Virus record (IMG/VR): IMGVR_UViG_3300009155_000048
Coordinates: 43,135-107,134 of that record
Direction: 5' to 3' (one strand)
Source of the DNA: a virus
Length of the DNA: 64,000 nt
In this document: piece after piece, positions 1-64,000 of the stretch
How the letters are laid out: every line of letters begins with the position of its first letter
Position numbering within the stretch: the first letter of the stretch is position 1
Notes under the pieces: model-generated
Told to the model about the DNA's origin: nothing
Seen by the model: only the letters and a program-made list of their open reading frames with translations
Databases searched by the model: none
Translations under genes and position numbers: made by a program

Positions 1-420
1 GTACCCGAATTCTTTGATAAAGATAAATTTAGAATTAACACAGAGTTGATTCCAAATAAAATGACTAAACAATTCATTTCAGAGGATAAAAAGTTTGAAT
101 ATATTTTCAAAGTAATTTTAGGTAGTTTCAATAAGAAGAGAAAGAAACCAATTGGCGTATTCACAGAAGGAACAATTAACATATTTAACAATTTTGTACA
201 AATGATACAAGAAAAAATTGATGAATTCTTTAACAAAAAAAGTGAGATTGAATTAACCAGAAGTGGACTAATTGACTTCTCACAATGGTTTGATGTTAAA
301 TATGATGTGGATGCGGAAGAAAATGTTTATCCAGATGTATATACCGAATTAGAAAAAGGTAAGGAAAAAGATAAAAAAGGAACAAAGGGTGGAAAGTTTG
401 GAGAATATGAAAAGAAATAA
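1..420 (+). CDS. C-terminal part of an unrecognised protein, cut by the left window edge
   Basis: The reading frame is open from base 1 with no stop until TAA at 418-420, so the gene begins outside the window; a TTG at 46 and ATG at 61 are in frame but need not be the start. About 139 residues are visible. The middle is an ordinary mixed alpha/beta-looking sequence (GVFTEGTINIFNNFVQ, IDFSQWFDVKYDVD) and the last 25 residues are a lysine- and glycine-rich tail (KGKEKDKKGTKGGK) that looks disordered. I do not recognise the family. The following small gene begins inside its last codons, so the two are probably co-transcribed. Confidence 0.6.
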   Translation, partial: VPEFFDKDKFRINTELIPNKMTKQFISEDKKFEYIFKVILGSFNKKRKKPIGVFTEGTINIFNNFVQMIQEKIDEFFNKKSEIELTRSGLIDFSQWFDVKYDVDAEENVYPDVYTELEKGKEKDKKGTKGGKFGEYEKK

Positions 421-580
421 TATAGGTGGAGTATTTAAGGTTAATGCAACGGTAACAAAAACTATGATTGAAGACTTAGAGAAACAACACGGGATTGATT
501 TAGTCCAAAGATTGGAGAGTTTACTTGTTTTATTAACAGTTAGAAGACACCGAATTGAAAAAATATTATCTAAAATTTAA
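407..580 (+). CDS. Short protein resembling an internal segment of the major capsid protein
   Basis: Fifty-seven residues from an ATG at 407 that overlaps the end of the previous frame; a GTG at 389 would add six residues. Residues about 12-57 can be aligned by eye to residues about 340-390 of the capsid protein encoded at 9211-10962: both read V-x(4)-(R/T)-K/R-T-x-IED, then G-(I/M)-D-(L/I)-VQ, then ESLLV or ESILV, and both end the match at (L/V)SKI. In gp23-like proteins this helix-rich stretch lies inside the HK97 fold, so a free copy cannot make a capsid subunit. It may be the remnant of a duplicated capsid or vertex-protein gene, or a small protein that interacts with the capsid. The similarity is my own reading, not a search result. 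Confidence 0.5.
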   Translation: MKRNNIGGVFKVNATVTKTMIEDLEKQHGIDLVQRLESLLVLLTVRRHRIEKILSKI

Positions 581-707
581 TGCCATCTGCTCTTATATCA
601 AAACCAAATAATTGGAGTATTTTATTGAAATATAAGAGAAGAGAAAAGTTGACTAAAATCTTAAATAAAATATTAAAAACAATTTCGGTAAATTACATTA
701 TAATTGT

Positions 708-1931
708 ATGATCCAAGTAAAAGAGTATAAACCGAAATCTAAATACAACATAAGAAAAAAGTTAGAGTCAAAAAGATACAGTGTTCAATTTCTACCCGAA
801 CTTCTAATTCAAGAATCTCTTAATAAAAACTTCACATACAAAGAAACTAAGCTTAAAACAGCTTATCTAATTGATATCACACACAATTTATTACTTAAAT
901 ACTACTTCAAGAAAGATAACTTATTTAATCTATCATCAGTAGTTCTTAAAGAAAAATATGGTTATCTATATAACTATTATATGGACTATCTTGTTTCTAA
1001 AGACATTCTTAAACTAGTAAAAAATCACCAAAAAGGTAAAAATGCCAGAATCTATAAATTAAATGAAAAGATTATTAATGGTAAAATCACTCGATATAAA
1101 AATGAGGATTCAATCCTATTAAAGAAATACAAGAATGCTGTATCTTTAATTGAGAAACAAGATATAGACAGTAATACAATCAATCCAGATGTAAAGAGAA
1201 AATTAGTTGATGATTTATTTCATGTTCAAATTCAATTTGATAAGGCTATATTTTTCTTAGATTCAACTCTACAAGATGTAGATATCTATAATAGAAATAA
1301 GTATAGTGTTGAATGTATAAATGATAAACACATATTCTATCACTTTGATAACTATGGCAGAATGCACACAAATTTTACTATTTTAAAATCTTTTATTAGA
1401 AAAAATTGTCTTCTTATTAATGGAGAAGAAACCAGTGAAATTGATATCAAAAATAGTCAACCATTATTTCTCTGTAAGTTAATAGAATCCGATGGTTTAA
1501 TAATTGTCAATACTGATGAATTTGAACTTTTCAAATTTTTGACATATAATGGTAAGTTCTATCAATACTTAATGGATAATTCCAAGTATAGAGATAGAAA
1601 AAATGTTAAAGAAATGATTTATAAGGTTTTTTTTGGTAAGAACTTCAAAAGCAAAGGTGATGATTTATTTAAATCATTATTTCCTACAATACATGAATTT
1701 ATCAAAATCTACAAAAAAGAACATGGTGATTATAGAATTTTAGCACATGACCTTCAAAATTTAGAAAGCAATCTAATTTTTAACAAAATTGTAAAGGAGA
1801 TCATGTATATATACCCTGAGGTAAATTTAATAACTATACATGATAGTATTATTTGTAATACAAAATATAGAGATGTGGTTGAAAAGATTTTCCACAAAAA
1901 CTTAGAAAAAGAATTTCAAAAAATAATATAA
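708..1931 (+). CDS. Compact family-A DNA polymerase-like protein (palm and fingers motifs, no exonuclease)
   Basis: 407 residues. The C-terminal half carries, in order, what look like the family A polymerase motifs: GRMHTNF (about 217-223, like the TGRLSS motif), EIDIKNSQ with Asp246 (motif A), RKNVKEMIYKVFFGKNF (about 297-313, like the O helix RxxxKxxxFGxxYG), a QNLESNLIFNKI stretch (like QGxAADxxK) and TIHDS with His378-Asp379 (motif C). The N-terminal 180 residues are a basic helical region and there is no visible 3'-5' exonuclease. At about 400 residues it is far shorter than DNA polymerase I (about 930) or T7 polymerase (704). Proteins of this size with these motifs occur in mobile elements, but their role is unsettled. 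Function could be primer extension, terminal transfer or repair. A weak -10-like TATAATTG ends one base before the ATG. Confidence 0.6.
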   Translation: MIQVKEYKPKSKYNIRKKLESKRYSVQFLPELLIQESLNKNFTYKETKLKTAYLIDITHNLLLKYYFKKDNLFNLSSVVLKEKYGYLYNYYMDYLVSKDILKLVKNHQKGKNARIYKLNEKIINGKITRYKNEDSILLKKYKNAVSLIEKQDIDSNTINPDVKRKLVDDLFHVQIQFDKAIFFLDSTLQDVDIYNRNKYSVECINDKHIFYHFDNYGRMHTNFTILKSFIRKNCLLINGEETSEIDIKNSQPLFLCKLIESDGLIIVNTDEFELFKFLTYNGKFYQYLMDNSKYRDRKNVKEMIYKVFFGKNFKSKGDDLFKSLFPTIHEFIKIYKKEHGDYRILAHDLQNLESNLIFNKIVKEIMYIYPEVNLITIHDSIICNTKYRDVVEKIFHKNLEKEFQKII

Positions 1932-1935
1932 TATA

Positions 1936-2106
1936 ATGAAAAACTACGGGTTATACACAAAAGAAAGAGGAGATAGAGTTGTTGAGATAATTAATAGAGT
2001 TCAAGCGGAAACACTTGAAGAAGCTATTATAATCTTTTCTAAAATAAAGAAACTTACTAAGAAAAATATCATAGATATTTTTGACGTTAAAGAGATAACC
2101 AAATAA
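1936..2106 (+). CDS. Small hypothetical protein, 56 residues
   Basis: ATG lies four bases after the stop of the polymerase-like gene. The product is 56 residues, begins MKNYGLYTKERGDRVVEI, has a helical middle (QAETLEEAIIIFSKIKK) and ends in FDVKEITK. The stop codon sits in the loop of the terminator at 2094-2119, which is a common end for genes in this genome and supports it being real. Spacing suggests translation coupled to the polymerase-like gene. It resembles small phage proteins with one beta hairpin and one helix, but I do not recognise a family. Confidence 0.55.
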   Translation: MKNYGLYTKERGDRVVEIINRVQAETLEEAIIIFSKIKKLTKKNIIDIFDVKEITK

Positions 2107-2119
2107 GGTTATCTTTTTT
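2094..2119 (+). terminator. Rho-independent terminator
   Basis: Perfect 7-bp stem GATAACC/GGTTATC around a six-base loop, followed by six T. Its T run merges with the late promoter of the next gene, a compact terminator-promoter junction. Confidence 0.8.
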
Positions 2120-2128
2120 AATATATAC
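2118..2128 (+). promoter_or_regulatory. Late-type promoter TTAATATATAC
   Basis: Matches the recurrent motif exactly and ends five bases before the ATG at 2134, so the transcript should be leaderless or nearly so. Confidence 0.6.
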
Positions 2129-2133
2129 CTGAT

Positions 2134-2709
2134 ATGTTTAATCTATCAGATCCAAATATTTCCTACTTACTCATATCACCAGAAAAAAGTGATAATCTAC
2201 CTTCAGATAATAATTTAAATTGTGAGAAGGTTTGTAGTATTTTATACTCTAAAGATTATACCATAATACCAGTAACCGGATATTATGAGAATAAATATGA
2301 AAAGTCTTTTATTGCAATAAGCTCTAATGATGATAATGATTCTCTAAGATTTGATGCGATTTATTTAATGGATAAATTTGACCAAGATGCTGTTATAGTT
2401 AAATATAAAGGCGATGAAATAGCAACAAAAGTAGAATCTACCGGAACAGAAAAACCAATGAGTGTTGCCATTTATGACTCCGACTTAAAAAATAAAACTT
2501 ATCTATATAACGGTGTTTCTTTTTCATTTGTAGAAAAGAAAAGATACTTTTTCCCAAAGAAAAAAGAAGACCTAAAAAACGGAATGATTGTTGAGTTCTT
2601 TAATAATAATAAATGGATACAAAGACAAGTAATTAACATTGAATCGGAATATGAAAAAATGTTTAAATTACTTATAAAATATGAGAAAATAAGAGTAGAA
2701 TGTAAATAA
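2134..2709 (+). CDS. Hypothetical protein, 191 residues
   Basis: Begins MFNLSDPNISYLLISPEKSD and contains a central beta-rich segment (VTGYYENKYEKSFIAIS, DAIYLMDKFDQDAVIVKYKG) and a C-terminal module of about 50 residues (GMIVEFFNNNKWIQRQVINI, then a helix EYEKMFKLLIKYEKIRVE) that looks like an SH3-type barrel followed by a helix. No catalytic motif is evident. It has its own late-type promoter and is followed by a strong terminator, so it is a single-gene transcription unit. The late promoter suggests expression with the virion genes. I do not recognise the family. Confidence 0.6.
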   Translation: MFNLSDPNISYLLISPEKSDNLPSDNNLNCEKVCSILYSKDYTIIPVTGYYENKYEKSFIAISSNDDNDSLRFDAIYLMDKFDQDAVIVKYKGDEIATKVESTGTEKPMSVAIYDSDLKNKTYLYNGVSFSFVEKKRYFFPKKKEDLKNGMIVEFFNNNKWIQRQVINIESEYEKMFKLLIKYEKIRVECK

Positions 2710-2710
2710 A

Positions 2711-2742
2711 AAAGAGAGTTAAATTAATTTAACTCTCTTTTT
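2711..2742. terminator. Bidirectional terminator between convergent genes
   Basis: Thirteen-base perfect inverted repeat (AGAGAGTTAAATT and its complement) with A and T runs on both sides, placed between the plus-strand gene ending at 2709 and the minus-strand gene ending at 2746. Confidence 0.85.
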
Positions 2743-2745
2743 CTT

Positions 2746-3489
2746 TTATTGATATTTATTAATCATTCCAATTTTTGGAACCATAATATTAATATGACCT
2801 TGTAATTTATTGACATCACCATCTTGATAGAAATCATAAATTTTTTTATTTCTTTCTTCAAGTGAAGTATCTAAGGGTTCCTTACTATGACCAAAGTGAT
2901 ACCCAGTAAACTCCATCTGTTTGTAGTTTAACATTTTCATTATTTTCATATCTTGAAATTTATTCTCATATCCAATTCCGATAAAATCTTCATTCCATCC
3001 ACCAATTTTAAATATAGATTCTTTTTTGAAAAGAGATATACCATCAACCATGCTATTCTTAAACCCAGGTCTCTTAATATTCAAGATGTTATTTATATCA
3101 ATAACAGATTCTTGTGGAGTTAAATTGATAATATTTGTAGTTGGAATAACACAATCACAATTATCCAAAGATTGTAATGAAGCAATTAAATCATTTGGGT
3201 TCATAATAAAATCAGCATCACCAAATATAACAACCGGCGACATCGCTCTTCTCAATCCAACATTGTAAGCCCAAGATTTATTAAATGGAACTTCACTCTC
3301 AATGAAAATATGAGAGGCTCTTAGATTTAGATTTTTAATTTTAGAATGTTTATCCTGTTCAACAACAATAACATCCACACCTTGAAATCCAGAAAGCCAA
3401 TCAATTACTCTTCTTAGAGAAATAATTCTATCAGGTCTATACTTAAATGGAATTATATATGTAAACTTGGGGATATAAGTATTTTGCAT
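2746..3489 (-). CDS. GT-A fold glycosyltransferase (family 2-like)
   Basis: 247 residues. FTYIIPFKYRPDR at the N-terminus, the nucleotide-sugar/metal-binding DxD in FGDADFIM (about 91-98), and a C-terminal GGWNEDFIGIGYENKFQDMK segment correspond to the GT-A fold with the ED-containing acceptor motif of galactosyltransferase-like enzymes. It would transfer a sugar from a nucleotide sugar to an unknown acceptor: phage DNA bases, a virion protein or host surface glycan. No DNA-base-modifying gene is visible next to it. It runs opposite to its neighbours and shares a bidirectional terminator with the upstream plus-strand gene. Upstream sequence contains TTATATAAATAA but no clear late motif. Confidence 0.8.
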   Translation of the reverse strand: MQNTYIPKFTYIIPFKYRPDRIISLRRVIDWLSGFQGVDVIVVEQDKHSKIKNLNLRASHIFIESEVPFNKSWAYNVGLRRAMSPVVIFGDADFIMNPNDLIASLQSLDNCDCVIPTTNIINLTPQESVIDINNILNIKRPGFKNSMVDGISLFKKESIFKIGGWNEDFIGIGYENKFQDMKIMKMLNYKQMEFTGYHFGHSKEPLDTSLEERNKKIYDFYQDGDVNKLQGHINIMVPKIGMINKYQ

Positions 3490-3557
3490 GCAATTTTTTT
3501 ATTTTTTATTTATATAATGATATTTGAATTTTGTTTGATATATTCAAATAAATAACC

Positions 3558-3565
3558 TATATTTG
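3558..3565 (+). promoter_or_regulatory. Bacteroidetes-type promoter element TATATTTG
   Basis: Matches TAnnTTTG, the -7 element of the Bacteroidetes primary sigma factor, preceded by CC; it lies 18 bases before the ATG at 3584 and decides that start over the upstream in-frame codon at 3563. Confidence 0.6.
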
Positions 3566-3583
3566 CTGTTTATATATAATTAT

Positions 3584-4144
3584 ATGATTGATTTATCCAA
3601 AGGACTAAGTTTATTTATATCAAATGATAACCAAATTGAACTATGTTTATCCAGTCTGACTAACTTTTTATCAGAAGAATACACAGTTTTAACTTTCTCT
3701 TTTGGCAAAGATAAATTTGGATTATCACCAACAGAAGATAACTTTAAAGAACAAGTTAAAAAGAATCTCTTTAGAGTTGAAATGCTAGTAGTTCACCTTA
3801 ACTATAAATTAAAGAATTATACTGACTTTTTCAATTTTTTAACAAGTTTAAATCTTATAGTCTTTATAGTGACACCACGATCTAAATCAGATATTTTGTT
3901 AGATAACTCCGGTAGTTACATTAGAAACTTCTATGAGGTTAAAGATAATCCAGATTATTTAACATCAAGTCTTAAAAGGTTTTCAAATCTAACAATTACA
4001 AATATTGATTTGGATTCTTTACCCGATAAATATTTAATCAAAAATATTAATACTGATGAAGAGTTCACAGTAAGTCAATATAAGAAATCTTATATTAGAG
4101 ATAAGAAAATTGACATTTTTTTAGATGATAATGACCAGGATTAA
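3584..4144 (+). CDS. Hypothetical protein, 186 residues
   Basis: The start is placed at MIDLSKGL because a longer in-frame start at 3563 falls inside the TATATTTG promoter. The protein looks alpha/beta: SLFISNDNQIELCLSSL, EEYTVLTFSFGKDKFG, EMLVVHLNYKLKNYTDFFNFL and LNLIVFIVTPRSKSDILL resemble alternating strands and helices of a Rossmann-like or P-loop-free domain. It ends in an acidic tail DIFLDDNDQD. No family recognised. It is followed 44 bases later by the metallopeptidase gene with its own promoter. Confidence 0.6.
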   Translation: MIDLSKGLSLFISNDNQIELCLSSLTNFLSEEYTVLTFSFGKDKFGLSPTEDNFKEQVKKNLFRVEMLVVHLNYKLKNYTDFFNFLTSLNLIVFIVTPRSKSDILLDNSGSYIRNFYEVKDNPDYLTSSLKRFSNLTITNIDLDSLPDKYLIKNINTDEEFTVSQYKKSYIRDKKIDIFLDDNDQD

Positions 4145-4155
4145 AAAATTATCCT

Positions 4156-4163
4156 TATCTTTG
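4156..4163 (+). promoter_or_regulatory. Bacteroidetes-type promoter element TATCTTTG
   Basis: TAnnTTTG match preceded by ATCC with one base between, 25 bases before the ATG at 4189. Drives the peptidase-HAD pair. Confidence 0.6.
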
Positions 4164-4188
4164 TTTTATATACATAACAATTCTATAA

Positions 4189-5283
4189 ATGAGAGTTAGA
4201 AGAAAGTTCCTACAATTGACCAGTCAGACAGTTCCATATGGAACAGAATCTAAAATTAGAAAATTTCTACCAAAAGGAATAAGTAAAGACCAACATGGTA
4301 ACTATTTTATGACAATTGGTGATAATTTCACCACTATGTTTACTTGCCACTTAGATACGGCTTGTAAATATGATAAGCCTGTTAAACACGTTCAAACAGA
4401 TAATCTGATAATGACTGATGGCTCAACCATCTTAGGTGCTGATGATAAAGCCGGAATGACCGTTCTACTCTATATGATTGAGAAAAAAGTACCAGGACTA
4501 TATTATTTTTTTATAGGTGAGGAAGTTGGGTGTATTGGTAGCTCAAACTTATCAATGACTTTTGATTGGACGAACATCACAAAAGTAGTCTCATTTGACC
4601 GAAGAGGCACCAAATCAATTATTACCGAACAGTTTTGTGGCAGATGTTGTTCAGATGAATTTGCTCAAGCATTAGCCGATGAACTAAATTCAACCGGTCT
4701 AGGATTAGAAATGGAACCAGATGATACTGGCATATTAACGGATTCAGCACAATTTGTTGATTTAGTTCATGAATGTACAAACATATCAGTTGGATATTGG
4801 AATGAACACACAACCAATGAGATACAAGATATTGAATTTTTATCTAGATTGTGTAGAGCCGTTGTTAAAATTGATTGGGAATCTCTTCCTATATTCAGAC
4901 AACCAGGTGATGATGATTGTGGCATCTGGGAAGAAGATGAAGTTGAAGTTCTTGATGATGAATATACAGAAAGTGTATTTACATATATCTCAGAAGATAG
5001 TGTTACTAAAAAAATGTATATATCTAAAACTTGGATAGAGTGTGAAAAAGACTTAATCAACAAGATGTTGTTACAAAAAGGATATACACCAAAGTTAATA
5101 ATTTGGGATGGCACTTCTTGTTATTGTCAAGAGCATGAGTCATATGATTTTATAGGAAATAGACAGGATTTAATAAATTTTATTCCCGAACTACAATATA
5201 TACCATATTCACATTTGAAGTCTAATGTTAAATTAGGTAAAGACTATACAAAACTATCAAAAATCGCCGAATATGCAAACTAA
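4189..5283 (+). CDS. M20/M28-like zinc metallopeptidase
   Basis: 364 residues. The five expected metal-ligand positions of the M20/M28 co-catalytic zinc fold are visible in order: TCHLDTA (His54, with Asp56), GADDKAG (Asp85/86), GEEVGCIGS (catalytic Glu111 and ligand Glu112), SFDRRG (Asp137) and NEHTTNE (His207). Family members are aminopeptidases, tripeptidases or deacylases acting in the cytoplasm. After residue 230 an acidic linker (DDDCGIWEEDEVEVLDDEY) leads to a C-terminal domain of about 100 residues that I do not recognise and that is not part of the usual M28 core. The gene overlaps the next (HAD) by 11 bases, implying translational coupling. It may supply amino acids from host peptides or process a peptide substrate; the target cannot be told. 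Confidence 0.8.
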   Translation: MRVRRKFLQLTSQTVPYGTESKIRKFLPKGISKDQHGNYFMTIGDNFTTMFTCHLDTACKYDKPVKHVQTDNLIMTDGSTILGADDKAGMTVLLYMIEKKVPGLYYFFIGEEVGCIGSSNLSMTFDWTNITKVVSFDRRGTKSIITEQFCGRCCSDEFAQALADELNSTGLGLEMEPDDTGILTDSAQFVDLVHECTNISVGYWNEHTTNEIQDIEFLSRLCRAVVKIDWESLPIFRQPGDDDCGIWEEDEVEVLDDEYTESVFTYISEDSVTKKMYISKTWIECEKDLINKMLLQKGYTPKLIIWDGTSCYCQEHESYDFIGNRQDLINFIPELQYIPYSHLKSNVKLGKDYTKLSKIAEYAN

Positions 5284-5854
5284 ATCTATTATACTTGACT
5301 TATATGGTACTTTATTATACTCCGAGTATAAAGCTAGACCTTATCTAAACTTATTTAAGAATATAGGTCTAACCAAAGAAGAAATGAACTATTGGGCGGA
5401 TAAAGTCATGACCAAAAATTATTCATATCTACAAGAGATTGTAGAAGAAATAAAACCAGGCCAATTTGTATATACATCACAATTAGAACATGATATAAAA
5501 TTAGAAATTGAGTCAACACACTTATTTGATGATACTATTCAAGTATTAGAAACTCTTTCTAAAAGGTATAAACTCTATCTATTATCAAATATTGCTACTC
5601 CATATAAAGAGTGTGTGTTTAATTTAGGTATTGATAAATACTTTGATAAGATATTCTTTTCCTGTGATATTGGATACAGAAAACCCCAACCCGAAGCCTT
5701 TGAAATGGTCATAAAACATAGCGGTTTACAACCTAAACAATTACTTATGATTGGGGATAGTCAGAGATCTGATTATGAAGGTGCCTTAAATTCTGGAGTT
5801 AAAGCAGTACTTAAAAACAAGCCTCTCAATCTGATACTATCAGAGATTAACTAA
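5273..5854 (+). CDS. HAD-superfamily hydrolase (haloacid dehalogenase-like)
   Basis: 193 residues with the four HAD motifs: DLYGTL (nucleophile Asp9; the usual second Asp is Tyr, as in haloacid-dehalogenase-type members), LLSN (motif II), GYRKPQPEAF (motif III lysine) and MIGDSQRSDYEGA (motif IV). The length and an apparent four-helix cap of about 75 residues fit subfamily C1. Likely a small-molecule phosphatase; the substrate is unknown. It overlaps the end of the metallopeptidase gene by 11 bases and converges with, and overlaps by 8 bases, the small minus-strand gene that follows. Confidence 0.85.
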   Translation: MQTKSIILDLYGTLLYSEYKARPYLNLFKNIGLTKEEMNYWADKVMTKNYSYLQEIVEEIKPGQFVYTSQLEHDIKLEIESTHLFDDTIQVLETLSKRYKLYLLSNIATPYKECVFNLGIDKYFDKIFFSCDIGYRKPQPEAFEMVIKHSGLQPKQLLMIGDSQRSDYEGALNSGVKAVLKNKPLNLILSEIN

Positions 5855-6041
5855 GAATAATACCTGGATTTTTATATCCTTTTTGTTCTACAATCTCCAA
5901 TAGTTGATTAGGACTTAAATTAGTTTTATCCCAACCTTTCTTTCTTGCATATTCGGAAATAAATTTCTCTCTCAACATATTAACATCATCAGTTGATAAA
6001 TTGTTAGTTGATTTAATTAATTTTTCATTATCGCTTTGCAT
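5847..6041 (-). CDS. Small hypothetical protein, 64 residues
   Basis: Begins MQSDNEKLIKSTNNLSTDDV and continues with a helical NMLREKFISEYARKKGWDK, then SPNQLLEIVEQKGYKNP. The second half resembles a small helix-turn-helix-like fold but no family can be named. It has a late-type promoter 24 bases upstream (6065-6075), which supports it being a real gene expressed late. Its 3' end overlaps the convergent HAD gene by 8 bases. Confidence 0.55.
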   Translation of the reverse strand: MQSDNEKLIKSTNNLSTDDVNMLREKFISEYARKKGWDKTNLSPNQLLEIVEQKGYKNPGIILS

Positions 6042-6064
6042 ATTTACTTTTTATTTTTGTAAAA

Positions 6065-6075
6065 GTATATATTAA
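6065..6075 (-). promoter_or_regulatory. Late-type promoter TTAATATATAC
   Basis: Exact match on the minus strand, 23 bases before the ATG at 6041. Confidence 0.55.
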
Positions 6076-6108
6076 GAGTTTAACCTTGGAAATTCCAAAA
6101 ATTTTCCA

Positions 6109-6116
6109 TATATTTG
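6109..6116 (+). promoter_or_regulatory. Bacteroidetes-type promoter element TATATTTG, leaderless
   Basis: TAnnTTTG preceded by TTCC and one base; it ends only four bases before the ATG at 6121, which puts the expected transcription start at or within one or two bases of the start codon. Confidence 0.6.
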
Positions 6117-6120
6117 TAGT

Positions 6121-6642
6121 ATGGTTATCAAGATAAGAGGCATATTAGAATTTAGTCCAGAGGATGTGACCAGAAAACACAGAAATCAATCCTCTTGGAA
6201 AAGAGTTGCTATCATCAAAACTGATTGTGACTTAGACCGATACTATGCTTGGTTTTTAAAGAAAAGATTCAATCTAGAATTAAATAAGAATCTTAGAGGT
6301 ACTCACGTTACTTTTATCAATGATAAATTTGAAAAAGGTATATTTGACCAATTTGCTCCTCTTTTTAATGGTAAAGAAATAAATTTCTACATAGAAACCG
6401 AACCAAGATCTAATGGTGAGCATTGGTGGTTGAGAGTTCACTGTCCAGAAGCAGAGTCTATAAGAGAACTTATGGGTTTAAGTAGAGATCCATACTTTGG
6501 ATTACACTTAACATTAGGACACGCTAATGAAAAATACATAGCTCACTCTGAATACATTACCGAACAATGTAAGAGATTTGAGATAATTTCTAACGAACCT
6601 CGTAGACCACTCAATGAGCATGAAATAATAGAGTTCAAGTAA
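6121..6642 (+). CDS. 2H phosphoesterase-like protein (two HxT motifs)
   Basis: 173 residues. Two His-x-Thr motifs, THVTF (His62) and LHLTLGHA (His129), are separated by 67 residues and each lies at the end of a predicted strand, as in the 2H phosphoesterase superfamily (LigT, AKAP18, phage anti-CBASS Acb1). These enzymes cleave 2',3'-cyclic or 3',5'-linked nucleotide bonds. In phages known members include RNA end-repair enzymes and Acb1, which degrades cyclic oligonucleotide signals. The HxT spacing is compatible with either; I cannot tell which from sequence alone. The gene has a host-type promoter giving a leaderless transcript, as expected for an early gene. It precedes the DNA-repair genes by 30 bases. 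Confidence 0.6.
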   Translation: MVIKIRGILEFSPEDVTRKHRNQSSWKRVAIIKTDCDLDRYYAWFLKKRFNLELNKNLRGTHVTFINDKFEKGIFDQFAPLFNGKEINFYIETEPRSNGEHWWLRVHCPEAESIRELMGLSRDPYFGLHLTLGHANEKYIAHSEYITEQCKRFEIISNEPRRPLNEHEIIEFK

Positions 6643-6672
6643 ACAAACTTGAACTCTTTTTATATCATGACT

Positions 6673-7467
6673 ATGCCAGAGATTTCGGAAGTTAGAATAA
6701 TGTCTGATTTTATTAATCAGAATTCCAAGAACAAATTTAATAAAGCCTTTCACGTTGAAAAAGGAAATATTCCTACACAATTCCTTGATAAAGAATTTGA
6801 TATAAAATCTGATTCTAGAGGAAAAGAACTATTACTATTCATTGATGATTTACCTATTCATGTCTTTATGGGAATGAGTGGCAATTGGAAATATACTCCA
6901 ACTGAAAAATGGAATGAAACTAAATTCACTAGGCTTAGACTAGATGACGAAACCGGACACTCACTATTATTATATGGTGGGTTTATGGGACCAAAATACT
7001 CGGTTGGTAAACCATTCACCGGAACCAAAAGAGGACCAGATCCAACTAAAGAGTTTGATGATTTCAAATCAAATATCTATAAGAATATAGACAATAAAGC
7101 TTTTGATAAACCTATCTGCGAAACTTTACTTAATCAAGAGTATTTTAATGGAATTGGCAACTATATCAGAAGCACCTTAATATTCTATGCTGATGTGAAT
7201 CCATTTGAAAAAGCAAGAACTATATTACAAAATTCTGATAGAGTACTTAATTTATGTAAGGATGTTCCTCTTAAATCTTATGAATTGAACGGTGGGCAAC
7301 TCAAAGATTGGAAATCACCATTTGATACCGACTCTACTGAATTTAAGAAATGGGTATTTTATCAAAAGGGATTGGCTTGTACCGATAAAACCGGTAGAAC
7401 ATTCTGGTTTGATGAGAAATGGAAGGACTATTGTCCATATGAAATTAAGAAAAAACGTGGAAAATAA
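6673..7467 (+). CDS. Fpg/Nei-family DNA glycosylase
   Basis: The start is set at ATG 6673 because the family needs Pro2-Glu3 as catalytic residues and the sequence reads MPEISEVR; an upstream ATG at 6667 and another in-frame codon at 6649 would bury the proline. The H2TH region is clear: LLNQEYFNGIGNYIRSTLIF. The C-terminus has KGLACTDKTGRTFWFDEKWK followed by a single CP, with the beta-hairpin arginine (TGRTFWF) but not the four cysteines of the Fpg zinc finger, so this is probably a zincless finger as in NEIL1 and the Mimivirus Nei1. It would remove oxidised bases and cut the strand by beta,delta-elimination. The end overlaps the next gene by 29 bases. Confidence 0.85.
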   Translation: MPEISEVRIMSDFINQNSKNKFNKAFHVEKGNIPTQFLDKEFDIKSDSRGKELLLFIDDLPIHVFMGMSGNWKYTPTEKWNETKFTRLRLDDETGHSLLLYGGFMGPKYSVGKPFTGTKRGPDPTKEFDDFKSNIYKNIDNKAFDKPICETLLNQEYFNGIGNYIRSTLIFYADVNPFEKARTILQNSDRVLNLCKDVPLKSYELNGGQLKDWKSPFDTDSTEFKKWVFYQKGLACTDKTGRTFWFDEKWKDYCPYEIKKKRGK

Positions 7468-7927
7468 CTTTATTTATAGTGATAGAGGTGAGGGTAAAAC
7501 TGAATTTATAACAAGATTAGCCAATGATTTATATAGAAAAGGTGGTTATAAAATAGATTTTTATTCACTAACATCAGAGAGTTTACCGAATTTAGAAAGA
7601 GGAATTTCATATGATATTTACCCAAATAATATTGTAAATAGAAATTACATTTTAGACCTCAAAAAAGAAAAGATAAAAGCAGGTAAACTAGATATTCTTT
7701 TCATAGATGATATAGATTACTTAGATAATTGGGATGATATATTATCACTAAATTGTGATAAATTTATCACTGTTGATATATTGGAAGAAAGAAATTACCC
7801 AAAAAGAAGCTGTAATATGGTAAAATTAAAAGGAAACTATAATCTTTTTCACTTACCTGATATAGAATATAATAGCTTCTTAAAACCTTATTTAAGAGAG
7901 AAAAAATTAGACATATTATTAAAATGA
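7439..7927 (+). CDS. P-loop ATPase, 162 residues
   Basis: Start at ATG 7439, inside the last ten codons of the glycosylase; a longer frame upstream only shadows that gene. Walker A is SDRGEGKTEF (about residues 15-24) and Walker B is KLDILFIDDIDYLD (about 77-90). At about 160 residues it is a bare ATPase core without the lid domain of AAA+ proteins. The small size, short strands and position between a repair enzyme and thymidylate synthase suggest a nucleic-acid-associated motor or kinase-like protein, but no family can be named. Its stop overlaps the thymidylate synthase start (ATGA), so the four genes 6121-8754 look like one operon. Confidence 0.6.
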   Translation: MKLRKNVENNFIYSDRGEGKTEFITRLANDLYRKGGYKIDFYSLTSESLPNLERGISYDIYPNNIVNRNYILDLKKEKIKAGKLDILFIDDIDYLDNWDDILSLNCDKFITVDILEERNYPKRSCNMVKLKGNYNLFHLPDIEYNSFLKPYLREKKLDILLK

Positions 7928-8754
7928 TCAAAGCAGATAAATACTACATTCAGAATCTTGTAAATATTATGAGTGATGGAACATTTGATGAAAACCCAAG
8001 ACCAAAATGGTCTGATGGAAACCCAGCTCACTCAAGATTCATTACTCAAGTATTTGAGGAATATGACTTATCAAAAGGTGAGTTTCCAATTACTACATTG
8101 AGAAATACTGCAATTAAAACCGGAATTAAAGAAATACTTTGGATTTATCAAAAACAATCAAATTCATTAGAGGTTGCCAGAGAGATGGGCATTAATTGGT
8201 GGGATGAATGGAACATTGGGGATGGAACAATTGGTCAAAGATATGGCGCTACAATAAAAAGATATGATTTGGTAAATAAAAGACTAACCTCATTAAAAGA
8301 AGATCCATTTTCAAGAAGACATATTATTAATATGTATCAAGAATCGGATATGGAAGAAACAAAAGGATTACACCCCTGTGCATTTGAGACACATTGGTCA
8401 GTTAGGAAAATAGATGGTGACTTCTATTTAGATTTAACATTAATTCAAAGAAGTAATGATTATATAATGGCTGGGTATATCAATAAGATTCAATATGTTG
8501 CATTACAAATGATGTTTGCATCCCACTTAGGATATAAAATTGGTAAATTCTGTCATTTTGTTCAAAATCTTCATGTTTATGATAGACATTTTGAGGCATT
8601 AAATGAAATATTAGATAGACGTGGTCTAACTAATCAACCATATATTTCATTGAAATCTGATAAAAACTTTTACGATTTCACAATAGATGACTTCGAGATA
8701 CATAACATAGATGGTATTAAGAAGTTAAACTCTAATTTAGAAATAGCTGTTTAA
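7924..8754 (+). CDS. thyA: Thymidylate synthase (ThyA-type)
   Basis: 276 residues. Recognisable ThyA motifs in order: GTIGQRYG (cf. GPVYGxQW), FSRRHIINMY (phosphate-binding arginines), LHPCAFETHWSV with catalytic Cys152, LIQRSNDYIMAGYINKIQY (QRSxD and the dUMP-binding Asn) and HVYDRHFEA. It converts dUMP to dTMP with methylenetetrahydrofolate, supplying thymidine for this AT-rich genome. The folate-binding parts are divergent from cellular ThyA, as is common in phages. It is the last gene of the 6121-8754 operon and ends at a strong terminator. Confidence 0.85.
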   Translation: MIKADKYYIQNLVNIMSDGTFDENPRPKWSDGNPAHSRFITQVFEEYDLSKGEFPITTLRNTAIKTGIKEILWIYQKQSNSLEVAREMGINWWDEWNIGDGTIGQRYGATIKRYDLVNKRLTSLKEDPFSRRHIINMYQESDMEETKGLHPCAFETHWSVRKIDGDFYLDLTLIQRSNDYIMAGYINKIQYVALQMMFASHLGYKIGKFCHFVQNLHVYDRHFEALNEILDRRGLTNQPYISLKSDKNFYDFTIDDFEIHNIDGIKKLNSNLEIAV

Positions 8755-8760
8755 AACAAA

Positions 8761-8788
8761 AAAGTCCTTATATTATAAGGACTTTTAT
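8761..8788. terminator. Bidirectional terminator
   Basis: Ten-base stem AAAGTCCTTA/TAAGGACTTT with a five-base loop and flanking A/T runs, between the convergent thymidylate synthase and the gene ending at 8796. Confidence 0.85.
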
Positions 8789-8795
8789 TCTAAAT

Positions 8796-9089
8796 TTAGA
8801 AAGTTACTGAATCTCCACTATCTGGGAAAATTCCGGTATTATAACCCAATTCTGGGAAACTAATAACTAAATTTTTAGCACCAGATGGGGTACCGCCAAT
8901 AGCAGTTCTTGAGAAAGTAACAGACTCAGTTCCATCTAATGTAGTTCCTAATATGGTAAAATTCACACTATTAGTAAGTCCACTAAGTGTAGCTGGTCCT
9001 CCTCCTCTTACGTGAAAAGCTTGGTAGTTCACAGTTAATACGTTCGCTGAATACGTAGCCGAAGTGATGTGGATGTAAGGTCTTGACAT
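8796..9089 (-). CDS. Small beta-rich protein next to the capsid gene, possible virion protein
   Basis: 97 residues starting at MSRPYIHITSAT; the frame continues upstream of this ATG but the late-type promoter at 9108-9120 fixes the start. It has no charged helices and reads as a beta sandwich (NVLTVNYQAFHV, SVNFTILGTTLDG, ESVTFSRTAIGG, NLVISFPELGYN). Size, composition and position directly after the major capsid gene suit a capsid decoration protein (an equivalent of Hoc or Soc), but nothing in the sequence proves it. It has its own promoter and terminator, so it can be expressed at a level different from the capsid protein. Confidence 0.55.
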   Translation of the reverse strand: MSRPYIHITSATYSANVLTVNYQAFHVRGGGPATLSGLTNSVNFTILGTTLDGTESVTFSRTAIGGTPSGAKNLVISFPELGYNTGIFPDSGDSVTF

Positions 9090-9107
9090 AATATTAAATA
9101 TTTTTCT

Positions 9108-9120
9108 TTTATATATTAAA
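9108..9120 (-). promoter_or_regulatory. Late-type promoter, TTTAATATATAAA
   Basis: Minus-strand match 18 bases before the ATG at 9089. A perfect inverted repeat AGTGA-AGGAAA-TCACT followed by six T lies immediately upstream (9125-9143). Confidence 0.55.
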
Positions 9121-9160
9121 ATAAAAAAGTGATTTCCTTCACTATTTGATTTTTTTAAAA

Positions 9161-9197
9161 AAAACAAACCCTCTCAATTGAGAGGGTTTGTTTTTTA
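9161..9197 (-). terminator. Terminator of the major capsid gene
   Basis: Very strong hairpin: AACAAACCCTCTCAATT and its exact complement, with T run on the minus strand. It contains the CCTCTCAATTGAGAGG core that recurs at 56301. Confidence 0.9.
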
Positions 9198-9210
9198 TCA
9201 TTACTATAGA

Positions 9211-10962
9211 TTAGTTAAGTAATCCAGGAGTATCAGACACTTTAATTGTCATATACTGCTTTTGAGGATACCAACCCACTTCAGCAACTGCGTATCTAGA
9301 TCTTAACAACATACGTGGAGCGAATGTAGCTTCAGAGATGATACTGATTGACTGAGCCATTAAGTAAGGTACGAAGATGATACCTGGTTGATCAGGATTG
9401 TTCTTTCTACCAATAACGATACGGTTATCGTTATACTTCATGTAAGGGTCAACATAGATTTGGATATCACCGATTTGACCAACTGGATACAATTGACCAG
9501 AACCGTTGATTTTAGATTTAGTTGGATTAATAGTATATCCAGCGACATCCATTAAAGCTGCAGCTAAACCTCCGTTAGTTACTGCGAATTGTGCAGGACC
9601 AACACGACCTTCTGTTGCAATATAGTTAGAAGCGTGAACCATCTTAGTGATCAACTTACGTTGAACAGCGTGTGTAGTTTCACCACCAACTTGAGTTTGA
9701 GTGTAAAGAGTATCTAAGTCAAAAATAGTTGGACTAGAGATGTTATTGCTATAAGTAGCACCAGATGCTGGAGCTGAAGATCTGTTCAAGTCACCCATTT
9801 CAAAGATTTTAGATACAATTTGTTTAGAAATTGTTTGAGACAATTCGTTAACAAGGATAGATTCCATTTTTTGAACGATATCCATACCAGTGTTAGCTTT
9901 GATGTCTTCAATTTCAGTTCTTCTAAGAGCTGAAGATACTTCAATAGTACCAACCGCGATAGACTTAGTAGAAACTTTTGGTCCAATTACACCAGCATAA
10001 GTCAAATCATCTTCAGCACGACTCATTGGGTATCTACCATTCTGAGAGTTTGTAGAGAAGTTTGTAGAGAAACCTGGTAATTGATCTTCTAATGCAGAAA
10101 TCATAGTAACAGTTAAGTTAGAAGTACTTGAGAAAGTAAGACCAGGAATAGCTGTTAATTGAGACTGGATTGTAGCAGAAGGAGTAAATGTATTTTGAGT
10201 TTGGTCAAAAGCTGCTGCTGCTGGGTTATAAACGTTAGCAATTGTTTGTGAACCAATAGTAGCATTTGCTTGTCTAAATGCTCTGAAGATAGGAAGACCA
10301 TCGATACGAGAGTAACCTAAGAATTCAAGAACGTTAGCTTTAGAACCACTAATAGATGTACCTGTTGAAACAGATGCAGCATAGTTACCTAAAGTAAAGT
10401 AAGCCTTAGTACCAGTAGCACTTTGGAAACCACCAACTGTTAAAACGATATCAGTTGAAGAAATTGCAGTTGAAACTTTAGTACCAAACGCACCACTTTG
10501 TAACATACCAGCTGTATCAGTTGAGTTAGTTGATACGATTTTAAATACTTGAGGTGCACCATATGTAGTATCAACATCATCATATTGGAAGTCAATATAC
10601 AATAAGTCTAATTTTGGACCTGGTGAAGGTTTTACAGCAACTAAATCTAAACCGATTGTTTGAGCTGCGATTTTCATAGCAACTGGTAATAAGTTTTGAC
10701 CTAAGTCACCAGAACCAGCCGAACCTGAGTTACTTGACCAGTTAGTACCAAGTGTAGTACCTGATAAAGTTGATGGTTGAGGAGATGTAACTGCACCCAT
10801 ACCTTGGATTGTTGCGTTTACATACGCATTTTCATTGATAGAGTGGAACTCTGCGTATTCTGACATCCAATCAAGTCTGTCTTCACCAGCAACGCCCATG
10901 TTCTCTAATACTGGAGACCACTTCTTCAATGCTTTTTGTTTGTCTATTCTAATGTGTGACAT
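9211..10962 (-). CDS. Major capsid protein (T4 gp23-like)
   Basis: 583 residues, close to T4 gp23 (521). The N-terminus ALKKWSPVLENMGVAG matches the conserved delta region of gp23-like precursors, followed by EFHSINE|NAYVNATIQGMGAV, where I infer removal of the first 44 residues by the prohead protease: SINE fits the T4 (L/I)xE rule. The body (LLPVAMKIAAQTIGLDLVAVKPSPGP, FVPYLMAQ, MLLRSRYAVAEVGWYP) follows the gp23 HK97 fold; a threonine/serine-rich stretch around residues 150-330 is probably the insertion domain. Upstream lies a T-rich leader of about 70 bases with TATATAGATATAAG rather than the standard late motif. The fully T4-like order is this gene then protease-scaffold then portal upstream on the same strand. 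Confidence 0.95.
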   Translation of the reverse strand: MSHIRIDKQKALKKWSPVLENMGVAGEDRLDWMSEYAEFHSINENAYVNATIQGMGAVTSPQPSTLSGTTLGTNWSSNSGSAGSGDLGQNLLPVAMKIAAQTIGLDLVAVKPSPGPKLDLLYIDFQYDDVDTTYGAPQVFKIVSTNSTDTAGMLQSGAFGTKVSTAISSTDIVLTVGGFQSATGTKAYFTLGNYAASVSTGTSISGSKANVLEFLGYSRIDGLPIFRAFRQANATIGSQTIANVYNPAAAAFDQTQNTFTPSATIQSQLTAIPGLTFSSTSNLTVTMISALEDQLPGFSTNFSTNSQNGRYPMSRAEDDLTYAGVIGPKVSTKSIAVGTIEVSSALRRTEIEDIKANTGMDIVQKMESILVNELSQTISKQIVSKIFEMGDLNRSSAPASGATYSNNISSPTIFDLDTLYTQTQVGGETTHAVQRKLITKMVHASNYIATEGRVGPAQFAVTNGGLAAALMDVAGYTINPTKSKINGSGQLYPVGQIGDIQIYVDPYMKYNDNRIVIGRKNNPDQPGIIFVPYLMAQSISIISEATFAPRMLLRSRYAVAEVGWYPQKQYMTIKVSDTPGLLN

Positions 10963-11047
10963 AATTTTTTTTTATTTTTTTTGTTTTTCTTATATCTATA
11001 TAGTATCCTATTTTTCCTTAATTTTTCAAGGGTGGATTTTTTATAGA

Positions 11048-13159
11048 TTAAAGATTTTTGAATCTCTCCATAATTGCAGTTACATCACCATCAGACAATT
11101 TGTCTTCTTGAATTAACGCATTATGTTCAACTAATTTTTTAGTTACAGATTCATTTTTCTTGAATGGTCTTGTTAACCAGAAATGTTCAACTTTTGATTC
11201 AGTTGTTAAGTCTGGGTACAATCTAGCTTGCGATAAGATAGACTTTTTAGAAGATTCATTCAATTGTGACCAGATTGGCTTAATGTTTTCAGGCATCAAT
11301 CTAATCAATCTCTCTTCAAGAGATTCATTTTTAACAGATAACGCTTCTCCAATCATCTTTAACACATCAGAACTAGTGAAATAACTCTTTTCGTTTATGT
11401 AAAGTTTTACTTGTTCTTGCTCCTCGTTTGTTAAGCTGTAATAGCTATCAACTTGGGACTTGTTTAAGAATTTTAAGAAATGTAAATCATTGGACTCAGA
11501 AACTTTACGTTTTTTAGCTTCTTCAATTAATTTATCAATTTGTTGAGATAATTCTGTATCAGAATTGCCTTCGAATTTAGATTCTTCTCCATAAGGATTT
11601 TCCTCTTCTTTTTCATGTGCCATTGGCATTCCCGGCATTCCTTCTTCTTCACCATATGTACCTTCTTCTGAAGCTACTAAGTGAGGCATACCTTCTTCTT
11701 CCTCTTCTTCATATGCCATTGGCATTCCTTCTTCTTCTGAAGCAATCATTTCAAATCCTACTTCTTCTAAAGTTGGGAATGAATTACCTTTACTTTCATT
11801 TAATTTATTACCATTTAATTTCTCAGCAATTAAACCCGCGTAAGAAACAGTTTTATCTAAGTTTTCAGCAATATACTCAGAGTAAGCGATGTTATCATCT
11901 AAGTGTTCAGCAATGTATTCAGAGTAAGCGATGTTACCTTCTACATGCTCAGCTAAATATTCAGAATAAGCAATAGAGTTATCTACATGCTCAGCGATAT
12001 ACTCAGAGTAAGCAATATTCTTATCTAAGTTTTCAGCGATGTACTCAGAGTAAGCAATATTCTTATCTAAGTTTTCAGCGATGTACTCAGAGTAAGCAAT
12101 ATTCTTATCTAAGTTCTCAGCTAAATATTCAGAATAAGTGATATTCTTATCAACATTCTCAGCTAAATATTCAGAGTAAGAAATATTTTTGTCTAAGTTT
12201 TCAGCTAAGTACTCAGAATAAGTGATGTTCTTATCTAAGTTTTCAGCTAAGTATTCAGTGTAATTAACAGCCTTTTCTAAGTTTTCAGCTAAATAATCAT
12301 TGTGAGAGATCAACTTATCAGTAGTTGATTTCAATGATTTATTTTCATTAACCACAACTTGAACTTTTTCAGCTAAGTAATCTAAATACTTAACCATTTG
12401 AGAGTTAGTCTTATTAAGTTCTTCATAGTACTCAAGAAGTTGCTCTAATTTTTTCGGATTGATGTTACCTGATTTAATAGCAGATTGTGCAGCTTTCTTA
12501 GTAGTAGCGATTTCATTAATCAAATACTTAGAATAGTCAGCTAATTGCTGTTTGGTAACGAAGTCATTCTGGTTCATATTGAATAGTTCGTTTATTTTTG
12601 ACTCATCGGACATTTCATATATCCTAAAGTTAGTTTTATTGGAAAACCCATATGATTCATTTATGGATTTCATTCTAGCTGAAGCAAATCCTGGGTCAGC
12701 AACAATGTCGTAAGTAAACAATTTCTTTAAAGTAACAGTACCATCTGATTCAGTGATACCAGCAGCTCTTGAAGAAACGAATACAGGACAACCATCATCA
12801 ACTAAAGATTTAGCTTCTTTACCCCAATAGGTATTCAATAATTTAATCTCACCCTCAACACGATTAGATTCTTTAACATAAGAAGCTTTTCTAATAATGT
12901 GTGAAGCGCGAGATAATGATGTATCAAATACATCTGGGTGATCGAATTCACCATAAACAACACCCATATTTTGAATACGGTCATTAAGTTCTTCTAAACA
13001 AGGAATAAACTTATCTGCAGTGTAGATTCTTTCATTACGGTTTTTAACACCGAACTCAGTAAAAATACCACCTAAGATATAGTCTTTCTTGCCACCAGAA
13101 ACTTGAACGCTCTCCTTTAATGGGTTTGAGTTGTTTTCAACGATTAAGATTGGTTTCAT
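11048..13159 (-). CDS. Prohead protease fused to scaffold core protein (gp21-gp22-like)
   Basis: 703 residues. Residues 1-175 are a T4 gp21-like serine protease: GGIFTEFGVKNRNERIY, the histidine in VYGEFDHPD and the serine in VFVSSRAAG, ending LFTYDIVADPGF. From about residue 200 on the protein is a long helical coiled coil with twelve 14-residue repeats of the form YSEYLAENLDKNI (about 285-450), then an acidic EEGMPMAYEEEE region and a helical C-terminus. T4 makes protease (gp21) and core (gp22) from separate genes; here they are one chain, so protease and scaffold would assemble in fixed ratio and the protease would degrade its own scaffold. KSINE, YLAEN and similar sites could be cut. Late promoter at 13185-13195. 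The early-window gene at 407 mimics a capsid part, not this one. Confidence 0.9.
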   Translation of the reverse strand: MKPILIVENNSNPLKESVQVSGGKKDYILGGIFTEFGVKNRNERIYTADKFIPCLEELNDRIQNMGVVYGEFDHPDVFDTSLSRASHIIRKASYVKESNRVEGEIKLLNTYWGKEAKSLVDDGCPVFVSSRAAGITESDGTVTLKKLFTYDIVADPGFASARMKSINESYGFSNKTNFRIYEMSDESKINELFNMNQNDFVTKQQLADYSKYLINEIATTKKAAQSAIKSGNINPKKLEQLLEYYEELNKTNSQMVKYLDYLAEKVQVVVNENKSLKSTTDKLISHNDYLAENLEKAVNYTEYLAENLDKNITYSEYLAENLDKNISYSEYLAENVDKNITYSEYLAENLDKNIAYSEYIAENLDKNIAYSEYIAENLDKNIAYSEYIAEHVDNSIAYSEYLAEHVEGNIAYSEYIAEHLDDNIAYSEYIAENLDKTVSYAGLIAEKLNGNKLNESKGNSFPTLEEVGFEMIASEEEGMPMAYEEEEEEGMPHLVASEEGTYGEEEGMPGMPMAHEKEEENPYGEESKFEGNSDTELSQQIDKLIEEAKKRKVSESNDLHFLKFLNKSQVDSYYSLTNEEQEQVKLYINEKSYFTSSDVLKMIGEALSVKNESLEERLIRLMPENIKPIWSQLNESSKKSILSQARLYPDLTTESKVEHFWLTRPFKKNESVTKKLVEHNALIQEDKLSDGDVTAIMERFKNL
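11806..12303 (-). repeat. Twelve tandem 42-bp repeats inside the scaffold domain
   Basis: In-frame repeats of 14 residues (two heptads), consensus YSEYLAENLDKNIA. The central copies differ by only a few bases, so expansion by recent unequal exchange or slippage is likely. Copy number would set the length of the scaffold rod. Confidence 0.9.
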
Positions 13160-13184
13160 TTATCGCAATTTATTTTTTATAACT

Positions 13185-13195
13185 GTATATATTGA
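13185..13195 (-). promoter_or_regulatory. Late-type promoter TCAATATATAC
   Basis: Minus-strand match 25 bases before the ATG of the protease-scaffold gene; one base differs from the consensus. Confidence 0.55.
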
Positions 13196-13279
13196 CCTTG
13201 AAAAACCGTCTTTTTTCTTAGAAGGATTTTTTATAGATACCTTTAGAACTTTATCCCATCTAAGTCATATAAATTTCTA

Positions 13280-13729
13280 ATGAAAAGAGTAAAAGTTATA
13301 ATTTTTCAAAAAAATGAAGATTCTTTGGATGAAATTGTTCAATTTTTATCTAAATCGGAAAACTCAAAAGAATTTTATTTAAAAATGAATAGAGATAAAT
13401 TCATAAATGAAATTTTATCTATTTCCGATCCAATTCATCAATGGATGCCATTTTTAGAGTCACTATCACCAATAAAACTATATGACAAATATGGATCCAC
13501 TTATCAGTCAAAATATAGAGAAGTACTTAACATATCAACAATATCACACCATATTAAAAGTATAGTTGTAGAAAACAACACTCTATATGGAATTATTGAT
13601 ATACTAGACACACCAATAGGTGGACGAATTCAATCATTAGATGCAGAACAGATGGTACTAAATCCCATATATAATACAGGTGAAATCATAACATTTGATA
13701 TAGATTTTAATATAAGGGAAGCAGCATGA
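13280..13729 (+). CDS. Hypothetical protein with a prohead-protease-like strand motif
   Basis: 149 residues. The C-terminal third reads SIVVENNTLYGIIDILDTPIG then GRIQSL, which resembles the V-x-G-x-L-x-GE-x-LDTP-x-G strand pair of prohead protease folds, but the catalytic His and Ser found in the neighbouring gp21-like protein are missing. The N-terminal half (MKRVKVIIFQKNEDS, DEIVQFLSKSENS, HQWMPFLESLSP) is unfamiliar. It could be an inactive relative of the protease, or the resemblance may be chance. It is divergent from the protease gene with about 120 bases between them, and overlaps the next gene (ATGA at 13726). Confidence 0.5.
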   Translation: MKRVKVIIFQKNEDSLDEIVQFLSKSENSKEFYLKMNRDKFINEILSISDPIHQWMPFLESLSPIKLYDKYGSTYQSKYREVLNISTISHHIKSIVVENNTLYGIIDILDTPIGGRIQSLDAEQMVLNPIYNTGEIITFDIDFNIREAA

Positions 13730-14136
13730 TACTAACTAGAGAAATTATAGTAAAAATAAATGAGTCCAACTTTTCATATTATGAAGAGTTAGGATATGAT
13801 GTTGCTATTGGAGAAGCTCTAATAATTCCAGTTGAATTATTATCAACAGGAAGCCACTATAAAATAGATTGTAAATGTGATGGATGTAGTATAGTTAAGG
13901 AAGTCATATTTAAGAATTATGTTAAATATGATAATAAATGGGGCGAGTACTATTGTAGAAAGTGTTCAGAGAAGAAAAGAAAAGAAACTCTTAAAGAAAA
14001 TTATGGCGTTGAATATCCAATTCAAAACAAAGAAATAAAGAAAAGGATTAAGAAAACTATGATTGATAAGTTTGGAGTAGATAACCCAACAAAATCAAAA
14101 GAAATTATTTCTAAAAGAAAAAAAGTCTCAAATTAA
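13726..14136 (+). CDS. Truncated homing-endonuclease-like protein (DNA-binding part only)
   Basis: 136 residues. After a zinc-finger-like section (CKCDGC, YYCRKCSEK) come two copies of a repeat with the pattern ENYGVEYPIQNKEIKK and DKFGVDNPTKSKEI. The same repeat, K-(F/Y)-G-V-x-(N/Y)-P, occurs in the endonuclease at 43366-45054, where it precedes a nuclease domain. Here the protein stops after the second repeat, so the catalytic part is absent. It is probably a decayed homing endonuclease or a small DNA-binding relative. It follows the previous gene with a 4-base overlap and ends at a strong terminator. Confidence 0.6.
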   Translation: MILTREIIVKINESNFSYYEELGYDVAIGEALIIPVELLSTGSHYKIDCKCDGCSIVKEVIFKNYVKYDNKWGEYYCRKCSEKKRKETLKENYGVEYPIQNKEIKKRIKKTMIDKFGVDNPTKSKEIISKRKKVSN

Positions 14137-14152
14137 TTTTTGAGACTTTTTT
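14121..14152. terminator. Bidirectional terminator
   Basis: AAAGTCTCAAA/TTTGAGACTTT stem with TTAAT-type loop and T runs both ways, between the convergent gene ending at 14136 and the portal gene ending at 14154. Confidence 0.85.
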
Positions 14153-14153
14153 A

Positions 14154-15860
14154 TTAGAATTCAAATTCAGCACCTTCACCACCAGCTTCTCCGCCACCAC
14201 CTTCACCACCCGGTTCTGGACCAGCCTCCGGAGTTGTTTGAGCTCCTCCTTCAGGGGCAGCTTGAGCACCACCTTCGGCACCAGGTTCACCACCTTCAGC
14301 ACCAGCTTCAGCACCACCTTCTGGGCCAGCACCACCGCCTTTACCAGATTTAATCCAATAGGCTTTATTTTCTTCTTTTTCTTCTGGTGTCAATTTCATA
14401 ACTTTATCAATTAAATAATCAATATGGAAATATGGTTGGCCATCAGCAGTTTGAATTCCCAACATAGTGCCTAAAATACTAGCTCTCTTTTCAAAATTTG
14501 CCAACTTTTTCCACTCTTCAAATAATTGATTTGAATTAAAATTGATATCTACTTGGTTTAAGAATATCTCATCATTTTTCAATTCTGGAAATTCCATACA
14601 CATTTGTAATTTAAGTGGTTTAACAATTAATTCTTTATAGTTAGCTCTTAAACGGTTAATAAAGTTATTAAATTTAACTTCATCTCTAGTCATCTCAGCC
14701 GCATCACTAAATACATTACCACCACCATTTTCTTTATCAAATCTTTGGAAAGGAATTTTAGATGCTCTTTTTAAGATATTAAAGAACCAAGTTAACATAT
14801 CATTCTCATTTAAGTTGTGACCTTCCGGTGAGACTAATTCCATACCAGGTGTACCAGCATCTCCTTCTGGGAACCACACTTGTTTATTATATGGTAAATG
14901 TTTTCTACCATTTATAGTAACAGTACCCAATGTATCATCCCATTCAACTTCTTCCGAGTAATCAGCAATTAATTGACCAATTTGTTCTTCAGCACGTTGT
15001 CTAGGTAAACCTTTAATTGGAATAGTAAACTTTTGATAAACAGTAGCGTTGATAATATTGAACATAATTTTAGTTTGTTCAAGAATCTTTAACTGATTAT
15101 ATGGTTTAATTAAACCCTCAAGATATGAAGTTTCAGAATAATCATTCTGTGTTGAATATGAAATAAATACCAATTGAGAATCTAAGAAGATTCTTCTTAA
15201 TTGTGGATCCTCTGGATATTGAATCCAAAGATTACCAATAGATGGCTCATATGCTGGAACTAATGTTTCGGGTCTTAGTCTATTAAAGTGAATAATATTT
15301 TTTTTCTTATCATCCCAAACAATTTCAATTGCAATATAACCATCAATTAAGAAGTCTTTCATCATATTCCAAGCAGTGATATTATCACCAAATCCAAATC
15401 TATTATAAATAATTTCAAAATACTCTTGATACTTATCCTTAATATCTTGTGAGTAGTCATTTGATAAAGGTCTAGGTGAACAAAAATCATTCTCATTATA
15501 GATAATTGCCTCATCGGAAACCGATGAAACAAAATCTCTTAATTCATCCTTAATTGAATATTCTCTTAAAATTCTTCTCTTATCAGCATAACTTCTATCT
15601 AAATACGGAACCGACTTTCTATTAAGAACAGACGCAACCGCTTTGGATGAAAAGAAATCATACATCGAATTATTTTTCTGACTGTACGGATCCTCATTAA
15701 TACCAACACCGACAGTGTTTCTGATAATCATATCATCATACTTCATACCGAAGTTTGATAAATTACGAAGCAATCTATTAAAAAGACCCTTATTCTCAAC
15801 CGCAGATGAGATATAAGTAGAATTTTGATTTTGTTGATTTAGCGGATTATAAGAAGCCAT
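14154..15860 (-). CDS. Portal protein (T4 gp20-like)
   Basis: 568 residues (T4 gp20: 524). The order of conserved sections follows gp20: a disordered N-terminus, SYADKRRILREYSIKDELRD, VSDEAIIYNENDFCSP, DYSEEVEWDDTLGTVTING, LPYNKQVWFPEGD, KRASKIPFQRFDKENG and MTRDEVKFNNFINRLR. It forms the dodecameric ring through which DNA is packaged. The last 65 residues are a low-complexity Gly/Ala/Glu/Pro tail (GGAEAGAEGGEPGAEGG) not found in gp20; the encoding DNA is locally rich in C on the plus strand, unlike its surroundings. A late promoter lies at 15880-15890, with a second copy at 15904-15915. Confidence 0.92.
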   Translation of the reverse strand: MASYNPLNQQNQNSTYISSAVENKGLFNRLLRNLSNFGMKYDDMIIRNTVGVGINEDPYSQKNNSMYDFFSSKAVASVLNRKSVPYLDRSYADKRRILREYSIKDELRDFVSSVSDEAIIYNENDFCSPRPLSNDYSQDIKDKYQEYFEIIYNRFGFGDNITAWNMMKDFLIDGYIAIEIVWDDKKKNIIHFNRLRPETLVPAYEPSIGNLWIQYPEDPQLRRIFLDSQLVFISYSTQNDYSETSYLEGLIKPYNQLKILEQTKIMFNIINATVYQKFTIPIKGLPRQRAEEQIGQLIADYSEEVEWDDTLGTVTINGRKHLPYNKQVWFPEGDAGTPGMELVSPEGHNLNENDMLTWFFNILKRASKIPFQRFDKENGGGNVFSDAAEMTRDEVKFNNFINRLRANYKELIVKPLKLQMCMEFPELKNDEIFLNQVDINFNSNQLFEEWKKLANFEKRASILGTMLGIQTADGQPYFHIDYLIDKVMKLTPEEKEENKAYWIKSGKGGGAGPEGGAEAGAEGGEPGAEGGAQAAPEGGAQTTPEAGPEPGGEGGGGEAGGEGAEFEF

Positions 15861-15879
15861 AAAATTTTAAAAATTTCTA

Positions 15880-15890
15880 GTATATATTAA
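15880..15890 (-). promoter_or_regulatory. Late-type promoter TTAATATATAC
   Basis: Exact match, 19 bases before the portal ATG. A second, variant copy (TTAATATATATG) lies 13 bases further upstream at 15904-15915. Confidence 0.6.
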
Positions 15891-15917
15891 AAACAGAGTT
15901 TCCCATATATATTAAGT

Positions 15918-16610
15918 TTAACGACCATATTTTTCAAGGCTTTTCTTGATTCTATCAGCATGTCCTTTTAATAGTTTGTAGTTTTCTTTTATATCATCTG
16001 AAATTTGATAAAAGTCTTTTATCAAAACTTTACTCATTTCAGCATCTCTATCAGCTCTATCGCCTAACTTAGCACTCCAAATCTCATAGAGTTTTCTAGG
16101 GTCATATTTATTTTTAGGGTGACCAGAATATAAGAATCTAGGAACTGCTTCCATATTTATCTTATGGACTAGTTGAACTTGTTGAAGATTATATTCAACC
16201 AAAGCATACTCAAATCCATAATTCATCAATTCTCTATAAACTCCTTGAAAATCAACTTCTAATAAATTATTGTTTTCAAAGTCTTCTTCTTTGATGTACT
16301 TATCAAATATACTCACCCGAACTTCAAGTGGGATAAAATTAAAATTAATACCTATTATAATTATAAGATTCTCAAATTTCTTAAAATCAACAGTGAAAAT
16401 TGGAGAATATCTCATCCAATTAGAATCATCCATATAATGTAAGTGATAAAACCCACTCAATTGCATCTGACCAACATTCATACTAGTAACTTCACTATCT
16501 GATTTACTAAACTTATTATAGAAATAAAGTGAGTTATTTTTATAATTCTCAGCAATTCCATTACCATAAACCAAATTATTTAATTTAACTCTTTCTAATA
16601 ATTCACCCAT
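15918..16610 (-). CDS. Conserved T4-like phage protein of unknown function, probably structural
   Basis: 230 residues. The middle reads SPIFTVDFKKFENLIIIIGI followed by NFNFIPLEVRVSIFDKY, a pattern close to the GxNLHYLPPxxR motif of a protein family common in T4-like and cyanophage genomes whose function is not clear to me. The C-terminal part (DRADRDAEMSKVLIKDF then helices ending KKSLEKYGR) is helical. It lies directly upstream of the portal gene and has its own late promoter, so a neck, completion or DNA-end role is plausible, but it is not identifiable as gp2, gp3, gp13 or gp14 by eye. Confidence 0.6.
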   Translation of the reverse strand: MGELLERVKLNNLVYGNGIAENYKNNSLYFYNKFSKSDSEVTSMNVGQMQLSGFYHLHYMDDSNWMRYSPIFTVDFKKFENLIIIIGINFNFIPLEVRVSIFDKYIKEEDFENNNLLEVDFQGVYRELMNYGFEYALVEYNLQQVQLVHKINMEAVPRFLYSGHPKNKYDPRKLYEIWSAKLGDRADRDAEMSKVLIKDFYQISDDIKENYKLLKGHADRIKKSLEKYGR

Positions 16611-16627
16611 AGGATATTAATTTATAG

Positions 16628-16638
16628 ATATATATTAA
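16628..16638 (-). promoter_or_regulatory. Late-type promoter TTAATATATAT
   Basis: Minus-strand variant of the late motif, 17 bases before the ATG at 16610. Confidence 0.5.
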
Positions 16639-16654
16639 AAAATAACATTAAGGT

Positions 16655-17164
16655 ATGTTAAATAGTGCTCCAAAACAACCAGGTAAATATCACCAAGGAT
16701 TGTTTACTCCAAGTAACAAAGACAAAGTAATTAAATTAAACTCACAAGGTGGATTATACTATCGTTCCGGATTAGAACAGAAAATGATGGTCTATCTAGA
16801 CAATAATGAAAAGATTATCAATTGGGGATCAGAACATCTTAGAATACCCTACACTAAAACAGAATGGGTATCAGAAAATCAAGATTATAAAACATCAGAA
16901 CATACTTACTATCCTGACTTTTATTATGAGTTAAAAAGAGAGGATGGATCAATTTCTAAAGTTGTTGCTGAAGTAAAGCCTTATTCAGAAACAATTGAAC
17001 CTAAATTGAATCCAAATCCAACAGCTAAACAGATGAAGAACTTTGAATATGCTCTTAAAATGTATAATAAAAATCTAAGTAAGTGGACTTACATGATTGA
17101 ATATTGTCAAAGAAAAGGATTTGAATTTATTATTATTACTGAAAAAGTCCTTGGATCAAGATAA
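16655..17164 (+). CDS. Head completion nuclease (T4 gp4-like)
   Basis: 169 residues (T4 gp4, also called gp50, is about 150). The PD-(D/E)xK-type core is visible: YYRSGLEQKMMVYLDNNEKI, INWGSEHLRIPY, YYPDFYYE (Asp) and KVVAEVKPYSE (ExK). The same series YRSSWE, W-x-SE, IPY, PDF, EIKP occurs in T4 gp4. The protein acts after packaging to complete the head before tail joining; the nuclease core may trim DNA ends. It is on the opposite strand to the portal gene, and its end overlaps the convergent membrane-protein gene by 29 bases. Confidence 0.88.
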   Translation: MLNSAPKQPGKYHQGLFTPSNKDKVIKLNSQGGLYYRSGLEQKMMVYLDNNEKIINWGSEHLRIPYTKTEWVSENQDYKTSEHTYYPDFYYELKREDGSISKVVAEVKPYSETIEPKLNPNPTAKQMKNFEYALKMYNKNLSKWTYMIEYCQRKGFEFIIITEKVLGSR

Positions 17165-17492
17165 TAATAAGAAAGAAAACACTCATAATAGTGTTTATAC
17201 CATCATATAAATTTATAGCAATATTTCTCTTGGTTGATAAGATAACATACTTAAATAGACCAAGAAAAATAATACCAAAGAAATATATCCACAAATGTGA
17301 GAATAAACCAATCGGTAACCAAATTAAATAGAATATCTTAAATAGATAGAAAAATAAATTTGGGATAGCACTTTTAATATCCAAATTTGGATCAAATTTA
17401 GCAAAAATTTTATTACGATTGGTTAGTTGATATACCTCAACCACAATAAAAACAAGTGAAAGAGCATAGAAAAAATTAGACAAAAGGTTCAT
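17136..17492 (-). CDS. Small integral membrane protein, 118 residues
   Basis: Start placed at ATG 17492 (an in-frame TTG lies two codons upstream). Three to four hydrophobic segments are visible: LLSNFFYALSLVFIVVEVY, PNLFFYLFKIFYLIWLPIG, WIYFFGIIFLGLFKYVIL and IMSVFFLIIILIQGLF, with KFDPNLDIKS and STKRNI as charged loops. It could be a holin-like or superinfection-related membrane protein, but no such function can be assigned. It overlaps the upstream gene (17476-17790) by 17 bases, so the two are likely co-expressed. Confidence 0.6.
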   Translation of the reverse strand: MNLLSNFFYALSLVFIVVEVYQLTNRNKIFAKFDPNLDIKSAIPNLFFYLFKIFYLIWLPIGLFSHLWIYFFGIIFLGLFKYVILSTKRNIAINLYDGINTIMSVFFLIIILIQGLFQ

Positions 17493-17790
17493 CTTCAAAA
17501 ATAGTTTTTATTTCTCCTAGATTTTTTAAATTTGTGAGAGAATTTTGCATTAGTCTTATACTACCAGATTTACTTACTTCATTAAAAATCTCATCAGATA
17601 CAGACACTTCAATCGGATCACCCACAATTCTGTCGTATTCATGAGGAATAGCATCTGAATCTCTACTTTCATAAGTCTTTCTTATGTAAGATTTATATTC
17701 ATCCTTTGTTAAATGTAGTGAACAACCATCAGGACGAATTCCCCATCCACGTTCAGACTCTTCCCAATACTGTAAATAAACGCTTTTCAT
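17476..17790 (-). CDS. Hypothetical protein, 104 residues
   Basis: Begins MKSVYLQYWEESERGWGIRP and continues DGCSLHLTKDEYKSYIRKTY, a strand-strand-helix start that appears to be a compact domain, then VGDPIEVSVSDEIFNEVSKS. No catalytic motif or membrane segment is visible. Upstream is ACTATAAATATCAC, which resembles a T4 late TATAAATA box more than the local late motif. It overlaps the downstream membrane-protein gene by 17 bases. Family not recognised. Confidence 0.55.
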   Translation of the reverse strand: MKSVYLQYWEESERGWGIRPDGCSLHLTKDEYKSYIRKTYESRDSDAIPHEYDRIVGDPIEVSVSDEIFNEVSKSGSIRLMQNSLTNLKNLGEIKTIFEDEPFV

Positions 17791-17867
17791 ACTTTTGTGA
17801 TATTTATAGTGATATTAATTAAACTCTTAAAGTTTAGCAAATATAATAAATAAAAATTAATTATACA

Positions 17868-19019
17868 ATGAGAAAAATAACATTTCATTTAGAGTATATT
17901 TGGTTAGACGGTAATTATCCTCAACAAATACGTTCAAAAACAAAAATAGTGGAGAAAGAAATCACCGACGATATTATTGAAGATATTCAAAATAGTGAAA
18001 CCGGAGATGTACGCGAACCATTCTATAATGATTGGAAAAAAAATCCAAAATCATTACCAATGTGGAACTTTGATGGATCTTCCACTGGCCAAGCCGAAAC
18101 TTCTAAATCAGAATTGTTATTACATCCAGTAAATATTTTCATGGATCCAGTTAAACACAATGGATTTATAGTTATTTCTGAAGTATATAATACCGACATG
18201 ACACCACATCATACTAATAAAAGAGCCAAAATGGTTGAAATGGTTGAAAAGTATGACCAAGAAACAATGTGGGGATGGGAGGCTGAGTATTTCATTTATG
18301 ATAAAAAAACTAATAAACCACTTGGATGGCCAACAGAAGGATATCCTAGACCACAAGGACCATTCTATTGTGCAGTTGGTGGTAATAATGTTGATGGACG
18401 CGAATTTGTCGAAGAACACACAACATTATGTGAAATTACAGGTTTGAAAATTTCTGGAATCAATGCTGAAGTTGCTCTTGGTCAATGGGAATATCAAATT
18501 GGACCAGTTTATGCAATAGATGGTGCTGACCAAATGTGGATTTCTAGATTTTTATTACAAAGATTGTCTGAAAAATATGGATATTTTATTGAATTAGAAC
18601 CTAAACCATATAAAGGAAATGATTGGAATGGATCGGGAATGCACGTTAACTTCTCAACTAAAGAAATGAGAGATGATTTGAAAAACAAGAAAAAGTTAGT
18701 TATTGAAGCTTGTGAAAAATTAGGACAAAAAGTAGAAGAACATATTGCAGTATATGGACCAAACAATGAAGCTCGTTTAACTGGATCAAATGAAACTTGT
18801 TCAATTAAAGAATTTAGATATGGAATTGGAGATAGAACAGCTTCAATTCGTATTCCTTCTTCAATTGAAGACAAAACAACTCCTGGATACTTAGAAGATA
18901 GAAGACCAGCTTCAAATGGTGATCCATATGAAATTGTAACTAGAATGGTCAAAACCATCTGTGGTGGAAAGTTAGATAAAAAATCTGATAAGAAAAAGAA
19001 GAAAGAACAAGAAGCATAA
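17868..19019 (+). CDS. Glutamine synthetase, type II (eukaryote-like GSII)
   Basis: 383 residues, the size of GSII (about 340-380) and not of bacterial GSI (about 470). Signature sections in order: WNFDGSSTGQAE (about 66-77), GWEAEYFIYD, PRPQGPFYCAVGG, GINAEVALGQWEYQIGP, NGSGMHVNFST (about 251-261), YGPNNEARLTGSNETCS, FRYGIGDRTASIRIP and GYLEDRRPASNGDPY. All active-site segments for glutamate, ammonia, ATP and metals appear intact, so the enzyme should make glutamine from glutamate and ammonia. There is a lysine-rich tail of about 15 residues (KSDKKKKKEQEA). It is a single-gene unit with a strong terminator. The upstream region has TATAATAAATAAAAA but no clear TAnnTTTG or late motif. A GS of this type in a phage is unusual; acquisition from a cellular host is likely. 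Confidence 0.93.
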   Translation: MRKITFHLEYIWLDGNYPQQIRSKTKIVEKEITDDIIEDIQNSETGDVREPFYNDWKKNPKSLPMWNFDGSSTGQAETSKSELLLHPVNIFMDPVKHNGFIVISEVYNTDMTPHHTNKRAKMVEMVEKYDQETMWGWEAEYFIYDKKTNKPLGWPTEGYPRPQGPFYCAVGGNNVDGREFVEEHTTLCEITGLKISGINAEVALGQWEYQIGPVYAIDGADQMWISRFLLQRLSEKYGYFIELEPKPYKGNDWNGSGMHVNFSTKEMRDDLKNKKKLVIEACEKLGQKVEEHIAVYGPNNEARLTGSNETCSIKEFRYGIGDRTASIRIPSSIEDKTTPGYLEDRRPASNGDPYEIVTRMVKTICGGKLDKKSDKKKKKEQEA

Positions 19020-19023
19020 AAAG

Positions 19024-19053
19024 AAAAACCTCTCAAATTTGAGAGGTTTTTTT
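19024..19053. terminator. Bidirectional terminator after glutamine synthetase
   Basis: AAAACCTCTCAAA/TTTGAGAGGTTTT hairpin with T runs on both sides. The stop codon of the small minus-strand gene ending at 19033 lies within the stem. Confidence 0.88.
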
Positions 19054-19203
19054 AATTTTATTAAATATTTTATTTATTTTTCTAATTCTAACTTCTTGTT
19101 TTGTTTCATATTGAATACTAACTTTAGCATCAACAAAAGAAGGTTGTGATACAACATCTTGTATAAAGTCAGACCAATTATATTGTGCGAAGTTCTTGGA
19201 CAT
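19033..19203 (-). CDS. Small hypothetical protein coupled to the late sigma gene
   Basis: 56 residues, starting MSKNFAQYNWSDFIQDVV and ending in a basic helix (EVRIRKINKIFNKIKKTSQI). Its ATG shares one base with the stop of the gp55-like gene (TAATG), a typical translational coupling, and its stop lies in the shared terminator. In T4 the late sigma gp55 works with the small coactivator gp33; size and position would allow an analogue here, but no sequence motif proves this. Real gene status is supported by the clean coupling and codon pattern. Confidence 0.55.
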   Translation of the reverse strand: MSKNFAQYNWSDFIQDVVSQPSFVDAKVSIQYETKQEVRIRKINKIFNKIKKTSQI

Positions 19204-19529
19204 TAAATTGAGTGAAGACCCATTCCATCATTACTTGATTCAATACTAATCAATCTAATTTGATGGTCATTATCACCTTTCTTTTTATAAAGTTCATTAT
19301 AACCTTTAGCAATACCACGTTTGAATACTTCTGTAAAGTAAGCGAAAGCATTATCAGATTTTTCCTCATTGAAGTTATACCAATTAGAAAACATATCTAA
19401 CAGACCAGATTGATAACAATCCATTCTATCATCATTGTTATAATATCTCATTTTTTTAATTGTTCTTTTAGCAAGAATCTCTAACATCAATTTAGATTTG
19501 TTAGTTAATTTTCCTTGTGCTTTTGACAC
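19203..19529 (-). CDS. Late-transcription sigma factor (T4 gp55-like); annotated start doubtful
   Basis: From the GTG at 19529 the product has 108 residues; T4 gp55 has 185. The core LMLEILAKRTIKKMRYYNND followed by DRMDCYQSGLLDMFSNWYNF and FAYFTEVFKRGIAKGYNELYKK matches the sigma-2-like region of gp55 (two helices, the acidic D-x-x-C/E-Q turn, a NFDE-like NFNEEKS, and AYxTxxxxxxI). The frame stays open upstream to 19616 and encodes NNSTTIYLHNKDLFVEII, which also looks like the conserved gp55 N-terminus, but no ATG, GTG or TTG precedes that part. An ATG at 19615 is in another frame (MKAFQLD then stop). So the true start is non-canonical, reached by a shift of frame, or a base is missing in the assembly. 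It presumably recognises the TTAATATATAC promoters. Confidence 0.75.
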   Translation of the reverse strand: MSKAQGKLTNKSKLMLEILAKRTIKKMRYYNNDDRMDCYQSGLLDMFSNWYNFNEEKSDNAFAYFTEVFKRGIAKGYNELYKKKGDNDHQIRLISIESSNDGMGLHSI

Positions 19530-19651
19530 TATGATCTCGACAAAGAGATCTTTATTATGTAAGTAAATAGTAGTAGAATTATTTTTTATTATCAGTCCAA
19601 CTGAAATGCTTTCATGTTATATAGAACATTAAAATAAAAGTTTATAAATAA

Positions 19652-19683
19652 AAAAAACTCTCAAATTTCTTTGAGAGTTTTCA
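19652..19683 (-). terminator. Terminator of the 427-residue gene
   Basis: AACTCTCAAA, loop TTTC, TTTGAGAGTT, with A/T runs both sides; lies just past the stop at 19700. Confidence 0.82.
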
Positions 19684-19699
19684 TTAAATTTTATTTTAA

Positions 19700-20983
19700 T
19701 TAAGCCTTAACTCTTTCTTTATATTGTAATTCTTTAACAGATTGTAATTCGGTATTTAATACTTCTTTTCTCTTGTTTAAGTTATTTAATGCTACAGACA
19801 AAGCGTTTGATTCACCAATCATCTTTATAGAGCCATTTACTTTATCAATGTTAAATTGAACATCTTCAAGCTTTAATACAATTTCTCTTTCTTTATCTTC
19901 TAATCTTCTTTTTGTAATTAATTCTTTACCTAATTTATTCTCATAGAAGAATGTTAAATCATAGTTTAATTCATTTCTTACTTCATTTACCAATTCTAAA
20001 GCCGACTCATATTTAAAGAATGAATTGCCATATCTTTCATCACATCTGTATAAGAAAGTTGCATTTTTATAATTGAATGCAAATACTTCTAAATATGGAT
20101 TAATTAAGTTATTAACTCTTTTAACCACATCCATTTCAACAAATTTATTTAAGTTATTTGAAGTTTCAAGTAAAATTGGATAGAATTGTTTGTTTACAAT
20201 TGGAATAATTGGAGAAGCAAATAAACTTTCTAATGTAGTTTCTTTGTTCATTTCATCATCATTGATGAAGATAACACCTTTTTTATTTACTGCTAAACCA
20301 ATAGTTAAATTTTCAGAAATTCTGAAATTAACTCTATCTTCAGTGATAGTAGCATATCTCATACCAATCTCAAGATTACGAAGAGTTCTTAACTTATCAT
20401 TATCTGTTACATGAGTCTCTAAAAGAGTTTTCTCAACATTATTCTCAGAAAGTAAGAACCAAGAGTCCTTAACTAAACAAAGATAACCTTCTTCAACTTG
20501 TTCAACAATTGTGAACACTGATTCTGATTTACCACCAGAAAGAAGATTAGATTTTTGTTGAGGTGATTTTGTTAAATTATGAACAAATAATTTAATTTCT
20601 GGAACCCAGTCATAAACTGCCAATTCATTAAGAACTTTAGACATTCTATCTTGATCTGATTCCAAGTTAATAGTTTGTAAAAGAACATTAATAGGCTGTC
20701 TGTAAATTTCACCTTGATTTTTACTATTTAAAACATTATACAAATGTTTTAATTCATATACCAATTGATACTCAGACACATCATCATTTAATGACTCTAA
20801 TAAACCTTTAATTTCCTTGTCAAAAGTGTAAGCTTTTAGTTTCTCATTAAGAGACAAAACGATTGTCTTTTCAGACAAGTCATTGCAAGCATTAATGTGA
20901 CCCTCAAGAATCACAGATACTTCCTCTTGATCAAGAGATAAATTTTTTCTAAAGTTGAATAACTCTAATTTGAGATTCTTCAT
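19700..20983 (-). CDS. Hypothetical protein, 427 residues, probably virion-associated
   Basis: Begins MKNLKLELFNFRKNLSLDQE, which partly resembles the shared MKxLKxF N-terminus of the capsid-targeting candidates. The first 140 residues are helical, the middle (about 150-330) is mixed with many short strands (SVFTIVEQVEEGYLCLVKDS, NLTIGLAVNKKGVIFINDDE), and the last 90 residues form a coiled coil (RRLEDKEREIVLKLEDVQFN, LNNLNKRKEVLNTELQSVKE). There is no enzymatic motif. A strong late promoter (21016-21026) with a preceding hairpin, and its own terminator, point to high late expression, as for a structural or internal head protein. Confidence 0.55.
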   Translation of the reverse strand: MKNLKLELFNFRKNLSLDQEEVSVILEGHINACNDLSEKTIVLSLNEKLKAYTFDKEIKGLLESLNDDVSEYQLVYELKHLYNVLNSKNQGEIYRQPINVLLQTINLESDQDRMSKVLNELAVYDWVPEIKLFVHNLTKSPQQKSNLLSGGKSESVFTIVEQVEEGYLCLVKDSWFLLSENNVEKTLLETHVTDNDKLRTLRNLEIGMRYATITEDRVNFRISENLTIGLAVNKKGVIFINDDEMNKETTLESLFASPIIPIVNKQFYPILLETSNNLNKFVEMDVVKRVNNLINPYLEVFAFNYKNATFLYRCDERYGNSFFKYESALELVNEVRNELNYDLTFFYENKLGKELITKRRLEDKEREIVLKLEDVQFNIDKVNGSIKMIGESNALSVALNNLNKRKEVLNTELQSVKELQYKERVKA

Positions 20984-21015
20984 AATAACAATTATTATTT
21001 TTTAATTTCTTTAAT

Positions 21016-21026
21016 GTATATATTAT
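21016..21026 (-). promoter_or_regulatory. Late-type promoter ATAATATATAC
   Basis: Minus-strand match 32 bases before the ATG at 20983, directly downstream of the inverted repeat at 21028-21057. Confidence 0.6.
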
Positions 21027-21027
21027 A

Positions 21028-21057
21028 AACAAAAAGTCATTTTTTTCACTTTTTGTT
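21028..21057 (-). terminator. Hairpin directly upstream of a late promoter
   Basis: Inverted repeat AAACAAAAAGT ... ACTTTTTGTTT with a GAAAAAAATG loop. On the minus strand it follows the gp15-like gene and ends in T's, so it can act as a terminator, while abutting the next promoter. Similar AAGTGAAAAAAAT-type blocks occur before several other late promoters. Confidence 0.55.
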
Positions 21058-21138
21058 TTAAATTCTTATTCATATCATTCTTTCCAATTTCTATACACAC
21101 CATAGTATCTATATATAAATATTGGAATATTATTTTTT

Positions 21139-21969
21139 TCACTTTTGTGAGTTTATATCACGGTTGGAATTATCATTTGAACTTCTTGCTCTACTAGTTT
21201 CTCTACCTTTGATTATATCACTATACCATCTCGTTTTCTTAGGGTAAACCATCATATCTGGGTTTTCTCCATTTGAATCATAGTTATAAACATTAGACCA
21301 CGCTTTATTCTTATCACCACCAGAACTTTGGTCTAATCTAGGTTTTCTATACGCAGGATAATAAGTTTGAACTTCAAATGAAACAGTTAATTTAATTTGA
21401 TTATCCGAAGTCATATTCTTATCTCTATTTATTTCTACTTGATTACTATCCGGAATTAACATAACCGCATCAATGTTCATAAAATTATGTTCAAAATACA
21501 TAAATCTATATAACCACAATGTATCCATAATTGCCTGACTACACTTAAATACATCTACTTCGGAAGCCAATAAAATACTCAAGTCATACTTAACTGAAAC
21601 GGGAACCGCTCTAACTTTGGTTAAAACTTTTCTAATTTCTTCTTTATTCTCAATAACCATTTTTAACCATACATTTGGATTAGCAAACTCATCAGAACGA
21701 ATATCAAATCCAGTCAAAGTTAAATGTCCTCTTGGTATTATATCGGTATTTAACTCAACATATCTGTTATTTGAAACAACATCATCAGTAAATGAATCTA
21801 ATAAGAATCTTTCATCACCAGTCATTGAGTAGTAAAATGGAACATTTACTTCTTTATCACCGGATGAAAATCTATTAGTCCATCTAATTTCACCTTCTAA
21901 TGTATCTAAAACACAGATTGTTAAGTCGCGCATGAAACAATCTTCGTAGTTAAATCTATCTCCAATCAT
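21139..21969 (-). CDS. Tail sheath stabiliser / completion protein (T4 gp15-like)
   Basis: 276 residues, about the length of T4 gp15 (272). The layout follows gp15: an N-terminal helix and strand (FNYEDCFMRDLTICVLDTLE), VPFYYS with a D-E-R (like VPVxYGD), IPRGHLTLTGFDIRSDEFAN (like the P-x-x-x-x-x-I-x-x-x-x-x-D-x-x-R segment), then VPVSVKYDLSILLAS and the helix SQAIMDTLWLYRF, and a closing strand KLTVSFEVQTYYP. In T4 the gp15 hexamer caps the tail and joins it to the head. The C-terminal 60 residues are polar and probably disordered. The start overlaps the stop of the homing endonuclease by 3 bases, so the endonuclease has inserted directly in front of this essential gene. Confidence 0.68.
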   Translation of the reverse strand: MIGDRFNYEDCFMRDLTICVLDTLEGEIRWTNRFSSGDKEVNVPFYYSMTGDERFLLDSFTDDVVSNNRYVELNTDIIPRGHLTLTGFDIRSDEFANPNVWLKMVIENKEEIRKVLTKVRAVPVSVKYDLSILLASEVDVFKCSQAIMDTLWLYRFMYFEHNFMNIDAVMLIPDSNQVEINRDKNMTSDNQIKLTVSFEVQTYYPAYRKPRLDQSSGGDKNKAWSNVYNYDSNGENPDMMVYPKKTRWYSDIIKGRETSRARSSNDNSNRDINSQK

Positions 21970-22874
21970 ATACTTTTAATTATTTTTTTATAATCGGATT
22001 CCCAAATTGATACAATACTATATCCTATCGACTTTAAATATTTCTCTCTTTCAATAGTTTTTTTATATAATTGACCAAATGTTAAGCCATTTACCGGATT
22101 GATATCATTCTTATTGTATTTATTCAAATTTCCATGCCAAAAATCACCATAGAATTCATAAATTGTATTTGTTTTTTCATCAAGTCCATCAACAAAGAAG
22201 TTGAATATTTTTATTTGTCGATTTTTTTTCTCTATTTTGTATGAATCTAACCATTTATTTTCCAATATACTACCATTTCTATTACAACTCGGACATCCTC
22301 TACCCATCAAATGTGAGTTTGGTGTCATCTCAAAAAAACCATGTTTCTCACATTCAATAATTACTTTAGAATTGGATTTTTTATACAAAGTTTTTTTATA
22401 ATTATATTTAACTCCATGTACTGAAATTGATTTTGAAATAAATTCCTCCTCTGATAATACACCCTTTCCTATTGAATTGCACTTTTTACATCCACCAGTG
22501 ATCGAGTCTAAGTGCTTCAATGGTGATTGAAAAAAGAAAAAATCATGTTCTTTACATCTTATTTTAACTTTATCTCTCATTTTTATGTATTTTACTTCTG
22601 AGTAATCATATTTATCAAAATGCTTTTCTCTAAATTTAATAATCAAATCTTCTATTCTATTCTTCCTACTCTCTGTCCTTTTTAATAAACCACATTCGGT
22701 ACATCCGCTTCGGTAATGAACATTTGGCAATTGTCTAAACTCACCATGTGACGGACAGATAATTAAAACTGGTGTTCTATCATTAATATATTCCACCAAA
22801 GAGTAGTCATAATTATCATCATGTTTTACAATTGATTTTTTGATAAATTGTTCTTTTGTTAATCTTCTACTCAT
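21966..22874 (-). CDS. Homing endonuclease-like protein with zinc-finger repeats and Vsr/PD-(D/E)xK-type nuclease
   Basis: 302 residues. Residues 1-190 hold three repeats with the pattern FIxKSIxxHxxxYxYS ... CxxHGFF/EFRQ ... GCxxC, each a small treble-clef-like zinc module (CPSHGEF...CTEC, CKEHDFFFF...CKKC, CEKHGFFEM...CPSC). Residues 205-300 form a nuclease domain: the acidic and aromatic core VDGLDEKTNTIYEFYGDFWH, a helix REKYLKSIGYSIVSIWESD, typical of Vsr-like homing endonucleases in phages and giant viruses. It has a late-type promoter with a 4-base leader and overlaps the gp15-like gene by 4 bases. It is probably a selfish gene that spreads by cutting unoccupied alleles. Confidence 0.8.
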   Translation of the reverse strand: MSRRLTKEQFIKKSIVKHDDNYDYSLVEYINDRTPVLIICPSHGEFRQLPNVHYRSGCTECGLLKRTESRKNRIEDLIIKFREKHFDKYDYSEVKYIKMRDKVKIRCKEHDFFFFQSPLKHLDSITGGCKKCNSIGKGVLSEEEFISKSISVHGVKYNYKKTLYKKSNSKVIIECEKHGFFEMTPNSHLMGRGCPSCNRNGSILENKWLDSYKIEKKNRQIKIFNFFVDGLDEKTNTIYEFYGDFWHGNLNKYNKNDINPVNGLTFGQLYKKTIEREKYLKSIGYSIVSIWESDYKKIIKSI

Positions 22875-22878
22875 ATTA

Positions 22879-22888
22879 GTATATATAA
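22879..22888 (-). promoter_or_regulatory. Late-type promoter TTATATATAC
   Basis: Ends four bases before the endonuclease ATG at 22874. It is arranged back to back with the plus-strand late motif at 22907. Confidence 0.5.
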
Positions 22889-22906
22889 TTTTTTATCTAT
22901 CTCATA

Positions 22907-22918
22907 TTTAATATATAG
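22907..22918 (+). promoter_or_regulatory. Late-type promoter TTTAATATATAG
   Basis: Ends four bases before the ATG at 22923; leaderless arrangement. Confidence 0.55.
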
Positions 22919-22922
22919 AATT

Positions 22923-23519
22923 ATGAAATATTTGAAAAGATTTTTAGAATCTAGATTTGAGTCAGAAGATGATATAACAGATTACCTATTAGAACTAGTT
23001 GATGATGGATTTTTGGAGTTCAAAAAAATAGATATCGAAAATAAAAAATTTGAATTTGTATATTCAATATTGACTGATTTTTCTTCTATTTCTAATTTAA
23101 AAGATTTGAAATCATTTGAAGAAAAAATTTTAACTTTATATAATATATTAGGTAGATGGAATTTAGAATTTCGTATAAAATCTAAAGGGTATCATTCCAG
23201 TGAATTGTCTATTTATTCGGACGTGCCTGAATATATATCAGATTGTCTTAGAGATGTCGAGATGTATCATTTGGATTATGATAAAACCGGAACTTATTTT
23301 GGTAAAGGAAATGATATTTACTTGGGTGGATTTATCAACAAATATCAAGAGGTTTTTCTTTCAATACGAACTGAGAATAAAAAAGATAGTAAAATAAAAA
23401 TTCAGAGTTATATTGATACCAAAAATAATTCAAAAAAATATCAATTAAAATTTGTAAAAAATATACCGACCGGGGAATATATTTATCAAATCATTCCAAA
23501 AATAATTCCATCGGAATGA
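22923..23519 (+). CDS. Candidate capsid-targeted internal protein, 198 residues
   Basis: The N-terminus MKYLKRFLESRFESEDD has the shared MKxLKxF pattern described for this genome. After it the protein is unrelated to the other members: an acidic helix (DITDYLLELVDDGFLEFKKI), mixed strands (FEFVYSILTDFSSIS, NLEFRIKSKGYHSSELSIYS) and a C-terminal strand IYQIIPKIIPSE. It does not show a clear (L/I)xE cleavage site close to the N-terminus. It carries a late promoter, and its stop overlaps the start of the next gene, which has the same N-terminal pattern. No enzymatic family recognised. Confidence 0.6.
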   Translation: MKYLKRFLESRFESEDDITDYLLELVDDGFLEFKKIDIENKKFEFVYSILTDFSSISNLKDLKSFEEKILTLYNILGRWNLEFRIKSKGYHSSELSIYSDVPEYISDCLRDVEMYHLDYDKTGTYFGKGNDIYLGGFINKYQEVFLSIRTENKKDSKIKIQSYIDTKNNSKKYQLKFVKNIPTGEYIYQIIPKIIPSE

Positions 23520-24238
23520 AATATCTTAAATATTTTAAAGAATCACAATCCGAAATAACATTAAAGGATAAGCTAGAATCAATTGTTAATATGTATCAAT
23601 ATCTTTGGTCTAATCATATTGATCCAGACTCACTTGGTAACTTTACTGGTAAATGCTCAGTATTATTTACTGGGTGTATGACTATTAATAGAGGATGGGA
23701 CATTTCAAAGAAAGAAGGAAGACCATATGAGTTTGATGTCGATTGTTTATTAAAGAAACTAGAAACCGATTATAGAAAAGAAGAGAAGCTTAAAAATATC
23801 GAAGAACTCTATAAGTCAAGTATTATACCAAGATTTAAGCATACCAAAGAGGAAATTGAACAATTTTTATCACCAGTATTAAATTTAGAAGTAACTGGAG
23901 ATAAAATTATAAAATCATATGAAATAAATCCATATTTTAATGGTTGGAATAAAAAAGCATGCTTTAGTATAAAGTGTAAATTGAATGAGGAGTTTCTCAC
24001 AATGGATGAGCAAGAAGTTGAAACTAAAAAAGGCAATGACAGAACTGTAAATTTTCCAGGATATTTTGATAGAAAATATTTCAAAGAAATTGAAGATGAA
24101 TTTTATTCTTGTAAAAGACTAATAAAGTCAAAAATTGAAGAACTAGATTTACAAAAAGCTGGATTAGAATTTTCCATGGATGATAATACACACTTGGGTC
24201 TATACTTTAACTTCCACATTAGAATAGAGGAAATTTAA
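23516..24238 (+). CDS. Candidate capsid-targeted internal protein, 240 residues
   Basis: N-terminus MKYLKYFKESQSEITLKDKL shares the MKYLKxF start with the preceding gene, whose stop it overlaps by 4 bases. The rest looks like a globular alpha/beta protein (MYQYLWSNHIDPDSL, KCSVLFTGCMTINRGWDISK, ACFSIKCKLNEEFLTMDE, LGLYFNFHIRIEEI). No catalytic motif. The tandem pair is read from the late promoter at 22907. After the stop comes a GGAGG and the hairpin that precede the clamp loader. Confidence 0.6.
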   Translation: MKYLKYFKESQSEITLKDKLESIVNMYQYLWSNHIDPDSLGNFTGKCSVLFTGCMTINRGWDISKKEGRPYEFDVDCLLKKLETDYRKEEKLKNIEELYKSSIIPRFKHTKEEIEQFLSPVLNLEVTGDKIIKSYEINPYFNGWNKKACFSIKCKLNEEFLTMDEQEVETKKGNDRTVNFPGYFDRKYFKEIEDEFYSCKRLIKSKIEELDLQKAGLEFSMDDNTHLGLYFNFHIRIEEI

Positions 24239-24244
24239 ACTTTT

Positions 24245-24287
24245 GGAGGTATTCAACTTATAATTTATCCGAATTATAAGTTATATG
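24245..24287 (+). promoter_or_regulatory. GGAGG plus 11-bp hairpin before the clamp loader start codon
   Basis: GGAGG at 24245-24249 is one of few Shine-Dalgarno-like sequences near a start in this window. A perfect inverted repeat AACTTATAATT/AATTATAAGTT (24255-24282, loop of six) lies between it and the ATG at 24285. When the hairpin is folded, GGAGG and ATG are effectively seven bases apart, ideal spacing. T4 gene 25 is known to use a hairpin in this way. It could also be an operator for a translational repressor. Confidence 0.55.
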
Positions 24288-25262
24288 AAACAACTATTAC
24301 TATCAGAGAAGTGGCGCCCTAAAACAATTGAGGACGTAATCCTTTTACCAAGAATCCGTAAAATATTTGAGAACGGTCTCAACCAAAATGTTATTTTATA
24401 TGGTCATTTTGGAACCGGCAAAACTACTATTGCTCGCATACTAGTAGGCAAGTATCTCAAGAATACACCACACATAGAATTAAATAGTTCATTCTACACA
24501 TCTATCGACACACTTAGAAATAAGATTGATGACTTTTGTTCAAAAGTTTATATGGGGTTTGATATGAATGTAGATATATCAAATGATACAATCAAATATG
24601 TATTCTTGGATGAATTTGAAAGAACATCCATTCAATATCAAGATGCACTTAAAGCTTATATTGAAGAATTCTCAAAGAAAAATGTTAGATTTATCCTAAC
24701 AACAAACCACATCAACAAAGTTTCACCAGGAATTCGATCTAGATTAATTGAAGTAAACTTTGATTGTCAATCTCCAGAAGAAGAGAAATATCTTAAAACA
24801 GAAATCTATAAAAAGATTAGTACCGTAATTGCTCCACAAGAAGAATTTGAAATTCCAAAAGAAGAGTTGATTAAGATAATAAATAAAAAGTTTCCAGACT
24901 TTAGGTCAATAATGATTGATGTTGATAACTTCAAACAAACTGGATTATCAAATGAATCTGGATGCACAATCAATATTAAGTTAAGAAATGATTTATATGC
25001 AATTCTTTTTGATAAAAGTAAGACATATGATGAGATATATCATTTTTTAATGAATAATTTTGGACCAGAAAAGATTGATGAAATGATTTCTCTTTTTGGT
25101 AGACCATTTATTGAGTGGTCAATTAATGAAAAAAAATCTAATATTGAAAAGTTATTTCAAGTAAACTATATTATCACCGAACACACAAAGTTATTAGAGA
25201 CTAATACCGACCCGATTGTTTTGGGAATGACTGTTATTGGTAAGATTCGTGATATTTTTTAA
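24285..25262 (+). CDS. Sliding clamp loader large subunit (T4 gp44-like AAA+ ATPase)
   Basis: 325 residues (T4 gp44: 319). Opening LLSEKWRPKTIEDVIL is the clamp loader signature; Walker A GHFGTGKT (40-47), Walker B VFLDEFE with Asp109-Glu110, sensor 1 FILTTNH, and the SRC-like arginine-finger motif GIRSRLIEV (around Arg153) are all present. It would form a complex with a small subunit (gp62) and load the sliding clamp (gp45) for the replicative polymerase; neither partner is in the window. The start is fixed by the hairpin arrangement just upstream. Being a replication gene, it is out of place among late genes and lacks a late motif of its own. Confidence 0.93.
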   Translation: MKQLLLSEKWRPKTIEDVILLPRIRKIFENGLNQNVILYGHFGTGKTTIARILVGKYLKNTPHIELNSSFYTSIDTLRNKIDDFCSKVYMGFDMNVDISNDTIKYVFLDEFERTSIQYQDALKAYIEEFSKKNVRFILTTNHINKVSPGIRSRLIEVNFDCQSPEEEKYLKTEIYKKISTVIAPQEEFEIPKEELIKIINKKFPDFRSIMIDVDNFKQTGLSNESGCTINIKLRNDLYAILFDKSKTYDEIYHFLMNNFGPEKIDEMISLFGRPFIEWSINEKKSNIEKLFQVNYIITEHTKLLETNTDPIVLGMTVIGKIRDIF

Positions 25263-25298
25263 CAACTAGCTGAAGTGAAGTAAATGTATATACTAGGA

Positions 25299-25309
25299 TT
25301 TAATATATA
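25299..25309 (+). promoter_or_regulatory. Late-type promoter TTTAATATATA
   Basis: Ends five to six bases before the ATG at 25315. A second GTATATAC lies 15 bases upstream. Confidence 0.5.
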
Positions 25310-25314
25310 AATTC

Positions 25315-25701
25315 ATGGCAGCAGTAGATTTTACCGATTTTTACATTTTATATAAAGACCACCCAAGATATGTTCCAAAAGAACTTATTGAAGATGAAGT
25401 TGTTAATGTTATTATACAGAAATATGAAATGATACTATTCACAAATAAAGGTGAAGTAATGGGTGATCCAGAATTCGGTGCAAATCTATTGGAATTATTA
25501 TATCAAACTAAAGTATCCGAATCATATGTTATTAGTACTATAGATGAGCAAATTGCTATTTATATACCAGAATTAGCAAATACTAATTACACATTAAATG
25601 TTGTCTTTGTTCAAGATCCAGAAAACTACCAGGATATAATGTTTGTAAATCTTAAAATTGCTGACTATAGCGTTTACGCACAAATAGGTAAGTTTAGCTA
25701 A
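25315..25701 (+). CDS. Baseplate wedge protein (T4 gp25-like)
   Basis: 128 residues (T4 gp25: 132). The core IIQKYEMILFTNKGEVMGDP followed by EFGANLLELLYQ matches the gp25/W/lysozyme-like family pattern (I-x-Q-x-I-x-x-I-L-x-T-x-x-GE-x-x-x-x-P-x-x-G). The second half (IDEQIAIYIPEL, YTLNVVFVQ, FVNLKIADYSVYA) supplies the strands of the fold. Members join the sheath to the baseplate in contractile tails. It is isolated from the other tail genes and lies between the clamp loader and a convergent hydrolase gene, which it overlaps by 8 bases. Confidence 0.88.
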   Translation: MAAVDFTDFYILYKDHPRYVPKELIEDEVVNVIIQKYEMILFTNKGEVMGDPEFGANLLELLYQTKVSESYVISTIDEQIAIYIPELANTNYTLNVVFVQDPENYQDIMFVNLKIADYSVYAQIGKFS

Positions 25702-26308
25702 TAGAGCAATGATTGGCTGAGTAGATATATTTCCAATCTCTTTTAATATTAATACCTAAAGCTTCTGCTGTTGTAACAACATCTTCCAAACATTCCGAAT
25801 CAGCACCACCAACAATAGTAACTTCTTTACCCTTTAACTTTTGAAATAAGTTATACAATTTAACAGGGCATTGAAACCACTGATGATTATTCCCAATAAA
25901 TACTATAATAGTACCTTCTTCTGTTGGAAAATATTGACCTTTCTTTAGAGTTTTTTCTTGAGATTTAATCTGTTGATAAACTTCTTTACTTAGAATCTTT
26001 TTATAAAATTCAACATCAACATCATAATTATACCTCTTTTCGATTAAATCAACTTGATTAGGAAATGTATATAAGTCTCCGTTTACTGGTATTTCAGGAT
26101 TATCATCATACAAATAATCTTTATCTGGATTCTTACCATCAACATGGTTATCAAATATTTGATAAACATTAGTAAAGTTATTACAATACTTTTTCAACTC
26201 ATTCAAATACATTTCATTAAAGAACTTCTTAAATGACTTTTGAACATCAACAACCAATAGAGTAGAGTTATTTTTTTCAAAATTTTCAAATAGTTTAAGA
26301 TATTTCAT
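25694..26308 (-). CDS. Cysteine hydrolase (isochorismatase/nicotinamidase-like) with capsid-targeting N-terminus
   Basis: 204 residues. After the N-terminal MKYLKLFENFEKNN comes the cysteine-hydrolase fold: TLLVVDVQKSF (Asp21), a lysine-rich LKKGQYF around 121-127 as possible catalytic lysine, and GGADSECLEDVVTTAEALGI with Cys173 in the position of the family nucleophile. The family includes nicotinamidases, isochorismatases and N-carbamoylsarcosine amidases. The substrate cannot be told; nicotinamide or another NAD-related amide is one option. The N-terminal tail is the one shared by the internal-protein candidates, so the enzyme may be packed in the head. A late promoter ends three bases before the ATG. 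Confidence 0.68.
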   Translation of the reverse strand: MKYLKLFENFEKNNSTLLVVDVQKSFKKFFNEMYLNELKKYCNNFTNVYQIFDNHVDGKNPDKDYLYDDNPEIPVNGDLYTFPNQVDLIEKRYNYDVDVEFYKKILSKEVYQQIKSQEKTLKKGQYFPTEEGTIIVFIGNNHQWFQCPVKLYNLFQKLKGKEVTIVGGADSECLEDVVTTAEALGINIKRDWKYIYSANHCSIS

Positions 26309-26311
26309 AGT

Positions 26312-26322
26312 GTATATATTAA
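26312..26322 (-). promoter_or_regulatory. Late-type promoter TTAATATATAC
   Basis: Exact match ending three bases before the ATG at 26308; leaderless arrangement. Confidence 0.6.
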
Positions 26323-26334
26323 AGTATGTGCATA

Positions 26335-26364
26335 AAAAAACACCGAGTAATCGGTGTTTTTTAT
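26335..26364 (-). terminator. Terminator
   Basis: ACACCGA, loop GTAA, TCGGTGT with T runs both ways; ends the transcript of the gene at 26380-26964 just before the next late promoter. Confidence 0.88.
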
Positions 26365-26379
26365 AAAGTGTTTTATAAA

Positions 26380-26964
26380 TTAAGCTGGTAATTCTTCTTC
26401 ACCAGTTTCTTCCTCTTCTTCTTGAGTTTGTCCTTGACCTTGAGCCTCAGGTTGTGCTTGTGGTTGTGGTTGTGCTTGAACTGGTTGAGCTTCTCCTTGT
26501 GGAGCTACTTCCTCAAAACCTTCTCCACCAGTTTGAGCTTGTGCTTGTGGTTGAGCCTCGGTTTGAACTTGAACCTGTGGTTGAGCTTGTGCTTGTGGAT
26601 GAGCTTCAGGTTGTGCTTGTGGTTCAGTTTGAGCTTGTGGTTGAGCTTGTCCTTGAACAGGAGCTTGAGATTGACCTTGAACACCACCAACTAAAGCAGT
26701 TGCTGGAATTTTATCAGCATCAATACCTGCTTGAGCAACGTGTTTTACAATTTCTTCAGCAATATCCATATCACCAAAGAACTGACGTAAGTTCTTACCA
26801 GTATTATCTTTTACTTTCTTAACATAAGCATTAATTAATGATTGAGGAATATCAATCATACTTTTTACTTTGTAAATATCGTTTACTTGAAAAACAGATT
26901 CTTTAATAATCTCTTCTCTTTTTCTTTCAACTCTATAAGATTCAAATTTTTTGATGTGTTTCAT
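26380..26964 (-). CDS. Candidate internal head protein with Gln/Pro/Ala-rich repeats
   Basis: 194 residues. N-terminus MKHIKKFESYRVERKREEII then KES fits the shared pattern, and IIKE|S is a possible protease site at residue 22. Residues 30-95 are helical (YKVKSMIDIPQSLINAYVKK, DMDIAEEIVKHVAQAGIDAD). From 100 on the protein is a low-complexity QAQPQAQTEPQAQPEAH-type region of about 75 residues ending in EEEEETGEEELPA. The flexible acidic tail and late promoter are compatible with a core or internal protein. On the plus strand this stretch shows long leucine-rich frames, which are shadows. Confidence 0.65.
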   Translation of the reverse strand: MKHIKKFESYRVERKREEIIKESVFQVNDIYKVKSMIDIPQSLINAYVKKVKDNTGKNLRQFFGDMDIAEEIVKHVAQAGIDADKIPATALVGGVQGQSQAPVQGQAQPQAQTEPQAQPEAHPQAQAQPQVQVQTEAQPQAQAQTGGEGFEEVAPQGEAQPVQAQPQPQAQPEAQGQGQTQEEEEETGEEELPA

Positions 26965-26995
26965 CTTAAATCATTAATTTTTTAATTTCTTATTA

Positions 26996-27006
26996 GTATA
27001 TATTAT
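26996..27006 (-). promoter_or_regulatory. Late-type promoter ATAATATATAC
   Basis: Minus-strand match 31 bases before the ATG at 26964; preceded by the AAGTGAAAAAAATGATTTTTT block. Confidence 0.6.
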
Positions 27007-27009
27007 ATC

Positions 27010-27041
27010 TAAAAAATCATTTTTTTCACTTTTAGTGAAAA
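27010..27041 (-). terminator. Hairpin terminator overlapping the end of the spanin-like gene
   Basis: TTTTCACT, loop AAA, AGTGAAAA on the minus strand, followed by AAATGATTTTTT; the stop codon of the gene ending at 27032 is in the loop. Confidence 0.6.
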
Positions 27042-27571
27042 GCAAAAAAGCCTATTAATATACCAAGTCCAACTCCAACAATCCCGGTTCCAATAGAATA
27101 TGCTGCTCTTTGTAATTTCAATCCAGTTATTCTTTTTTCTTGATTAGTAATTATCTTATCTTTAAGTTTTAATTGATTTCCAGCTTTTTCTAGATCCAAT
27201 TTATAATTTGCAATTTGTGTATTCAACTCTTTAATCTGGTCATCTTTCGCCTTGTTATTAGTTTCCAATGATTTAATCTTTGTCTCTAATATTGCAACTT
27301 GATTAGTATATTCATTAACCACAACAACATAAGCTTTGATTGTTGAGTCACAACTAATTTTCATTTTTTGAAATAAAGAATATAACTCTAAATCATTATC
27401 CAATGATTGAGCTTGATCAATACTTATAATTATACCTAATGTGTCACCACCAACAATATAGAAAGATGGATAATCGATAGTCTTTGTAGAATCCACACTT
27501 AGTGTAGTTTGTTGAGCCATTACAGATACACTTAGTATCAAGCCAACCAATAGTGTTAATAAATGTTTCAT
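27032..27571 (-). CDS. Exported coiled-coil protein with C-terminal membrane anchor, spanin-like
   Basis: 179 residues. An N-terminal signal peptide (MKHLLTLLVGLILSVSVMAQ, cleavage likely after MAQ; no lipobox cysteine), a periplasmic strand region (DYPSFYIVGGDTLGIIIS), a long coiled coil (about 75-150, e.g. ILETKIKSLETNNKAKDDQI) and a C-terminal membrane segment (GTGIVGVGLGILIGFFAF). Together with the gene three bases upstream this looks like a lysis pair spanning the envelope. The topology, exported N-terminus plus C-terminal anchor, recalls unimolecular spanins except that a lipidation cysteine is missing. No holin or endolysin gene is adjacent. Confidence 0.55.
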   Translation of the reverse strand: MKHLLTLLVGLILSVSVMAQQTTLSVDSTKTIDYPSFYIVGGDTLGIIISIDQAQSLDNDLELYSLFQKMKISCDSTIKAYVVVVNEYTNQVAILETKIKSLETNNKAKDDQIKELNTQIANYKLDLEKAGNQLKLKDKIITNQEKRITGLKLQRAAYSIGTGIVGVGLGILIGFFAFH

Positions 27572-27574
27572 TTT

Positions 27575-27988
27575 TTATTTTAATTTTTTTCCTAAAGAGT
27601 TTAGTAAATCGACACCTTCTCTCTTAATAGGGGTTTCTTTAAGTTTTTTAATTTGTGCATTAATCTCGTCAACTTTGTGCCTTTCCTTATCCAAATCGAC
27701 TTTAGCATTTGATAAGTCATTTTTAGATTTTAACAAATCTTTATTTAACTTATCAATTTTAGCCTTTTCAACATCAACAATTTGTTGAATACTATCAAAT
27801 TTAACTTCTGATATTTTTCTAGCAGATGCCAATGAATCTCTTTCAGATTGAATTGAATTAACTTGTTCGGATAGTCTTTTATTTTCTTCCTTTAAATTTT
27901 TATCCTCAGTAGTTAACCATTTGTAAAGAAATATACCAGATGCGAGGAATAATACTATTATTATCCAACTTTTAGTATCAAGCTTCAT
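27575..27988 (-). CDS. Membrane-anchored coiled-coil protein, Rz-like inner-membrane spanin candidate
   Basis: 137 residues: a single N-terminal membrane segment (SWIIIVLFLASGIFLYKWL), then an uninterrupted coiled coil (DKNLKEENKRLSEQVNSIQS, SKNDLSNAKVDLDKERHKVD) and a basic end. This is the layout of an Rz-type i-spanin, although many phage coiled-coil proteins share it. It is separated from the downstream gene by three bases, so the two are certainly co-translated. The promoter region is shared with the divergent HAD gene at 28079 and contains an ACGGA/TCCGT inverted repeat. Confidence 0.55.
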   Translation of the reverse strand: MKLDTKSWIIIVLFLASGIFLYKWLTTEDKNLKEENKRLSEQVNSIQSERDSLASARKISEVKFDSIQQIVDVEKAKIDKLNKDLLKSKNDLSNAKVDLDKERHKVDEINAQIKKLKETPIKREGVDLLNSLGKKLK

Positions 27989-28010
27989 ATTAGTAAATAT
28001 ATTTTTTATA

Positions 28011-28032
28011 ACGGAATAAATCCGTATCTTTG
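28011..28032 (+). promoter_or_regulatory. Inverted repeat overlapping a Bacteroidetes-type promoter
   Basis: ACGGA-ATAAA-TCCGT (28011-28025) abuts TATCTTTG (28025-28032). A protein bound to the repeat would block the promoter, so this is a candidate operator between the divergent genes at 27988 and 28079. Confidence 0.5.
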
Positions 28033-28078
28033 ATATATATAAAAAATTAAATCTTTCTAAAATTAAATAAAATTGTAT

Positions 28079-28585
28079 ATGTATAAAAGACTAGTTTGCT
28101 TTGACTTTGATGGTACCTTAATTCATACACCTACTCCCGAGGCTGGTAAACCAGAATGGGAAAAACAAACCGGCCTTTCCTGGCAAGGTAGAGGATGGTG
28201 GGGTAATCCAGAATCACTTAATTTAAATGTATTCCAACCACCTGTAAATCAATGGGTATATAATCACTACCTAAAAGAAACATCTGATCCAGATGCTTAT
28301 GTCTTTTTAGCAACTGGTCGTTTATCTAAACTTGAAAAACAAGTGCTGGATGTATTGAAACTACACGATATTAAATTTGATGATGTTTTTTGCAACACCG
28401 GTGGTGAGACATTTAAATTCAAGTGTTGGTTATTTGAAAGAATAATCAAACAAAATCCACACGCTACTGAATTCACAATGTATGATGATCGTCACGAGCA
28501 TTTGAAAGAATTTATACATTGGGCTAAACAACAACCTATCAAAGTAAATATTATTGATGTTGTAAACAAAAAGCAAATTTTTTAA
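28079..28585 (+). CDS. HAD-type phosphatase of the Swiss-army-knife RNA-repair class
   Basis: 168 residues from ATG 28079 (a TTG two codons upstream is less likely). CFDFDGTLIHTPTPE provides the nucleophile pair Asp9/Asp11, and GRGWWGNPESLN is the GWW segment that marks the HAD domain found in Swiss-army-knife RNA-repair proteins. Motif II is LATGR and motif IV is MYDDRHEH. The domain is thought to remove phosphate from RNA ends, which would match the 2H-type protein at 6121 as part of an RNA repair or tRNA protection set, although no ligase is in the window. A TATCTTTG promoter lies 46 bases upstream. Confidence 0.75.
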   Translation: MYKRLVCFDFDGTLIHTPTPEAGKPEWEKQTGLSWQGRGWWGNPESLNLNVFQPPVNQWVYNHYLKETSDPDAYVFLATGRLSKLEKQVLDVLKLHDIKFDDVFCNTGGETFKFKCWLFERIIKQNPHATEFTMYDDRHEHLKEFIHWAKQQPIKVNIIDVVNKKQIF

Positions 28586-28592
28586 TATATAC
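28582..28592 (+). promoter_or_regulatory. Late-type promoter TTAATATATAC overlapping the HAD stop codon
   Basis: Exact match ending five bases before the ClpS ATG at 28598. Confidence 0.6.
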
Positions 28593-28597
28593 ACATT

Positions 28598-28879
28598 ATG
28601 GCAACAATTACAAAAGAACAAGTAAGTGTACAAATAGAAGATATATTAGGACAACCTTATATACTAATGTTACACAATGATGATCACAACACATTTGATT
28701 GGGTAATCGAATGTCTTATAAAAGTCTGTAAACATGACTTTGAACAGGCCTCACAATGTGCCCACTTAGTACATTTCACCGGTAAATGTGATGTTAAAAG
28801 AGGAGACCAAGAAACTATACAGAAAATGTATAACAAGCTTAAATCAGCCGGTCTTTCAGCAACTATTGAGGAAGCTTAA
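28598..28879 (+). CDS. clpS: ClpS, adaptor of the Clp protease N-degron pathway
   Basis: 93 residues, the normal ClpS size. The N-degron binding pocket is intact: MLHNDDHNTFDWVIECL supplies the Asn-Asp-Asp and Thr, and VHFTGKC supplies the pocket histidine. The helix DFEQASQCAHLVHF and the closing strand SAGLSATIEEA complete the fold. The wording LIKVCKHDxxQAxQCAxLVH is the Bacteroidetes form of ClpS, so the gene probably came from the host group. In cells ClpS delivers proteins with N-terminal Leu, Phe, Tyr or Trp to ClpAP or ClpCP. A phage copy could redirect host proteolysis. A late promoter gives a nearly leaderless transcript, and a strong terminator follows. Confidence 0.92.
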   Translation: MATITKEQVSVQIEDILGQPYILMLHNDDHNTFDWVIECLIKVCKHDFEQASQCAHLVHFTGKCDVKRGDQETIQKMYNKLKSAGLSATIEEA

Positions 28880-28887
28880 TAATTAAA

Positions 28888-28924
28888 AAAAAATTGAATA
28901 AAATTTTTTTTATTCAATTTTTCT
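28888..28924 (+). terminator. Terminator after clpS
   Basis: AAAATTGAATA/TATTCAATTTT stem with an A/T loop and trailing T's. The next host-type promoter begins four bases later. Confidence 0.75.
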
Positions 28925-28927
28925 TTC

Positions 28928-28935
28928 TATATTTG
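28928..28935 (+). promoter_or_regulatory. Bacteroidetes-type promoter element TATATTTG, leaderless
   Basis: TAnnTTTG match ending four bases before the ATG at 28940, exactly the arrangement seen at 6109-6121. Confidence 0.6.
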
Positions 28936-28939
28936 TTAT

Positions 28940-29368
28940 ATGAAACATAACAAGTTATACTTAATCAAAACTCTTTCTGTTAAGAAAGGAGTAAATCTAA
29001 CTGATGATTTACAAGAAATGATTCTTACTAAAATTGCTAATGTTTTAGATAAGAATGATGATAAAGACATGATTGTTGAATCAATTGATGATAAAGAATT
29101 TATGTTTTTCAGACTTTCCTATATGAAAGTAATGAGAATCTGTAGTATCCTTGAATCATATATCAACTACTCAGTTGATGAAATCAGCGATAAAGTTATT
29201 CTTGGTGATGTAGATGAATATGATTTCATCATTGATAATGATGATTTATCTAAGTTTTTTAATTCTTTCCGATTGGATAATGCTAGTGTGGATGATATTT
29301 TAGATAAAATTTTAGATAAAGGAATCAACTCTTTGGATGAAATTGATAAGTTAATCCTTGTGAAATAA
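28940..29368 (+). CDS. Hypothetical acidic protein with ILDKIxxKG motif
   Basis: 142 residues, helical and acidic: MKHNKLYLIKTLSVKKGVNL, DDLQEMILTKIANVLDKNDD, RICSILESYINYSVDEIS. It ends in DDILDKILDKGINSLDEIDK followed by LILVK, a helix-turn-helix-like hairpin that also occurs in the proteins at 35145 and 51192 (pattern ILdKIs-x(2-3)-G-x-x-SLT-x-x-E). No catalytic residues are obvious. A host-type promoter reads it without a leader and a strong terminator follows. Confidence 0.6.
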   Translation: MKHNKLYLIKTLSVKKGVNLTDDLQEMILTKIANVLDKNDDKDMIVESIDDKEFMFFRLSYMKVMRICSILESYINYSVDEISDKVILGDVDEYDFIIDNDDLSKFFNSFRLDNASVDDILDKILDKGINSLDEIDKLILVK

Positions 29369-29369
29369 A

Positions 29370-29397
29370 AAAAAGACAACCAATTGGTTGTCTTTTT
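29370..29397. terminator. Bidirectional terminator
   Basis: AAAGACAACCAA/TTGGTTGTCTTT perfect palindrome with A/T runs on both sides, between convergent genes ending at 29368 and 29420. Confidence 0.88.
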
Positions 29398-29419
29398 TAT
29401 TTTAGTAAACTTTTTTAAA

Positions 29420-29791
29420 TTATCCTAATGGATTAGCAGTTCTGTGAGATGCCCCACTAGCCAACGCTTGGAAGCCAGTAACACCTGTTTTGTAAATTAC
29501 ATAAATACCACCACTTCTACTGGATTGTACTCTTAATCCACCCTTAAAGTTATCTTCTTCTGCTTTTTCAATTAAGCTTTTCTTGGAAGCTTCCCAGTTT
29601 TTAGATTGTGGGTATTCATCTGGTTCAGCCATCAATTCTTTTTCGGCTTCTTCTAAAGCAACCATAAATTTATCTTTTGCTTCATCTTTTGCTGCACTAG
29701 ATTCATGTCCAGTGAAGAACTTCTTAACACCACCTAAGATTTCTTCTTCTTCATTGATTGAGAAGCTTTCAAATGTTTTTAAATGTTTCAT
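29420..29791 (-). CDS. Candidate capsid-targeted internal protein, 123 residues
   Basis: The clearest capsid-targeting case: MKHLKTFESFSINE followed by EEEILGG. SINE|E, with Glu14, repeats exactly the SINE|N site inferred for the capsid protein, so the prohead protease should remove the first 14 residues. The mature part is a small domain: helices (AKDKFMVALEEAEKELMAEP, NWEASKKSLIEKAEED) followed by strands (LRVQSSRSGGIYVIYKTGV). Not recognised. Late promoter at 29817-29830; the gene follows the other internal-protein candidate and the terminase on the same strand. Confidence 0.7.
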   Translation of the reverse strand: MKHLKTFESFSINEEEEILGGVKKFFTGHESSAAKDEAKDKFMVALEEAEKELMAEPDEYPQSKNWEASKKSLIEKAEEDNFKGGLRVQSSRSGGIYVIYKTGVTGFQALASGASHRTANPLG

Positions 29792-29816
29792 ATTCCTATG
29801 TTATTTTTTTTGTTTA

Positions 29817-29830
29817 TTATATATATTAAA
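29817..29830 (-). promoter_or_regulatory. Late-type promoter TTTAATATATATAA
   Basis: Minus-strand match 25 bases before the ATG at 29791, with the AAAGTGAGAAAAAAGTAG block just upstream, which is the end of the preceding gene. Confidence 0.5.
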
Positions 29831-29838
29831 TAAAAAAA

Positions 29839-30285
29839 CTACTTTTTTCTCACTTTATATTCTGGATTATTAGCAATTCCAGATTTAGTCTTACTACCCC
29901 ACCATCTACAGAAATATCTAATAGCAATATCAACGCCATTAAACTTCATTTGACCAGTAGCATATGGTTGTTCTTCTTGTCCTTCTATCTTTTCAGGTTG
30001 TTTATACTTATTTTGGTCTTTAGACACCTCACTATCATAATAGTAAAAAGTTAAAATCCATTTGAATTTTTCTTCCTCTGGATTTAACTTAATTTTACCA
30101 ACTAACTTTTTATGTTCATCAAGAATATCAATTTCTTGTTCAGAGTCATACATCTTAGTAGATAATTTGTAAATATTTAAATACTTTTGATAGATAGTAC
30201 TAAACTTTTTAGTAGGAGTAAAAGCTTTCTTTATCTTAGAAAAGAATCCCTCATTAAATTGCTCAAAGTTTTTAATATTTTTCAT
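29839..30285 (-). CDS. Candidate capsid-targeted internal protein, 148 residues
   Basis: Start set at ATG 30285 because a late promoter ends three bases upstream of it; a longer frame from 30327 would run through that promoter. N-terminus MKNIKNFEQFNEGFFSKIKK has the shared pattern, with FNE as a possible cut. The rest is basic at first (KAFTPTKKFSTIYQKY), then beta-rich (KLVGKIKLNPEEEKFKWILT, MKFNGVDIAIRYFCRWWGSK). Not recognised. It lies directly downstream of the terminase gene, whose 3' end contains its promoter. Confidence 0.65.
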   Translation of the reverse strand: MKNIKNFEQFNEGFFSKIKKAFTPTKKFSTIYQKYLNIYKLSTKMYDSEQEIDILDEHKKLVGKIKLNPEEEKFKWILTFYYYDSEVSKDQNKYKQPEKIEGQEEQPYATGQMKFNGVDIAIRYFCRWWGSKTKSGIANNPEYKVRKK

Positions 30286-30288
30286 ATA

Positions 30289-30299
30289 GTATATATTAA
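30289..30299 (-). promoter_or_regulatory. Late-type promoter TTAATATATAC inside the end of the terminase gene
   Basis: Exact match ending three bases before the ATG at 30285; it covers the terminase stop codon. Confidence 0.6.
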
Positions 30300-32443
30300 A
30301 TTCCAAACCAATTTTTACCGCCACCATTCTGATTTTTGTATTGACTCATAAACTTTCTTTGTCTATTAACATTTATAATAGAAGAATAATCAATACCATC
30401 TTTGTGATCTCCTCTTTTAAGTATTTCTTTCCAAGAATTTAATGTACCAGAATCAACAATTTTTGATGCACAATCTTCTATCATTTCTCTAAAATCATAT
30501 TTAGAAAAAACACTAGCAGCATTAACCAAGGTCATCACCGTATCATCATGTCCAATATCAGCAGCATATCTAATATTACCAGATGATGTTATGTGTTTAA
30601 CAAATGTTGTTATCTCTCTAATATTATTTTCATTTGTTATGATGAAATTCTTTTTATCCATTGCATCTTGATAATCTTTTACCAACATATTCTTATTTTC
30701 ACCAACCTTTAATCCAACTCTTTCTTCTGTAGAATCAGCTCTATGTTTATATCTAAAGAAAACACTAGATCCATAATTATTATTTCCATCAAATACATAA
30801 GGTAAGTGAGCCAAGAATTCATTACCATAGTTATTTAACTCTAAAACAACCTTAAAGTTCTCATAGTTAAAGTACTCAAATAATAATGTGTAGAATAGTT
30901 CAGCTAATTGCTTAACTGAAACAAAATTAGACCTGTAAATAGCAATTTGCTCTAAACAAAAGAAATCAGATAGTTGTGTATAATTACCTTGTTGTATTTC
31001 AACAGTTTCTTGTGATTTTGGTGATATTTTAAATATATTAATAATTGAATAGTCTTGACCTAATCCTTCCGATATATCCACAGATATAACACCTTTAGCT
31101 GAGTTTCTCATAATTGGACTAAAAACATCATCATCATCAACCCAGTGTAAGTCATCATAAGAAAATTTAAGACGTTTTGTTAATTCTGGTATTTCCTCAT
31201 ATACATAGTTCTTTTTATTATTAAGTAATTGTTCAATTAAATTCTCACTAAGTAAAGATCTGGTAGCGTTAACAAATCTCAATCCATACTCTTGATTGAA
31301 TGCGTCTTCACCACCAATATCTTTGATAGCTTCTTCTTTCCAAGTTGTTACTTCTGACACCGCGTAAATTGGAAGTTCCATATCATCTTCTTTAACTATT
31401 TGAAACTCTTTAACTATTTTATCAGTACAAGCATCATTATTGTAGATATAAATAACATCTTTAATTAAATCTGGTATGAACTTCATCTCAACCTTAGTGT
31501 GTTCACCAAATTGTCTCTGAACCTGTTCAAAAATATATTCTTTTGTCAACCCATGTTCATACATTTTATGGTTATTTAATCTAAAGAATGTAACAAAACG
31601 ACCAGGAACCTGATGCCAATAAACTCTCATTGGCTTATAGTTATTCTTCAATGGATCTCCATCCGGTCTTTCAGCATCACTTAGTAACCTATAAAATAGA
31701 TTCATACCATTTGGGGTTGAAGTAATTACAATCTTAGAGTTCTCAATCGCAGAAACAGTTGGAAAGGCAGCAGTATAGTAAGGTTCGATGATATTACTCG
31801 GAATATGAGCAAACTCATCAAGATATAAGAAGTCAATAGTAAAACCAATCGCAGGAGTCTTACTTCGAGCTGATGATTTAATTCTACAACCATTATCAAA
31901 AATCATTGATTGTTGGTTTAGATTCTTAATACCAGCCTTTAGAAAGAAAGGTAATTGTGCATATATGTTTCTTATCTTATCAATAATCTCAATTGTAGTA
32001 CCTCTAATATTAGCAACAATCATAATATTCTTATCATTATTAAATGTAATGAAGTGTAACATTGTGATAGCAGCATTGATAGTTTTACCAATCTGACGAG
32101 ATCCACATAATATTGAAAATCTATTTTTAGTGTATAGGTCTAAAATATCCCTCTGATAATCTCTTAATTTGATATTCTGAACAGAACCATCTTCTGTTTT
32201 AATTCTACAGTATTTTTCGGCAAAGTATTGAATATCTAATTTACACTTGATGTACTCTTGGATTTCATCCTCGGTCATCATAAATGTTATACCAGCTCTT
32301 CGGTAACCAATTTCATTCTTAAACCAAGGATTCTGAAAACGCTTTACAACAACACCATCATTGATTTTCTCAGTTATATCATCAATTAGTTTACTAGTAA
32401 AAACAAATTTCTTTTCCTCGGTTGGTTTTTTAGCAACTGCCAT
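30296..32443 (-). CDS. Terminase large subunit (T4 gp17-like)
   Basis: 715 residues (T4 gp17: 610). ATPase motifs: the adenine-binding segment NIKLRDYQRDIL, Walker A GSRQIGKT (114-121), Walker B IDFLYLDEFAHI with Asp209-Glu210, and coupling motif ITSTPNG. The C-terminal nuclease has RuvC-like acidic residues in GVISVDISEGLGQDYS and in DIGHDDTVMTL. It cuts concatemeric DNA and drives packaging through the portal. The upstream region (32444-32490) has TTATATATATT in both orientations, serving this gene and the divergent gene at 32491. Confidence 0.95.
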   Translation of the reverse strand: MAVAKKPTEEKKFVFTSKLIDDITEKINDGVVVKRFQNPWFKNEIGYRRAGITFMMTEDEIQEYIKCKLDIQYFAEKYCRIKTEDGSVQNIKLRDYQRDILDLYTKNRFSILCGSRQIGKTINAAITMLHFITFNNDKNIMIVANIRGTTIEIIDKIRNIYAQLPFFLKAGIKNLNQQSMIFDNGCRIKSSARSKTPAIGFTIDFLYLDEFAHIPSNIIEPYYTAAFPTVSAIENSKIVITSTPNGMNLFYRLLSDAERPDGDPLKNNYKPMRVYWHQVPGRFVTFFRLNNHKMYEHGLTKEYIFEQVQRQFGEHTKVEMKFIPDLIKDVIYIYNNDACTDKIVKEFQIVKEDDMELPIYAVSEVTTWKEEAIKDIGGEDAFNQEYGLRFVNATRSLLSENLIEQLLNNKKNYVYEEIPELTKRLKFSYDDLHWVDDDDVFSPIMRNSAKGVISVDISEGLGQDYSIINIFKISPKSQETVEIQQGNYTQLSDFFCLEQIAIYRSNFVSVKQLAELFYTLLFEYFNYENFKVVLELNNYGNEFLAHLPYVFDGNNNYGSSVFFRYKHRADSTEERVGLKVGENKNMLVKDYQDAMDKKNFIITNENNIREITTFVKHITSSGNIRYAADIGHDDTVMTLVNAASVFSKYDFREMIEDCASKIVDSGTLNSWKEILKRGDHKDGIDYSSIINVNRQRKFMSQYKNQNGGGKNWFGI

Positions 32444-32490
32444 AAGGAGTTAATATTTTTCAATATATATAAGAAACATTACTTTCCTAT

Positions 32491-33111
32491 ATGAGTAAGA
32501 AAGAAGAAAAGATAAATGACCTTCAAAATGAATTCAATAGAATTCAAGAAGAAAATAAAGATTTAGATGTTAGTAAATATCTAGCAAAGAAAGAAGATTT
32601 ACCAGATTTAGGTGAAATTCAAATCTATGATTATGATTCCGACTTAGAAGATTCTCAGAAATTAGCATCCGAAGTTATGGAATCTTTAGTTGACCTATAT
32701 TTAGGAGATAATCCAAGTATTGCACATCATGATTATGTTGTTAAGAAAATGAAGGAAGATGCTCAAGTATATGCAGATACTCTTTTTCTACAAAAGATGA
32801 CAAGAAAGAATCTACTAACACAAATGAGACAAGTAGATAATGGTGACACATCAGCAAGAATGCACGAGGTGATAAATCAATCATTCTCTCAAATGAGAGA
32901 TAACATTAAATTCTCACAAACACAAAAAACTGAACTAGAAAAGTTTTATAAAGAAATGAGAAGAGATTTAGGTCTTAATGAGATATCGGAGTCAATGGAA
33001 CAAAAGAATATTGAACAACAAACCGAAGATGTTAAAGAAGAAGGTAAAATTGTTGATTCTAGAAGTTTGAATAATATGATTGATTCATACTTAAAGAACA
33101 AGAAAGATTAA
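32491..33111 (+). CDS. Putative small terminase subunit (gp16-like)
   Basis: 206 residues, nearly all helical. The segment DAQVYADTLFLQKMTRKNLL, then MHEVINQSFSQMRDN and TELEKFYKEMRRDLG, resembles the central oligomerisation coiled coil of T4 gp16, and the divergent position next to the large terminase supports the role. gp16-like proteins recognise phage DNA and stimulate the large subunit. The N-terminus is acidic and the C-terminus (SRSLNNMIDSYLKNKKD) could bind the large subunit. The identification rests on size, helicity and context rather than a diagnostic motif. Its end overlaps the convergent gene by 4 bases. Confidence 0.55.
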   Translation: MSKKEEKINDLQNEFNRIQEENKDLDVSKYLAKKEDLPDLGEIQIYDYDSDLEDSQKLASEVMESLVDLYLGDNPSIAHHDYVVKKMKEDAQVYADTLFLQKMTRKNLLTQMRQVDNGDTSARMHEVINQSFSQMRDNIKFSQTQKTELEKFYKEMRRDLGLNEISESMEQKNIEQQTEDVKEEGKIVDSRSLNNMIDSYLKNKKD

Positions 33112-33959
33112 AGTAACTTTCTAAATGACTCAAATGTTTTGATTAAGGTAGATAGTGATAATATTACCTTTTTAGTTTCTGTTTTATTGTAATGGTTATC
33201 ATTAATCTTATTAACAAGCAAAACTGGCTTATAGTCAATAATATTCTCTTTAATGACATCTTTAAGTCCTCTATCAGTATTTGATAATAAAACTTCTAAA
33301 AGACCATTGATATCATCAGTTACTTTTAATGTATCATAATTATTATCATAGAATGAAACTTGGTCATATCTAGTTATCTCTTCATCAATGAATTTATTAC
33401 CTTCTGTTTTATATCCAATCAAATGTTGTAATAATAATCTCATCTTTTTGAAATTAACTTCATCTTTATCTATATTAGAGAAGTTATCAGATATAAAGTA
33501 AAAATTCTTAATTTTAAGACCTTGTTCTTTTAATTTTTCTTCTAAATTATCAATAAGAGTTTGATAATTTCTTTTTGTTTGTTTAGAACAGATAATATAA
33601 ATATCATCAGTTTTATTTTTTAATTCAGATACAACTGATAAATTTAACTCAAAGTTCATTTCATCAATGATATCTTTATTGAGAAACTCTTGTAAACTAA
33701 TAGCCAAATTACTAAATTCAGTTTTATATGTTTTTGCTTTAATCTTTAATTTATTAACTAATTCGGTAGGTAACCAAAATGTTTTACCATTAAATTCTAT
33801 TTTATTACCTTGTTTTCTATAAATACCACTTTGTATAAGATTAAAATCGGATTTAGATATTTTTAAAATAGGAATGTTAGGATTATTTTTATCAACAATC
33901 CAGGCTTGATTTTCAAACTTAATTAATGTGTCTATATCAAAAAAATGTGATTTCACCAT
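33108..33959 (-). CDS. Hypothetical protein, 283 residues
   Basis: N-terminal 90 residues resemble a small beta domain (FFDIDTLIKFENQAWIVDKN, NKIEFNGKTFWLPTEL). Residues 110-230 look like a Rossmann-type alpha/beta section: TDDIYIICSKQTKRNYQTLI, LKIKNFYFISDNFSN, ITRYDQVSFYDNNYDTLK, an order recalling a HAD-like core without its usual Asp motif. The C-terminus is helical (IETKKVILSLSTLIKTFES-type). The pattern SFYDN after a phosphate-binding-like loop might be a HAD motif IV, but motif I is missing. Start overlaps the zinc-ribbon gene by 7 bases. Confidence 0.6.
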   Translation of the reverse strand: MVKSHFFDIDTLIKFENQAWIVDKNNPNIPILKISKSDFNLIQSGIYRKQGNKIEFNGKTFWLPTELVNKLKIKAKTYKTEFSNLAISLQEFLNKDIIDEMNFELNLSVVSELKNKTDDIYIICSKQTKRNYQTLIDNLEEKLKEQGLKIKNFYFISDNFSNIDKDEVNFKKMRLLLQHLIGYKTEGNKFIDEEITRYDQVSFYDNNYDTLKVTDDINGLLEVLLSNTDRGLKDVIKENIIDYKPVLLVNKINDNHYNKTETKKVILSLSTLIKTFESFRKLL

Positions 33960-34180
33960 AATTTTTTATTTTCTCCTGCTCTTTGTACATTGATAGAAAT
34001 AGGATGTGCCTGACCATCAAATCTACTTCCCTCATATGTTTTATCTACCCAAGTCACCCCACCAGATAATTCACCATCAAAGCTTCTACACTTTGGACAA
34101 TACTTAGGCGCTTCTTCTTCCATATAAATAAAAGTTCCTCTGCACCAAGGACTTTGGCAAATTGCTTTTTTTTCTTCCAT
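33953..34180 (-). CDS. Small zinc-ribbon protein, 75 residues
   Basis: Two cysteine pairs, CQSPWC (8-13) and YCPKC (about 31-35), define a rubredoxin-like zinc ribbon. The rest is polar (SFDGELSGGVTWVDKTYEGS, AHPISINVQRAGENKKLW). Such small ribbons bind nucleic acid or serve as protein interaction modules. A late promoter ends four bases before the ATG. The stop overlaps the start of the next minus-strand gene, so both are made from one transcript. Confidence 0.65.
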   Translation of the reverse strand: MEEKKAICQSPWCRGTFIYMEEEAPKYCPKCRSFDGELSGGVTWVDKTYEGSRFDGQAHPISINVQRAGENKKLW

Positions 34181-34184
34181 AGTA

Positions 34185-34195
34185 GTATATATTAA
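34185..34195 (-). promoter_or_regulatory. Late-type promoter TTAATATATAC
   Basis: Exact match ending four bases before the ATG at 34180. Confidence 0.6.
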
Positions 34196-34197
34196 AT

Positions 34198-34228
34198 AAA
34201 AAACCCACCGTTTTGGTGGGTTTTTTAT
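34198..34228 (-). terminator. Terminator of the 150-residue gene
   Basis: AAACCCACC, loop GTTTT, GGTGGGTTT with T run; lies right after the stop at 34231 and before the next late promoter. Confidence 0.88.
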
Positions 34229-34230
34229 TT

Positions 34231-34683
34231 TTATTTTATATATCCTTGACTTAGCGCAAATTCATATAGAACTGGTAAGTTTAGATACCTCATAAATCCA
34301 TTTTTAATATCCTCTAATGTTTTTGATTTTTTTAATATAGACATAATCATGAAACCAAATTCCTCTTGGAATTGCAAGTCACATTCTGACCAAGGTCTAT
34401 TATAGTTTTGCAACGTCACCCATTCATTATCACCACCGGTTAACCAATATAAAGCTCTTCTAGGTTCTACTGTAGAAAAATCAAGTGGTAATTCTTTTTT
34501 CCAGATGGATTCATCCAAATTTGGATTTCTCATCATGATAGAAACAGCTTCTGCAATATCGGTGGTAATTTCATTACCAACCTCAAAAAACAATTCGCCG
34601 TTTACTTCTTTGCTGATTCTCACAAAGTTAGATTCTGTTAGTATTCTAACATTGTTATTTTTTGTGAAACGTTTTTTTCTCAT
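34231..34683 (-). CDS. Hypothetical protein, 150 residues
   Basis: Basic N-terminus (MRKKRFTKNNNVRI), then LTESNFVRISKEVNGELFFE, AEAVSIMMRNPNLDESIWKK, RRALYWLTGGDNEWVTLQN and the helices FQEEFGFMIMSILKKSKTLE and LPVLYEFALSQGYIK. The tryptophan-rich middle suggests a compact globular domain. No motif or membrane segment. Upstream there is only an AT-rich stretch (GATATAAAAAATC). It is followed by a strong terminator. Confidence 0.55.
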   Translation of the reverse strand: MRKKRFTKNNNVRILTESNFVRISKEVNGELFFEVGNEITTDIAEAVSIMMRNPNLDESIWKKELPLDFSTVEPRRALYWLTGGDNEWVTLQNYNRPWSECDLQFQEEFGFMIMSILKKSKTLEDIKNGFMRYLNLPVLYEFALSQGYIK

Positions 34684-34700
34684 AAAAGAAAAATGATTTT

Positions 34701-34994
34701 TTATATCTCAATCAAATTTATTCCACTGACAAACTTTCCTTTGAATGTTCCTCCCTCAAAGATTCCATTCTGAAAAGTTCCGTAGAACTCACCACTTTTA
34801 AAAATACCATAGTGCCAGTTACCAGAGTAGTAACTACCACCATACCAAATTAAAGTGTTGTTTTTGATTTCGATTTGTGCATCCTCTACTTCCGAATCAA
34901 TTAACCAATGAAAGTTTTCTTTCTCAAGGATGTTTAAGATTTTATTTTGATTTACTATCTTATTTTCATTATAAATCAGCTCATTAAAACGCAT
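34701..34994 (-). CDS. Small protein with MORN-like repeats
   Basis: 97 residues. The C-terminal half has short repeats of the G-x-(W/F)-x-x-G type: YYSGNWHYGIFKSGEFYGT, FQNGIFEGGTFKG, KFVSGINL, as in MORN/beta-hairpin repeat proteins that form an extended sheet. The N-terminus MRFNELIYNENKIVNQ distantly resembles the capsid-targeting type. Function unknown; MORN-like repeats often mediate binding to membranes or proteins. No clear promoter. Confidence 0.55.
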   Translation of the reverse strand: MRFNELIYNENKIVNQNKILNILEKENFHWLIDSEVEDAQIEIKNNTLIWYGGSYYSGNWHYGIFKSGEFYGTFQNGIFEGGTFKGKFVSGINLIEI

Positions 34995-35098
34995 ATTCTC
35001 TTATTAATTTAAATCATTATTACTTATTTATATATTTGATTGAAATCTCAACAAAACATCTATATCTAGAAATTTTGAGATTTTTTATGATTTAGCAT

Positions 35099-35130
35099 AA
35101 AAAAACCCACCAAGTTATTGGTGGGTTTGA
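35099..35130 (-). terminator. Terminator of the gene at 35145
   Basis: AAACCCACCAA, loop GTTA, TTGGTGGGTTT with flanking A/T runs, just past the stop at 35145. Confidence 0.88.
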
Positions 35131-35144
35131 TAAGTAATTTTTTA

Positions 35145-35537
35145 TTAACTATTAGACTGACTTTTTAAGAAAGCTTTTTCTTTTCTTGTAAGAGATTCCA
35201 TACCAGAAGTACTGATTTTCTCAAGAACAGTATCTACATCCATATCAGAAAAGTCATAAAATTTAGTAAATGTGATTGGCTTCATTGAAGCAAAGTATTC
35301 AGCAAGTTCATCAACATAAATAACTTCTGTTGTTCCTTTGTTAATATAGGCAATTATGTTGAATCTTGTAGAGTCACAGAAAAGAAAATCGGCTGTCTTT
35401 TTCATTTCCATAAGTTTTTTACCAGAAAACTTACTAACAGGAATACCATTATCATCACGAAGTCTTTCAAAATCAACAACAGAATTACACATTCTCAAGT
35501 CAATTTTGATGTATTTGTTATCGAAGTATTTAGACAT
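35145..35537 (-). CDS. Hypothetical protein with ILEKIS...SLT motif
   Basis: 130 residues from ATG 35537 (MSKYFDNKYIKIDLRMCN). A longer frame from 35597 is rejected because a TAnnTTTG promoter with a matching -33 TTTG lies between the two candidate starts. The core looks alpha/beta (TADFLFCDSTRFNIIAYINK, TTEVIYVDELAEYFASM, ITFTKFYDFSD). The C-terminus VDTVLEKISTSGMESLTRKE followed by KAFLK is the helical hairpin also found at 28940 and 51192. Function unknown. The promoter marks it as expressed by the host RNA polymerase, probably early. Confidence 0.6.
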   Translation of the reverse strand: MSKYFDNKYIKIDLRMCNSVVDFERLRDDNGIPVSKFSGKKLMEMKKTADFLFCDSTRFNIIAYINKGTTEVIYVDELAEYFASMKPITFTKFYDFSDMDVDTVLEKISTSGMESLTRKEKAFLKSQSNS

Positions 35538-35567
35538 TTTATTAAATATTAGATTGTGATTGTTTAT

Positions 35568-35599
35568 CAAAGATATGGAATAATTATTGAAATACAAAA
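35568..35599 (-). promoter_or_regulatory. Bacteroidetes-type promoter with both elements
   Basis: On the minus strand TATCTTTG (35568-35575) and a TTTTG -33 element (35595-35599) are 19 bases apart, the spacing of Bacteroidetes sigma-A promoters. It is preceded by TTCC one base upstream, and starts transcription about 27 bases before the ATG at 35537. Confidence 0.65.
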
Positions 35600-35659
35600 T
35601 TATTTTTACTATTTATTACTATTCTATCAATTGATAAACAAATATACGGAATAATTATT
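35577..35659. repeat. Direct repeats GGAATAATTATT in a divergent promoter region
   Basis: Two copies of GGAATAATTATT at 35577-35588 and 35648-35659, preceded by TTTATCAA and TTGATAAA, which are complements of each other. The first copy overlaps the promoter for the gene at 35537. They look like regulator binding sites between the divergent genes at 35537 and 35739. Confidence 0.45.
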
Positions 35660-35706
35660 AGATTATCAAACTTTATCAGTATTTAAGATTTTCCGGTGAT
35701 ATAAAA

Positions 35707-35717
35707 TTAATATATAA
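35707..35717 (+). promoter_or_regulatory. Late-type promoter TTAATATATAA
   Basis: Plus-strand match 21 bases before the ATG at 35739. Confidence 0.55.
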
Positions 35718-35738
35718 GTAAAATTTTAGGCTTAAATT

Positions 35739-38705
35739 ATGAAATATTTAAAATATAGAGAAGATTTTCTACATAGAGAGATTAAACTTGATGAATCAAA
35801 AATTCAAGAACAAATTAAAAGTTCTGAAATGATTTCAGAAGCTTTTGAGAATGATATCACTTGGGGTGGATCTTTAATTGGAAGACTATTTAACTCTATA
35901 TTAAGAAAAGGTAAAGTAATGATACAAACTGCTAGGATTGGATCATTAGTTAAATCTCTTAAAGATGAACTAGATTCTTTATCTGGCGAAGTACAGATCG
36001 CATCCGATGAGAAAATAAAAAATAAAGTTTACTTACTTTCTATTAGATTTTTAGTAACTGAGATATATAATATTGTTGTTAGTAATAAAACTGTTGCCGA
36101 AAAGAAAGGAGAATTAGTAGGAGATGGATCTGAGGATGCTGGTCTTATACAAACAACTATTAAACAGGTTGAGGCTATACCAGATGAGTCACTTCCAAAC
36201 AAAAAAGAACTTATTGAAAAGCTTAAAAGATTTAGAGAAGCATTACTTAAATTAGAAGTAAAAGCCGAACCATCAAAAGAAGAAGAGGAAGATGATGATA
36301 GCGAAACAAATTTCTATAATCAAACACTCAATCTATTGAAATCAATTGTAGCATTAAATGATGTTATTCTTAATAAAAAGATTAAGAATGCAGAACAAAC
36401 AAACAAATCAGTAGAAGTTGGTAAAGAATATACAAATAAGAATGGTAAGGTTTGTATGGTTGTTAGTTTAGATCACAAAGTAACCAGACCAAATAAAGAT
36501 GCTGGTGGAGATGGTGTGTTTTTTACAAAAGATGACAAAAAGGGAGAAACATTAGCTCCAGGTTTAGCATTAGTTGTATATAGAGATGAAAAAACAAAAA
36601 AATATTTACCTAATTCACCAACACAAGCAATAAATAAGACGGAGCTTAAGCCATATACTGGAAATGATACACTTAAAGATAAAGAGGGAAAACCTCTTCA
36701 ATCACCATTAGATACCAAAACCGGCACTCCAAAAATTGGAGCAGGATCTGCACAAGGTCAAAAAGAAGGAGAAAAAGTAGAAAAAACAAATGATTCATAC
36801 TATTATGAGAATGAGTCACTTCCTATCTTTGAAGATACAAAACTTGAAGATAATGAACTACATGCTAAAGCTGCTTGGAATAAAGTATTAAACACATGGA
36901 ATAAAACTGGAATTTCAAAAATGGTTCCAAGAATACAAGAACTATTGAAAAAATCTGAGTCTGGAAGTAAATTAGAGAAAGGATGGATAATGGACTTAGG
37001 TAAGCAAATTATGTTAAATAAATCAACAGTAGGTGCAAATCCTATGAAATTTGATGATTTAATTAAAGAAGCAGAAGCTATTCCTACATCATATAATGAT
37101 ATACCTAAAGCAATATCTTTAGTTAGTAGAGTTATACTTTCATTTAAGGAAGATATGGGATTATTAGGAGCATTAGGTGATGCTAACCCACATATTAAAT
37201 TATTTGTCAACTCATTTGATGAGATGAGTAAGATATATCCTAATCTAAAAGCAAAGAAAAAAGAAGAACCTAAGAAAGAAGAGGAAAAGACACCAGAAGC
37301 ACAAAATGATTCACGTCTATTTAACTACTCTAAATTCTTATCAATAAATGAAGCAGATGATATTGTACCTGAATTAGACTCTGAAACAGAAAAGTCCGAA
37401 AATGATGAGGTTAAAACTGCTTGGTCTAATGAGTTCAAAGAAGGTGAGGAGAAAGAGTGGAAAATAGAAGAGAAAGAAGCCAAAGAACTACAAAAAGAAA
37501 CAGATGAGTTAGAGAATAAAGAAACTACATTTAAGGGTGATGACTATTATGATCACATCATAGCAATTATTGAAATTTTCGGCAAGGCTTACAATCTATA
37601 TGCAACTACTGTTATTCCATCTGGTAGACCAAATGGTAGAATTTCTCAAAAAACATTTAGAGAATATGAATTTATTGGAGATGGTAAGAATCCGGGATGG
37701 AAAGAAGGAGAAGGACCAGAAGCTGGTCCATGGGCAGCAAAGCAAACATATCAAAAGTGGCAAGATGGTGTTATGGGCATTCTTAAAGATCCTAAATATA
37801 GAAAAATATTAGCAAATGTTAAATTTGTATCAGAGGCCGAAAGTTCAACAGGAACACCATCCAAAGAAGGTTCAGGAAGATCTTTATTTACCTTCATCAA
37901 TGACCTAACAACCGGAAATGGTGAATTTAGTAAGATTAAAAGAGAAATGATGAATAAGTATTTCACAACAAAAGAAATGAAAACAAAGGGAGACAAGGAA
38001 ACTCAAGGATTTGGGGGTAACCCAAGTCCTACTATTTCTGGAGATGATAAAGGTGAGACAAATAAATATTATTTAACACTTGGTAAAGAGATTAGTGGTA
38101 TATATGTATCACCAAGAATGTCTGATTATAAAAAATCAGATAAAGAAAATAGCTCATTTTTGAATAATTTTACACTAGCTAAGTATAAAACAGATGATGC
38201 AAAAGAAGGAACTATTTTAGTTTATGTTAATAATTATTTTACAGTTGATGATAGTCCACACATTTTAGTAAAGTTTCAATTTATCAAGGAAGGAAGACAA
38301 TCATTAATAAGTTCTTATTTAAAAAATAGTATTACAAATGACAAAATGGAATTACCCGAAGATATAAGAGAAGATTTAACAAAATCTATTTATGTAGGTG
38401 TTATCAAATTATCAGATGGTCATTTACTAACAGGAAGTACTCCAAATATAACATATATAGACGCAGTAGAACTAAACTCACCAACGGAACAAGGATTTAA
38501 AGAACTAAATATTAAATTGACACAGATTAAATATCTAACAAAACTTGTAGATACAAAAGATGGAAATCAAAAAAGAATAGTAGTTAAGCCAAAAGACAAT
38601 AAACCGGACGAGTTTACAAATAAAGATGTTAAAGACACACTTGGTAAAATTAAAAATAGTGACTCTTTGAAAAAGGGCCTTAAAATAGAAGGAAAAATAA
38701 AATGA
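35739..38705 (+). CDS. Large candidate internal head protein, 988 residues, with two capsid-targeting-like signals
   Basis: N-terminus MKYLKYREDFLHREIKLDES fits the shared pattern, with KLDE|S a possible cut at residue 19. A second such signal is internal, around residue 525: LFNYSKFLSINE|ADD, the same SINE sequence as in the capsid protein and the protein at 29420. A third possible site, SLPIFE|D, is near residue 365. Between the sites are separate regions: helical 20-200, beta-rich 225-310 (a small domain with KEYTNKNGKVCMVVSLDHK), helical 370-510, a charged linker 540-600, then a large globular C-terminal part. No enzyme motif is recognised. It is read from a late promoter and overlaps the next gene by 4 bases. 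Confidence 0.6.
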   Translation: MKYLKYREDFLHREIKLDESKIQEQIKSSEMISEAFENDITWGGSLIGRLFNSILRKGKVMIQTARIGSLVKSLKDELDSLSGEVQIASDEKIKNKVYLLSIRFLVTEIYNIVVSNKTVAEKKGELVGDGSEDAGLIQTTIKQVEAIPDESLPNKKELIEKLKRFREALLKLEVKAEPSKEEEEDDDSETNFYNQTLNLLKSIVALNDVILNKKIKNAEQTNKSVEVGKEYTNKNGKVCMVVSLDHKVTRPNKDAGGDGVFFTKDDKKGETLAPGLALVVYRDEKTKKYLPNSPTQAINKTELKPYTGNDTLKDKEGKPLQSPLDTKTGTPKIGAGSAQGQKEGEKVEKTNDSYYYENESLPIFEDTKLEDNELHAKAAWNKVLNTWNKTGISKMVPRIQELLKKSESGSKLEKGWIMDLGKQIMLNKSTVGANPMKFDDLIKEAEAIPTSYNDIPKAISLVSRVILSFKEDMGLLGALGDANPHIKLFVNSFDEMSKIYPNLKAKKKEEPKKEEEKTPEAQNDSRLFNYSKFLSINEADDIVPELDSETEKSENDEVKTAWSNEFKEGEEKEWKIEEKEAKELQKETDELENKETTFKGDDYYDHIIAIIEIFGKAYNLYATTVIPSGRPNGRISQKTFREYEFIGDGKNPGWKEGEGPEAGPWAAKQTYQKWQDGVMGILKDPKYRKILANVKFVSEAESSTGTPSKEGSGRSLFTFINDLTTGNGEFSKIKREMMNKYFTTKEMKTKGDKETQGFGGNPSPTISGDDKGETNKYYLTLGKEISGIYVSPRMSDYKKSDKENSSFLNNFTLAKYKTDDAKEGTILVYVNNYFTVDDSPHILVKFQFIKEGRQSLISSYLKNSITNDKMELPEDIREDLTKSIYVGVIKLSDGHLLTGSTPNITYIDAVELNSPTEQGFKELNIKLTQIKYLTKLVDTKDGNQKRIVVKPKDNKPDEFTNKDVKDTLGKIKNSDSLKKGLKIEGKIK

Positions 38706-39277
38706 TTAAAAAATACTCAGAATTTATTTTAGAAAATTATTTTCCGGATAATACAGATTCTCCAGAGATTGCATCAGATATGAATGGATTTAATGATATT
38801 AGTGACCAGATTAAAGAATTTGATACTAAGAAAGTTACTATCAACAATATCTATATGACATACACCGATGAAAAAGATTTAATTAATAAATTGTCTTCTC
38901 AGAAATTTATTGATAATACTAGTGATAAAAAATCTATTAAATTTCATAATTCTATTTTAGGTATGTGGGCACAGTCTTGTGAGAAAAGAAGAGATTTAAA
39001 AGAAATAGATGACCAAATTAAAAAATGGGAAGAAGATATTAAAAATGAAGAGGATAATATTAAAAATAATCCATCTTCAGAAGAATCAGTAAGAGCTAAC
39101 ATCAATTTAATAGAGGACAAGATAAAACAAAAAACACAAGATGTTTCAAAAAAACAACTAGAAATTGGTGACTTAGAAAAATTAGCAAAAGATAAATTAA
39201 AATCATTAAAAGATGAACTTAGTTTATCCAAGAAAAGATTAGATATGTATAGGGCTAATAAATTTGCCAAAAAGTGA
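38702..39277 (+). CDS. Candidate capsid-targeted coiled-coil protein, 191 residues
   Basis: Start overlaps the stop of the 988-residue gene (ATGA). N-terminus MIKKYSEFILENYFPDN has the Y/F-x-E-F-I-x-E shape of T4 internal-protein signals, and ILE|N would be the cut at residue 11. The middle is short and mixed (TKKVTINNIYMTYTDEKDLI). The second half is a pure coiled coil (EIDDQIKKWEEDIKNEEDNI, QKTQDVSKKQLEIGDLEKLA). It may be a core protein. It ends AKK-stop immediately before the sheath promoter. Confidence 0.62.
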   Translation: MIKKYSEFILENYFPDNTDSPEIASDMNGFNDISDQIKEFDTKKVTINNIYMTYTDEKDLINKLSSQKFIDNTSDKKSIKFHNSILGMWAQSCEKRRDLKEIDDQIKKWEEDIKNEEDNIKNNPSSEESVRANINLIEDKIKQKTQDVSKKQLEIGDLEKLAKDKLKSLKDELSLSKKRLDMYRANKFAKK

Positions 39278-39295
39278 AAAAATATGTTTTTTGCT

Positions 39296-39307
39296 TTTTA
39301 TATATAC
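39296..39307 (+). promoter_or_regulatory. Late-type promoter TTTTATATATAC for the sheath gene
   Basis: Plus-strand match 25 bases before the sheath ATG; an AAAAAGTGAAAAAATATG block containing the previous stop codon is just upstream. Confidence 0.6.
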
Positions 39308-39332
39308 AGTAAATAAAAATTAATGAAATAAT

Positions 39333-42300
39333 ATGGCAATTCAAATTGGAAAATACAAAAGACCAGGTATCTTCATAGAAGAATTTGACAATTCAGTTAT
39401 CTCAAGTCCAACCGTAACAGGTGTTAGTACTTTAGTAGCGGGTTTTTCAAGAAAAGGACCAGTTAACACACCGGTTTTATTACAAACCGTTAATGATTTG
39501 GAGAAAATCTTTGGACCAATGGATAGAAACCTTGAAAGAAAAGGTTCTTACTTCCACAGAACAGTGGCTAAGATGCTTGAGTCAAGTCCGGTTTATGCAA
39601 TGAATCTATTAGTTACATCAGATACATTGGATACAATTGAATACAAATCTGTATCTACATCTACAGACAAAACAAATGATATAGTAAGAGACGGGTCATA
39701 TAGAAGATTCTTTGACACCACTGGATTCTGGAAAAAGGATACTGATTCTTTCATTACATTAACAAATGGTGACTTAGGTCATGCTGATAGACTTCTATCA
39801 TTCACTAATATGTCTGATAAGTATATCACTGTATTTGTTTTTAAATCTAAATTAAAAGGATTTGATAGAACATTACTTGAGTGGTATGGTTCAGCTGATA
39901 AAGTACCTTCTTATGTAAATCAATTAGACTATGCGTCTGATTATATGGTGGATGTATTAGTTGTTGGTGGTGATTGGTCAAACTATCAGCAGTTATCTGT
40001 TGATAACAAATGGTCTGCTTATTTCACAAGTCAAGGTCTCAAAAAAGACCAAGTTTATAATTTCTCAAATGATAGAAATGTTAATTTGTTAAATTTCTAT
40101 GAGGGACTTTCATTAATTCCATTCTTTAGAGATGCCAATGGTAGAAATATTTTCATTGAAACAATTATTAATAATGATACACAAAAAACTGGTTTATTCT
40201 GTGCATTTGATTCAGATAAACTTGAAAAAGATTATCCAACTGGAATGGTTGACTTAATTGGTAACAACTTAGCTCAAAGTGATGGATTGGTTAATAATGG
40301 ACAAGCATCACTTGAGTTTTTATCATATGATGTTACAATTACTGAAAGTTTGAATTTCACTGCAACTCCACTTGATGTGGCTGGTGGTGTTGATGGTCAA
40401 AATGTAGTTGCTCTATTATCTTCTACTTCTTCAGTAGCTGCTATGAGAAGCATCTGGGGTGGTTCAGAAAGAACTTCGTTTTACTCAGAATCTTATATCA
40501 ATGGTGTGAATTACGCAACTGCTTCTGAAAGTTTAGGAGGATCATCTACTCTTATTGTAGGATTTGATATTTATGATGCTGATTTAGGAGCTGGAGCAAC
40601 TGCTGCTCCATATGCAGTAATTAGTGGCACTAAAGTTATAGTAAATGAAGGCGTAAATCAGGGAAAAACATTTTCAGTAAGTGCTTCTGATTATCCAACA
40701 TCTAATGCAACTGCAAGTTATACTTCAGTTGTTTATATTAATTCATCAACTGGAGCAATCGAAATTAGTAATAGTACTACTGCTGGATCTAATCCAATTT
40801 TAGGAACAAATGACTTAGCACTTGGTTACTTAAATTTCTGGATGTATAATGGATCTATATCACAAGTAGGTGGAACACCTAGTTACGTTCCTACTTGGAC
40901 TCCTGTAGAAATTGATAATACAAATGGGTACAAATATAAAGAATTTACACACGGTGCATTAACTACAAATGATTACTATGTATCTTCAGTGGGTGCAACA
41001 TCTTCTGGTAAGATTCAAGTAACATTCTATGGAACATCTCAAACAGACTATACTAAAAATTATGGAGTTCATAGAAAAATTAGAATGTTTAATTTTTTAG
41101 TTAATATGTTACACTCCTCTAATCTCAATAAGATGTGTATGATTAAAGACTACACAACAAGAGAGAAGTTTTCATTAGCAAATGCTAGTATTTCAAGTAT
41201 AGTTACTTCATCGTCATCTAATAAGTCATTTGTGTTAGATTTAGGAATTACTCCTACGCCACAACATATATTAGATGGTAATTTAATATTCTATAAATAT
41301 GATAATGAGTTCACTTTAGGAGCATATGGTGTAACCACACAAAATATCAAAGGTGGTACCTATGGTGTTGTTGGTAAACAATCTCCATTCTACTTAAACT
41401 TCTATAATGGACAAATAAATACTAGTGATTATTTCTACAGAAATATTCTAGATGTTGATAAAACTCCGAGAGTTGTATTACAAAACTCTGGTGGAGAAGG
41501 ATATATTGTATTTAGTGAACTACCTTGGGCAACTTCAGCTAGTTGGCCATTCAGTTTTGTTGGAACAGAACACATCATTTTACCAGACTCTACTTCTAAC
41601 ACAGGAATATTGATGTTAGCTGGTTCTACTGATGAGAGTGGCAACTTAGCTGATCCATCAACTGGTCTAACTTATAGTGGTACTTACGTAGCTTATAAAT
41701 TGGAATCAACAGTTACATCAGAAGATATTACATCAATTTCTAAAATATATGATTCTTCTCAGAAAGTTTATTTACAAATGTACTTAGATAACTCTGGTAA
41801 TTTAGTGACTAACTTCAAAGATGAACAACTATCAACTGCAGTGCCTATTGATATTGATTTAGATTCAACATTCAAAGTAATAAGTGATAAATCAAATTAC
41901 AGACAATCTATTGAGATTGAATTACCAAGTGGTTATACACCAGTTGTTAATAAGATTCTTATTAATGGACTTAGATATCCAGAGGTTAAAATTGGTGATT
42001 TCCTAGAAGCTTATGTTGATACTACACTTTTACAAAGTGGTGAGGTTCCAAGAAGATTAACTAGAATATTAACTAAAAAAGTATATGCAGCTGATACATC
42101 ACTAGTAGAGGTTACTTGTGACTCAGCAATTGAGAAAGTTGAATTTGGTAGTGATTATCAAACAATGAGATACACATCTATTGATGATTATGTTTCTACT
42201 TATAAATCAATATCATTAAAAGGATTTAGAGTAAGAGAAGCTTCAATGCCGGATGGTACAGAAGACAGACAAAGTTCTATTCTTAACTTATTAGCTAAAG

Positions 42301-43268
42301 GAACATCATTGTTCAAAGCTATAACTAACAAAGAAGCAATTGACTTTAGATATGTTGTTGACTCATTTGGTCTTGGATTAATTGAACGTTCAAAACAACA
42401 ATTAGTTGATATTTGTGGTGATAGATTAGATTGTCTTGGATTCATAAATATGCCTTCTATGAAGTCATTCAAGAATTCAACATCACCTACATTTGTTGGA
42501 ACTGATGAGACAAACTTGGATACATACGGAATTCTACAAACATCATATATCGCAACTGGTGGCAACTTGGAATCAAGTCCAGCTTTCTTGTATTCATTTG
42601 GTGATGGTAGAGGATCAAGTTGTGTTGGTTATTTCTTACCTTATGTAACAGTAAATGATAATGGAAGACCAACAGATGTTCCACCAGCTATGTATGTGGC
42701 AACTACATATATGAGAAAACAAAACACTAATGTAACTTCAATTGTTCCTTGGACAATTGCAGCGGGTGTTACAAATGGTAAAGTTACAAATATTGCTGGT
42801 ATTGAAATGGATTTCACACCAACTGATATTGAAAACTTAAATGGAGCTCAGATGAATCCGATTGTTTACAAGAGAAACAGAGGATTTGTAATTGAAACTG
42901 AAAATACAGCTCAAACTCTTTATAAGTCAGCACTTTCTTACCTACACGTTAGAGAGGTATTGATTGAACTTGAAAGAGAACTTTCAGCAATGTTGTTAGA
43001 ATTCCAATGGAAATTTAACACAGCTGAAATCAGAGCCGAAATCAAGTTGAGAGCAGATGTTATTTGTGAGAAATATGTAAACAAAAATGGTTTATATAAC
43101 TACTTCAACAAGTGTGATGAAGAAAACAACACTCCTACAATCATTGATAATCAAATTGGTGTTCTTGATACTTATGTTGAACCAATTCGCGGAATGGGTG
43201 TTATTGTAAATAACATTACAATCTTGAGAACAGGAGCAATTAACGCTGGTGGATTCATTAATCAATAA
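39333..43268 (+). CDS. Tail sheath protein (T4 gp18-like), twice the usual size
   Basis: 1311 residues; T4 gp18 has 659. The N-terminus YKRPGIFIEEFDNSVI, TGVSTLVAGFSRKGPVNTP, VNDLEKIFGPMDRN and the C-terminal part (IVPWTIAAGVTNGKVTNIAG, VIETENTAQTLYKSALSYLH, VREVLIELERELSAMLLEF, YVEPIRGMGVIVNNITIL) clearly belong to the sheath family, including the C-terminal arm that links neighbours. The extra 600 or so residues sit in the middle, about 320-800, and are rich in Ser, Thr, Gly and Tyr with beta-type sequence, so additional domains decorate the outside of the tail. Late promoter and own terminator. Confidence 0.93.
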   Translation: MAIQIGKYKRPGIFIEEFDNSVISSPTVTGVSTLVAGFSRKGPVNTPVLLQTVNDLEKIFGPMDRNLERKGSYFHRTVAKMLESSPVYAMNLLVTSDTLDTIEYKSVSTSTDKTNDIVRDGSYRRFFDTTGFWKKDTDSFITLTNGDLGHADRLLSFTNMSDKYITVFVFKSKLKGFDRTLLEWYGSADKVPSYVNQLDYASDYMVDVLVVGGDWSNYQQLSVDNKWSAYFTSQGLKKDQVYNFSNDRNVNLLNFYEGLSLIPFFRDANGRNIFIETIINNDTQKTGLFCAFDSDKLEKDYPTGMVDLIGNNLAQSDGLVNNGQASLEFLSYDVTITESLNFTATPLDVAGGVDGQNVVALLSSTSSVAAMRSIWGGSERTSFYSESYINGVNYATASESLGGSSTLIVGFDIYDADLGAGATAAPYAVISGTKVIVNEGVNQGKTFSVSASDYPTSNATASYTSVVYINSSTGAIEISNSTTAGSNPILGTNDLALGYLNFWMYNGSISQVGGTPSYVPTWTPVEIDNTNGYKYKEFTHGALTTNDYYVSSVGATSSGKIQVTFYGTSQTDYTKNYGVHRKIRMFNFLVNMLHSSNLNKMCMIKDYTTREKFSLANASISSIVTSSSSNKSFVLDLGITPTPQHILDGNLIFYKYDNEFTLGAYGVTTQNIKGGTYGVVGKQSPFYLNFYNGQINTSDYFYRNILDVDKTPRVVLQNSGGEGYIVFSELPWATSASWPFSFVGTEHIILPDSTSNTGILMLAGSTDESGNLADPSTGLTYSGTYVAYKLESTVTSEDITSISKIYDSSQKVYLQMYLDNSGNLVTNFKDEQLSTAVPIDIDLDSTFKVISDKSNYRQSIEIELPSGYTPVVNKILINGLRYPEVKIGDFLEAYVDTTLLQSGEVPRRLTRILTKKVYAADTSLVEVTCDSAIEKVEFGSDYQTMRYTSIDDYVSTYKSISLKGFRVREASMPDGTEDRQSSILNLLAKGTSLFKAITNKEAIDFRYVVDSFGLGLIERSKQQLVDICGDRLDCLGFINMPSMKSFKNSTSPTFVGTDETNLDTYGILQTSYIATGGNLESSPAFLYSFGDGRGSSCVGYFLPYVTVNDNGRPTDVPPAMYVATTYMRKQNTNVTSIVPWTIAAGVTNGKVTNIAGIEMDFTPTDIENLNGAQMNPIVYKRNRGFVIETENTAQTLYKSALSYLHVREVLIELERELSAMLLEFQWKFNTAEIRAEIKLRADVICEKYVNKNGLYNYFNKCDEENNTPTIIDNQIGVLDTYVEPIRGMGVIVNNITILRTGAINAGGFINQ

Positions 43269-43285
43269 TCTATAAAAATTTAAAA

Positions 43286-43314
43286 AAAACCAGATAGAAA
43301 TATCTGGTTTTTTT
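43286..43314 (+). terminator. Terminator after the sheath gene
   Basis: AAACCAGATA, loop GAAA, TATCTGGTTT, then eight T. Confidence 0.9.
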
Positions 43315-43336
43315 TATTAAACATATATAGGAGTAT

Positions 43337-43347
43337 TTAATATATAT
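43337..43347 (+). promoter_or_regulatory. Late-type promoter TTAATATATAT
   Basis: Plus-strand match 18 bases before the endonuclease ATG at 43366. Confidence 0.5.
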
Positions 43348-43365
43348 GTAAAATGGTTTGTTGTT

Positions 43366-45054
43366 ATGAATTTAGAAATATTTAATAATCCAGATCCATC
43401 TGGTAGAATGTCCAAAGAATCTTTTCTTTTTAAGAATTATAAAGATGAATATGATTATATAGTAGAATACTGCCTAAGTAATAATATTGTAGAAATTTCC
43501 TTTAAGGAAAAGGTATATTTATGTTTAAATAATATTTCAAATATCCCAACTTGTCAAAACCCATCTTGTAAAAAAAGAGTGAGTTTTAAAAACTCAACAT
43601 TGGGATATTTGAAATATTGTTCAAATAAATGTATATCATCAGATCCCAATATTAAAAAAATTAAAGAAGAAAAGTCTTTAGAGAAATTTGGAACAAAAAC
43701 TCCTGCTGAATCCGAACAAGTAAAAAATAAGACAAAAAAAACAAATCAAGAAAGATATGGAGGCAATTCCGCTATGTCATCAGAAGAAATACAAGAGAAA
43801 TCTAAACAAACACTACTTAAAAATTGGGGAGTTGATAATCCGAATAAATCACCATATTTGACTGAAAAGAGAATAGAGTCCTTTAAATTGAGTAATTATA
43901 AAGAATCATTTAAAAAAACATCATTATTTAGGTATGGAGTTGATCACCCTTGGAAAAATAAAGATATACATGATAAGAGTTCATTAGGCACATTTATTTC
44001 AAAAAATTTAAAGTTAAAAGAATCTATTCTAAAAAAATTAGAAACTCATTCAAATTATAAATTAATATCTATTGACTATGATAAATATAAAAGAGAAGTT
44101 ACTATACATTGTGATATATGCAATAGTGATTTTTTTATAAATAGAGAGGATTTTCACATAAGACATAAGAATAAGACTACCATATGTACTGTTTGTAATC
44201 CCATCGATACTAACCAATCTGGTACAGAAATGAAATTATATGAATTCATTAAGGATAATTTTGATGGAAATATACATACTAATATAAAATCCATAATAAA
44301 ACCAAGTGAGTTAGATATTTATATTCCCGACTTAAAATTAGCATTTGAGTTTAATCGATTATATTGGCACTCCGAATCCCAAAAAGGTAAATATTATCAT
44401 TATGATAAGACAAGAAAATGTAGGGATATAGGAATAGAACTCATACATATATGGGAGGATGATTGGGTATATAAAAATGATATTGTCAAGTCAATAATAT
44501 TGAATAGAATTGGTAAAACGAAAAATAAAATATATGCTAGGAAATGTGAAATAAGAGAGGTTAATGATATTGATTTAATAAAGTATTTTTTGGAAAATAA
44601 TCATATATTAGGATATTGCTCATCAAGTATTAAATTAGGATTATACTATAATGATGATTTGGTTTCTTTGATGTGCTTTACTAAAAAAAATGGATTATAC
44701 GAGTTGGTTAGATATTGTAACAAACTGAATAATTTAGTAACTGGTGGATCATCTAAATTGTTTAGATACTTTATTAATAAATATAAAACAGATATTATTT
44801 CCTATTCTGACGAATCTATGTTTAGTGGTAATTTATATGAAAGTTTAGGATTTAAACACATAAGTAACTCTGTTGTTAATTATAAATGGGTAATTGGTAA
44901 GAAAAGAGAACATAAATCAAAGTATAGAAAGGATAGGTTAGTCAAATCAGGATTTGATGTAAACAAAAGTGAGAATGATATAATGATAGATGATGTTGGC
45001 GCTTATAAAATATGGGACTGTGGGCTTAAAAAATGGATTTATAAATGTTCATAA
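43366..45054 (+). CDS. Homing endonuclease-like protein with K-F/Y-G-V repeats and a PD-(D/E)xK-type nuclease
   Basis: 562 residues. Residues 60-80 hold a zinc-finger-like CQNPSCKKR ... CSNKC. Residues 100-200 have four repeats (LEKFGTKTPAES, QERYGGNSAMSS, LKNWGVDNPNKS, LFRYGVDHPWKN) of the type found in the fragment at 13726. Then comes a section with two CxxC pairs (IHCDICNS, CTVCN), and a nuclease domain at about 285-370: SGTEMKLYEFIKDNFDG, SELDIYIPDLKLAFEFNRLY with the acidic core, WHSESQKGKYYH and GIELIHIWEDDW. The C-terminal 180 residues (IYARKCEIREVNDIDLIKYF, then FLENNHILGY) form a second domain of GNAT-like appearance. It is an independent gene inserted between two tail genes, with its own promoter. 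Confidence 0.8.
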   Translation: MNLEIFNNPDPSGRMSKESFLFKNYKDEYDYIVEYCLSNNIVEISFKEKVYLCLNNISNIPTCQNPSCKKRVSFKNSTLGYLKYCSNKCISSDPNIKKIKEEKSLEKFGTKTPAESEQVKNKTKKTNQERYGGNSAMSSEEIQEKSKQTLLKNWGVDNPNKSPYLTEKRIESFKLSNYKESFKKTSLFRYGVDHPWKNKDIHDKSSLGTFISKNLKLKESILKKLETHSNYKLISIDYDKYKREVTIHCDICNSDFFINREDFHIRHKNKTTICTVCNPIDTNQSGTEMKLYEFIKDNFDGNIHTNIKSIIKPSELDIYIPDLKLAFEFNRLYWHSESQKGKYYHYDKTRKCRDIGIELIHIWEDDWVYKNDIVKSIILNRIGKTKNKIYARKCEIREVNDIDLIKYFLENNHILGYCSSSIKLGLYYNDDLVSLMCFTKKNGLYELVRYCNKLNNLVTGGSSKLFRYFINKYKTDIISYSDESMFSGNLYESLGFKHISNSVVNYKWVIGKKREHKSKYRKDRLVKSGFDVNKSENDIMIDDVGAYKIWDCGLKKWIYKCS

Positions 45055-45133
45055 AAATAACCTAAATGATATTTTGTAGATATGTCTGATTAAAATGAAT
45101 CTAATCAATAAGAACTAAAATAAATTAAACAAA

Positions 45134-45166
45134 AGAACCTCTATAGAAATATAGAGGTTTTTTATT
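45134..45166 (+). terminator. Terminator downstream of the homing endonuclease
   Basis: AACCTCTAT, loop AGAAAT-type, ATAGAGGTT, then T's. About 80 bases separate the endonuclease stop from this hairpin; nothing else is seen in that stretch. Confidence 0.85.
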
Positions 45167-45182
45167 TGTTAACATTTTATTT

Positions 45183-45193
45183 TTAATATATAC
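45183..45193 (+). promoter_or_regulatory. Late-type promoter TTAATATATAC
   Basis: Exact match 24 bases before the fibre ATG at 45218. Confidence 0.6.
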
Positions 45194-45217
45194 TGTTAAT
45201 AATCCAAGTAATAAGAA

Positions 45218-48200
45218 ATGACAAAAATATTAAATAGTCTCAAAGTAACCGGTACCGGATCAAGTTCACAAGCATTGGGTGTAACCGGTGGATATGTTAG
45301 TATAAATGATAAGCTAAGAATAGGTGATTGGTCAACTCCAACCGCAACTGTTAATATTAATAGCAAAGGAACAACATCATCAACAAACGCATTTAAAATA
45401 ACCACCGGATTTACAACAAATAATTTTTACCCATCACTAAATTATAGTGATGATGGTGTCTTAACACTAGTTGGTGCTGGTCTTGGATATGGTGCAACAA
45501 ATAGTGGTAGACCGATTGGTTCCGCAGATTTAGTCATAGGTAATAATTACTATGGTAGTATTGAATTAGCAGGATATGGTATCTTCGGTAGAGACCAAGG
45601 TACCAGTGAAGGTCTAAGTTTCTACATAAGAAAAGTTGCTGGTGGTGCTGCTACATACTCAAGAGGATTTAGATTTATAACAGCAACAGATAGACAATTT
45701 AATTTACAACCCGAAGCTGATGATACTTTTTCAATTAATTACCCAACATATAATAATGGATATATTAGACTAAGTTCATACAATGACTCCGGTAAATACT
45801 TTAGAATATCAACTGATAAATTCACATCAACACAACAGTCCGATAGATTTGGTATTCAAGGATTTTCAGATTGGGCATCTGTATTTTTTAGAAATATTAG
45901 TTCTTTACAGATAGATAACAACGCAATAGTTACAAGAAATATTGGCACAACAAGTAATAGTTTTCCAAATACTTTTATTATTGGTAGTTCACAAAGTAGT
46001 ATTAATATAGGCACAACCTATGGCATTCCTACATCTTGGAACCAAGGTTCAATCATCATTGCTCCTAGCAATGCTATCAATATGACTGCTTCTCATTTTC
46101 CGGTCTCAGGTTTAACACACACCAATAATTCCAATATTATGATGGTTGCTCAAGTAAGTGTAATTCCTACTGGCAACTATAATGTAATGATAGGTGGTGG
46201 TTCTAAAATAACCACCGGATCCCAGAATGTCGGAATTGGTAATTATCTATATACAACTAACCCAGCATTAGGTGAATTAACAACGGGATCCAGAAACACA
46301 GCAGTTGGTTCACAAGCATTGGGTAAACTAACAACTGGTAGTGATAATGTTGGATTAGGTGATAGGGCTCTTAGAGATTCATTAGTTTCATCATCTAATA
46401 ATGTTGGTGTCGGTGTTCAAGCTGGCCAATCAGTTCAAAGTAGTAATAATATATTTATAGGTACGAATGCTGGTAGAGCTTATAATGGAACCGGTGATTC
46501 GGTTTTATATCTTAGCACACATGACTTTACCTCTGCTGCTAGAGTCGAGGCTGCTGCTGCTCACTACAGCTCTACATATGCAACCTGGTCCGGAACACCC
46601 CCAACTTGGGCAACATTAAATCCTTCATATGGAAATGTTGTAATTTTTGGCAATGAGTCAAGTGGTAGTAGAGAAAGTTCAACAATAAATAGTACTGGTA
46701 CTTTTAGATCTTTATTTTTTGGTAAAGGTATGTGGCACCTATCTACCAATCTAAACACTTATGTTATTTCTACTTCAATGCCAACCTTAATGACTTGGAC
46801 AGCAAGTGGATCAATAACTCAAAATAATGATGCGGTTGGTTCTAGTTTAGAGTTAGTAGCAGGTGTTGGTCGTGGTGGTGGAACAGCTGGCGACCTTTAT
46901 TTTTCAACTGGACAGTTGACTGCCTCAGGTACATCATCACTACAAGACAAGGTAGTTAGAATGACCATAAAGGGTGGTAATGGATTCATTGGTGTTGGTA
47001 CACAATCACCTTCTACACTTTTACATATTTATTCAACCCAATCTAACGCATTTAGATTAGTTGATGGTACACAAGGTGCTGGAAAGGCTCTTATATCAGA
47101 TGCGAATGGTAATGCAAGTTGGGGAACAGCTAGTGGTGGAAGTGGTGTTAGTGGTGGTAGTGCTAGTTATATGGCACTATTCACAAGTGATACTAGTTTA
47201 ACACCAAGTAATATTTACCAAGGAGCTTCTGGTTCCATATTAATTGGATACACATCTTCTTCATCTACATATACAACAGACACAAATACACTTAGAGTAA
47301 ATGGTAATGTTTATTTTGATAATTCTACTTCTACAAGTAAATTCTTTTTAAATGGCACAAATTTATTTGATAATGTCAATAGAAACATCGCTCTTGGTGC
47401 AAGTGCGTTGGGTATAAATAACGGATCAGTTGGTACAAATAATGTTGCAATTGGTGAACAATCACTTAAATCAAATACTGGTGATAGAAATATTGCATTA
47501 GGATATCAAGCATTATTAAATAACTCAAATGGAACAGACAATATCTCAATTGGTGAACAATCACTTAAATCAAATACTGGTGCTGGTGGATCATATAACG
47601 TAGCAATAGGAACTAGTGCTCTAAATAAAAACACTTCAGGTTACAGAAACTTTGCCTTAGGTTATTACTCATTATATAGTAATTTAACAGGTGATAATAA
47701 TATTTCAATAGGACATAACTCTATGTTTTTTGGTATGTCTCAAAGTAATGTCGCAATAGGTGCCAATTCTCTATACGGACTAAAGTATGGTAGTTATAAT
47801 GTATCTATAGGTAAAAGTGCTGCTGCTGACTTAGGTGGTGCGACATCATCATTATCAACACCGAATTGGCAAGATAACTATAACACATTCATTGGTACAT
47901 TTGTTGCACCCGGATTGGTAAGAGGCAACTACAATACAATAATTAGCTCTAAATTGGGAGCTTCTGATTTTATAGGATTCACACAGGGTAACTACAATAC
48001 TTATGTTGGATATGGTATAACAGGAACATTTAGTTCGAATCAAAATAATACAGTGATTGGATCCAGAGTCACATTAGTAGGTGGTATTACAAACTCAATT
48101 ATATTAGCAGATGGTTCTGGAAATCAAAGAATATTTGTTAATAGTTTAGGATATGTGGGTATAGGTACACAATCCCCAACTGCTTTACTAACTTTAAACT

Positions 48201-49336
48201 CTCCAGGCACATATTCATTGAGATTGGTAGATGGTAATCAAGGATCAAATAAAGTATTAACATCTGATTCATTCGGTAACGCAAGTTGGGCAACAGCTAG
48301 TGGAAATACATATTATGCAGGAAACGGATTAACACAAAGTGTTGGTAACACATTTTCTATACTACTACAAACCGGATCAGGTCTTACAAGTAGTTCAAAT
48401 GGGATATCATTAAATAGCCAAGTATCATCTAAGTCTGCTGATTTTATAGTTGATAATAATGAAAATGGATACTTATATTATGTAACAACCGGAACATCAC
48501 TAATTACTTGTACACCACCGAGTGTGAGCAATGGGTTTGAGTTCACCATCATGAAAGTTGATAATACAAATGGTGTTATTCAAGTAACCGGTGTTTATGA
48601 GTATTCTGGATCTACCAATCTATCATATTTAACAAGACAGAATGAGACCATAACTTATAAATATAATGGTTCTTCTTGGGTAGCTTATGTAGTTGATGAT
48701 GGTGTTATACCACCATCAACCGTATTGGCTAATATGGGAGCCACATATGGACACGCCGAAGAGTTTCCGGTTTTAGATATAAATGATACTATACAAGGTG
48801 CGATTAATTACAATCAAGGTGGATGGAGTTATGATTGGTTGAGTGGTACTATTTTCTCAGCTTATTCTCCATTAACATTATCCAATGCAACAACAACATC
48901 TATGTTCAATACGGCTTCAAATAGTTTTATTGGACTAACATCAGCACCACTTACAATTAGTGCTTATAGTTTAACATTAGGTAAGTCAATTAGAATTTTA
49001 TTAACAGGTACCGCTTCTGGTAGTGGAGCATTATCTATTTACCCAAAAATAGGTTCACAAACATTCTCATCAACATCTATAACCACAGGAACTATATCAG
49101 ATGCTCCGTGGAGAATAGAATATGAGTTTAAGGTACTTACTGTTGGATCATCTGGTAAATTACATGGTAGCGGATTTTGGATATCATCACAAGCGTCATC
49201 GCCATATCAGAATATAATGGGTACATCTAGTTACTACACAACAGTAGATACCACAATAGACAATAGAATAGACTTTTTACTAACATCATCTAGTTCTTAT
49301 ACAGTTATACATTCTACAATAGAAAGGTTAGCTTAA
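45218..49336 (+). CDS. Tail fibre protein with trimeric-adhesin-like repeats
   Basis: 1372 residues, rich in Gly, Ser, Thr and Asn. Repeats of the type NTAVGSQALGKLTTGSDNVG and NIALGYQALLNNSNGTDNIS (about residues 340-420 and 725-900) are those of trimeric autotransporter/YadA-type left-handed beta rolls, common in phage fibres. A module FRLVDGTQGAGKALISDANG (about 615) recurs as LRLVDGNQGSNKVLTSDSFG (about 1000), each followed by NASW. The C-terminal 250 residues (from about 1120) are beta-rich and end in IHSTIERLA; this is the likely receptor-binding or trimer tip. There is no visible intramolecular chaperone with a cleavage Ser-Asp site. Late promoter. Confidence 0.85.
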   Translation: MTKILNSLKVTGTGSSSQALGVTGGYVSINDKLRIGDWSTPTATVNINSKGTTSSTNAFKITTGFTTNNFYPSLNYSDDGVLTLVGAGLGYGATNSGRPIGSADLVIGNNYYGSIELAGYGIFGRDQGTSEGLSFYIRKVAGGAATYSRGFRFITATDRQFNLQPEADDTFSINYPTYNNGYIRLSSYNDSGKYFRISTDKFTSTQQSDRFGIQGFSDWASVFFRNISSLQIDNNAIVTRNIGTTSNSFPNTFIIGSSQSSINIGTTYGIPTSWNQGSIIIAPSNAINMTASHFPVSGLTHTNNSNIMMVAQVSVIPTGNYNVMIGGGSKITTGSQNVGIGNYLYTTNPALGELTTGSRNTAVGSQALGKLTTGSDNVGLGDRALRDSLVSSSNNVGVGVQAGQSVQSSNNIFIGTNAGRAYNGTGDSVLYLSTHDFTSAARVEAAAAHYSSTYATWSGTPPTWATLNPSYGNVVIFGNESSGSRESSTINSTGTFRSLFFGKGMWHLSTNLNTYVISTSMPTLMTWTASGSITQNNDAVGSSLELVAGVGRGGGTAGDLYFSTGQLTASGTSSLQDKVVRMTIKGGNGFIGVGTQSPSTLLHIYSTQSNAFRLVDGTQGAGKALISDANGNASWGTASGGSGVSGGSASYMALFTSDTSLTPSNIYQGASGSILIGYTSSSSTYTTDTNTLRVNGNVYFDNSTSTSKFFLNGTNLFDNVNRNIALGASALGINNGSVGTNNVAIGEQSLKSNTGDRNIALGYQALLNNSNGTDNISIGEQSLKSNTGAGGSYNVAIGTSALNKNTSGYRNFALGYYSLYSNLTGDNNISIGHNSMFFGMSQSNVAIGANSLYGLKYGSYNVSIGKSAAADLGGATSSLSTPNWQDNYNTFIGTFVAPGLVRGNYNTIISSKLGASDFIGFTQGNYNTYVGYGITGTFSSNQNNTVIGSRVTLVGGITNSIILADGSGNQRIFVNSLGYVGIGTQSPTALLTLNSPGTYSLRLVDGNQGSNKVLTSDSFGNASWATASGNTYYAGNGLTQSVGNTFSILLQTGSGLTSSSNGISLNSQVSSKSADFIVDNNENGYLYYVTTGTSLITCTPPSVSNGFEFTIMKVDNTNGVIQVTGVYEYSGSTNLSYLTRQNETITYKYNGSSWVAYVVDDGVIPPSTVLANMGATYGHAEEFPVLDINDTIQGAINYNQGGWSYDWLSGTIFSAYSPLTLSNATTTSMFNTASNSFIGLTSAPLTISAYSLTLGKSIRILLTGTASGSGALSIYPKIGSQTFSSTSITTGTISDAPWRIEYEFKVLTVGSSGKLHGSGFWISSQASSPYQNIMGTSSYYTTVDTTIDNRIDFLLTSSSSYTVIHSTIERLA

Positions 49337-49351
49337 AACATATCACATTTG

Positions 49352-49362
49352 ATAATATATAA
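49352..49362 (+). promoter_or_regulatory. Late-type promoter ATAATATATAA
   Basis: Plus-strand variant 28 bases before the ATG at 49391. Confidence 0.45.
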
Positions 49363-49390
49363 CTATAGATAAAAAAGAATTTATGATTTA

Positions 49391-50947
49391 ATGCCAATTT
49401 ATACAGTATCCACGAATCCAAAAAATATACCAGGACTAAAATTCTGGTTAGATGCTGCTGACACATCAACCCTATCTTTAACCAATACAACTAATGTTGG
49501 TACTTTTTCTGCTGTTTCTAACGGTGTAACTTATAGTGGTAACAACTCAGGACCAGGAGTAAATTGGAAAAATGGAACACCAATAGCCTCTGTTGGATAC
49601 TTAACATATAGTGCAGTATTATCAACTACAACCATAGTATCAAGCATTAGAGATAAAGCAACTGGAGTAACACTATCTGCTGATATATCAGGAGTTATAC
49701 CAACAACTGGGGTTGCTTATAGTGGAACACCAACGGTAAATGGACCAAGATATCTCTATAACAATATAAATGATAAAAATACTATATTATTTAATTATGG
49801 AACAAATAGTGGTGGAGTATATGGACTAAAGGCGAGTACTATGTCCAACTTTATTAGTGCTACACACTCATACTATGCGGTTTTTTCAAATGTATCCAGA
49901 CAAACTAATCAATATGGACAGTATTTAATATCAATATTTAAACCATCTAGATTATTAACCAATGGTGGTTATCCAAATATCGCAACAGCTCTATATAGTA
50001 CTAATACTCAATTGGTCGAGACTGCACAAACTACAACATCAGCACCATATTTATCTGTAGTTGCTCCTATAAATCCCACAACATCTTGGAAAAAAGTTAA
50101 TATTATTTCAGCAAGATTTTTAGGAACATCATCAATGGGTAGATGGTCATTTAACAGTAAAGATAGAAACTATACAATCTATGGAAAGACAGCTTCTTCC
50201 AATCCAATACACATTGCTGGAGATAAACCACCAATTGGTGTAACAATATCAAATGCTAAAATGGTATTAGGTGACTATTGGTTATCACCATATACCGTGG
50301 CTTCCACCACACCAATTCCACCAAATGTATATTTTTGTGAATTTTTATATTACGATAGACAATTAACCGACCAGGAACATTATAAAGTTGTACAATACTT
50401 AGAAAATAAATGGATAAAGCCAGAAGAGGAAACAAAACCAATACAAGTATGTCAATTTTATAAAAACTTCACATATGGAGCTGGTAGTTCACAGATACTA
50501 ACTGGTACAACTTTAGGGATATCAAATACATATGAGGCAAATTTATACCACACAGCATCATATGAAGGTAGGTTCGCACTTGTTCAGATTGCTACAACTG
50601 GGGAAATACTTCCAACAGGAAGTAGTTTATATGGACAAAGATTATATTGTAGAGTAGATATACTACCAACAACACAAAGTGATGGTACACCACCAAAGGG
50701 AACTCAGACGGGAATGGGATTTTGGCTTGGACAAGGAGGAGGATACTTTACACCAAATACAAGACCACCTGATTTTTATATACCACCCGGGGCATCTGGA
50801 TCATATGAAGGTGTGTGTACCTGGGGATCAACAGCAGTTAGTAATAGAATTTATATTCAAAATTCTAATGAATCAGTTGGTAAAACATGGAGCGGATGGG
50901 TTAAAATTAAAATAGGAACAGTGGGATGTGGATTAAATCCCTCTTGA
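49391..50947 (+). CDS. Virion protein with LamG/concanavalin-like lectin domain
   Basis: 518 residues. IPGLKFWLDAADTSTLSL opens, and YYDRQLTDQEHYKVVQYLEN with KW closes, a concanavalin-A-like domain as found in many phage and Bacteroidetes surface proteins; the stretch between (about 10-340) is beta-rich with aromatic patches. A second beta domain follows (about 360-518; QVCQFYKNFTYGAGSSQILT, YEGVCTWGSTAVSNRIYI, TWSGWVKIKIGTVGCG). It probably binds sugar on the host surface. It lies directly after the fibre gene and its 3' end overlaps the convergent gene by 15 bases. Confidence 0.75.
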   Translation: MPIYTVSTNPKNIPGLKFWLDAADTSTLSLTNTTNVGTFSAVSNGVTYSGNNSGPGVNWKNGTPIASVGYLTYSAVLSTTTIVSSIRDKATGVTLSADISGVIPTTGVAYSGTPTVNGPRYLYNNINDKNTILFNYGTNSGGVYGLKASTMSNFISATHSYYAVFSNVSRQTNQYGQYLISIFKPSRLLTNGGYPNIATALYSTNTQLVETAQTTTSAPYLSVVAPINPTTSWKKVNIISARFLGTSSMGRWSFNSKDRNYTIYGKTASSNPIHIAGDKPPIGVTISNAKMVLGDYWLSPYTVASTTPIPPNVYFCEFLYYDRQLTDQEHYKVVQYLENKWIKPEEETKPIQVCQFYKNFTYGAGSSQILTGTTLGISNTYEANLYHTASYEGRFALVQIATTGEILPTGSSLYGQRLYCRVDILPTTQSDGTPPKGTQTGMGFWLGQGGGYFTPNTRPPDFYIPPGASGSYEGVCTWGSTAVSNRIYIQNSNESVGKTWSGWVKIKIGTVGCGLNPS

Positions 50948-51202
50948 TAAAATAATATCAAGATTCTTCTTGGTGAATCCATCCAATGGTCCACCACCAT
51001 CTTTTAAATAACTTTGGTATAAATCTTGGTAATCATCATAAGTGTAAAACTCACCATCTTCACCCATTAAAATTTGAGTATCGGATTGCGATAATGAAAC
51101 AGGTAATTTTTGCTCAGGGTAATTTGGTCCCATAGTGTTTTGACCAATCAACTCCCAACCACTTATAGATTCATTAAATTCATTAAAGTTTTTAATTCTC
51201 AT
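50933..51202 (-). CDS. Candidate capsid-targeted small protein, 89 residues
   Basis: Start chosen at MRIKNFNEFNESISGW (ATG 51202), since the longer frame extends into the upstream gene; the N-terminus fits the shared signal, with FNE|S a possible cut at residue 10. The mature part of about 79 residues (LIGQNTMGPNYPEQKLPVS, DTQILMGEDGEFYTYDDYQD) ends in GPLDGFTKKNLDIILSRGI. Not recognised. Its start overlaps the end of the preceding minus-strand gene by 11 bases, which has a similar N-terminus and the late promoter. Confidence 0.6.
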   Translation of the reverse strand: MRIKNFNEFNESISGWELIGQNTMGPNYPEQKLPVSLSQSDTQILMGEDGEFYTYDDYQDLYQSYLKDGGGPLDGFTKKNLDIILSRGI

Positions 51203-51656
51203 CCTCAACTGGAATTTTTTCAAAAAACTCATCTTGACTACTCAATGAGTATGTATCATGATTAAAATCATACTTGATATTATATAGAAATCTATCGTGT
51301 AATTTTATTTCACCATGTTTTAGGAATAATAAACAGGTATCATCTTCAAAATCATTCTCAATAGAAACTATTTCATCATTTATTTGACCATCTTTATCAT
51401 AAAGATCACAGATAACTTTTCTACCATTATCCAATAATTCACTTACTTTATCAAAAGCTGTGTTCTTAGATAGATGAGACATATCGGTCAAATCTTTATC
51501 CATTATTTGATCATATTTACTCAAAAACTCTTCCTCTCTAGAGGTAAGTTTTTGATGAGATGATATCTTATCAAGGATTCTATTCAACTCATCATCCTTT
51601 ACTGATTCTCTCAATGTTAGGTATTTACTCCATTTTTCAAATTTCATGATTCTCAT
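51192..51656 (-). CDS. Candidate capsid-targeted protein, 154 residues
   Basis: N-terminus MRIMKFEKWSKYLTLRESVK fits the shared pattern; TLRE|S (residue 17) fits the (L/I)xE rule. It continues with DDELNRILDKISSHQKLTSREEE then FLSKY, the same helical hairpin found in the proteins at 28940 and 35145. The middle has a strand-rich section (KVICDLYDKDGQINDEIVSI, TCLLFLKHGEIKLHDRF). Late promoter 51667-51677, back to back with that of the tape measure gene. Function unknown. Confidence 0.62.
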   Translation of the reverse strand: MRIMKFEKWSKYLTLRESVKDDELNRILDKISSHQKLTSREEEFLSKYDQIMDKDLTDMSHLSKNTAFDKVSELLDNGRKVICDLYDKDGQINDEIVSIENDFEDDTCLLFLKHGEIKLHDRFLYNIKYDFNHDTYSLSSQDEFFEKIPVEDEN

Positions 51657-51666
51657 AAGTTATAAT

Positions 51667-51677
51667 GTATATATTAA
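51667..51677 (-). promoter_or_regulatory. Late-type promoter TTAATATATAC
   Basis: Exact match 10 bases before the ATG at 51656; divergent from the plus-strand motif at 51691. Confidence 0.6.
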
Positions 51678-51690
51678 AGACCTAAACTAA

Positions 51691-51702
51691 TTTTATATAT
51701 AC
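51691..51702 (+). promoter_or_regulatory. Late-type promoter TTTTATATATAC
   Basis: Plus-strand match 21 bases before the ATG at 51724. Confidence 0.55.
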
Positions 51703-51723
51703 TATAACAATTTATATTACTAA

Positions 51724-54594
51724 ATGGATAAGAAGTTATTAGACGCATTGAACAATTTATCTTACGCACTTGAAGAGATTGCCAACTCACTTAAAGACAA
51801 TAAGGGTGGTAAGGAAAATAAGTCTGCAACAACTACTGCTTTACAAAGTGGAAAGTTGGATAAACAATTACAATCCATCGATAAAGGTGTAAAACAATTA
51901 CAATCCGATAATAAAAAGATCTTAAAGAATCAAGAAACAATAATTGCACTAAGTAAGAAAAAGCCAGCTGAAAAAGATCCACTTGATAAAGCAACCGACC
52001 CTAAGCAAAAAAATAAATTAAAAGATGGATTAGCATCTATTATGATGATTGCAGTTGGTGTATTGGCGATTGGGTTAGCATTCAAATTAATTGGGAAAGT
52101 TAACTTCTTATCCGTAATTGCCTTAGCAATTGCCTTACCATTAGTGGCAATGGCATTTGAGAAAATCGCTAAGATGAAAGACTTAAAGTCTTCCGAAATT
52201 AAAAATATTGTTTTAGTTACAGTAGCAATGGCAGCCGCTATTGCTGCATCATCTTGGGTTTTACAATTAGTTAAACCAGTTGGTATATTTAAGTTGTTTA
52301 CTGCAATTATGATTGCGGCAGCTTTTGGCGCAATCTCTTATGGATTAGGAAATCTATTAACCGGATTTAAGAAAGCTAACATCGATAAGAGTACAGCTCT
52401 AAAATTAAGTTGGCAATTACCATTGGTATTTATTGCACTAAGTGCCGCTATTGCCGCATCATCTTGGGTATTACAATTGGTTAAACCAGTTGGTATATTT
52501 AAGTTATTTACTGCAATTTTAATTGCGGCCGCCTTTGGTGCAATAGCTTATGGATTAGGTAACCTATTAATCGGAGTTAAGAAAGCTAAGATTGATAAAA
52601 AAATGGCAATTGATTTAGCATGGCAACTACCATTAGTATTCATAGCATTAAGTGCCGCCATCGCCGTATCATCTTGGGTGTTACAATTAGTTAAACCAGT
52701 TGGTATATTTAAGTTGTTTACTGCAATCATGATTGCCGCCGCCTTTGCTGTAATTGCCTATGGATTGGGTAACTTATTAGTCGGATTCAAAAAGTCTAAG
52801 ATTGATAAAAAAACAGCAACAGACTTAGCATGGCAATTACCATTAGTATTCATTGCGTTAAGTGCCGCTATCGCAGCATCATCTTGGATATTACAATTAG
52901 TTAAACCAGTTGGTATATTTAAGTTGTTTACTGCAATACTAATCGCCGCTATGTTTACGGTAATTTCATTTGTTATACCACACCTAATGAAAGGAATTAA
53001 AAATGTTAAAGTAAAAGATGTTTTAACAGGTGGGTTAGTCTTATTAGCTATAACTGCTGCAATTGTTGCTGCTTCTTGGTTAATAAGTGTTATGAAGCCG
53101 ATAAGTATAGCAACAATGTTTAAGCTAATATTTCTAAGTATATCATTAGGTATAGCCACTATTGCATTAGCTGGTACAATTTATATTCTTAATAAGATAG
53201 GTAAATTATCAGATTATATCAAAGGTGGTGTAGTTGTTCTTGTTTTAGCATTAACGATTGCAGTAGCCTCAATGATTCTATCAATTGGTAAATATAAAAA
53301 TTACCCATCACCAAAATGGGCTCTTGGTGTTGGTTTAGCCTTAGCATTCTTTGGTATTGGAGCTGTCTTACTTGGAACTCAAGTTATGAACCCATTCTTT
53401 TACGCGGGACTTGGTATGATATTAGTTGTTGGTGGAACTATTGTCGCACTATCATATGTTTTATCAGCTGGTCAATATAAAAAGTTTGCATCAAAAGAAT
53501 GGGCAGTCTCCACCACTCTATTATTAGGAACATTTGGATTATTAGCCGTTGCACTTGGATTAATAGCACCAATTGTTGCACTGGGTGTTGTATCAGCTTT
53601 AGCTATTGTTGGATTTATATATGCAGCAGATTTAATATTCAGAAAAGGAGAATTTAAAAAGTATCCATCAAAATCATGGGTCTTACCAACTACTTTAGTT
53701 ATTGCAGCATTTGCAGCAACAATGGTTGGATTAGCACTGATATCACCATTTTTATTAGTTGGTATTCCAGCCGCACTAGCTGTTGTTGGTATGATTTGGG
53801 CAATAGATAAGATATTTCAAAAAGGTAAATTTAAAAAATATCCAAGTAGAGAGTGGAGTAGAGGTGTCGCACAATCCATTGCCGATATGGTTAAAATAAT
53901 GGATAACACTAGCTTTACATCAGTATTAAAAGGTGGATTATCTTCTCTTTTTGGTGGTGGTGTTGATGATGTCGCTAAAGCAATTTTGAAGTTAGATAAC
54001 ATATTCTCAAAGGGTAAGTTTGTAAATTATCCTAAAAATGACTTTATGAAGAACATATCCTCTAATGTTAGAACATATGCTGATTTAGCCAAATACATAG
54101 TCGATTCCAAAGCTGATAAGTTAAATGTTAAAGATATTACAGATGGAATGATTGGATTAGCAAATGGATATTCTCTATTAGCAAATGGTGTTGCAAAATT
54201 GAATACACAATTACAACAAATTGATGTTGAAAAATTAACTGCTCTCAAAAATTTGACTGGATCTATTGTTCTTTTATCACTAATGGATTCTGATCAATTT
54301 GAAGATATGATGGATGCCTTAGAGGATAAAGCTCAAATATTCATAGATGTTATGAATGATTTAGATAAATCAGGACCAGAGAAGGTTAAGGGTGGAACAA
54401 AAGGAGCCCCAGCTGCACAAGTAAGAGGAAAAGCTGCACCTACTGGACCACCAGCAAAAACAATGGGTGATTTATATAGTATAATGCAACAAGTAAATCA
54501 AAATTTGGCGAATATCGCTAAAACTAATGATAATATGTCTAAGTATGTTGATGAGATTAGATCATCAGATATAGACTTGAAAAAGAAAAAATAA
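51724..54594 (+). CDS. Putative tape measure protein with hydrophobic tandem repeats
   Basis: 956 residues. An N-terminal coiled coil (about 1-95) is followed by more than 500 residues of alternating hydrophobic helices. Four tandem 70-residue repeats (about 178-425) are almost identical around ASSWVLQLVKPVGIFKLFTA, and three further units have the form GKYKNYPSPKWALG or GEFKKYPSKSWVLP after a hydrophobic helix. The C-terminus is amphipathic and ends in a polar QQVNQNLANIAKTNDN helix. Length, helix content and position in the tail module suit the tape measure that sets tail length and may enter the host membrane, though it could also be a baseplate hub-associated membrane protein. Late promoter upstream. 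Confidence 0.7.
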   Translation: MDKKLLDALNNLSYALEEIANSLKDNKGGKENKSATTTALQSGKLDKQLQSIDKGVKQLQSDNKKILKNQETIIALSKKKPAEKDPLDKATDPKQKNKLKDGLASIMMIAVGVLAIGLAFKLIGKVNFLSVIALAIALPLVAMAFEKIAKMKDLKSSEIKNIVLVTVAMAAAIAASSWVLQLVKPVGIFKLFTAIMIAAAFGAISYGLGNLLTGFKKANIDKSTALKLSWQLPLVFIALSAAIAASSWVLQLVKPVGIFKLFTAILIAAAFGAIAYGLGNLLIGVKKAKIDKKMAIDLAWQLPLVFIALSAAIAVSSWVLQLVKPVGIFKLFTAIMIAAAFAVIAYGLGNLLVGFKKSKIDKKTATDLAWQLPLVFIALSAAIAASSWILQLVKPVGIFKLFTAILIAAMFTVISFVIPHLMKGIKNVKVKDVLTGGLVLLAITAAIVAASWLISVMKPISIATMFKLIFLSISLGIATIALAGTIYILNKIGKLSDYIKGGVVVLVLALTIAVASMILSIGKYKNYPSPKWALGVGLALAFFGIGAVLLGTQVMNPFFYAGLGMILVVGGTIVALSYVLSAGQYKKFASKEWAVSTTLLLGTFGLLAVALGLIAPIVALGVVSALAIVGFIYAADLIFRKGEFKKYPSKSWVLPTTLVIAAFAATMVGLALISPFLLVGIPAALAVVGMIWAIDKIFQKGKFKKYPSREWSRGVAQSIADMVKIMDNTSFTSVLKGGLSSLFGGGVDDVAKAILKLDNIFSKGKFVNYPKNDFMKNISSNVRTYADLAKYIVDSKADKLNVKDITDGMIGLANGYSLLANGVAKLNTQLQQIDVEKLTALKNLTGSIVLLSLMDSDQFEDMMDALEDKAQIFIDVMNDLDKSGPEKVKGGTKGAPAAQVRGKAAPTGPPAKTMGDLYSIMQQVNQNLANIAKTNDNMSKYVDEIRSSDIDLKKKK
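52240..52960 (+). repeat. Four tandem 210-bp repeats in the tape measure gene
   Basis: The block TTAAACCAGTTGGTATATTT recurs exactly at 52271, 52481, 52691 and 52901, a period of 210 bases (70 codons). Other positions differ mostly at third codon bases. Confidence 0.92.
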
Positions 54595-54613
54595 ACAAAT
54601 AATTGTTTATTTA
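54589..54613 (+). terminator. Hairpin after the tape measure gene, overlapping the next promoter
   Basis: AAATAAACAA/TTGTTTATTT stem around ATAA; the 3' arm merges with the late-type TTTAATATAAA. All-A/T except two G-C pairs, so a weak terminator. Confidence 0.45.
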
Positions 54614-54620
54614 ATATAAA
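54610..54620 (+). promoter_or_regulatory. Late-type promoter TTTAATATAAA
   Basis: One base off the consensus, ending four bases before the ATG at 54625. Confidence 0.45.
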
Positions 54621-54624
54621 TTAC

Positions 54625-55059
54625 ATGAAAAACATTTCAATTTTTAAAAAAATATCACTATTTTTTACATATAGAAAAGCTATAAAAAAGATAGAAAAAC
54701 AATTAGAAAGAGAATTTAATATCAGAATAGATGGAGCTTATAGAATCTACACAGTATTAAATGTACCATCAGAACTAATTGAAGAACCATACAATCTGAG
54801 AAAAGGTGATATTGATACACTAGCTCAAAATTTTATCAAAGAATATTCATCACAACTATCTAAATTTTTAGATGCAAATGGATTATATGAGCTTTATGAT
54901 TTCTATGATGTAGAAAAAGTTGATAAATATAGTTATCTTTTAATATTTGGATTTTCAGTATTCAACTCACAGAAAGTATTTAGAGGTATTTATCTCTATT
55001 GGATACCGTCTATTGTGATAATATCTATATTAACTTGGTTATATTTTCAGTTATTTTAA
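54625..55059 (+). CDS. Hypothetical protein with C-terminal membrane segment, 144 residues
   Basis: Basic N-terminus (MKNISIFKKISLFFTYRKAI), a globular middle (FNIRIDGAYRIYTVLNVPSE, NLRKGDIDTLAQNFIKEYSS, YLLIFGFSVFNSQ) and a single C-terminal hydrophobic helix (LYWIPSIVIISILTWLYFQL). Its position after the tape measure suggests a tail- or baseplate-linked protein, or a membrane factor, but this cannot be decided. Late-type promoter with a four-base leader. Family not recognised. Confidence 0.6.
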   Translation: MKNISIFKKISLFFTYRKAIKKIEKQLEREFNIRIDGAYRIYTVLNVPSELIEEPYNLRKGDIDTLAQNFIKEYSSQLSKFLDANGLYELYDFYDVEKVDKYSYLLIFGFSVFNSQKVFRGIYLYWIPSIVIISILTWLYFQLF

Positions 55060-55106
55060 TAAACTTTTATCTTCATTACATTTATAATAAAAAAACAATT
55101 TACAAT

Positions 55107-55532
55107 ATGAGCAAATTTTATAGTTTGTCAGATGAAACCATCGACACCTTTAAATCAATTTTCAACAAAAAGTCTTTTCCATTTAATGTTGGTTTTCAAT
55201 TTGTTGGATCTGAATCACAAAAAAATCTAATCAAAATCAGTAAAATGCCTGATCAGTTTGCATTTATTTTAGAAAAAGAATTATTGATTAGTATCAATGA
55301 TGATTTAATGAGTGTATTTGAAGAAGAGTCAATTCAAATTCTTATGGAACAAGAAATTGATAAAATTTCTGTTAATATGGATACTGGAAAAATTAAAATG
55401 ATTAAGCCAGATTTGACAACTTTCTCAGGACTTATAAACAAGTATGGAATTGAAAAAGTAGCAAAAGCAAATAAAGTTGAAGAACTTTATGCTGAACAAA
55501 AACAAGATGCTGAAGAAGACTTTTTAGCATAA
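55107..55532 (+). CDS. Phage putative metallopeptidase-like protein with degenerate active site
   Basis: 141 residues from MSKFYSLSDETIDTFKSIF (ATG 55107). The section ELLISINDDLMSVFEEESIQ, then ILMEQEIDKISVN and KPDLTTFSGLINKYGIEKV resembles the phage putative metallopeptidase domain, in which a strand is followed by a LxxHExxH helix. Here the helix reads MEQEIDK: both histidines are gone, so the protein should not bind zinc as a peptidase. It may be a structural or regulatory descendant. It lies 48 bases before an apparently linked gene of 237 residues. Confidence 0.5.
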   Translation: MSKFYSLSDETIDTFKSIFNKKSFPFNVGFQFVGSESQKNLIKISKMPDQFAFILEKELLISINDDLMSVFEEESIQILMEQEIDKISVNMDTGKIKMIKPDLTTFSGLINKYGIEKVAKANKVEELYAEQKQDAEEDFLA

Positions 55533-55578
55533 AACTAATTATTAACAAATAATATAAGAATAAAATTAAATAAACAAC

Positions 55579-56292
55579 ATGGAAAATAAAGTTGAAACAA
55601 ATGTAGTTAAGCCAAATTTAACAATCTTTGAAGGTGAATCGGAATACCGTTTAATCTCTCTTGAAAATGAGACACTCTTAGACAATAAAATTAATGAAAT
55701 TACAAACTTCATGATAACAAATCATGGAAAAGGAAAATCGGATTTAGAAAAAGATAACCTTTATGGTGATGCTAAATCTAAATGGGAAGAGTATGCTACA
55801 ATTTTAAGAGATGTTAAATACACATTTCACTTAAATAGAAAACAATATCAGTTCTTAACCGATCTTTTAATTGATAAAATGGAATATGATGTTAACACAG
55901 TATTCTTAGCAATTGAATTAACAAATATGTTGGGTCAATGGAAAGAGTCTGGTACGTTAAAAGATGACACTTCGGTGCAAGGATATACTTCCGACGCAAC
56001 AGAAGTAACTTATATGTATCACTTAATTTCAAAATATAAAGTTAAGGGATTGAGCAATTCATCATACAGATTCGCGGAAGTTCTTCGTAAAATTGGACAC
56101 ATTTCTAAAATTATTGCTTACTATGATACACATGCAAAAAATCTTTCAAAAGAAATCCAAACTTGGGTAGCATCTTTTGAAGATGGTGTACAAGTAGAAG
56201 GAAAAGATTGGGGAACATCAAATTCTATTGTTGAAGAAATTGTAGAGAAAACAACAAAGAAGAAGAAAAAAGAAGAAGCAACTCAGGAATAA
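55579..56292 (+). CDS. Hypothetical protein, 237 residues
   Basis: Mostly helical: LIDKMEYDVNTVFLAIELTN, TEVTYMYHLISKYKVKGLSN, RFAEVLRKIGHISKIIAYYD. The N-terminal 35 residues are acidic and the last 20 are very basic (TTKKKKKEEATQE). The phrase KVETNVVKPNLTIFEGE echoes KMIKPDLTTFSG of the preceding protein. No motif points to an enzyme. No clear late motif; AT-rich leader of 46 bases. It ends at a strong bidirectional terminator. Confidence 0.6.
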   Translation: MENKVETNVVKPNLTIFEGESEYRLISLENETLLDNKINEITNFMITNHGKGKSDLEKDNLYGDAKSKWEEYATILRDVKYTFHLNRKQYQFLTDLLIDKMEYDVNTVFLAIELTNMLGQWKESGTLKDDTSVQGYTSDATEVTYMYHLISKYKVKGLSNSSYRFAEVLRKIGHISKIIAYYDTHAKNLSKEIQTWVASFEDGVQVEGKDWGTSNSIVEEIVEKTTKKKKKEEATQE

Positions 56293-56294
56293 TT

Positions 56295-56325
56295 AAAAAA
56301 CCTCTCAATTGAGAGGTTTTTTTAT
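56295..56325. terminator. Bidirectional terminator
   Basis: AAAACCTCTCAATTGAGAGGTTTT palindromic hairpin with T runs both ways, between the gene ending at 56292 and the giant minus-strand gene ending at 56328. Same core as the capsid terminator. Confidence 0.9.
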
Positions 56326-56327
56326 GC

Positions 56328-59300
56328 TTATAATGTTGGTGTTGTAATTAATGCAATTGGCTCAAATGGCCCAATTGGATCAATGTATCTAATAGGATCT
56401 GCCATATCATTCAATCCTCTTATCTCATAATTCTTTTTAGAGGTATAAATCTGACCATATCCATTATCACTCGTTACCTCAATAGTAATAAATGGATCTA
56501 TATTAGAATCAATAGAAAAATTGTAAGAATGTGTGCCAGTTCTATACTCATTCAATGTTTGAACAGGAACAAAATTTAAATTCTTCCATTCGGTGATATC
56601 AATCCATTTAGCATAAGATCCATTATTTAGAACATCATAATAAGGAGTATATACAGAAGCAGTTCCAAATTGTACAAATGATGATTGTGTACCCACATAC
56701 TCATAGATATTTCTATCATAACTTACAATTTGACCCAATTGATAATCAGTTTTAGTGTCCCATAGCGGAGCTTCATCATATTTTTTTGGATTTTTAATTT
56801 TATTATTAACTATTACTGACTCATATACTTTACCATAATAAGTAACTCTATCATCTATTGTATAAGTAGTAAATGGATTCCATTCTTTATAAGTTTTATA
56901 AGTTCTAATCTTAATTGTAAAGTAATCTGGAGCAGAAGAAGTAGCAGTCATAAAATCAATATGACAAGTATAAACAGTACTTGAACTATTAACCGGCATC
57001 AAATAAGCTTCATTTAAATGAAAGTCAACTGGAGTCATAGTTTGTCTCATATTTATAATCTTAGTATCATAATTTCTATGTGAAATAGTATTAATACCAA
57101 CAAAGTCAGCTCTACCAGTTATGTCCAATATTCTATGTGTAATTGGTATTACATTCTTTTGTAACCAATATTTCAATCCCTGTAATTTCATAATAACTTC
57201 AGCTAATGAATACATTAACACATTATTACCTTCTTTATCGGTAATCTTATAAGTTAAATTGAATAGATTCGTGTCCTCAAAATTAGGATTAGGCATTGTA
57301 TGTTTAATAAAATCATTGACGGTCCAACCCTCAACTGTATTATCAAAAATGTCCGGAATCTCCACCTTAAATAACTTAAAGAAATCCGGCGAGTTTGTAT
57401 TAATGTTTCTATAGTATTCATATAATTCTAAATCATTATATCCAAAATAGTTAATAGCATTAATGATAGCCTTATATGATCCAACATAAGGGAAAATCTC
57501 ATGTCTAACCATTAACATTTCCTTTCTCTTTTTATTTAAATATGTCCAATCTATACCTTGTTCATTAATATCATATTCCTTAAAAATATAAGTATCATCT
57601 GGAGCAACCAACTGACCAGTGTTTGATAATTCTATTTTATATCTAACATCTTCTATCTCAGTTTGTCCAGAGATATTAAATCTACCCAATTCTTTATCAA
57701 TCACCTTGAACGTAGTAGTTAAGTAAGTTGTTTTATTTATCTTTGGATAATCATCAATTTGAGTAAATTCATCAAAAATAACATCAACAAAATCAACTAC
57801 AATTGACCTAGTATAAACTTGTCTAATTTTGAATACTTTACCATTATTGACAGCCACATACTTATTATTCTTAATATTTGTGTAATCTGATACATTAACT
57901 TTAAGTAACTGACTAGCTTTCAACCCTCTAGTAACACCACTTGAATTCTCTGTGAAGACACTAGTAGAGTTAGCATTTAAGTAAATTACACCATAATCAC
58001 CATTAACACTATCTTTTACAAACTTAAATTGTAAAATATCAGAGTTAGCACTAGTAGTCTTAATAGTAAATGATATATCTTCTCTTTTATATAAAACTAA
58101 TTTAGAAGCCATTGGGCCCTCATTATCAGCTCTAAATCCAATAAATATCTCCATTGGTTCCGGAACTATTGATAAATTATCTTCCGAATCAACATGATCT
58201 AATGTATGAACAATCTCATCAAATATAGTTTGTTGATACTCCGACAAAGAAATAAAATCTAAATTCTTATTTGGATTTTTATTTAATGATATTGTTGTTA
58301 GTGGTTTTGGTCCAGTGTATGCGTAAGCACCAGTTGTTGTCAATTGTTCACCAGAGAAATCATATAAGAACATCTCAGGATATTCATCAGTTTCCCACTT
58401 CCAAACATATTTAACATATGGGTCATTATTGTAGTTTTCTCTTGGTTTTCTTAGATACTCTCTTGTTTTCAACCAAAGTGTTGTATGTGGAATATAATCA
58501 TCATGTAAAGTGCCATAATTAGTGTCAACCACATTTGAATAAGTTAATCCATTAAGAGTTATAGTAGAATTTAGTGTAACACCGATTTCAATAATTGAAT
58601 TCAATGATGGTTGAACACCAAACATACTTTTTCTATCTGGATTATAAATCATTTTAGTTATACCAGTTGAGAAAGACTCATTGTGTTTTATAGAACCATT
58701 CATCGCATCTAATACAAATACTTGATTAGAATTCTGAGCGGCCATATAGACATCACCATCATACTGACTAAATGCCAATTTACCATAATTAGAAGTTAAA
58801 ACACTAGCAACCAAATTACCCGACAAATCGATACTAGTATATTGAGAACCCTGTGATACTTCAATATCACCAGTCATATTATTGAAAACTAAATCATTAA
58901 ATGTCACATTTGTTGCAATGGTGGATATTGTTTGAGTAGCACCACTATTTAAGTTAATCAAATTAGAAGCACCAAACACATATACAGAAGTATTGACCGG
59001 TTCAAAGAATATACCAGGTAACAATCCAGTGATACTATAAGTTGTTTGTAATGTTCTAGATGAACCATCAATTCTACTTAAAATGTCATTATCCTGTGTA
59101 ATATACATATCATTTTCACTATCATTAAATACCATTTTTAAAGTATTACCGGAAGTGGTAACATAAGTAGTTCTAGTAGAAGTAAAATTAGTAGCCGACC
59201 ATATATCAACTCTTGTTTGTGAGGAATAACTAACATAAACATCACCATTAGATGTGTTAATAACACAATCGCTTGGTATAGATGATAAAGAAATAGAAGC

Positions 59301-62300
59301 TTGAACAGTATTAATAATTGGATCAACTACAAATAAAATATTAGTAGATAAACAATATAGGTAATTATTAACCGGATTAAATACAATTAATAACGGTGTT
59401 CCGATGCTTGGTAAATTAACAGTAGTAATAATTGTTGCTAAAACAGAATCAAATACCGTAAGTTTATCACCAAGAACATACATACAACTTGTTAATTGTA
59501 AGTAAATCATATCAACAATATTACTGTTACCACTCATAATATATGAAGTAACATTATAACTATTAGTAGAAGCGTGTGACAAACTAAATGATTGTGTAAA
59601 TGATTGTGATGCGAATTGACCACCTCCAGGAATAACAGGTGGTGTAATTATAGGCAAACAACCAGTTGCGCCAAATCCACCACTAAATGCAATACTAGCA
59701 TATGGCGAAACATCACATCTTGGGTCATTAGTTCCCCAAAATGGGCCTTGATAACTTAATACTAAATTAGTAGGACCTAAATATAAAATGTTATATTCTT
59801 GGTTATCATAAGGTCTAAGTGTGTTGTTAATAGAAACAACTTGTCCAGTTGCAAATGGATCATCTTCAAAACCAAAACTAACCGTATCAGGTAATATTAT
59901 TTCATTTGATGTAATAGTTGCTCCAAAATTTCCTTTTATCTTATTGATTATTTTATATTGATCTATTCCAGGAAGAGATGTTTTACCAGTTCTAATAGAG
60001 TAAACTAACCTTTGGTCTTGCTTCTTAACATTAAATATTAACATAGAATTTACATTAGAAACATAAATACCATAATCATCCAATTCTTGTGAATGTGTTT
60101 CTACCCAATCTGAAATTGCTGTATTTATATCAGGAACACCACTACTAACAGAAACAACTTGATCATAAGATCTACCATTAATTGCAATAGATAAGTAGTT
60201 ACTCATATCAGTAAATATAACTTCAGAATGTTGAATATAAAAATCAGCGGTAGAACCAACCTCAATTGTAAATTGCAAAGGAACATTTGGATATTCAGTT
60301 CTAAGATTAATTGAGTTATAATAAATAGAACTTGAATTACCAACATATTGTAAGTTGGCAATAATACCCAATGAGACTAATCTAGCATAATTTTTGACCA
60401 ACCAGTTTCTTAAAGTTCTATCAATTGTTCTTTGTAAATTAACGTTTAGACCAACATATATCCAATCAATTTGTTCTTGATATTCTTGACCATTTATTTT
60501 AATAATAAATCCAAATTCATCTAAATCAGTAAATACTATGTTGTAATTAAAGTTCACATTTGTATTTTGATTTACTTCTGGAACTAAAATCTCTTCAATA
60601 CCAACATTTTGTTCATACACCTTTGTTGTTGTTCCATAGCTATATGTACCAAGTAGCCCAGCATAAAAATTAACCTCAGCATACAAGCTTGGATAAATTA
60701 AATCCGCATGTAACTTGTAGTTTTTGTAATACAAATCAATATTGAAAAACTTAAAATCATTAACATAATTAGCAGCCACCGAAGCCAGTGTGATAGCATT
60801 ACTTTGTGTAAATGCTTGTGTATAGTATATTTTATTTGTTGTTAAATGAATTTCAGCAGATAATAAAGTTTCAACATTTAAAGTTGTTGTAACCGGTAAA
60901 TATGTAGGAGCTGACCAATATGTAGTATTATCTGGAGTAATAGATGATGTAGCACTCCAAGTGTGTGCCTGAATACATTGATAAATCTTATTATTCCAAA
61001 TAACTTGTGATTGAGTAGCATAATAAGTAACATTAGTATTACCTAAGAATCTAGAAACAGAATCCACAACAATAGAGTTAGTATTAACTGTTGATGATGG
61101 TATAGTAAACTCAGTGCCGGGTTTAAGAACATTTGGAACAGTAGATGAGAAATATATTTGATTTCCACTTAAATTTAATCCACCAGTATAAACCAACGGT
61201 AATTTGGTTTTCATAATTAATTCAATCAAAACATCTTGACTCTGAGTAAATACACCAATACCTAAATCATACTTGTAGTATGACTTATCAAAAATATTAA
61301 CATTATTAATAGTAACAACACCATCATTATTTTCAGTGTTAATCAATGTTAATTTTTTACCATTAAAATATTTAGAGTAAAAATCTGGTTCAGACCAAGA
61401 AGATAATAAGTTATTCAAACTTTGATCCACATAATTATAAACACCAATAGAATTTAATCCACTAACTGTTACATTCTGATAAGAAGTTGTCAAACCAATT
61501 TGAGAACCATATGATGAGTTAAATGTTTGATTATTAATAGAACCAATAATCAAAACACCATTCTTTTTAGTCTCTAAAACGGTATAAGACTGATTTGGAT
61601 TAGTAAATTCAAATATTGGCGTATTGAATAAAATCTGTGTACCTACTGGGTATTTAGATTCAAAATTATCACCATAAATCCACTTAGAATAAAAATTAGG
61701 ATCGGTGTTTACCAGTTCAATAGATGTAACCGATTGATTCATATATGAGTTACCAGTTATATTAAATCTATACTCATTAAACAATTGAAACTTATCTAAT
61801 TTAAGATTACCGGGACTTTCATATTCAAATGCCGGAACACTCTCAAATAAGTAAAGAGCTTGTGTTTTGAAAACATCATTTGAATTTTCAAAGAAAATCA
61901 AATCACCTTCCCATCTTTTGCTACCAGGTAACCATCTAAAATTTAAGGCATCTCCTTCTTTATTAAAAAATATTAATGGGCTCTCCTTAGCTTTACTATA
62001 AAACTTAACATATCTTTCATCTTTTGGAACATTTAAATCTATACCACAATCATCACCAGTTTGGAATGTTTCTGGTATTGCACCTGTAGTATTTGAGTTT
62101 GGAATTTTTACAAACCAATAAAAAGTTGTATTATAAGGTAAAGAATCTAAATATATTTGTGCACCATTTACATTTCCATATATTGATGGAAATGTATAAT
62201 CACTTAAATAAAACTCATAATCACCACTATATCCAGTAGGACCAGTCCAACTAAATGTTGCTGAACTACAGTTTACTTGAACTTGTAAATTGGAAGGTCC

Positions 62301-62882
62301 TAAAATAGGAACTATTGAATAATCAAAAACAGTTGGCGTAACTGGATAAGAAACATTAATAGCTAATGGGTTAGCAGCGTATGATATATTTGCTCCAGAA
62401 ACTAAATTAAAACTATAAGATGTAGAGTCATTCAATACAACATTATCGGGAACAACGGCAATATAAGAGCTGGTATATCCAAGTGATGGGATAGTATCCA
62501 TAGCAATCCAAAAGTAATTACTTGTTGTTAAACCAGTTGATATTAATGGAACATTAAGTGACGACCAATAACCAGAACCACCACCGGAATTTCTATCATT
62601 ATTATTTGAATAGTAATCTGGATAATATCCAATTTGACTAGCGGTTGAAAATACAGAACTTGTTCCAGTATAATATAATCTAAAATAAGATATATCATTG
62701 TATGCAATAGAAGCAAATTCATCATGTAAAGCATTTGAAGCGTTTACAAAATAAATTTCAGATAAATTAGATGTGGTAGCGCTATCTACAACAATTTGCA
62801 TTCCTACTAATGGAACATTTATATCACCTGGATATGTATTGCTAATATTTGGATATACTATGTTATTTGATACAACCGACAC
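56328..62882 (-). CDS. Giant multidomain virion adhesin / baseplate-associated protein, 2184 residues
   Basis: Starts at GTG 62882 (MSVVSNNIVYPN), supported by a late motif 20 bases upstream. Visible parts: a BNR_N-like module (1-190: YPGDINVPLVGMQIVVDS, YFRLYYTGTSSVFST); an FN3-like domain (about 195-275); a carbohydrate-binding-like motif around 640 (WNNKIYQCIQAHTWSA ... YWSAP); a beta propeller of YVTN type (about 1110-1440: MYVLGDKLTVFDSVLATIIT, NNYLYCLSTNILFVVDP, NGDVYVSYSSQTRVDIW); a helical region (about 1780-1900: SYKAIINAINYFGYNDLELY) like baseplate or tail-tip proteins; and two more carbohydrate-binding-like motifs (about 2000 and 2050: WNPFTTYTIDDRVTYYGKVY). Probably a host-binding fibre or wedge component attached through its C-terminal part. 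No enzymatic motif seen. Confidence 0.75.
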   Translation of the reverse strand: MSVVSNNIVYPNISNTYPGDINVPLVGMQIVVDSATTSNLSEIYFVNASNALHDEFASIAYNDISYFRLYYTGTSSVFSTASQIGYYPDYYSNNNDRNSGGGSGYWSSLNVPLISTGLTTSNYFWIAMDTIPSLGYTSSYIAVVPDNVVLNDSTSYSFNLVSGANISYAANPLAINVSYPVTPTVFDYSIVPILGPSNLQVQVNCSSATFSWTGPTGYSGDYEFYLSDYTFPSIYGNVNGAQIYLDSLPYNTTFYWFVKIPNSNTTGAIPETFQTGDDCGIDLNVPKDERYVKFYSKAKESPLIFFNKEGDALNFRWLPGSKRWEGDLIFFENSNDVFKTQALYLFESVPAFEYESPGNLKLDKFQLFNEYRFNITGNSYMNQSVTSIELVNTDPNFYSKWIYGDNFESKYPVGTQILFNTPIFEFTNPNQSYTVLETKKNGVLIIGSINNQTFNSSYGSQIGLTTSYQNVTVSGLNSIGVYNYVDQSLNNLLSSWSEPDFYSKYFNGKKLTLINTENNDGVVTINNVNIFDKSYYKYDLGIGVFTQSQDVLIELIMKTKLPLVYTGGLNLSGNQIYFSSTVPNVLKPGTEFTIPSSTVNTNSIVVDSVSRFLGNTNVTYYATQSQVIWNNKIYQCIQAHTWSATSSITPDNTTYWSAPTYLPVTTTLNVETLLSAEIHLTTNKIYYTQAFTQSNAITLASVAANYVNDFKFFNIDLYYKNYKLHADLIYPSLYAEVNFYAGLLGTYSYGTTTKVYEQNVGIEEILVPEVNQNTNVNFNYNIVFTDLDEFGFIIKINGQEYQEQIDWIYVGLNVNLQRTIDRTLRNWLVKNYARLVSLGIIANLQYVGNSSSIYYNSINLRTEYPNVPLQFTIEVGSTADFYIQHSEVIFTDMSNYLSIAINGRSYDQVVSVSSGVPDINTAISDWVETHSQELDDYGIYVSNVNSMLIFNVKKQDQRLVYSIRTGKTSLPGIDQYKIINKIKGNFGATITSNEIILPDTVSFGFEDDPFATGQVVSINNTLRPYDNQEYNILYLGPTNLVLSYQGPFWGTNDPRCDVSPYASIAFSGGFGATGCLPIITPPVIPGGGQFASQSFTQSFSLSHASTNSYNVTSYIMSGNSNIVDMIYLQLTSCMYVLGDKLTVFDSVLATIITTVNLPSIGTPLLIVFNPVNNYLYCLSTNILFVVDPIINTVQASISLSSIPSDCVINTSNGDVYVSYSSQTRVDIWSATNFTSTRTTYVTTSGNTLKMVFNDSENDMYITQDNDILSRIDGSSRTLQTTYSITGLLPGIFFEPVNTSVYVFGASNLINLNSGATQTISTIATNVTFNDLVFNNMTGDIEVSQGSQYTSIDLSGNLVASVLTSNYGKLAFSQYDGDVYMAAQNSNQVFVLDAMNGSIKHNESFSTGITKMIYNPDRKSMFGVQPSLNSIIEIGVTLNSTITLNGLTYSNVVDTNYGTLHDDYIPHTTLWLKTREYLRKPRENYNNDPYVKYVWKWETDEYPEMFLYDFSGEQLTTTGAYAYTGPKPLTTISLNKNPNKNLDFISLSEYQQTIFDEIVHTLDHVDSEDNLSIVPEPMEIFIGFRADNEGPMASKLVLYKREDISFTIKTTSANSDILQFKFVKDSVNGDYGVIYLNANSTSVFTENSSGVTRGLKASQLLKVNVSDYTNIKNNKYVAVNNGKVFKIRQVYTRSIVVDFVDVIFDEFTQIDDYPKINKTTYLTTTFKVIDKELGRFNISGQTEIEDVRYKIELSNTGQLVAPDDTYIFKEYDINEQGIDWTYLNKKRKEMLMVRHEIFPYVGSYKAIINAINYFGYNDLELYEYYRNINTNSPDFFKLFKVEIPDIFDNTVEGWTVNDFIKHTMPNPNFEDTNLFNLTYKITDKEGNNVLMYSLAEVIMKLQGLKYWLQKNVIPITHRILDITGRADFVGINTISHRNYDTKIINMRQTMTPVDFHLNEAYLMPVNSSSTVYTCHIDFMTATSSAPDYFTIKIRTYKTYKEWNPFTTYTIDDRVTYYGKVYESVIVNNKIKNPKKYDEAPLWDTKTDYQLGQIVSYDRNIYEYVGTQSSFVQFGTASVYTPYYDVLNNGSYAKWIDITEWKNLNFVPVQTLNEYRTGTHSYNFSIDSNIDPFITIEVTSDNGYGQIYTSKKNYEIRGLNDMADPIRYIDPIGPFEPIALITTPTL

Positions 62883-62901
62883 TTTAATTAAAGATTTTTT
62901 A

Positions 62902-62914
62902 TTATATATTAAAA
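62902..62914 (-). promoter_or_regulatory. Late-type promoter TTTTAATATATAA
   Basis: Minus-strand match 19 bases before the GTG start at 62882. Confidence 0.5.
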
Positions 62915-62961
62915 TTAGAAAGCTTTCAGAAACATTATCCTATATAATATCTAAATATTAT

Positions 62962-64000
62962 TTAGATAGTAATAGAAGTCTCAATGAATTGAATGGAATC
63001 AGCAGTAAAATAAACATGACCCGGAGTTACACCTTGTTTATAATAAGCATTTGTAGCAACATCCGCAACTAACCAGAAGTAGTTAGTAACTGTACTACCA
63101 AGTTCACCGACTAGATTTATATCATTAGTATTATAAACTACCAGATTAGGATAAGATGCTGTTCCAACTAAAATAGAATCATTATAAGTAGAACTTGTAC
63201 CAGTAAAATATAATCTAAAATTAGTAACCAAATCCTTATCTTCCAAGACTTGGTCATAAGAATCATTTGTAAAATTAAAATTCCAAAATTTTTGTGGATA
63301 TCCATAACCACTCACACCAACTTCTATTTTAAATAATGGTATATCTTTTTCACCTGGGTAACTATTTCCATTACTATCAGTAAAGATATCAACAGCATTT
63401 ACTACCATTTCATCAACAATTTCAATATTACCACTTGGATCTGAAACTGTTGGAACATAATTCCCACTATTTTTACCATCAAAATCTAAACTATCAAAAG
63501 TAGCATCAACAATATTTCCAAGTGTGGCACTTGGTGAAATACTATAAGCAACCCAAAAGTAATTATCTCCTGGTACAAGTCCATATGGTGGATTTCCACC
63601 ACTAGTCAATGATATTGTGTAATTGCCACTTGGCGCACTTCCAAGTGAACCAAAAACACTCACCGAGCTAAATGATTCATCATTACCAGTGCCATATATC
63701 ATAACATCAGATATATCATTTATAGCATCTGTTGATCCAGTTATTCCCAAGTATAAATTACTAATCCAAGGATAAATATCAAGACCAGAAGTAAAAAATA
63801 AAGTACCAGTTGTACTGACTTTAATTTTAAGTATAGGCACAACAGAAGAACCCGGTTTTGTATATCCAGTTACTTGCTCACAAGTAGATGCTGTATATGA
63901 AATAAAATTATAAGGAGTTTCACCAACCCCACTATTCGGACTTATTGAATAAGTGACACCACTAATATTAATGTAATCAGCGGTTGCGTCTAACACATTA
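62962..64000 (-). CDS. Adhesin with BNR_N-like modules, N-terminus beyond the right edge
   Basis: The frame is open to base 64000, so the gene starts outside the window; a GTG at 63996 is probably internal. About 345 residues are visible, ending FIETSITI. Two or three copies of a module with the pattern P-x-L-K-I-x-V-S-x-G-x-L ... D-I-x-x-x-x-(I/L)-Y-x-T-G-x-x-(D/S)-x-(F/Y) ... NYFWVAYSI/NYFWLVADV are seen, resembling the N-terminal domain of Bacteroidetes neuraminidase (BNR) proteins; the same module begins the 2184-residue protein downstream. Probably one long adhesin that has been split from, or works together with, its neighbour. Confidence 0.7.
   Translation of the reverse strand, partial: NVLDATADYINISGVTYSISPNSGVGETPYNFISYTASTCEQVTGYTKPGSSVVPILKIKVSTTGTLFFTSGLDIYPWISNLYLGITGSTDAINDISDVMIYGTGNDESFSSVSVFGSLGSAPSGNYTISLTSGGNPPYGLVPGDNYFWVAYSISPSATLGNIVDATFDSLDFDGKNSGNYVPTVSDPSGNIEIVDEMVVNAVDIFTDSNGNSYPGEKDIPLFKIEVGVSGYGYPQKFWNFNFTNDSYDQVLEDKDLVTNFRLYFTGTSSTYNDSILVGTASYPNLVVYNTNDINLVGELGSTVTNYFWLVADVATNAYYKQGVTPGHVYFTADSIQFIETSITI

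Follow-up and report, generated by a model that had tools for sequence, protein, structure and literature searches.

In phage T4, work on IPIII mutants showed that targeting of this internal protein depends on its aromatic pair, residues 4 and 7, and its processing on residues 8 and 10, with cutting at L/I-X-E; the T4 core proteins gp22, gp67, and gp68 are cleaved into fragments (PMC9026906). T4 internal proteins have been described as GmrSD inhibitors, and Tad1 of phiKZ has been presented as the sole anti-defence protein described for a jumbo phage. The largest phage genomes contain hundreds of genes without known function. In the freely available journal papers that we examined, we found no report of T4-type N-terminal tags in huge phages.

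The 64-kb window analyzed here lies in a 107-kb fragment from a huge phage of the Mahaphage type, whose head genes are T4-like. A preliminary description of the window had singled out at least ten unrelated proteins with a common, capsid-targeting-like N-terminus and had proposed that the phage packs and injects them. The ten reading frames are all present where it had placed them. We consider it very probable, judging from sequence comparisons, that the common N-terminus (the tag) is a T4-type capsid-targeting sequence, by which cargo would be packed via the scaffold, with the tags then trimmed and the cargo probably injected.

A common N-terminal tag on unrelated proteins

The strict form of the motif begins 11 of the 112 genes in this record and 0 of 522 internal ATGs. 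The corresponding counts are 69/1002 genes versus 3/3046 internal ATGs in LR756502, and 33/957 versus 0/2544 in LR756504. Positions that the search pattern did not constrain carry information as well (Y or H at position 3, K at position 5). A motif model (PWM) was trained on pattern-selected sequences from the genomes of five relatives, and extra contigs were kept outside training. At its core is an aromatic pair at i and i+3, with [FY] at +0 and F/Y at +3 (3.1 and 3.4 bits), the pair that in T4 IPIII (residues 4 and 7) drives targeting. Coverage of the 465-kb record (G001) extended up to its final 4.6 kb, and 400 kb of each of LR756501 and LR756500 was covered; translating LR756501 under alternative genetic codes left the outcome almost unchanged.

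Seventeen of the 111 genes in this record, which is only partly independent because the pattern came from it and the PWM training sequences were pattern-selected, score at least 10 (0.4 expected from shuffled N-termini), a larger set than the ten or more proteins first proposed; 11 of the 17 lie upstream of the window. By PWM, the tag occurs on 145 of 989 genes in a 642-kb relative that belongs to the training set and on 74/943, 59/534, 56/559, and 38/548 genes in the other four training relatives. Outside training, 82/1194 are tagged versus 5.6 expected. A looser, T4-like pattern also matched at a start codon inside an SbcD-like gene, where the PWM score is only 2.7, so scores rather than patterns were used for counting. 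Behind the tag the proteins are indeed unrelated: the 16 tagged proteins that the pattern defines in this record represent 16 families, and conservation in alignments of tagged proteins is confined to the N-terminus.

By PWM, six of the ten proteins initially grouped together carry a strong tag, two are borderline, and two are weak. Among the strong cases is an isochorismatase/nicotinamidase-like hydrolase (25694..26308, minus strand; MKYLKLFENF, PWM 24.6) in which the tag is kept in 21 homologues and the linker is variable. Residues 1-12 have pLDDT <50 in the AF2 model, the fold begins at residue 16, and D21, K91, and C173 are invariant. Comparison with PDB nicotinamidase/isochorismatase structures gave a probability of 0.99, but an E-value of 0.007 and TM of 0.4-0.5. 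The protein at 29420..29791 (minus strand; MKHLKTFESFSINE, PWM 23.3) has a homologue in L070 with the N-terminus MRHIKTFESYSVNE; as originally pointed out, SINE is common to this protein (residues 11-14) and the capsid protein (S41-E44). The product of 26380..26964 (minus strand; MKHIKKFESY, PWM 20.9) has a conserved N-terminal part, a P/Q-rich tail, and tagged homologues in two relatives. At 38702..39277 (plus strand, PWM 17.5) the tag takes a T4-like form, MIKKYSEFILEN, for which the homologue in the 465-kb relative has MLLKYSEFLREN, and at 50933..51202 (minus strand; MRIKNFNEFNES, PWM 14.2) the homologue has MAIKSFKSFNEE. The sixth strong tag, MKNIKNFEQFNEG, belongs to 29839..30285 (minus strand, PWM 16.8). 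For this gene, a start at 30285 is favoured over the open reading frame start at 30327 by the promoter-like TTTAATATATA, which lies 4 bases upstream of 30285.

Of the borderline pair, 22923..23519 (plus strand; MKYLKRFLESRFES, PWM 9.7, p 0.004) is probably tagged and has a promoter-like element 5 bases upstream; 51192..51656 (minus strand; MRIMKFEKW, PWM 7.6, p 0.012) is possibly tagged. The weak scores belong to a possibly tagged 988-aa protein (35739..38705, plus strand; MKYLKYREDFLHREIKLDES, PWM 6.5), which contains KFLSINE internally and has homologues with MKYLQRRDDFLQ and MRYLKQREEFIR, and to a weak candidate at 23516..24238 (plus strand; MKYLKYFKESQSE, PWM 5.7), for which no homologue was found; p is ~0.02-0.03 before correction for both. 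Two minus-strand proteins previously suggested to have weaker versions of the motif were dropped. The one starting at 34994 scores 5.3 and its orthologues lack the aromatic pair; the one starting at 20983 scores <1 and has an N-terminus conserved as part of the protein. The tag is not equally common in cytosolic enzymes: the helicase, polymerase, clamp loader, methylase, and glutamine synthetase are untagged here, and in a housekeeping enzyme that does have it, GluRS, the tag is carried by an extension added at the N-terminus.

Tagged enzymes in relatives and predicted cleavage

Tag-bearing relatives include the largest phage genomes known, each with dozens to ~145 otherwise unrelated tagged proteins, which suggests that a large protein toolkit is carried and probably injected. 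An Acb1-like phosphodiesterase and T4 RNA ligase 1 are among the proteins that carry the tag in relatives. Candidate anti-defence enzymes were identified in relatives, none of them in this window. Enzyme orthologues keep the tag and change the linker, and one domain family has members both with and without it. In two relatives, GluRS has an extra stretch at its N-terminus that contains an aromatic pair and a site of the form [LIM]xES; in one of the two, the Pfam domain begins at residue 41. For HAD-like and GNAT-like tagged proteins, single-protein scans recovered one relative each, and an alignment query recovered 77 loci. A PADLOC search of tagged proteins returned few matches, mostly weak (best E 3.5e-12). 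Assignment of a conserved tagged family with a DnaJ-like tail to Alt-type ADP-ribosyltransferases was unsupported; the nearest folds are weak GNAT matches.

The preliminary description also predicted cleavage at (L/I)xE. Sites of the form [LI]xE are enriched after the tag in LR756502 (0.58 versus 0.19) and LR756504 (0.44 versus 0.22), and the GNAT-like family has a clear site of this kind. There is little or no enrichment in this record (0.38 versus 0.27) or in the 465-kb relative (0.26 versus 0.23). The predicted cleavage is partly supported: the case for it is good in the first two genomes and weak in this record.

Tagged proteins could also form the structural core of a very large head and be mostly degraded or retained, rather than serve as injected effectors. 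The fragmentation of T4 gp22, gp67, and gp68 (PMC9026906) provides a precedent, and there is a widespread family of acidic tagged proteins whose genes lie close to the capsid gene. We consider this unlikely, as the tag occurs in relatives on many complete enzymes, which would be superfluous for a scaffold role.

Head genes and the scaffold repeat

The major capsid protein precursor (9211..10962, minus strand) belongs to the Gp23 family (Pfam PF07068, E 1.8e-27). Its predicted cut falls after E44 (EYAEFHSINE↓NAY), and EYAE[FY]H.INE occurs in nearly all close relatives examined. A prohead protease fused to the scaffold is encoded at 11048..13159 (minus strand; phrog_207 head maturation protease, E 4.2e-31). 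The scaffold part has ~12 tandem 14-aa YSEY[IL]AE repeats (NIAYSEYIAENLDK), and of the 26 internal sequences that match the motif best in the whole proteome, 9 lie in this protein. The fusion has more internal motif copies than any other protein in this record, LR756502, the 465-kb relative, and LR756501, which are four of the six genomes; in the other two, the top protein is not the scaffold. Also identified were a T4-like portal protein (14154..15860, minus strand; phrog_213, E 9.4e-59), with a promoter-like element upstream and in keeping with the assigned phage type, and the terminase large subunit (30296..32443, minus strand; phrog_5989, E 2e-43). The promoter-like TAATATATA is enriched ahead of tagged genes in five genomes (odds ratios 3.6-8.5), and it also precedes portal and tail genes.

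Short modular tags are usual for targeting of many kinds, and the tag might direct proteins to a membrane, a replication compartment, or a phage-made chaperone, the likeness to T4 being convergent. This is improbable given that the motif is repeated in the prohead scaffold and resembles the cut region of the capsid protein, and that the PWM, run blind on the 246 ORFs of T4, ranked IPIII second, IPII third, and IPI fifth (the packaged protein Alt was absent from the top 14). A nucleotide-level feature without protein function (a translation start signal or recombination scar) would fit the clustering of tagged genes and an amplified LR756502 family in which 35 of 42 paralogues are tagged, but can be set aside as extremely improbable: synonymous codons at the motif are used much as in the rest of the genome, and therefore the signal lies in the protein, distant orthologues retain the motif at altered spacing, and 210 tagged proteins comprise 171 body families.

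A proposed cargo system and its known counterparts

Capsid targeting by the tag, which the preliminary description had implied, is strongly supported at the sequence level by the T4-type head genes, the blind recovery of IPI-III, the scaffold repeats, and the promoter-like element common to tagged and structural genes. We infer packaging, scaffold binding, cutting, injection, and cargo function as follows. During prohead assembly the first 10-15 residues, helix-like with aromatic residues three apart, would become part of the scaffold core, where the tandem repeats have this motif too, and the tagged proteins would thereby be enclosed in the head. The gp21-like protease would then chop the scaffold, trim the capsid protein after SINE-44, and remove many tags after [L/I]xE, leaving the cargo inside; at infection, the cargo would probably enter the cell along with the DNA. 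Going by family resemblance in relatives, some tagged proteins may have anti-defence roles.

A broader version, to which we give somewhat better than even chances, is that ~7-15% of the genes of Mahaphage-type phages form an injected kit, sent to the head by a tag that is a copy of the phage's own scaffold repeat. The kit would include anti-defence and RNA-repair enzymes (Acb1-like phosphodiesterase, T4 RNA ligase 1, GluRS, HD/tRNA-nucleotidyltransferase-like, and Nudix proteins), and since the tag copies the repeat unit, any gene could become cargo by addition of 10-15 codons. If the tag is what it appears to be, sequence alone would pick out genes whose products travel inside the virion and are probably at work in the earliest minutes of infection, ahead of any phage protein synthesis, and would yield a ranked list of candidate counter-defence proteins from uncultured phages. 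Likeness to the scaffold repeat would also offer a model for recognition of T4-type tags, with predictions testable in T4 itself (gp61.1); we found nothing useful in the literature on gp61.1 as a virion protein.

Tenacibaculum phage PTm1 has a related capsid and, upstream of the capsid gene, one annotated protein that combines protease and scaffold; unlike the phage described here, it has no YSEYIAE repeats and no tagged genes (0/314 by PWM), and this lack of tags counts against a capsid-targeting role. The inner-body and ejection proteins of phiKZ and SPN3US resemble the present case in their large protein load, giant head, and gp21-related protease that cuts after Glu (PMC9026906). phiKZ cuts at S/A-X-E, whereas [IL]-x-E is the form of the sites predicted here in capsid and scaffold, and the capsid is of the T4-like Gp23 type. 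The tag of T4 IPI, IPII, and IPIII (MKTYQEFIAE↓A) is, as here, N-terminal, ~10-15 residues long, and built on an aromatic pair three apart; in many cases [LI]xE follows, unrelated bodies stand behind it, and the same phage has a Gp23 capsid protein and a gp21-like protease. The differences from T4 are a longer tag form (MK[YH][LI]Kx[FY]Ex[FY]), tags that in part lack a clear cut site, a scaffold fused to the protease and built of tandem motif copies, and tens to ~145 tagged genes versus a handful. Overall, the tag system appears to be a new and greatly expanded variant of T4 capsid targeting.

Shared N-terminal tag in the phage and its relatives

The virus fragment totals 107,134 bases, of which the window covers positions 43,135-107,134, and carries T4-like head genes for portal, a protease-scaffold fusion, capsid protein, and terminase. 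The capsid protein is a Gp23 family member. The nearest named relatives are LR756502 (642 kb), LR745206 (635 kb), and LR756504 (636 kb), then LR756501 (735 kb), all uncultured phage genomes. The largest genomes described in PMC7162821 were assigned there to the Mahaphage clade, whose predicted hosts are Bacteroidetes, and we infer that these four are among them. Other genes of this record encode a fragment of a ResIII-type helicase bearing a Hint/intein domain, adjoined by two further ORFs (L007:10362-11198, minus strand), and a TROVE-domain protein (L006:9173-10624, minus strand).

The preliminary description proposed a capsid-targeting-like N-terminus on at least ten unrelated proteins, and these N-termini are indeed present. 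In this record and two relatives, gene starts show the strict pattern far more often than internal methionines do. The training set for a position weight matrix was 257 N-termini of five relatives, picked by patterns; the matrix was then run on all genomes, and genes scoring at least 10 were counted as tagged, with expectations from shuffled N-termini. In this record 17 of 111 genes are tagged (0.4 expected), an only partly independent test because the pattern was drawn from an initial look at the same record. Independent tests were T4 and 79 loci of relatives outside training, where 82 of 1194 genes are tagged versus 5.6 expected. Training genomes gave 145/989 (LR756502), 74/943 (LR756504), 59/534 (a 465-kb record), and 56/559 within 400 kb (LR756501); the LR756502 count is swollen in part by one amplified family of 42 paralogues, 35 of them tagged, with the core I.DIL.DL.DDGF (L097-L129). 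The matrix run found zero tagged genes in Tenacibaculum phage PTm1.

Modularity and proposed cargo

The tag is modular. Among 21 homologues of an isochorismatase-like protein (25694-26308) the aromatic pair is largely kept and the linker is variable, with a 13-residue insertion in one. In its predicted structure the first 12 residues are unordered and the fold begins at residue 16; best matches are nicotinamidases and isochorismatases, an assignment that is only probable given E 0.007 and TM-scores of 0.4-0.5. A widespread family has a DnaJ/BSD2-like cysteine-rich zinc tail and a weakly GNAT-like domain (L263:2501-4084, plus strand; in this record L008:3606-5186, plus strand). Of its 68 distinct homologues 59 bear the tag, in most cases with [LI]xES behind it; other members start directly at the domain. 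GluRS has a 40-residue tagged extension in LR756504 and a shorter one with the aromatic pair and LLMKES in LR756501.

Tagged 2H phosphodiesterases of LR756502 and LR756504 exceed the Pfam cut-off for anti-CBASS Acb1. Relatives also tag T4 RNA ligase 1, GluRS, HD/tRNA-nucleotidyltransferase-like, Nudix, and SET domain proteins, PPK2, lysozyme, and methyltransferases. In this record the tag is absent from the DnaB-type helicase, clamp loader, DNA polymerase, DNA methylase, and glutamine synthetase. Likeness to T4 internal proteins, motif copies in the protease-scaffold fusion, and the promoter-like element shared with the portal gene point to the capsid as the tag's probable destination, and tagged proteins are predicted virion contents. 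Anti-defense action would be plausible because of such Acb1-like and other tagged proteins and because T4 Ip1-3, whose leader is their only shared part, block GmrSD restriction enzymes (PMC12373910).

Promoter-like element, and motif copies in the protease-scaffold fusion

Of the 17 tagged starts in this record, 9 have a promoter-like TAATATATA within 60 bases, and five of six genomes show an excess of this element ahead of tagged genes. It occurs within 60 bases upstream of 29 genes, versus 6 for its backward spelling; the directional element TTTAATATATA has 37 occurrences across the window and whole record. The element is probably a late promoter, since it also precedes portal and several tail-region genes. 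A small protein at 28598-28879 (plus strand), which we take to resemble a ClpS adaptor, likewise has it upstream.

Whole proteomes of six genomes were scanned for the matrix core. The protease-scaffold fusion holds 9 of 26 copies in this record, by far the most of any protein, and is also far ahead in LR756502 (9), the 465-kb record (7), and LR756501 (6); it has 3 in LR756504, not top-ranked, and lies outside the top three proteins in LR756500. EYAE[FY]H.INE occurs in the capsid protein of nearly all close relatives.

Likeness to T4 internal proteins

The first ten residues of T4 IPIII suffice for packaging, residues 4 and 7 acting in targeting and 8 and 10 in processing, and L/I-X-E is the cleavage site of the T4 protease (PMC9026906). 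LR756502 (0.58 versus 0.19) and LR756504 (0.44 versus 0.22) show enrichment of [LI]xE behind the tag; values are only 0.38 versus 0.27 in this record and 0.26 versus 0.23 in the 465-kb record. Run blind on 150 kb of T4 (246 ORFs), the matrix ranked gp61.1 first, IPIII second, IPII third, and IPI fifth. Gp61.1 (L237:18966-19130, minus strand), annotated as hypothetical, has 54 residues, starts MKTFKEFIKED, and outscores IPII and IPIII; it is possibly an unrecognized T4 internal protein. IPIII has Tyr at residue 4 and Phe at residue 7, and an aromatic pair with this spacing is where the matrix is strongest in these phages. LR756500 tags such as MKYIKEYEEFILEA bridge the longer form of this record and T4 MKTYQEFIAEA.
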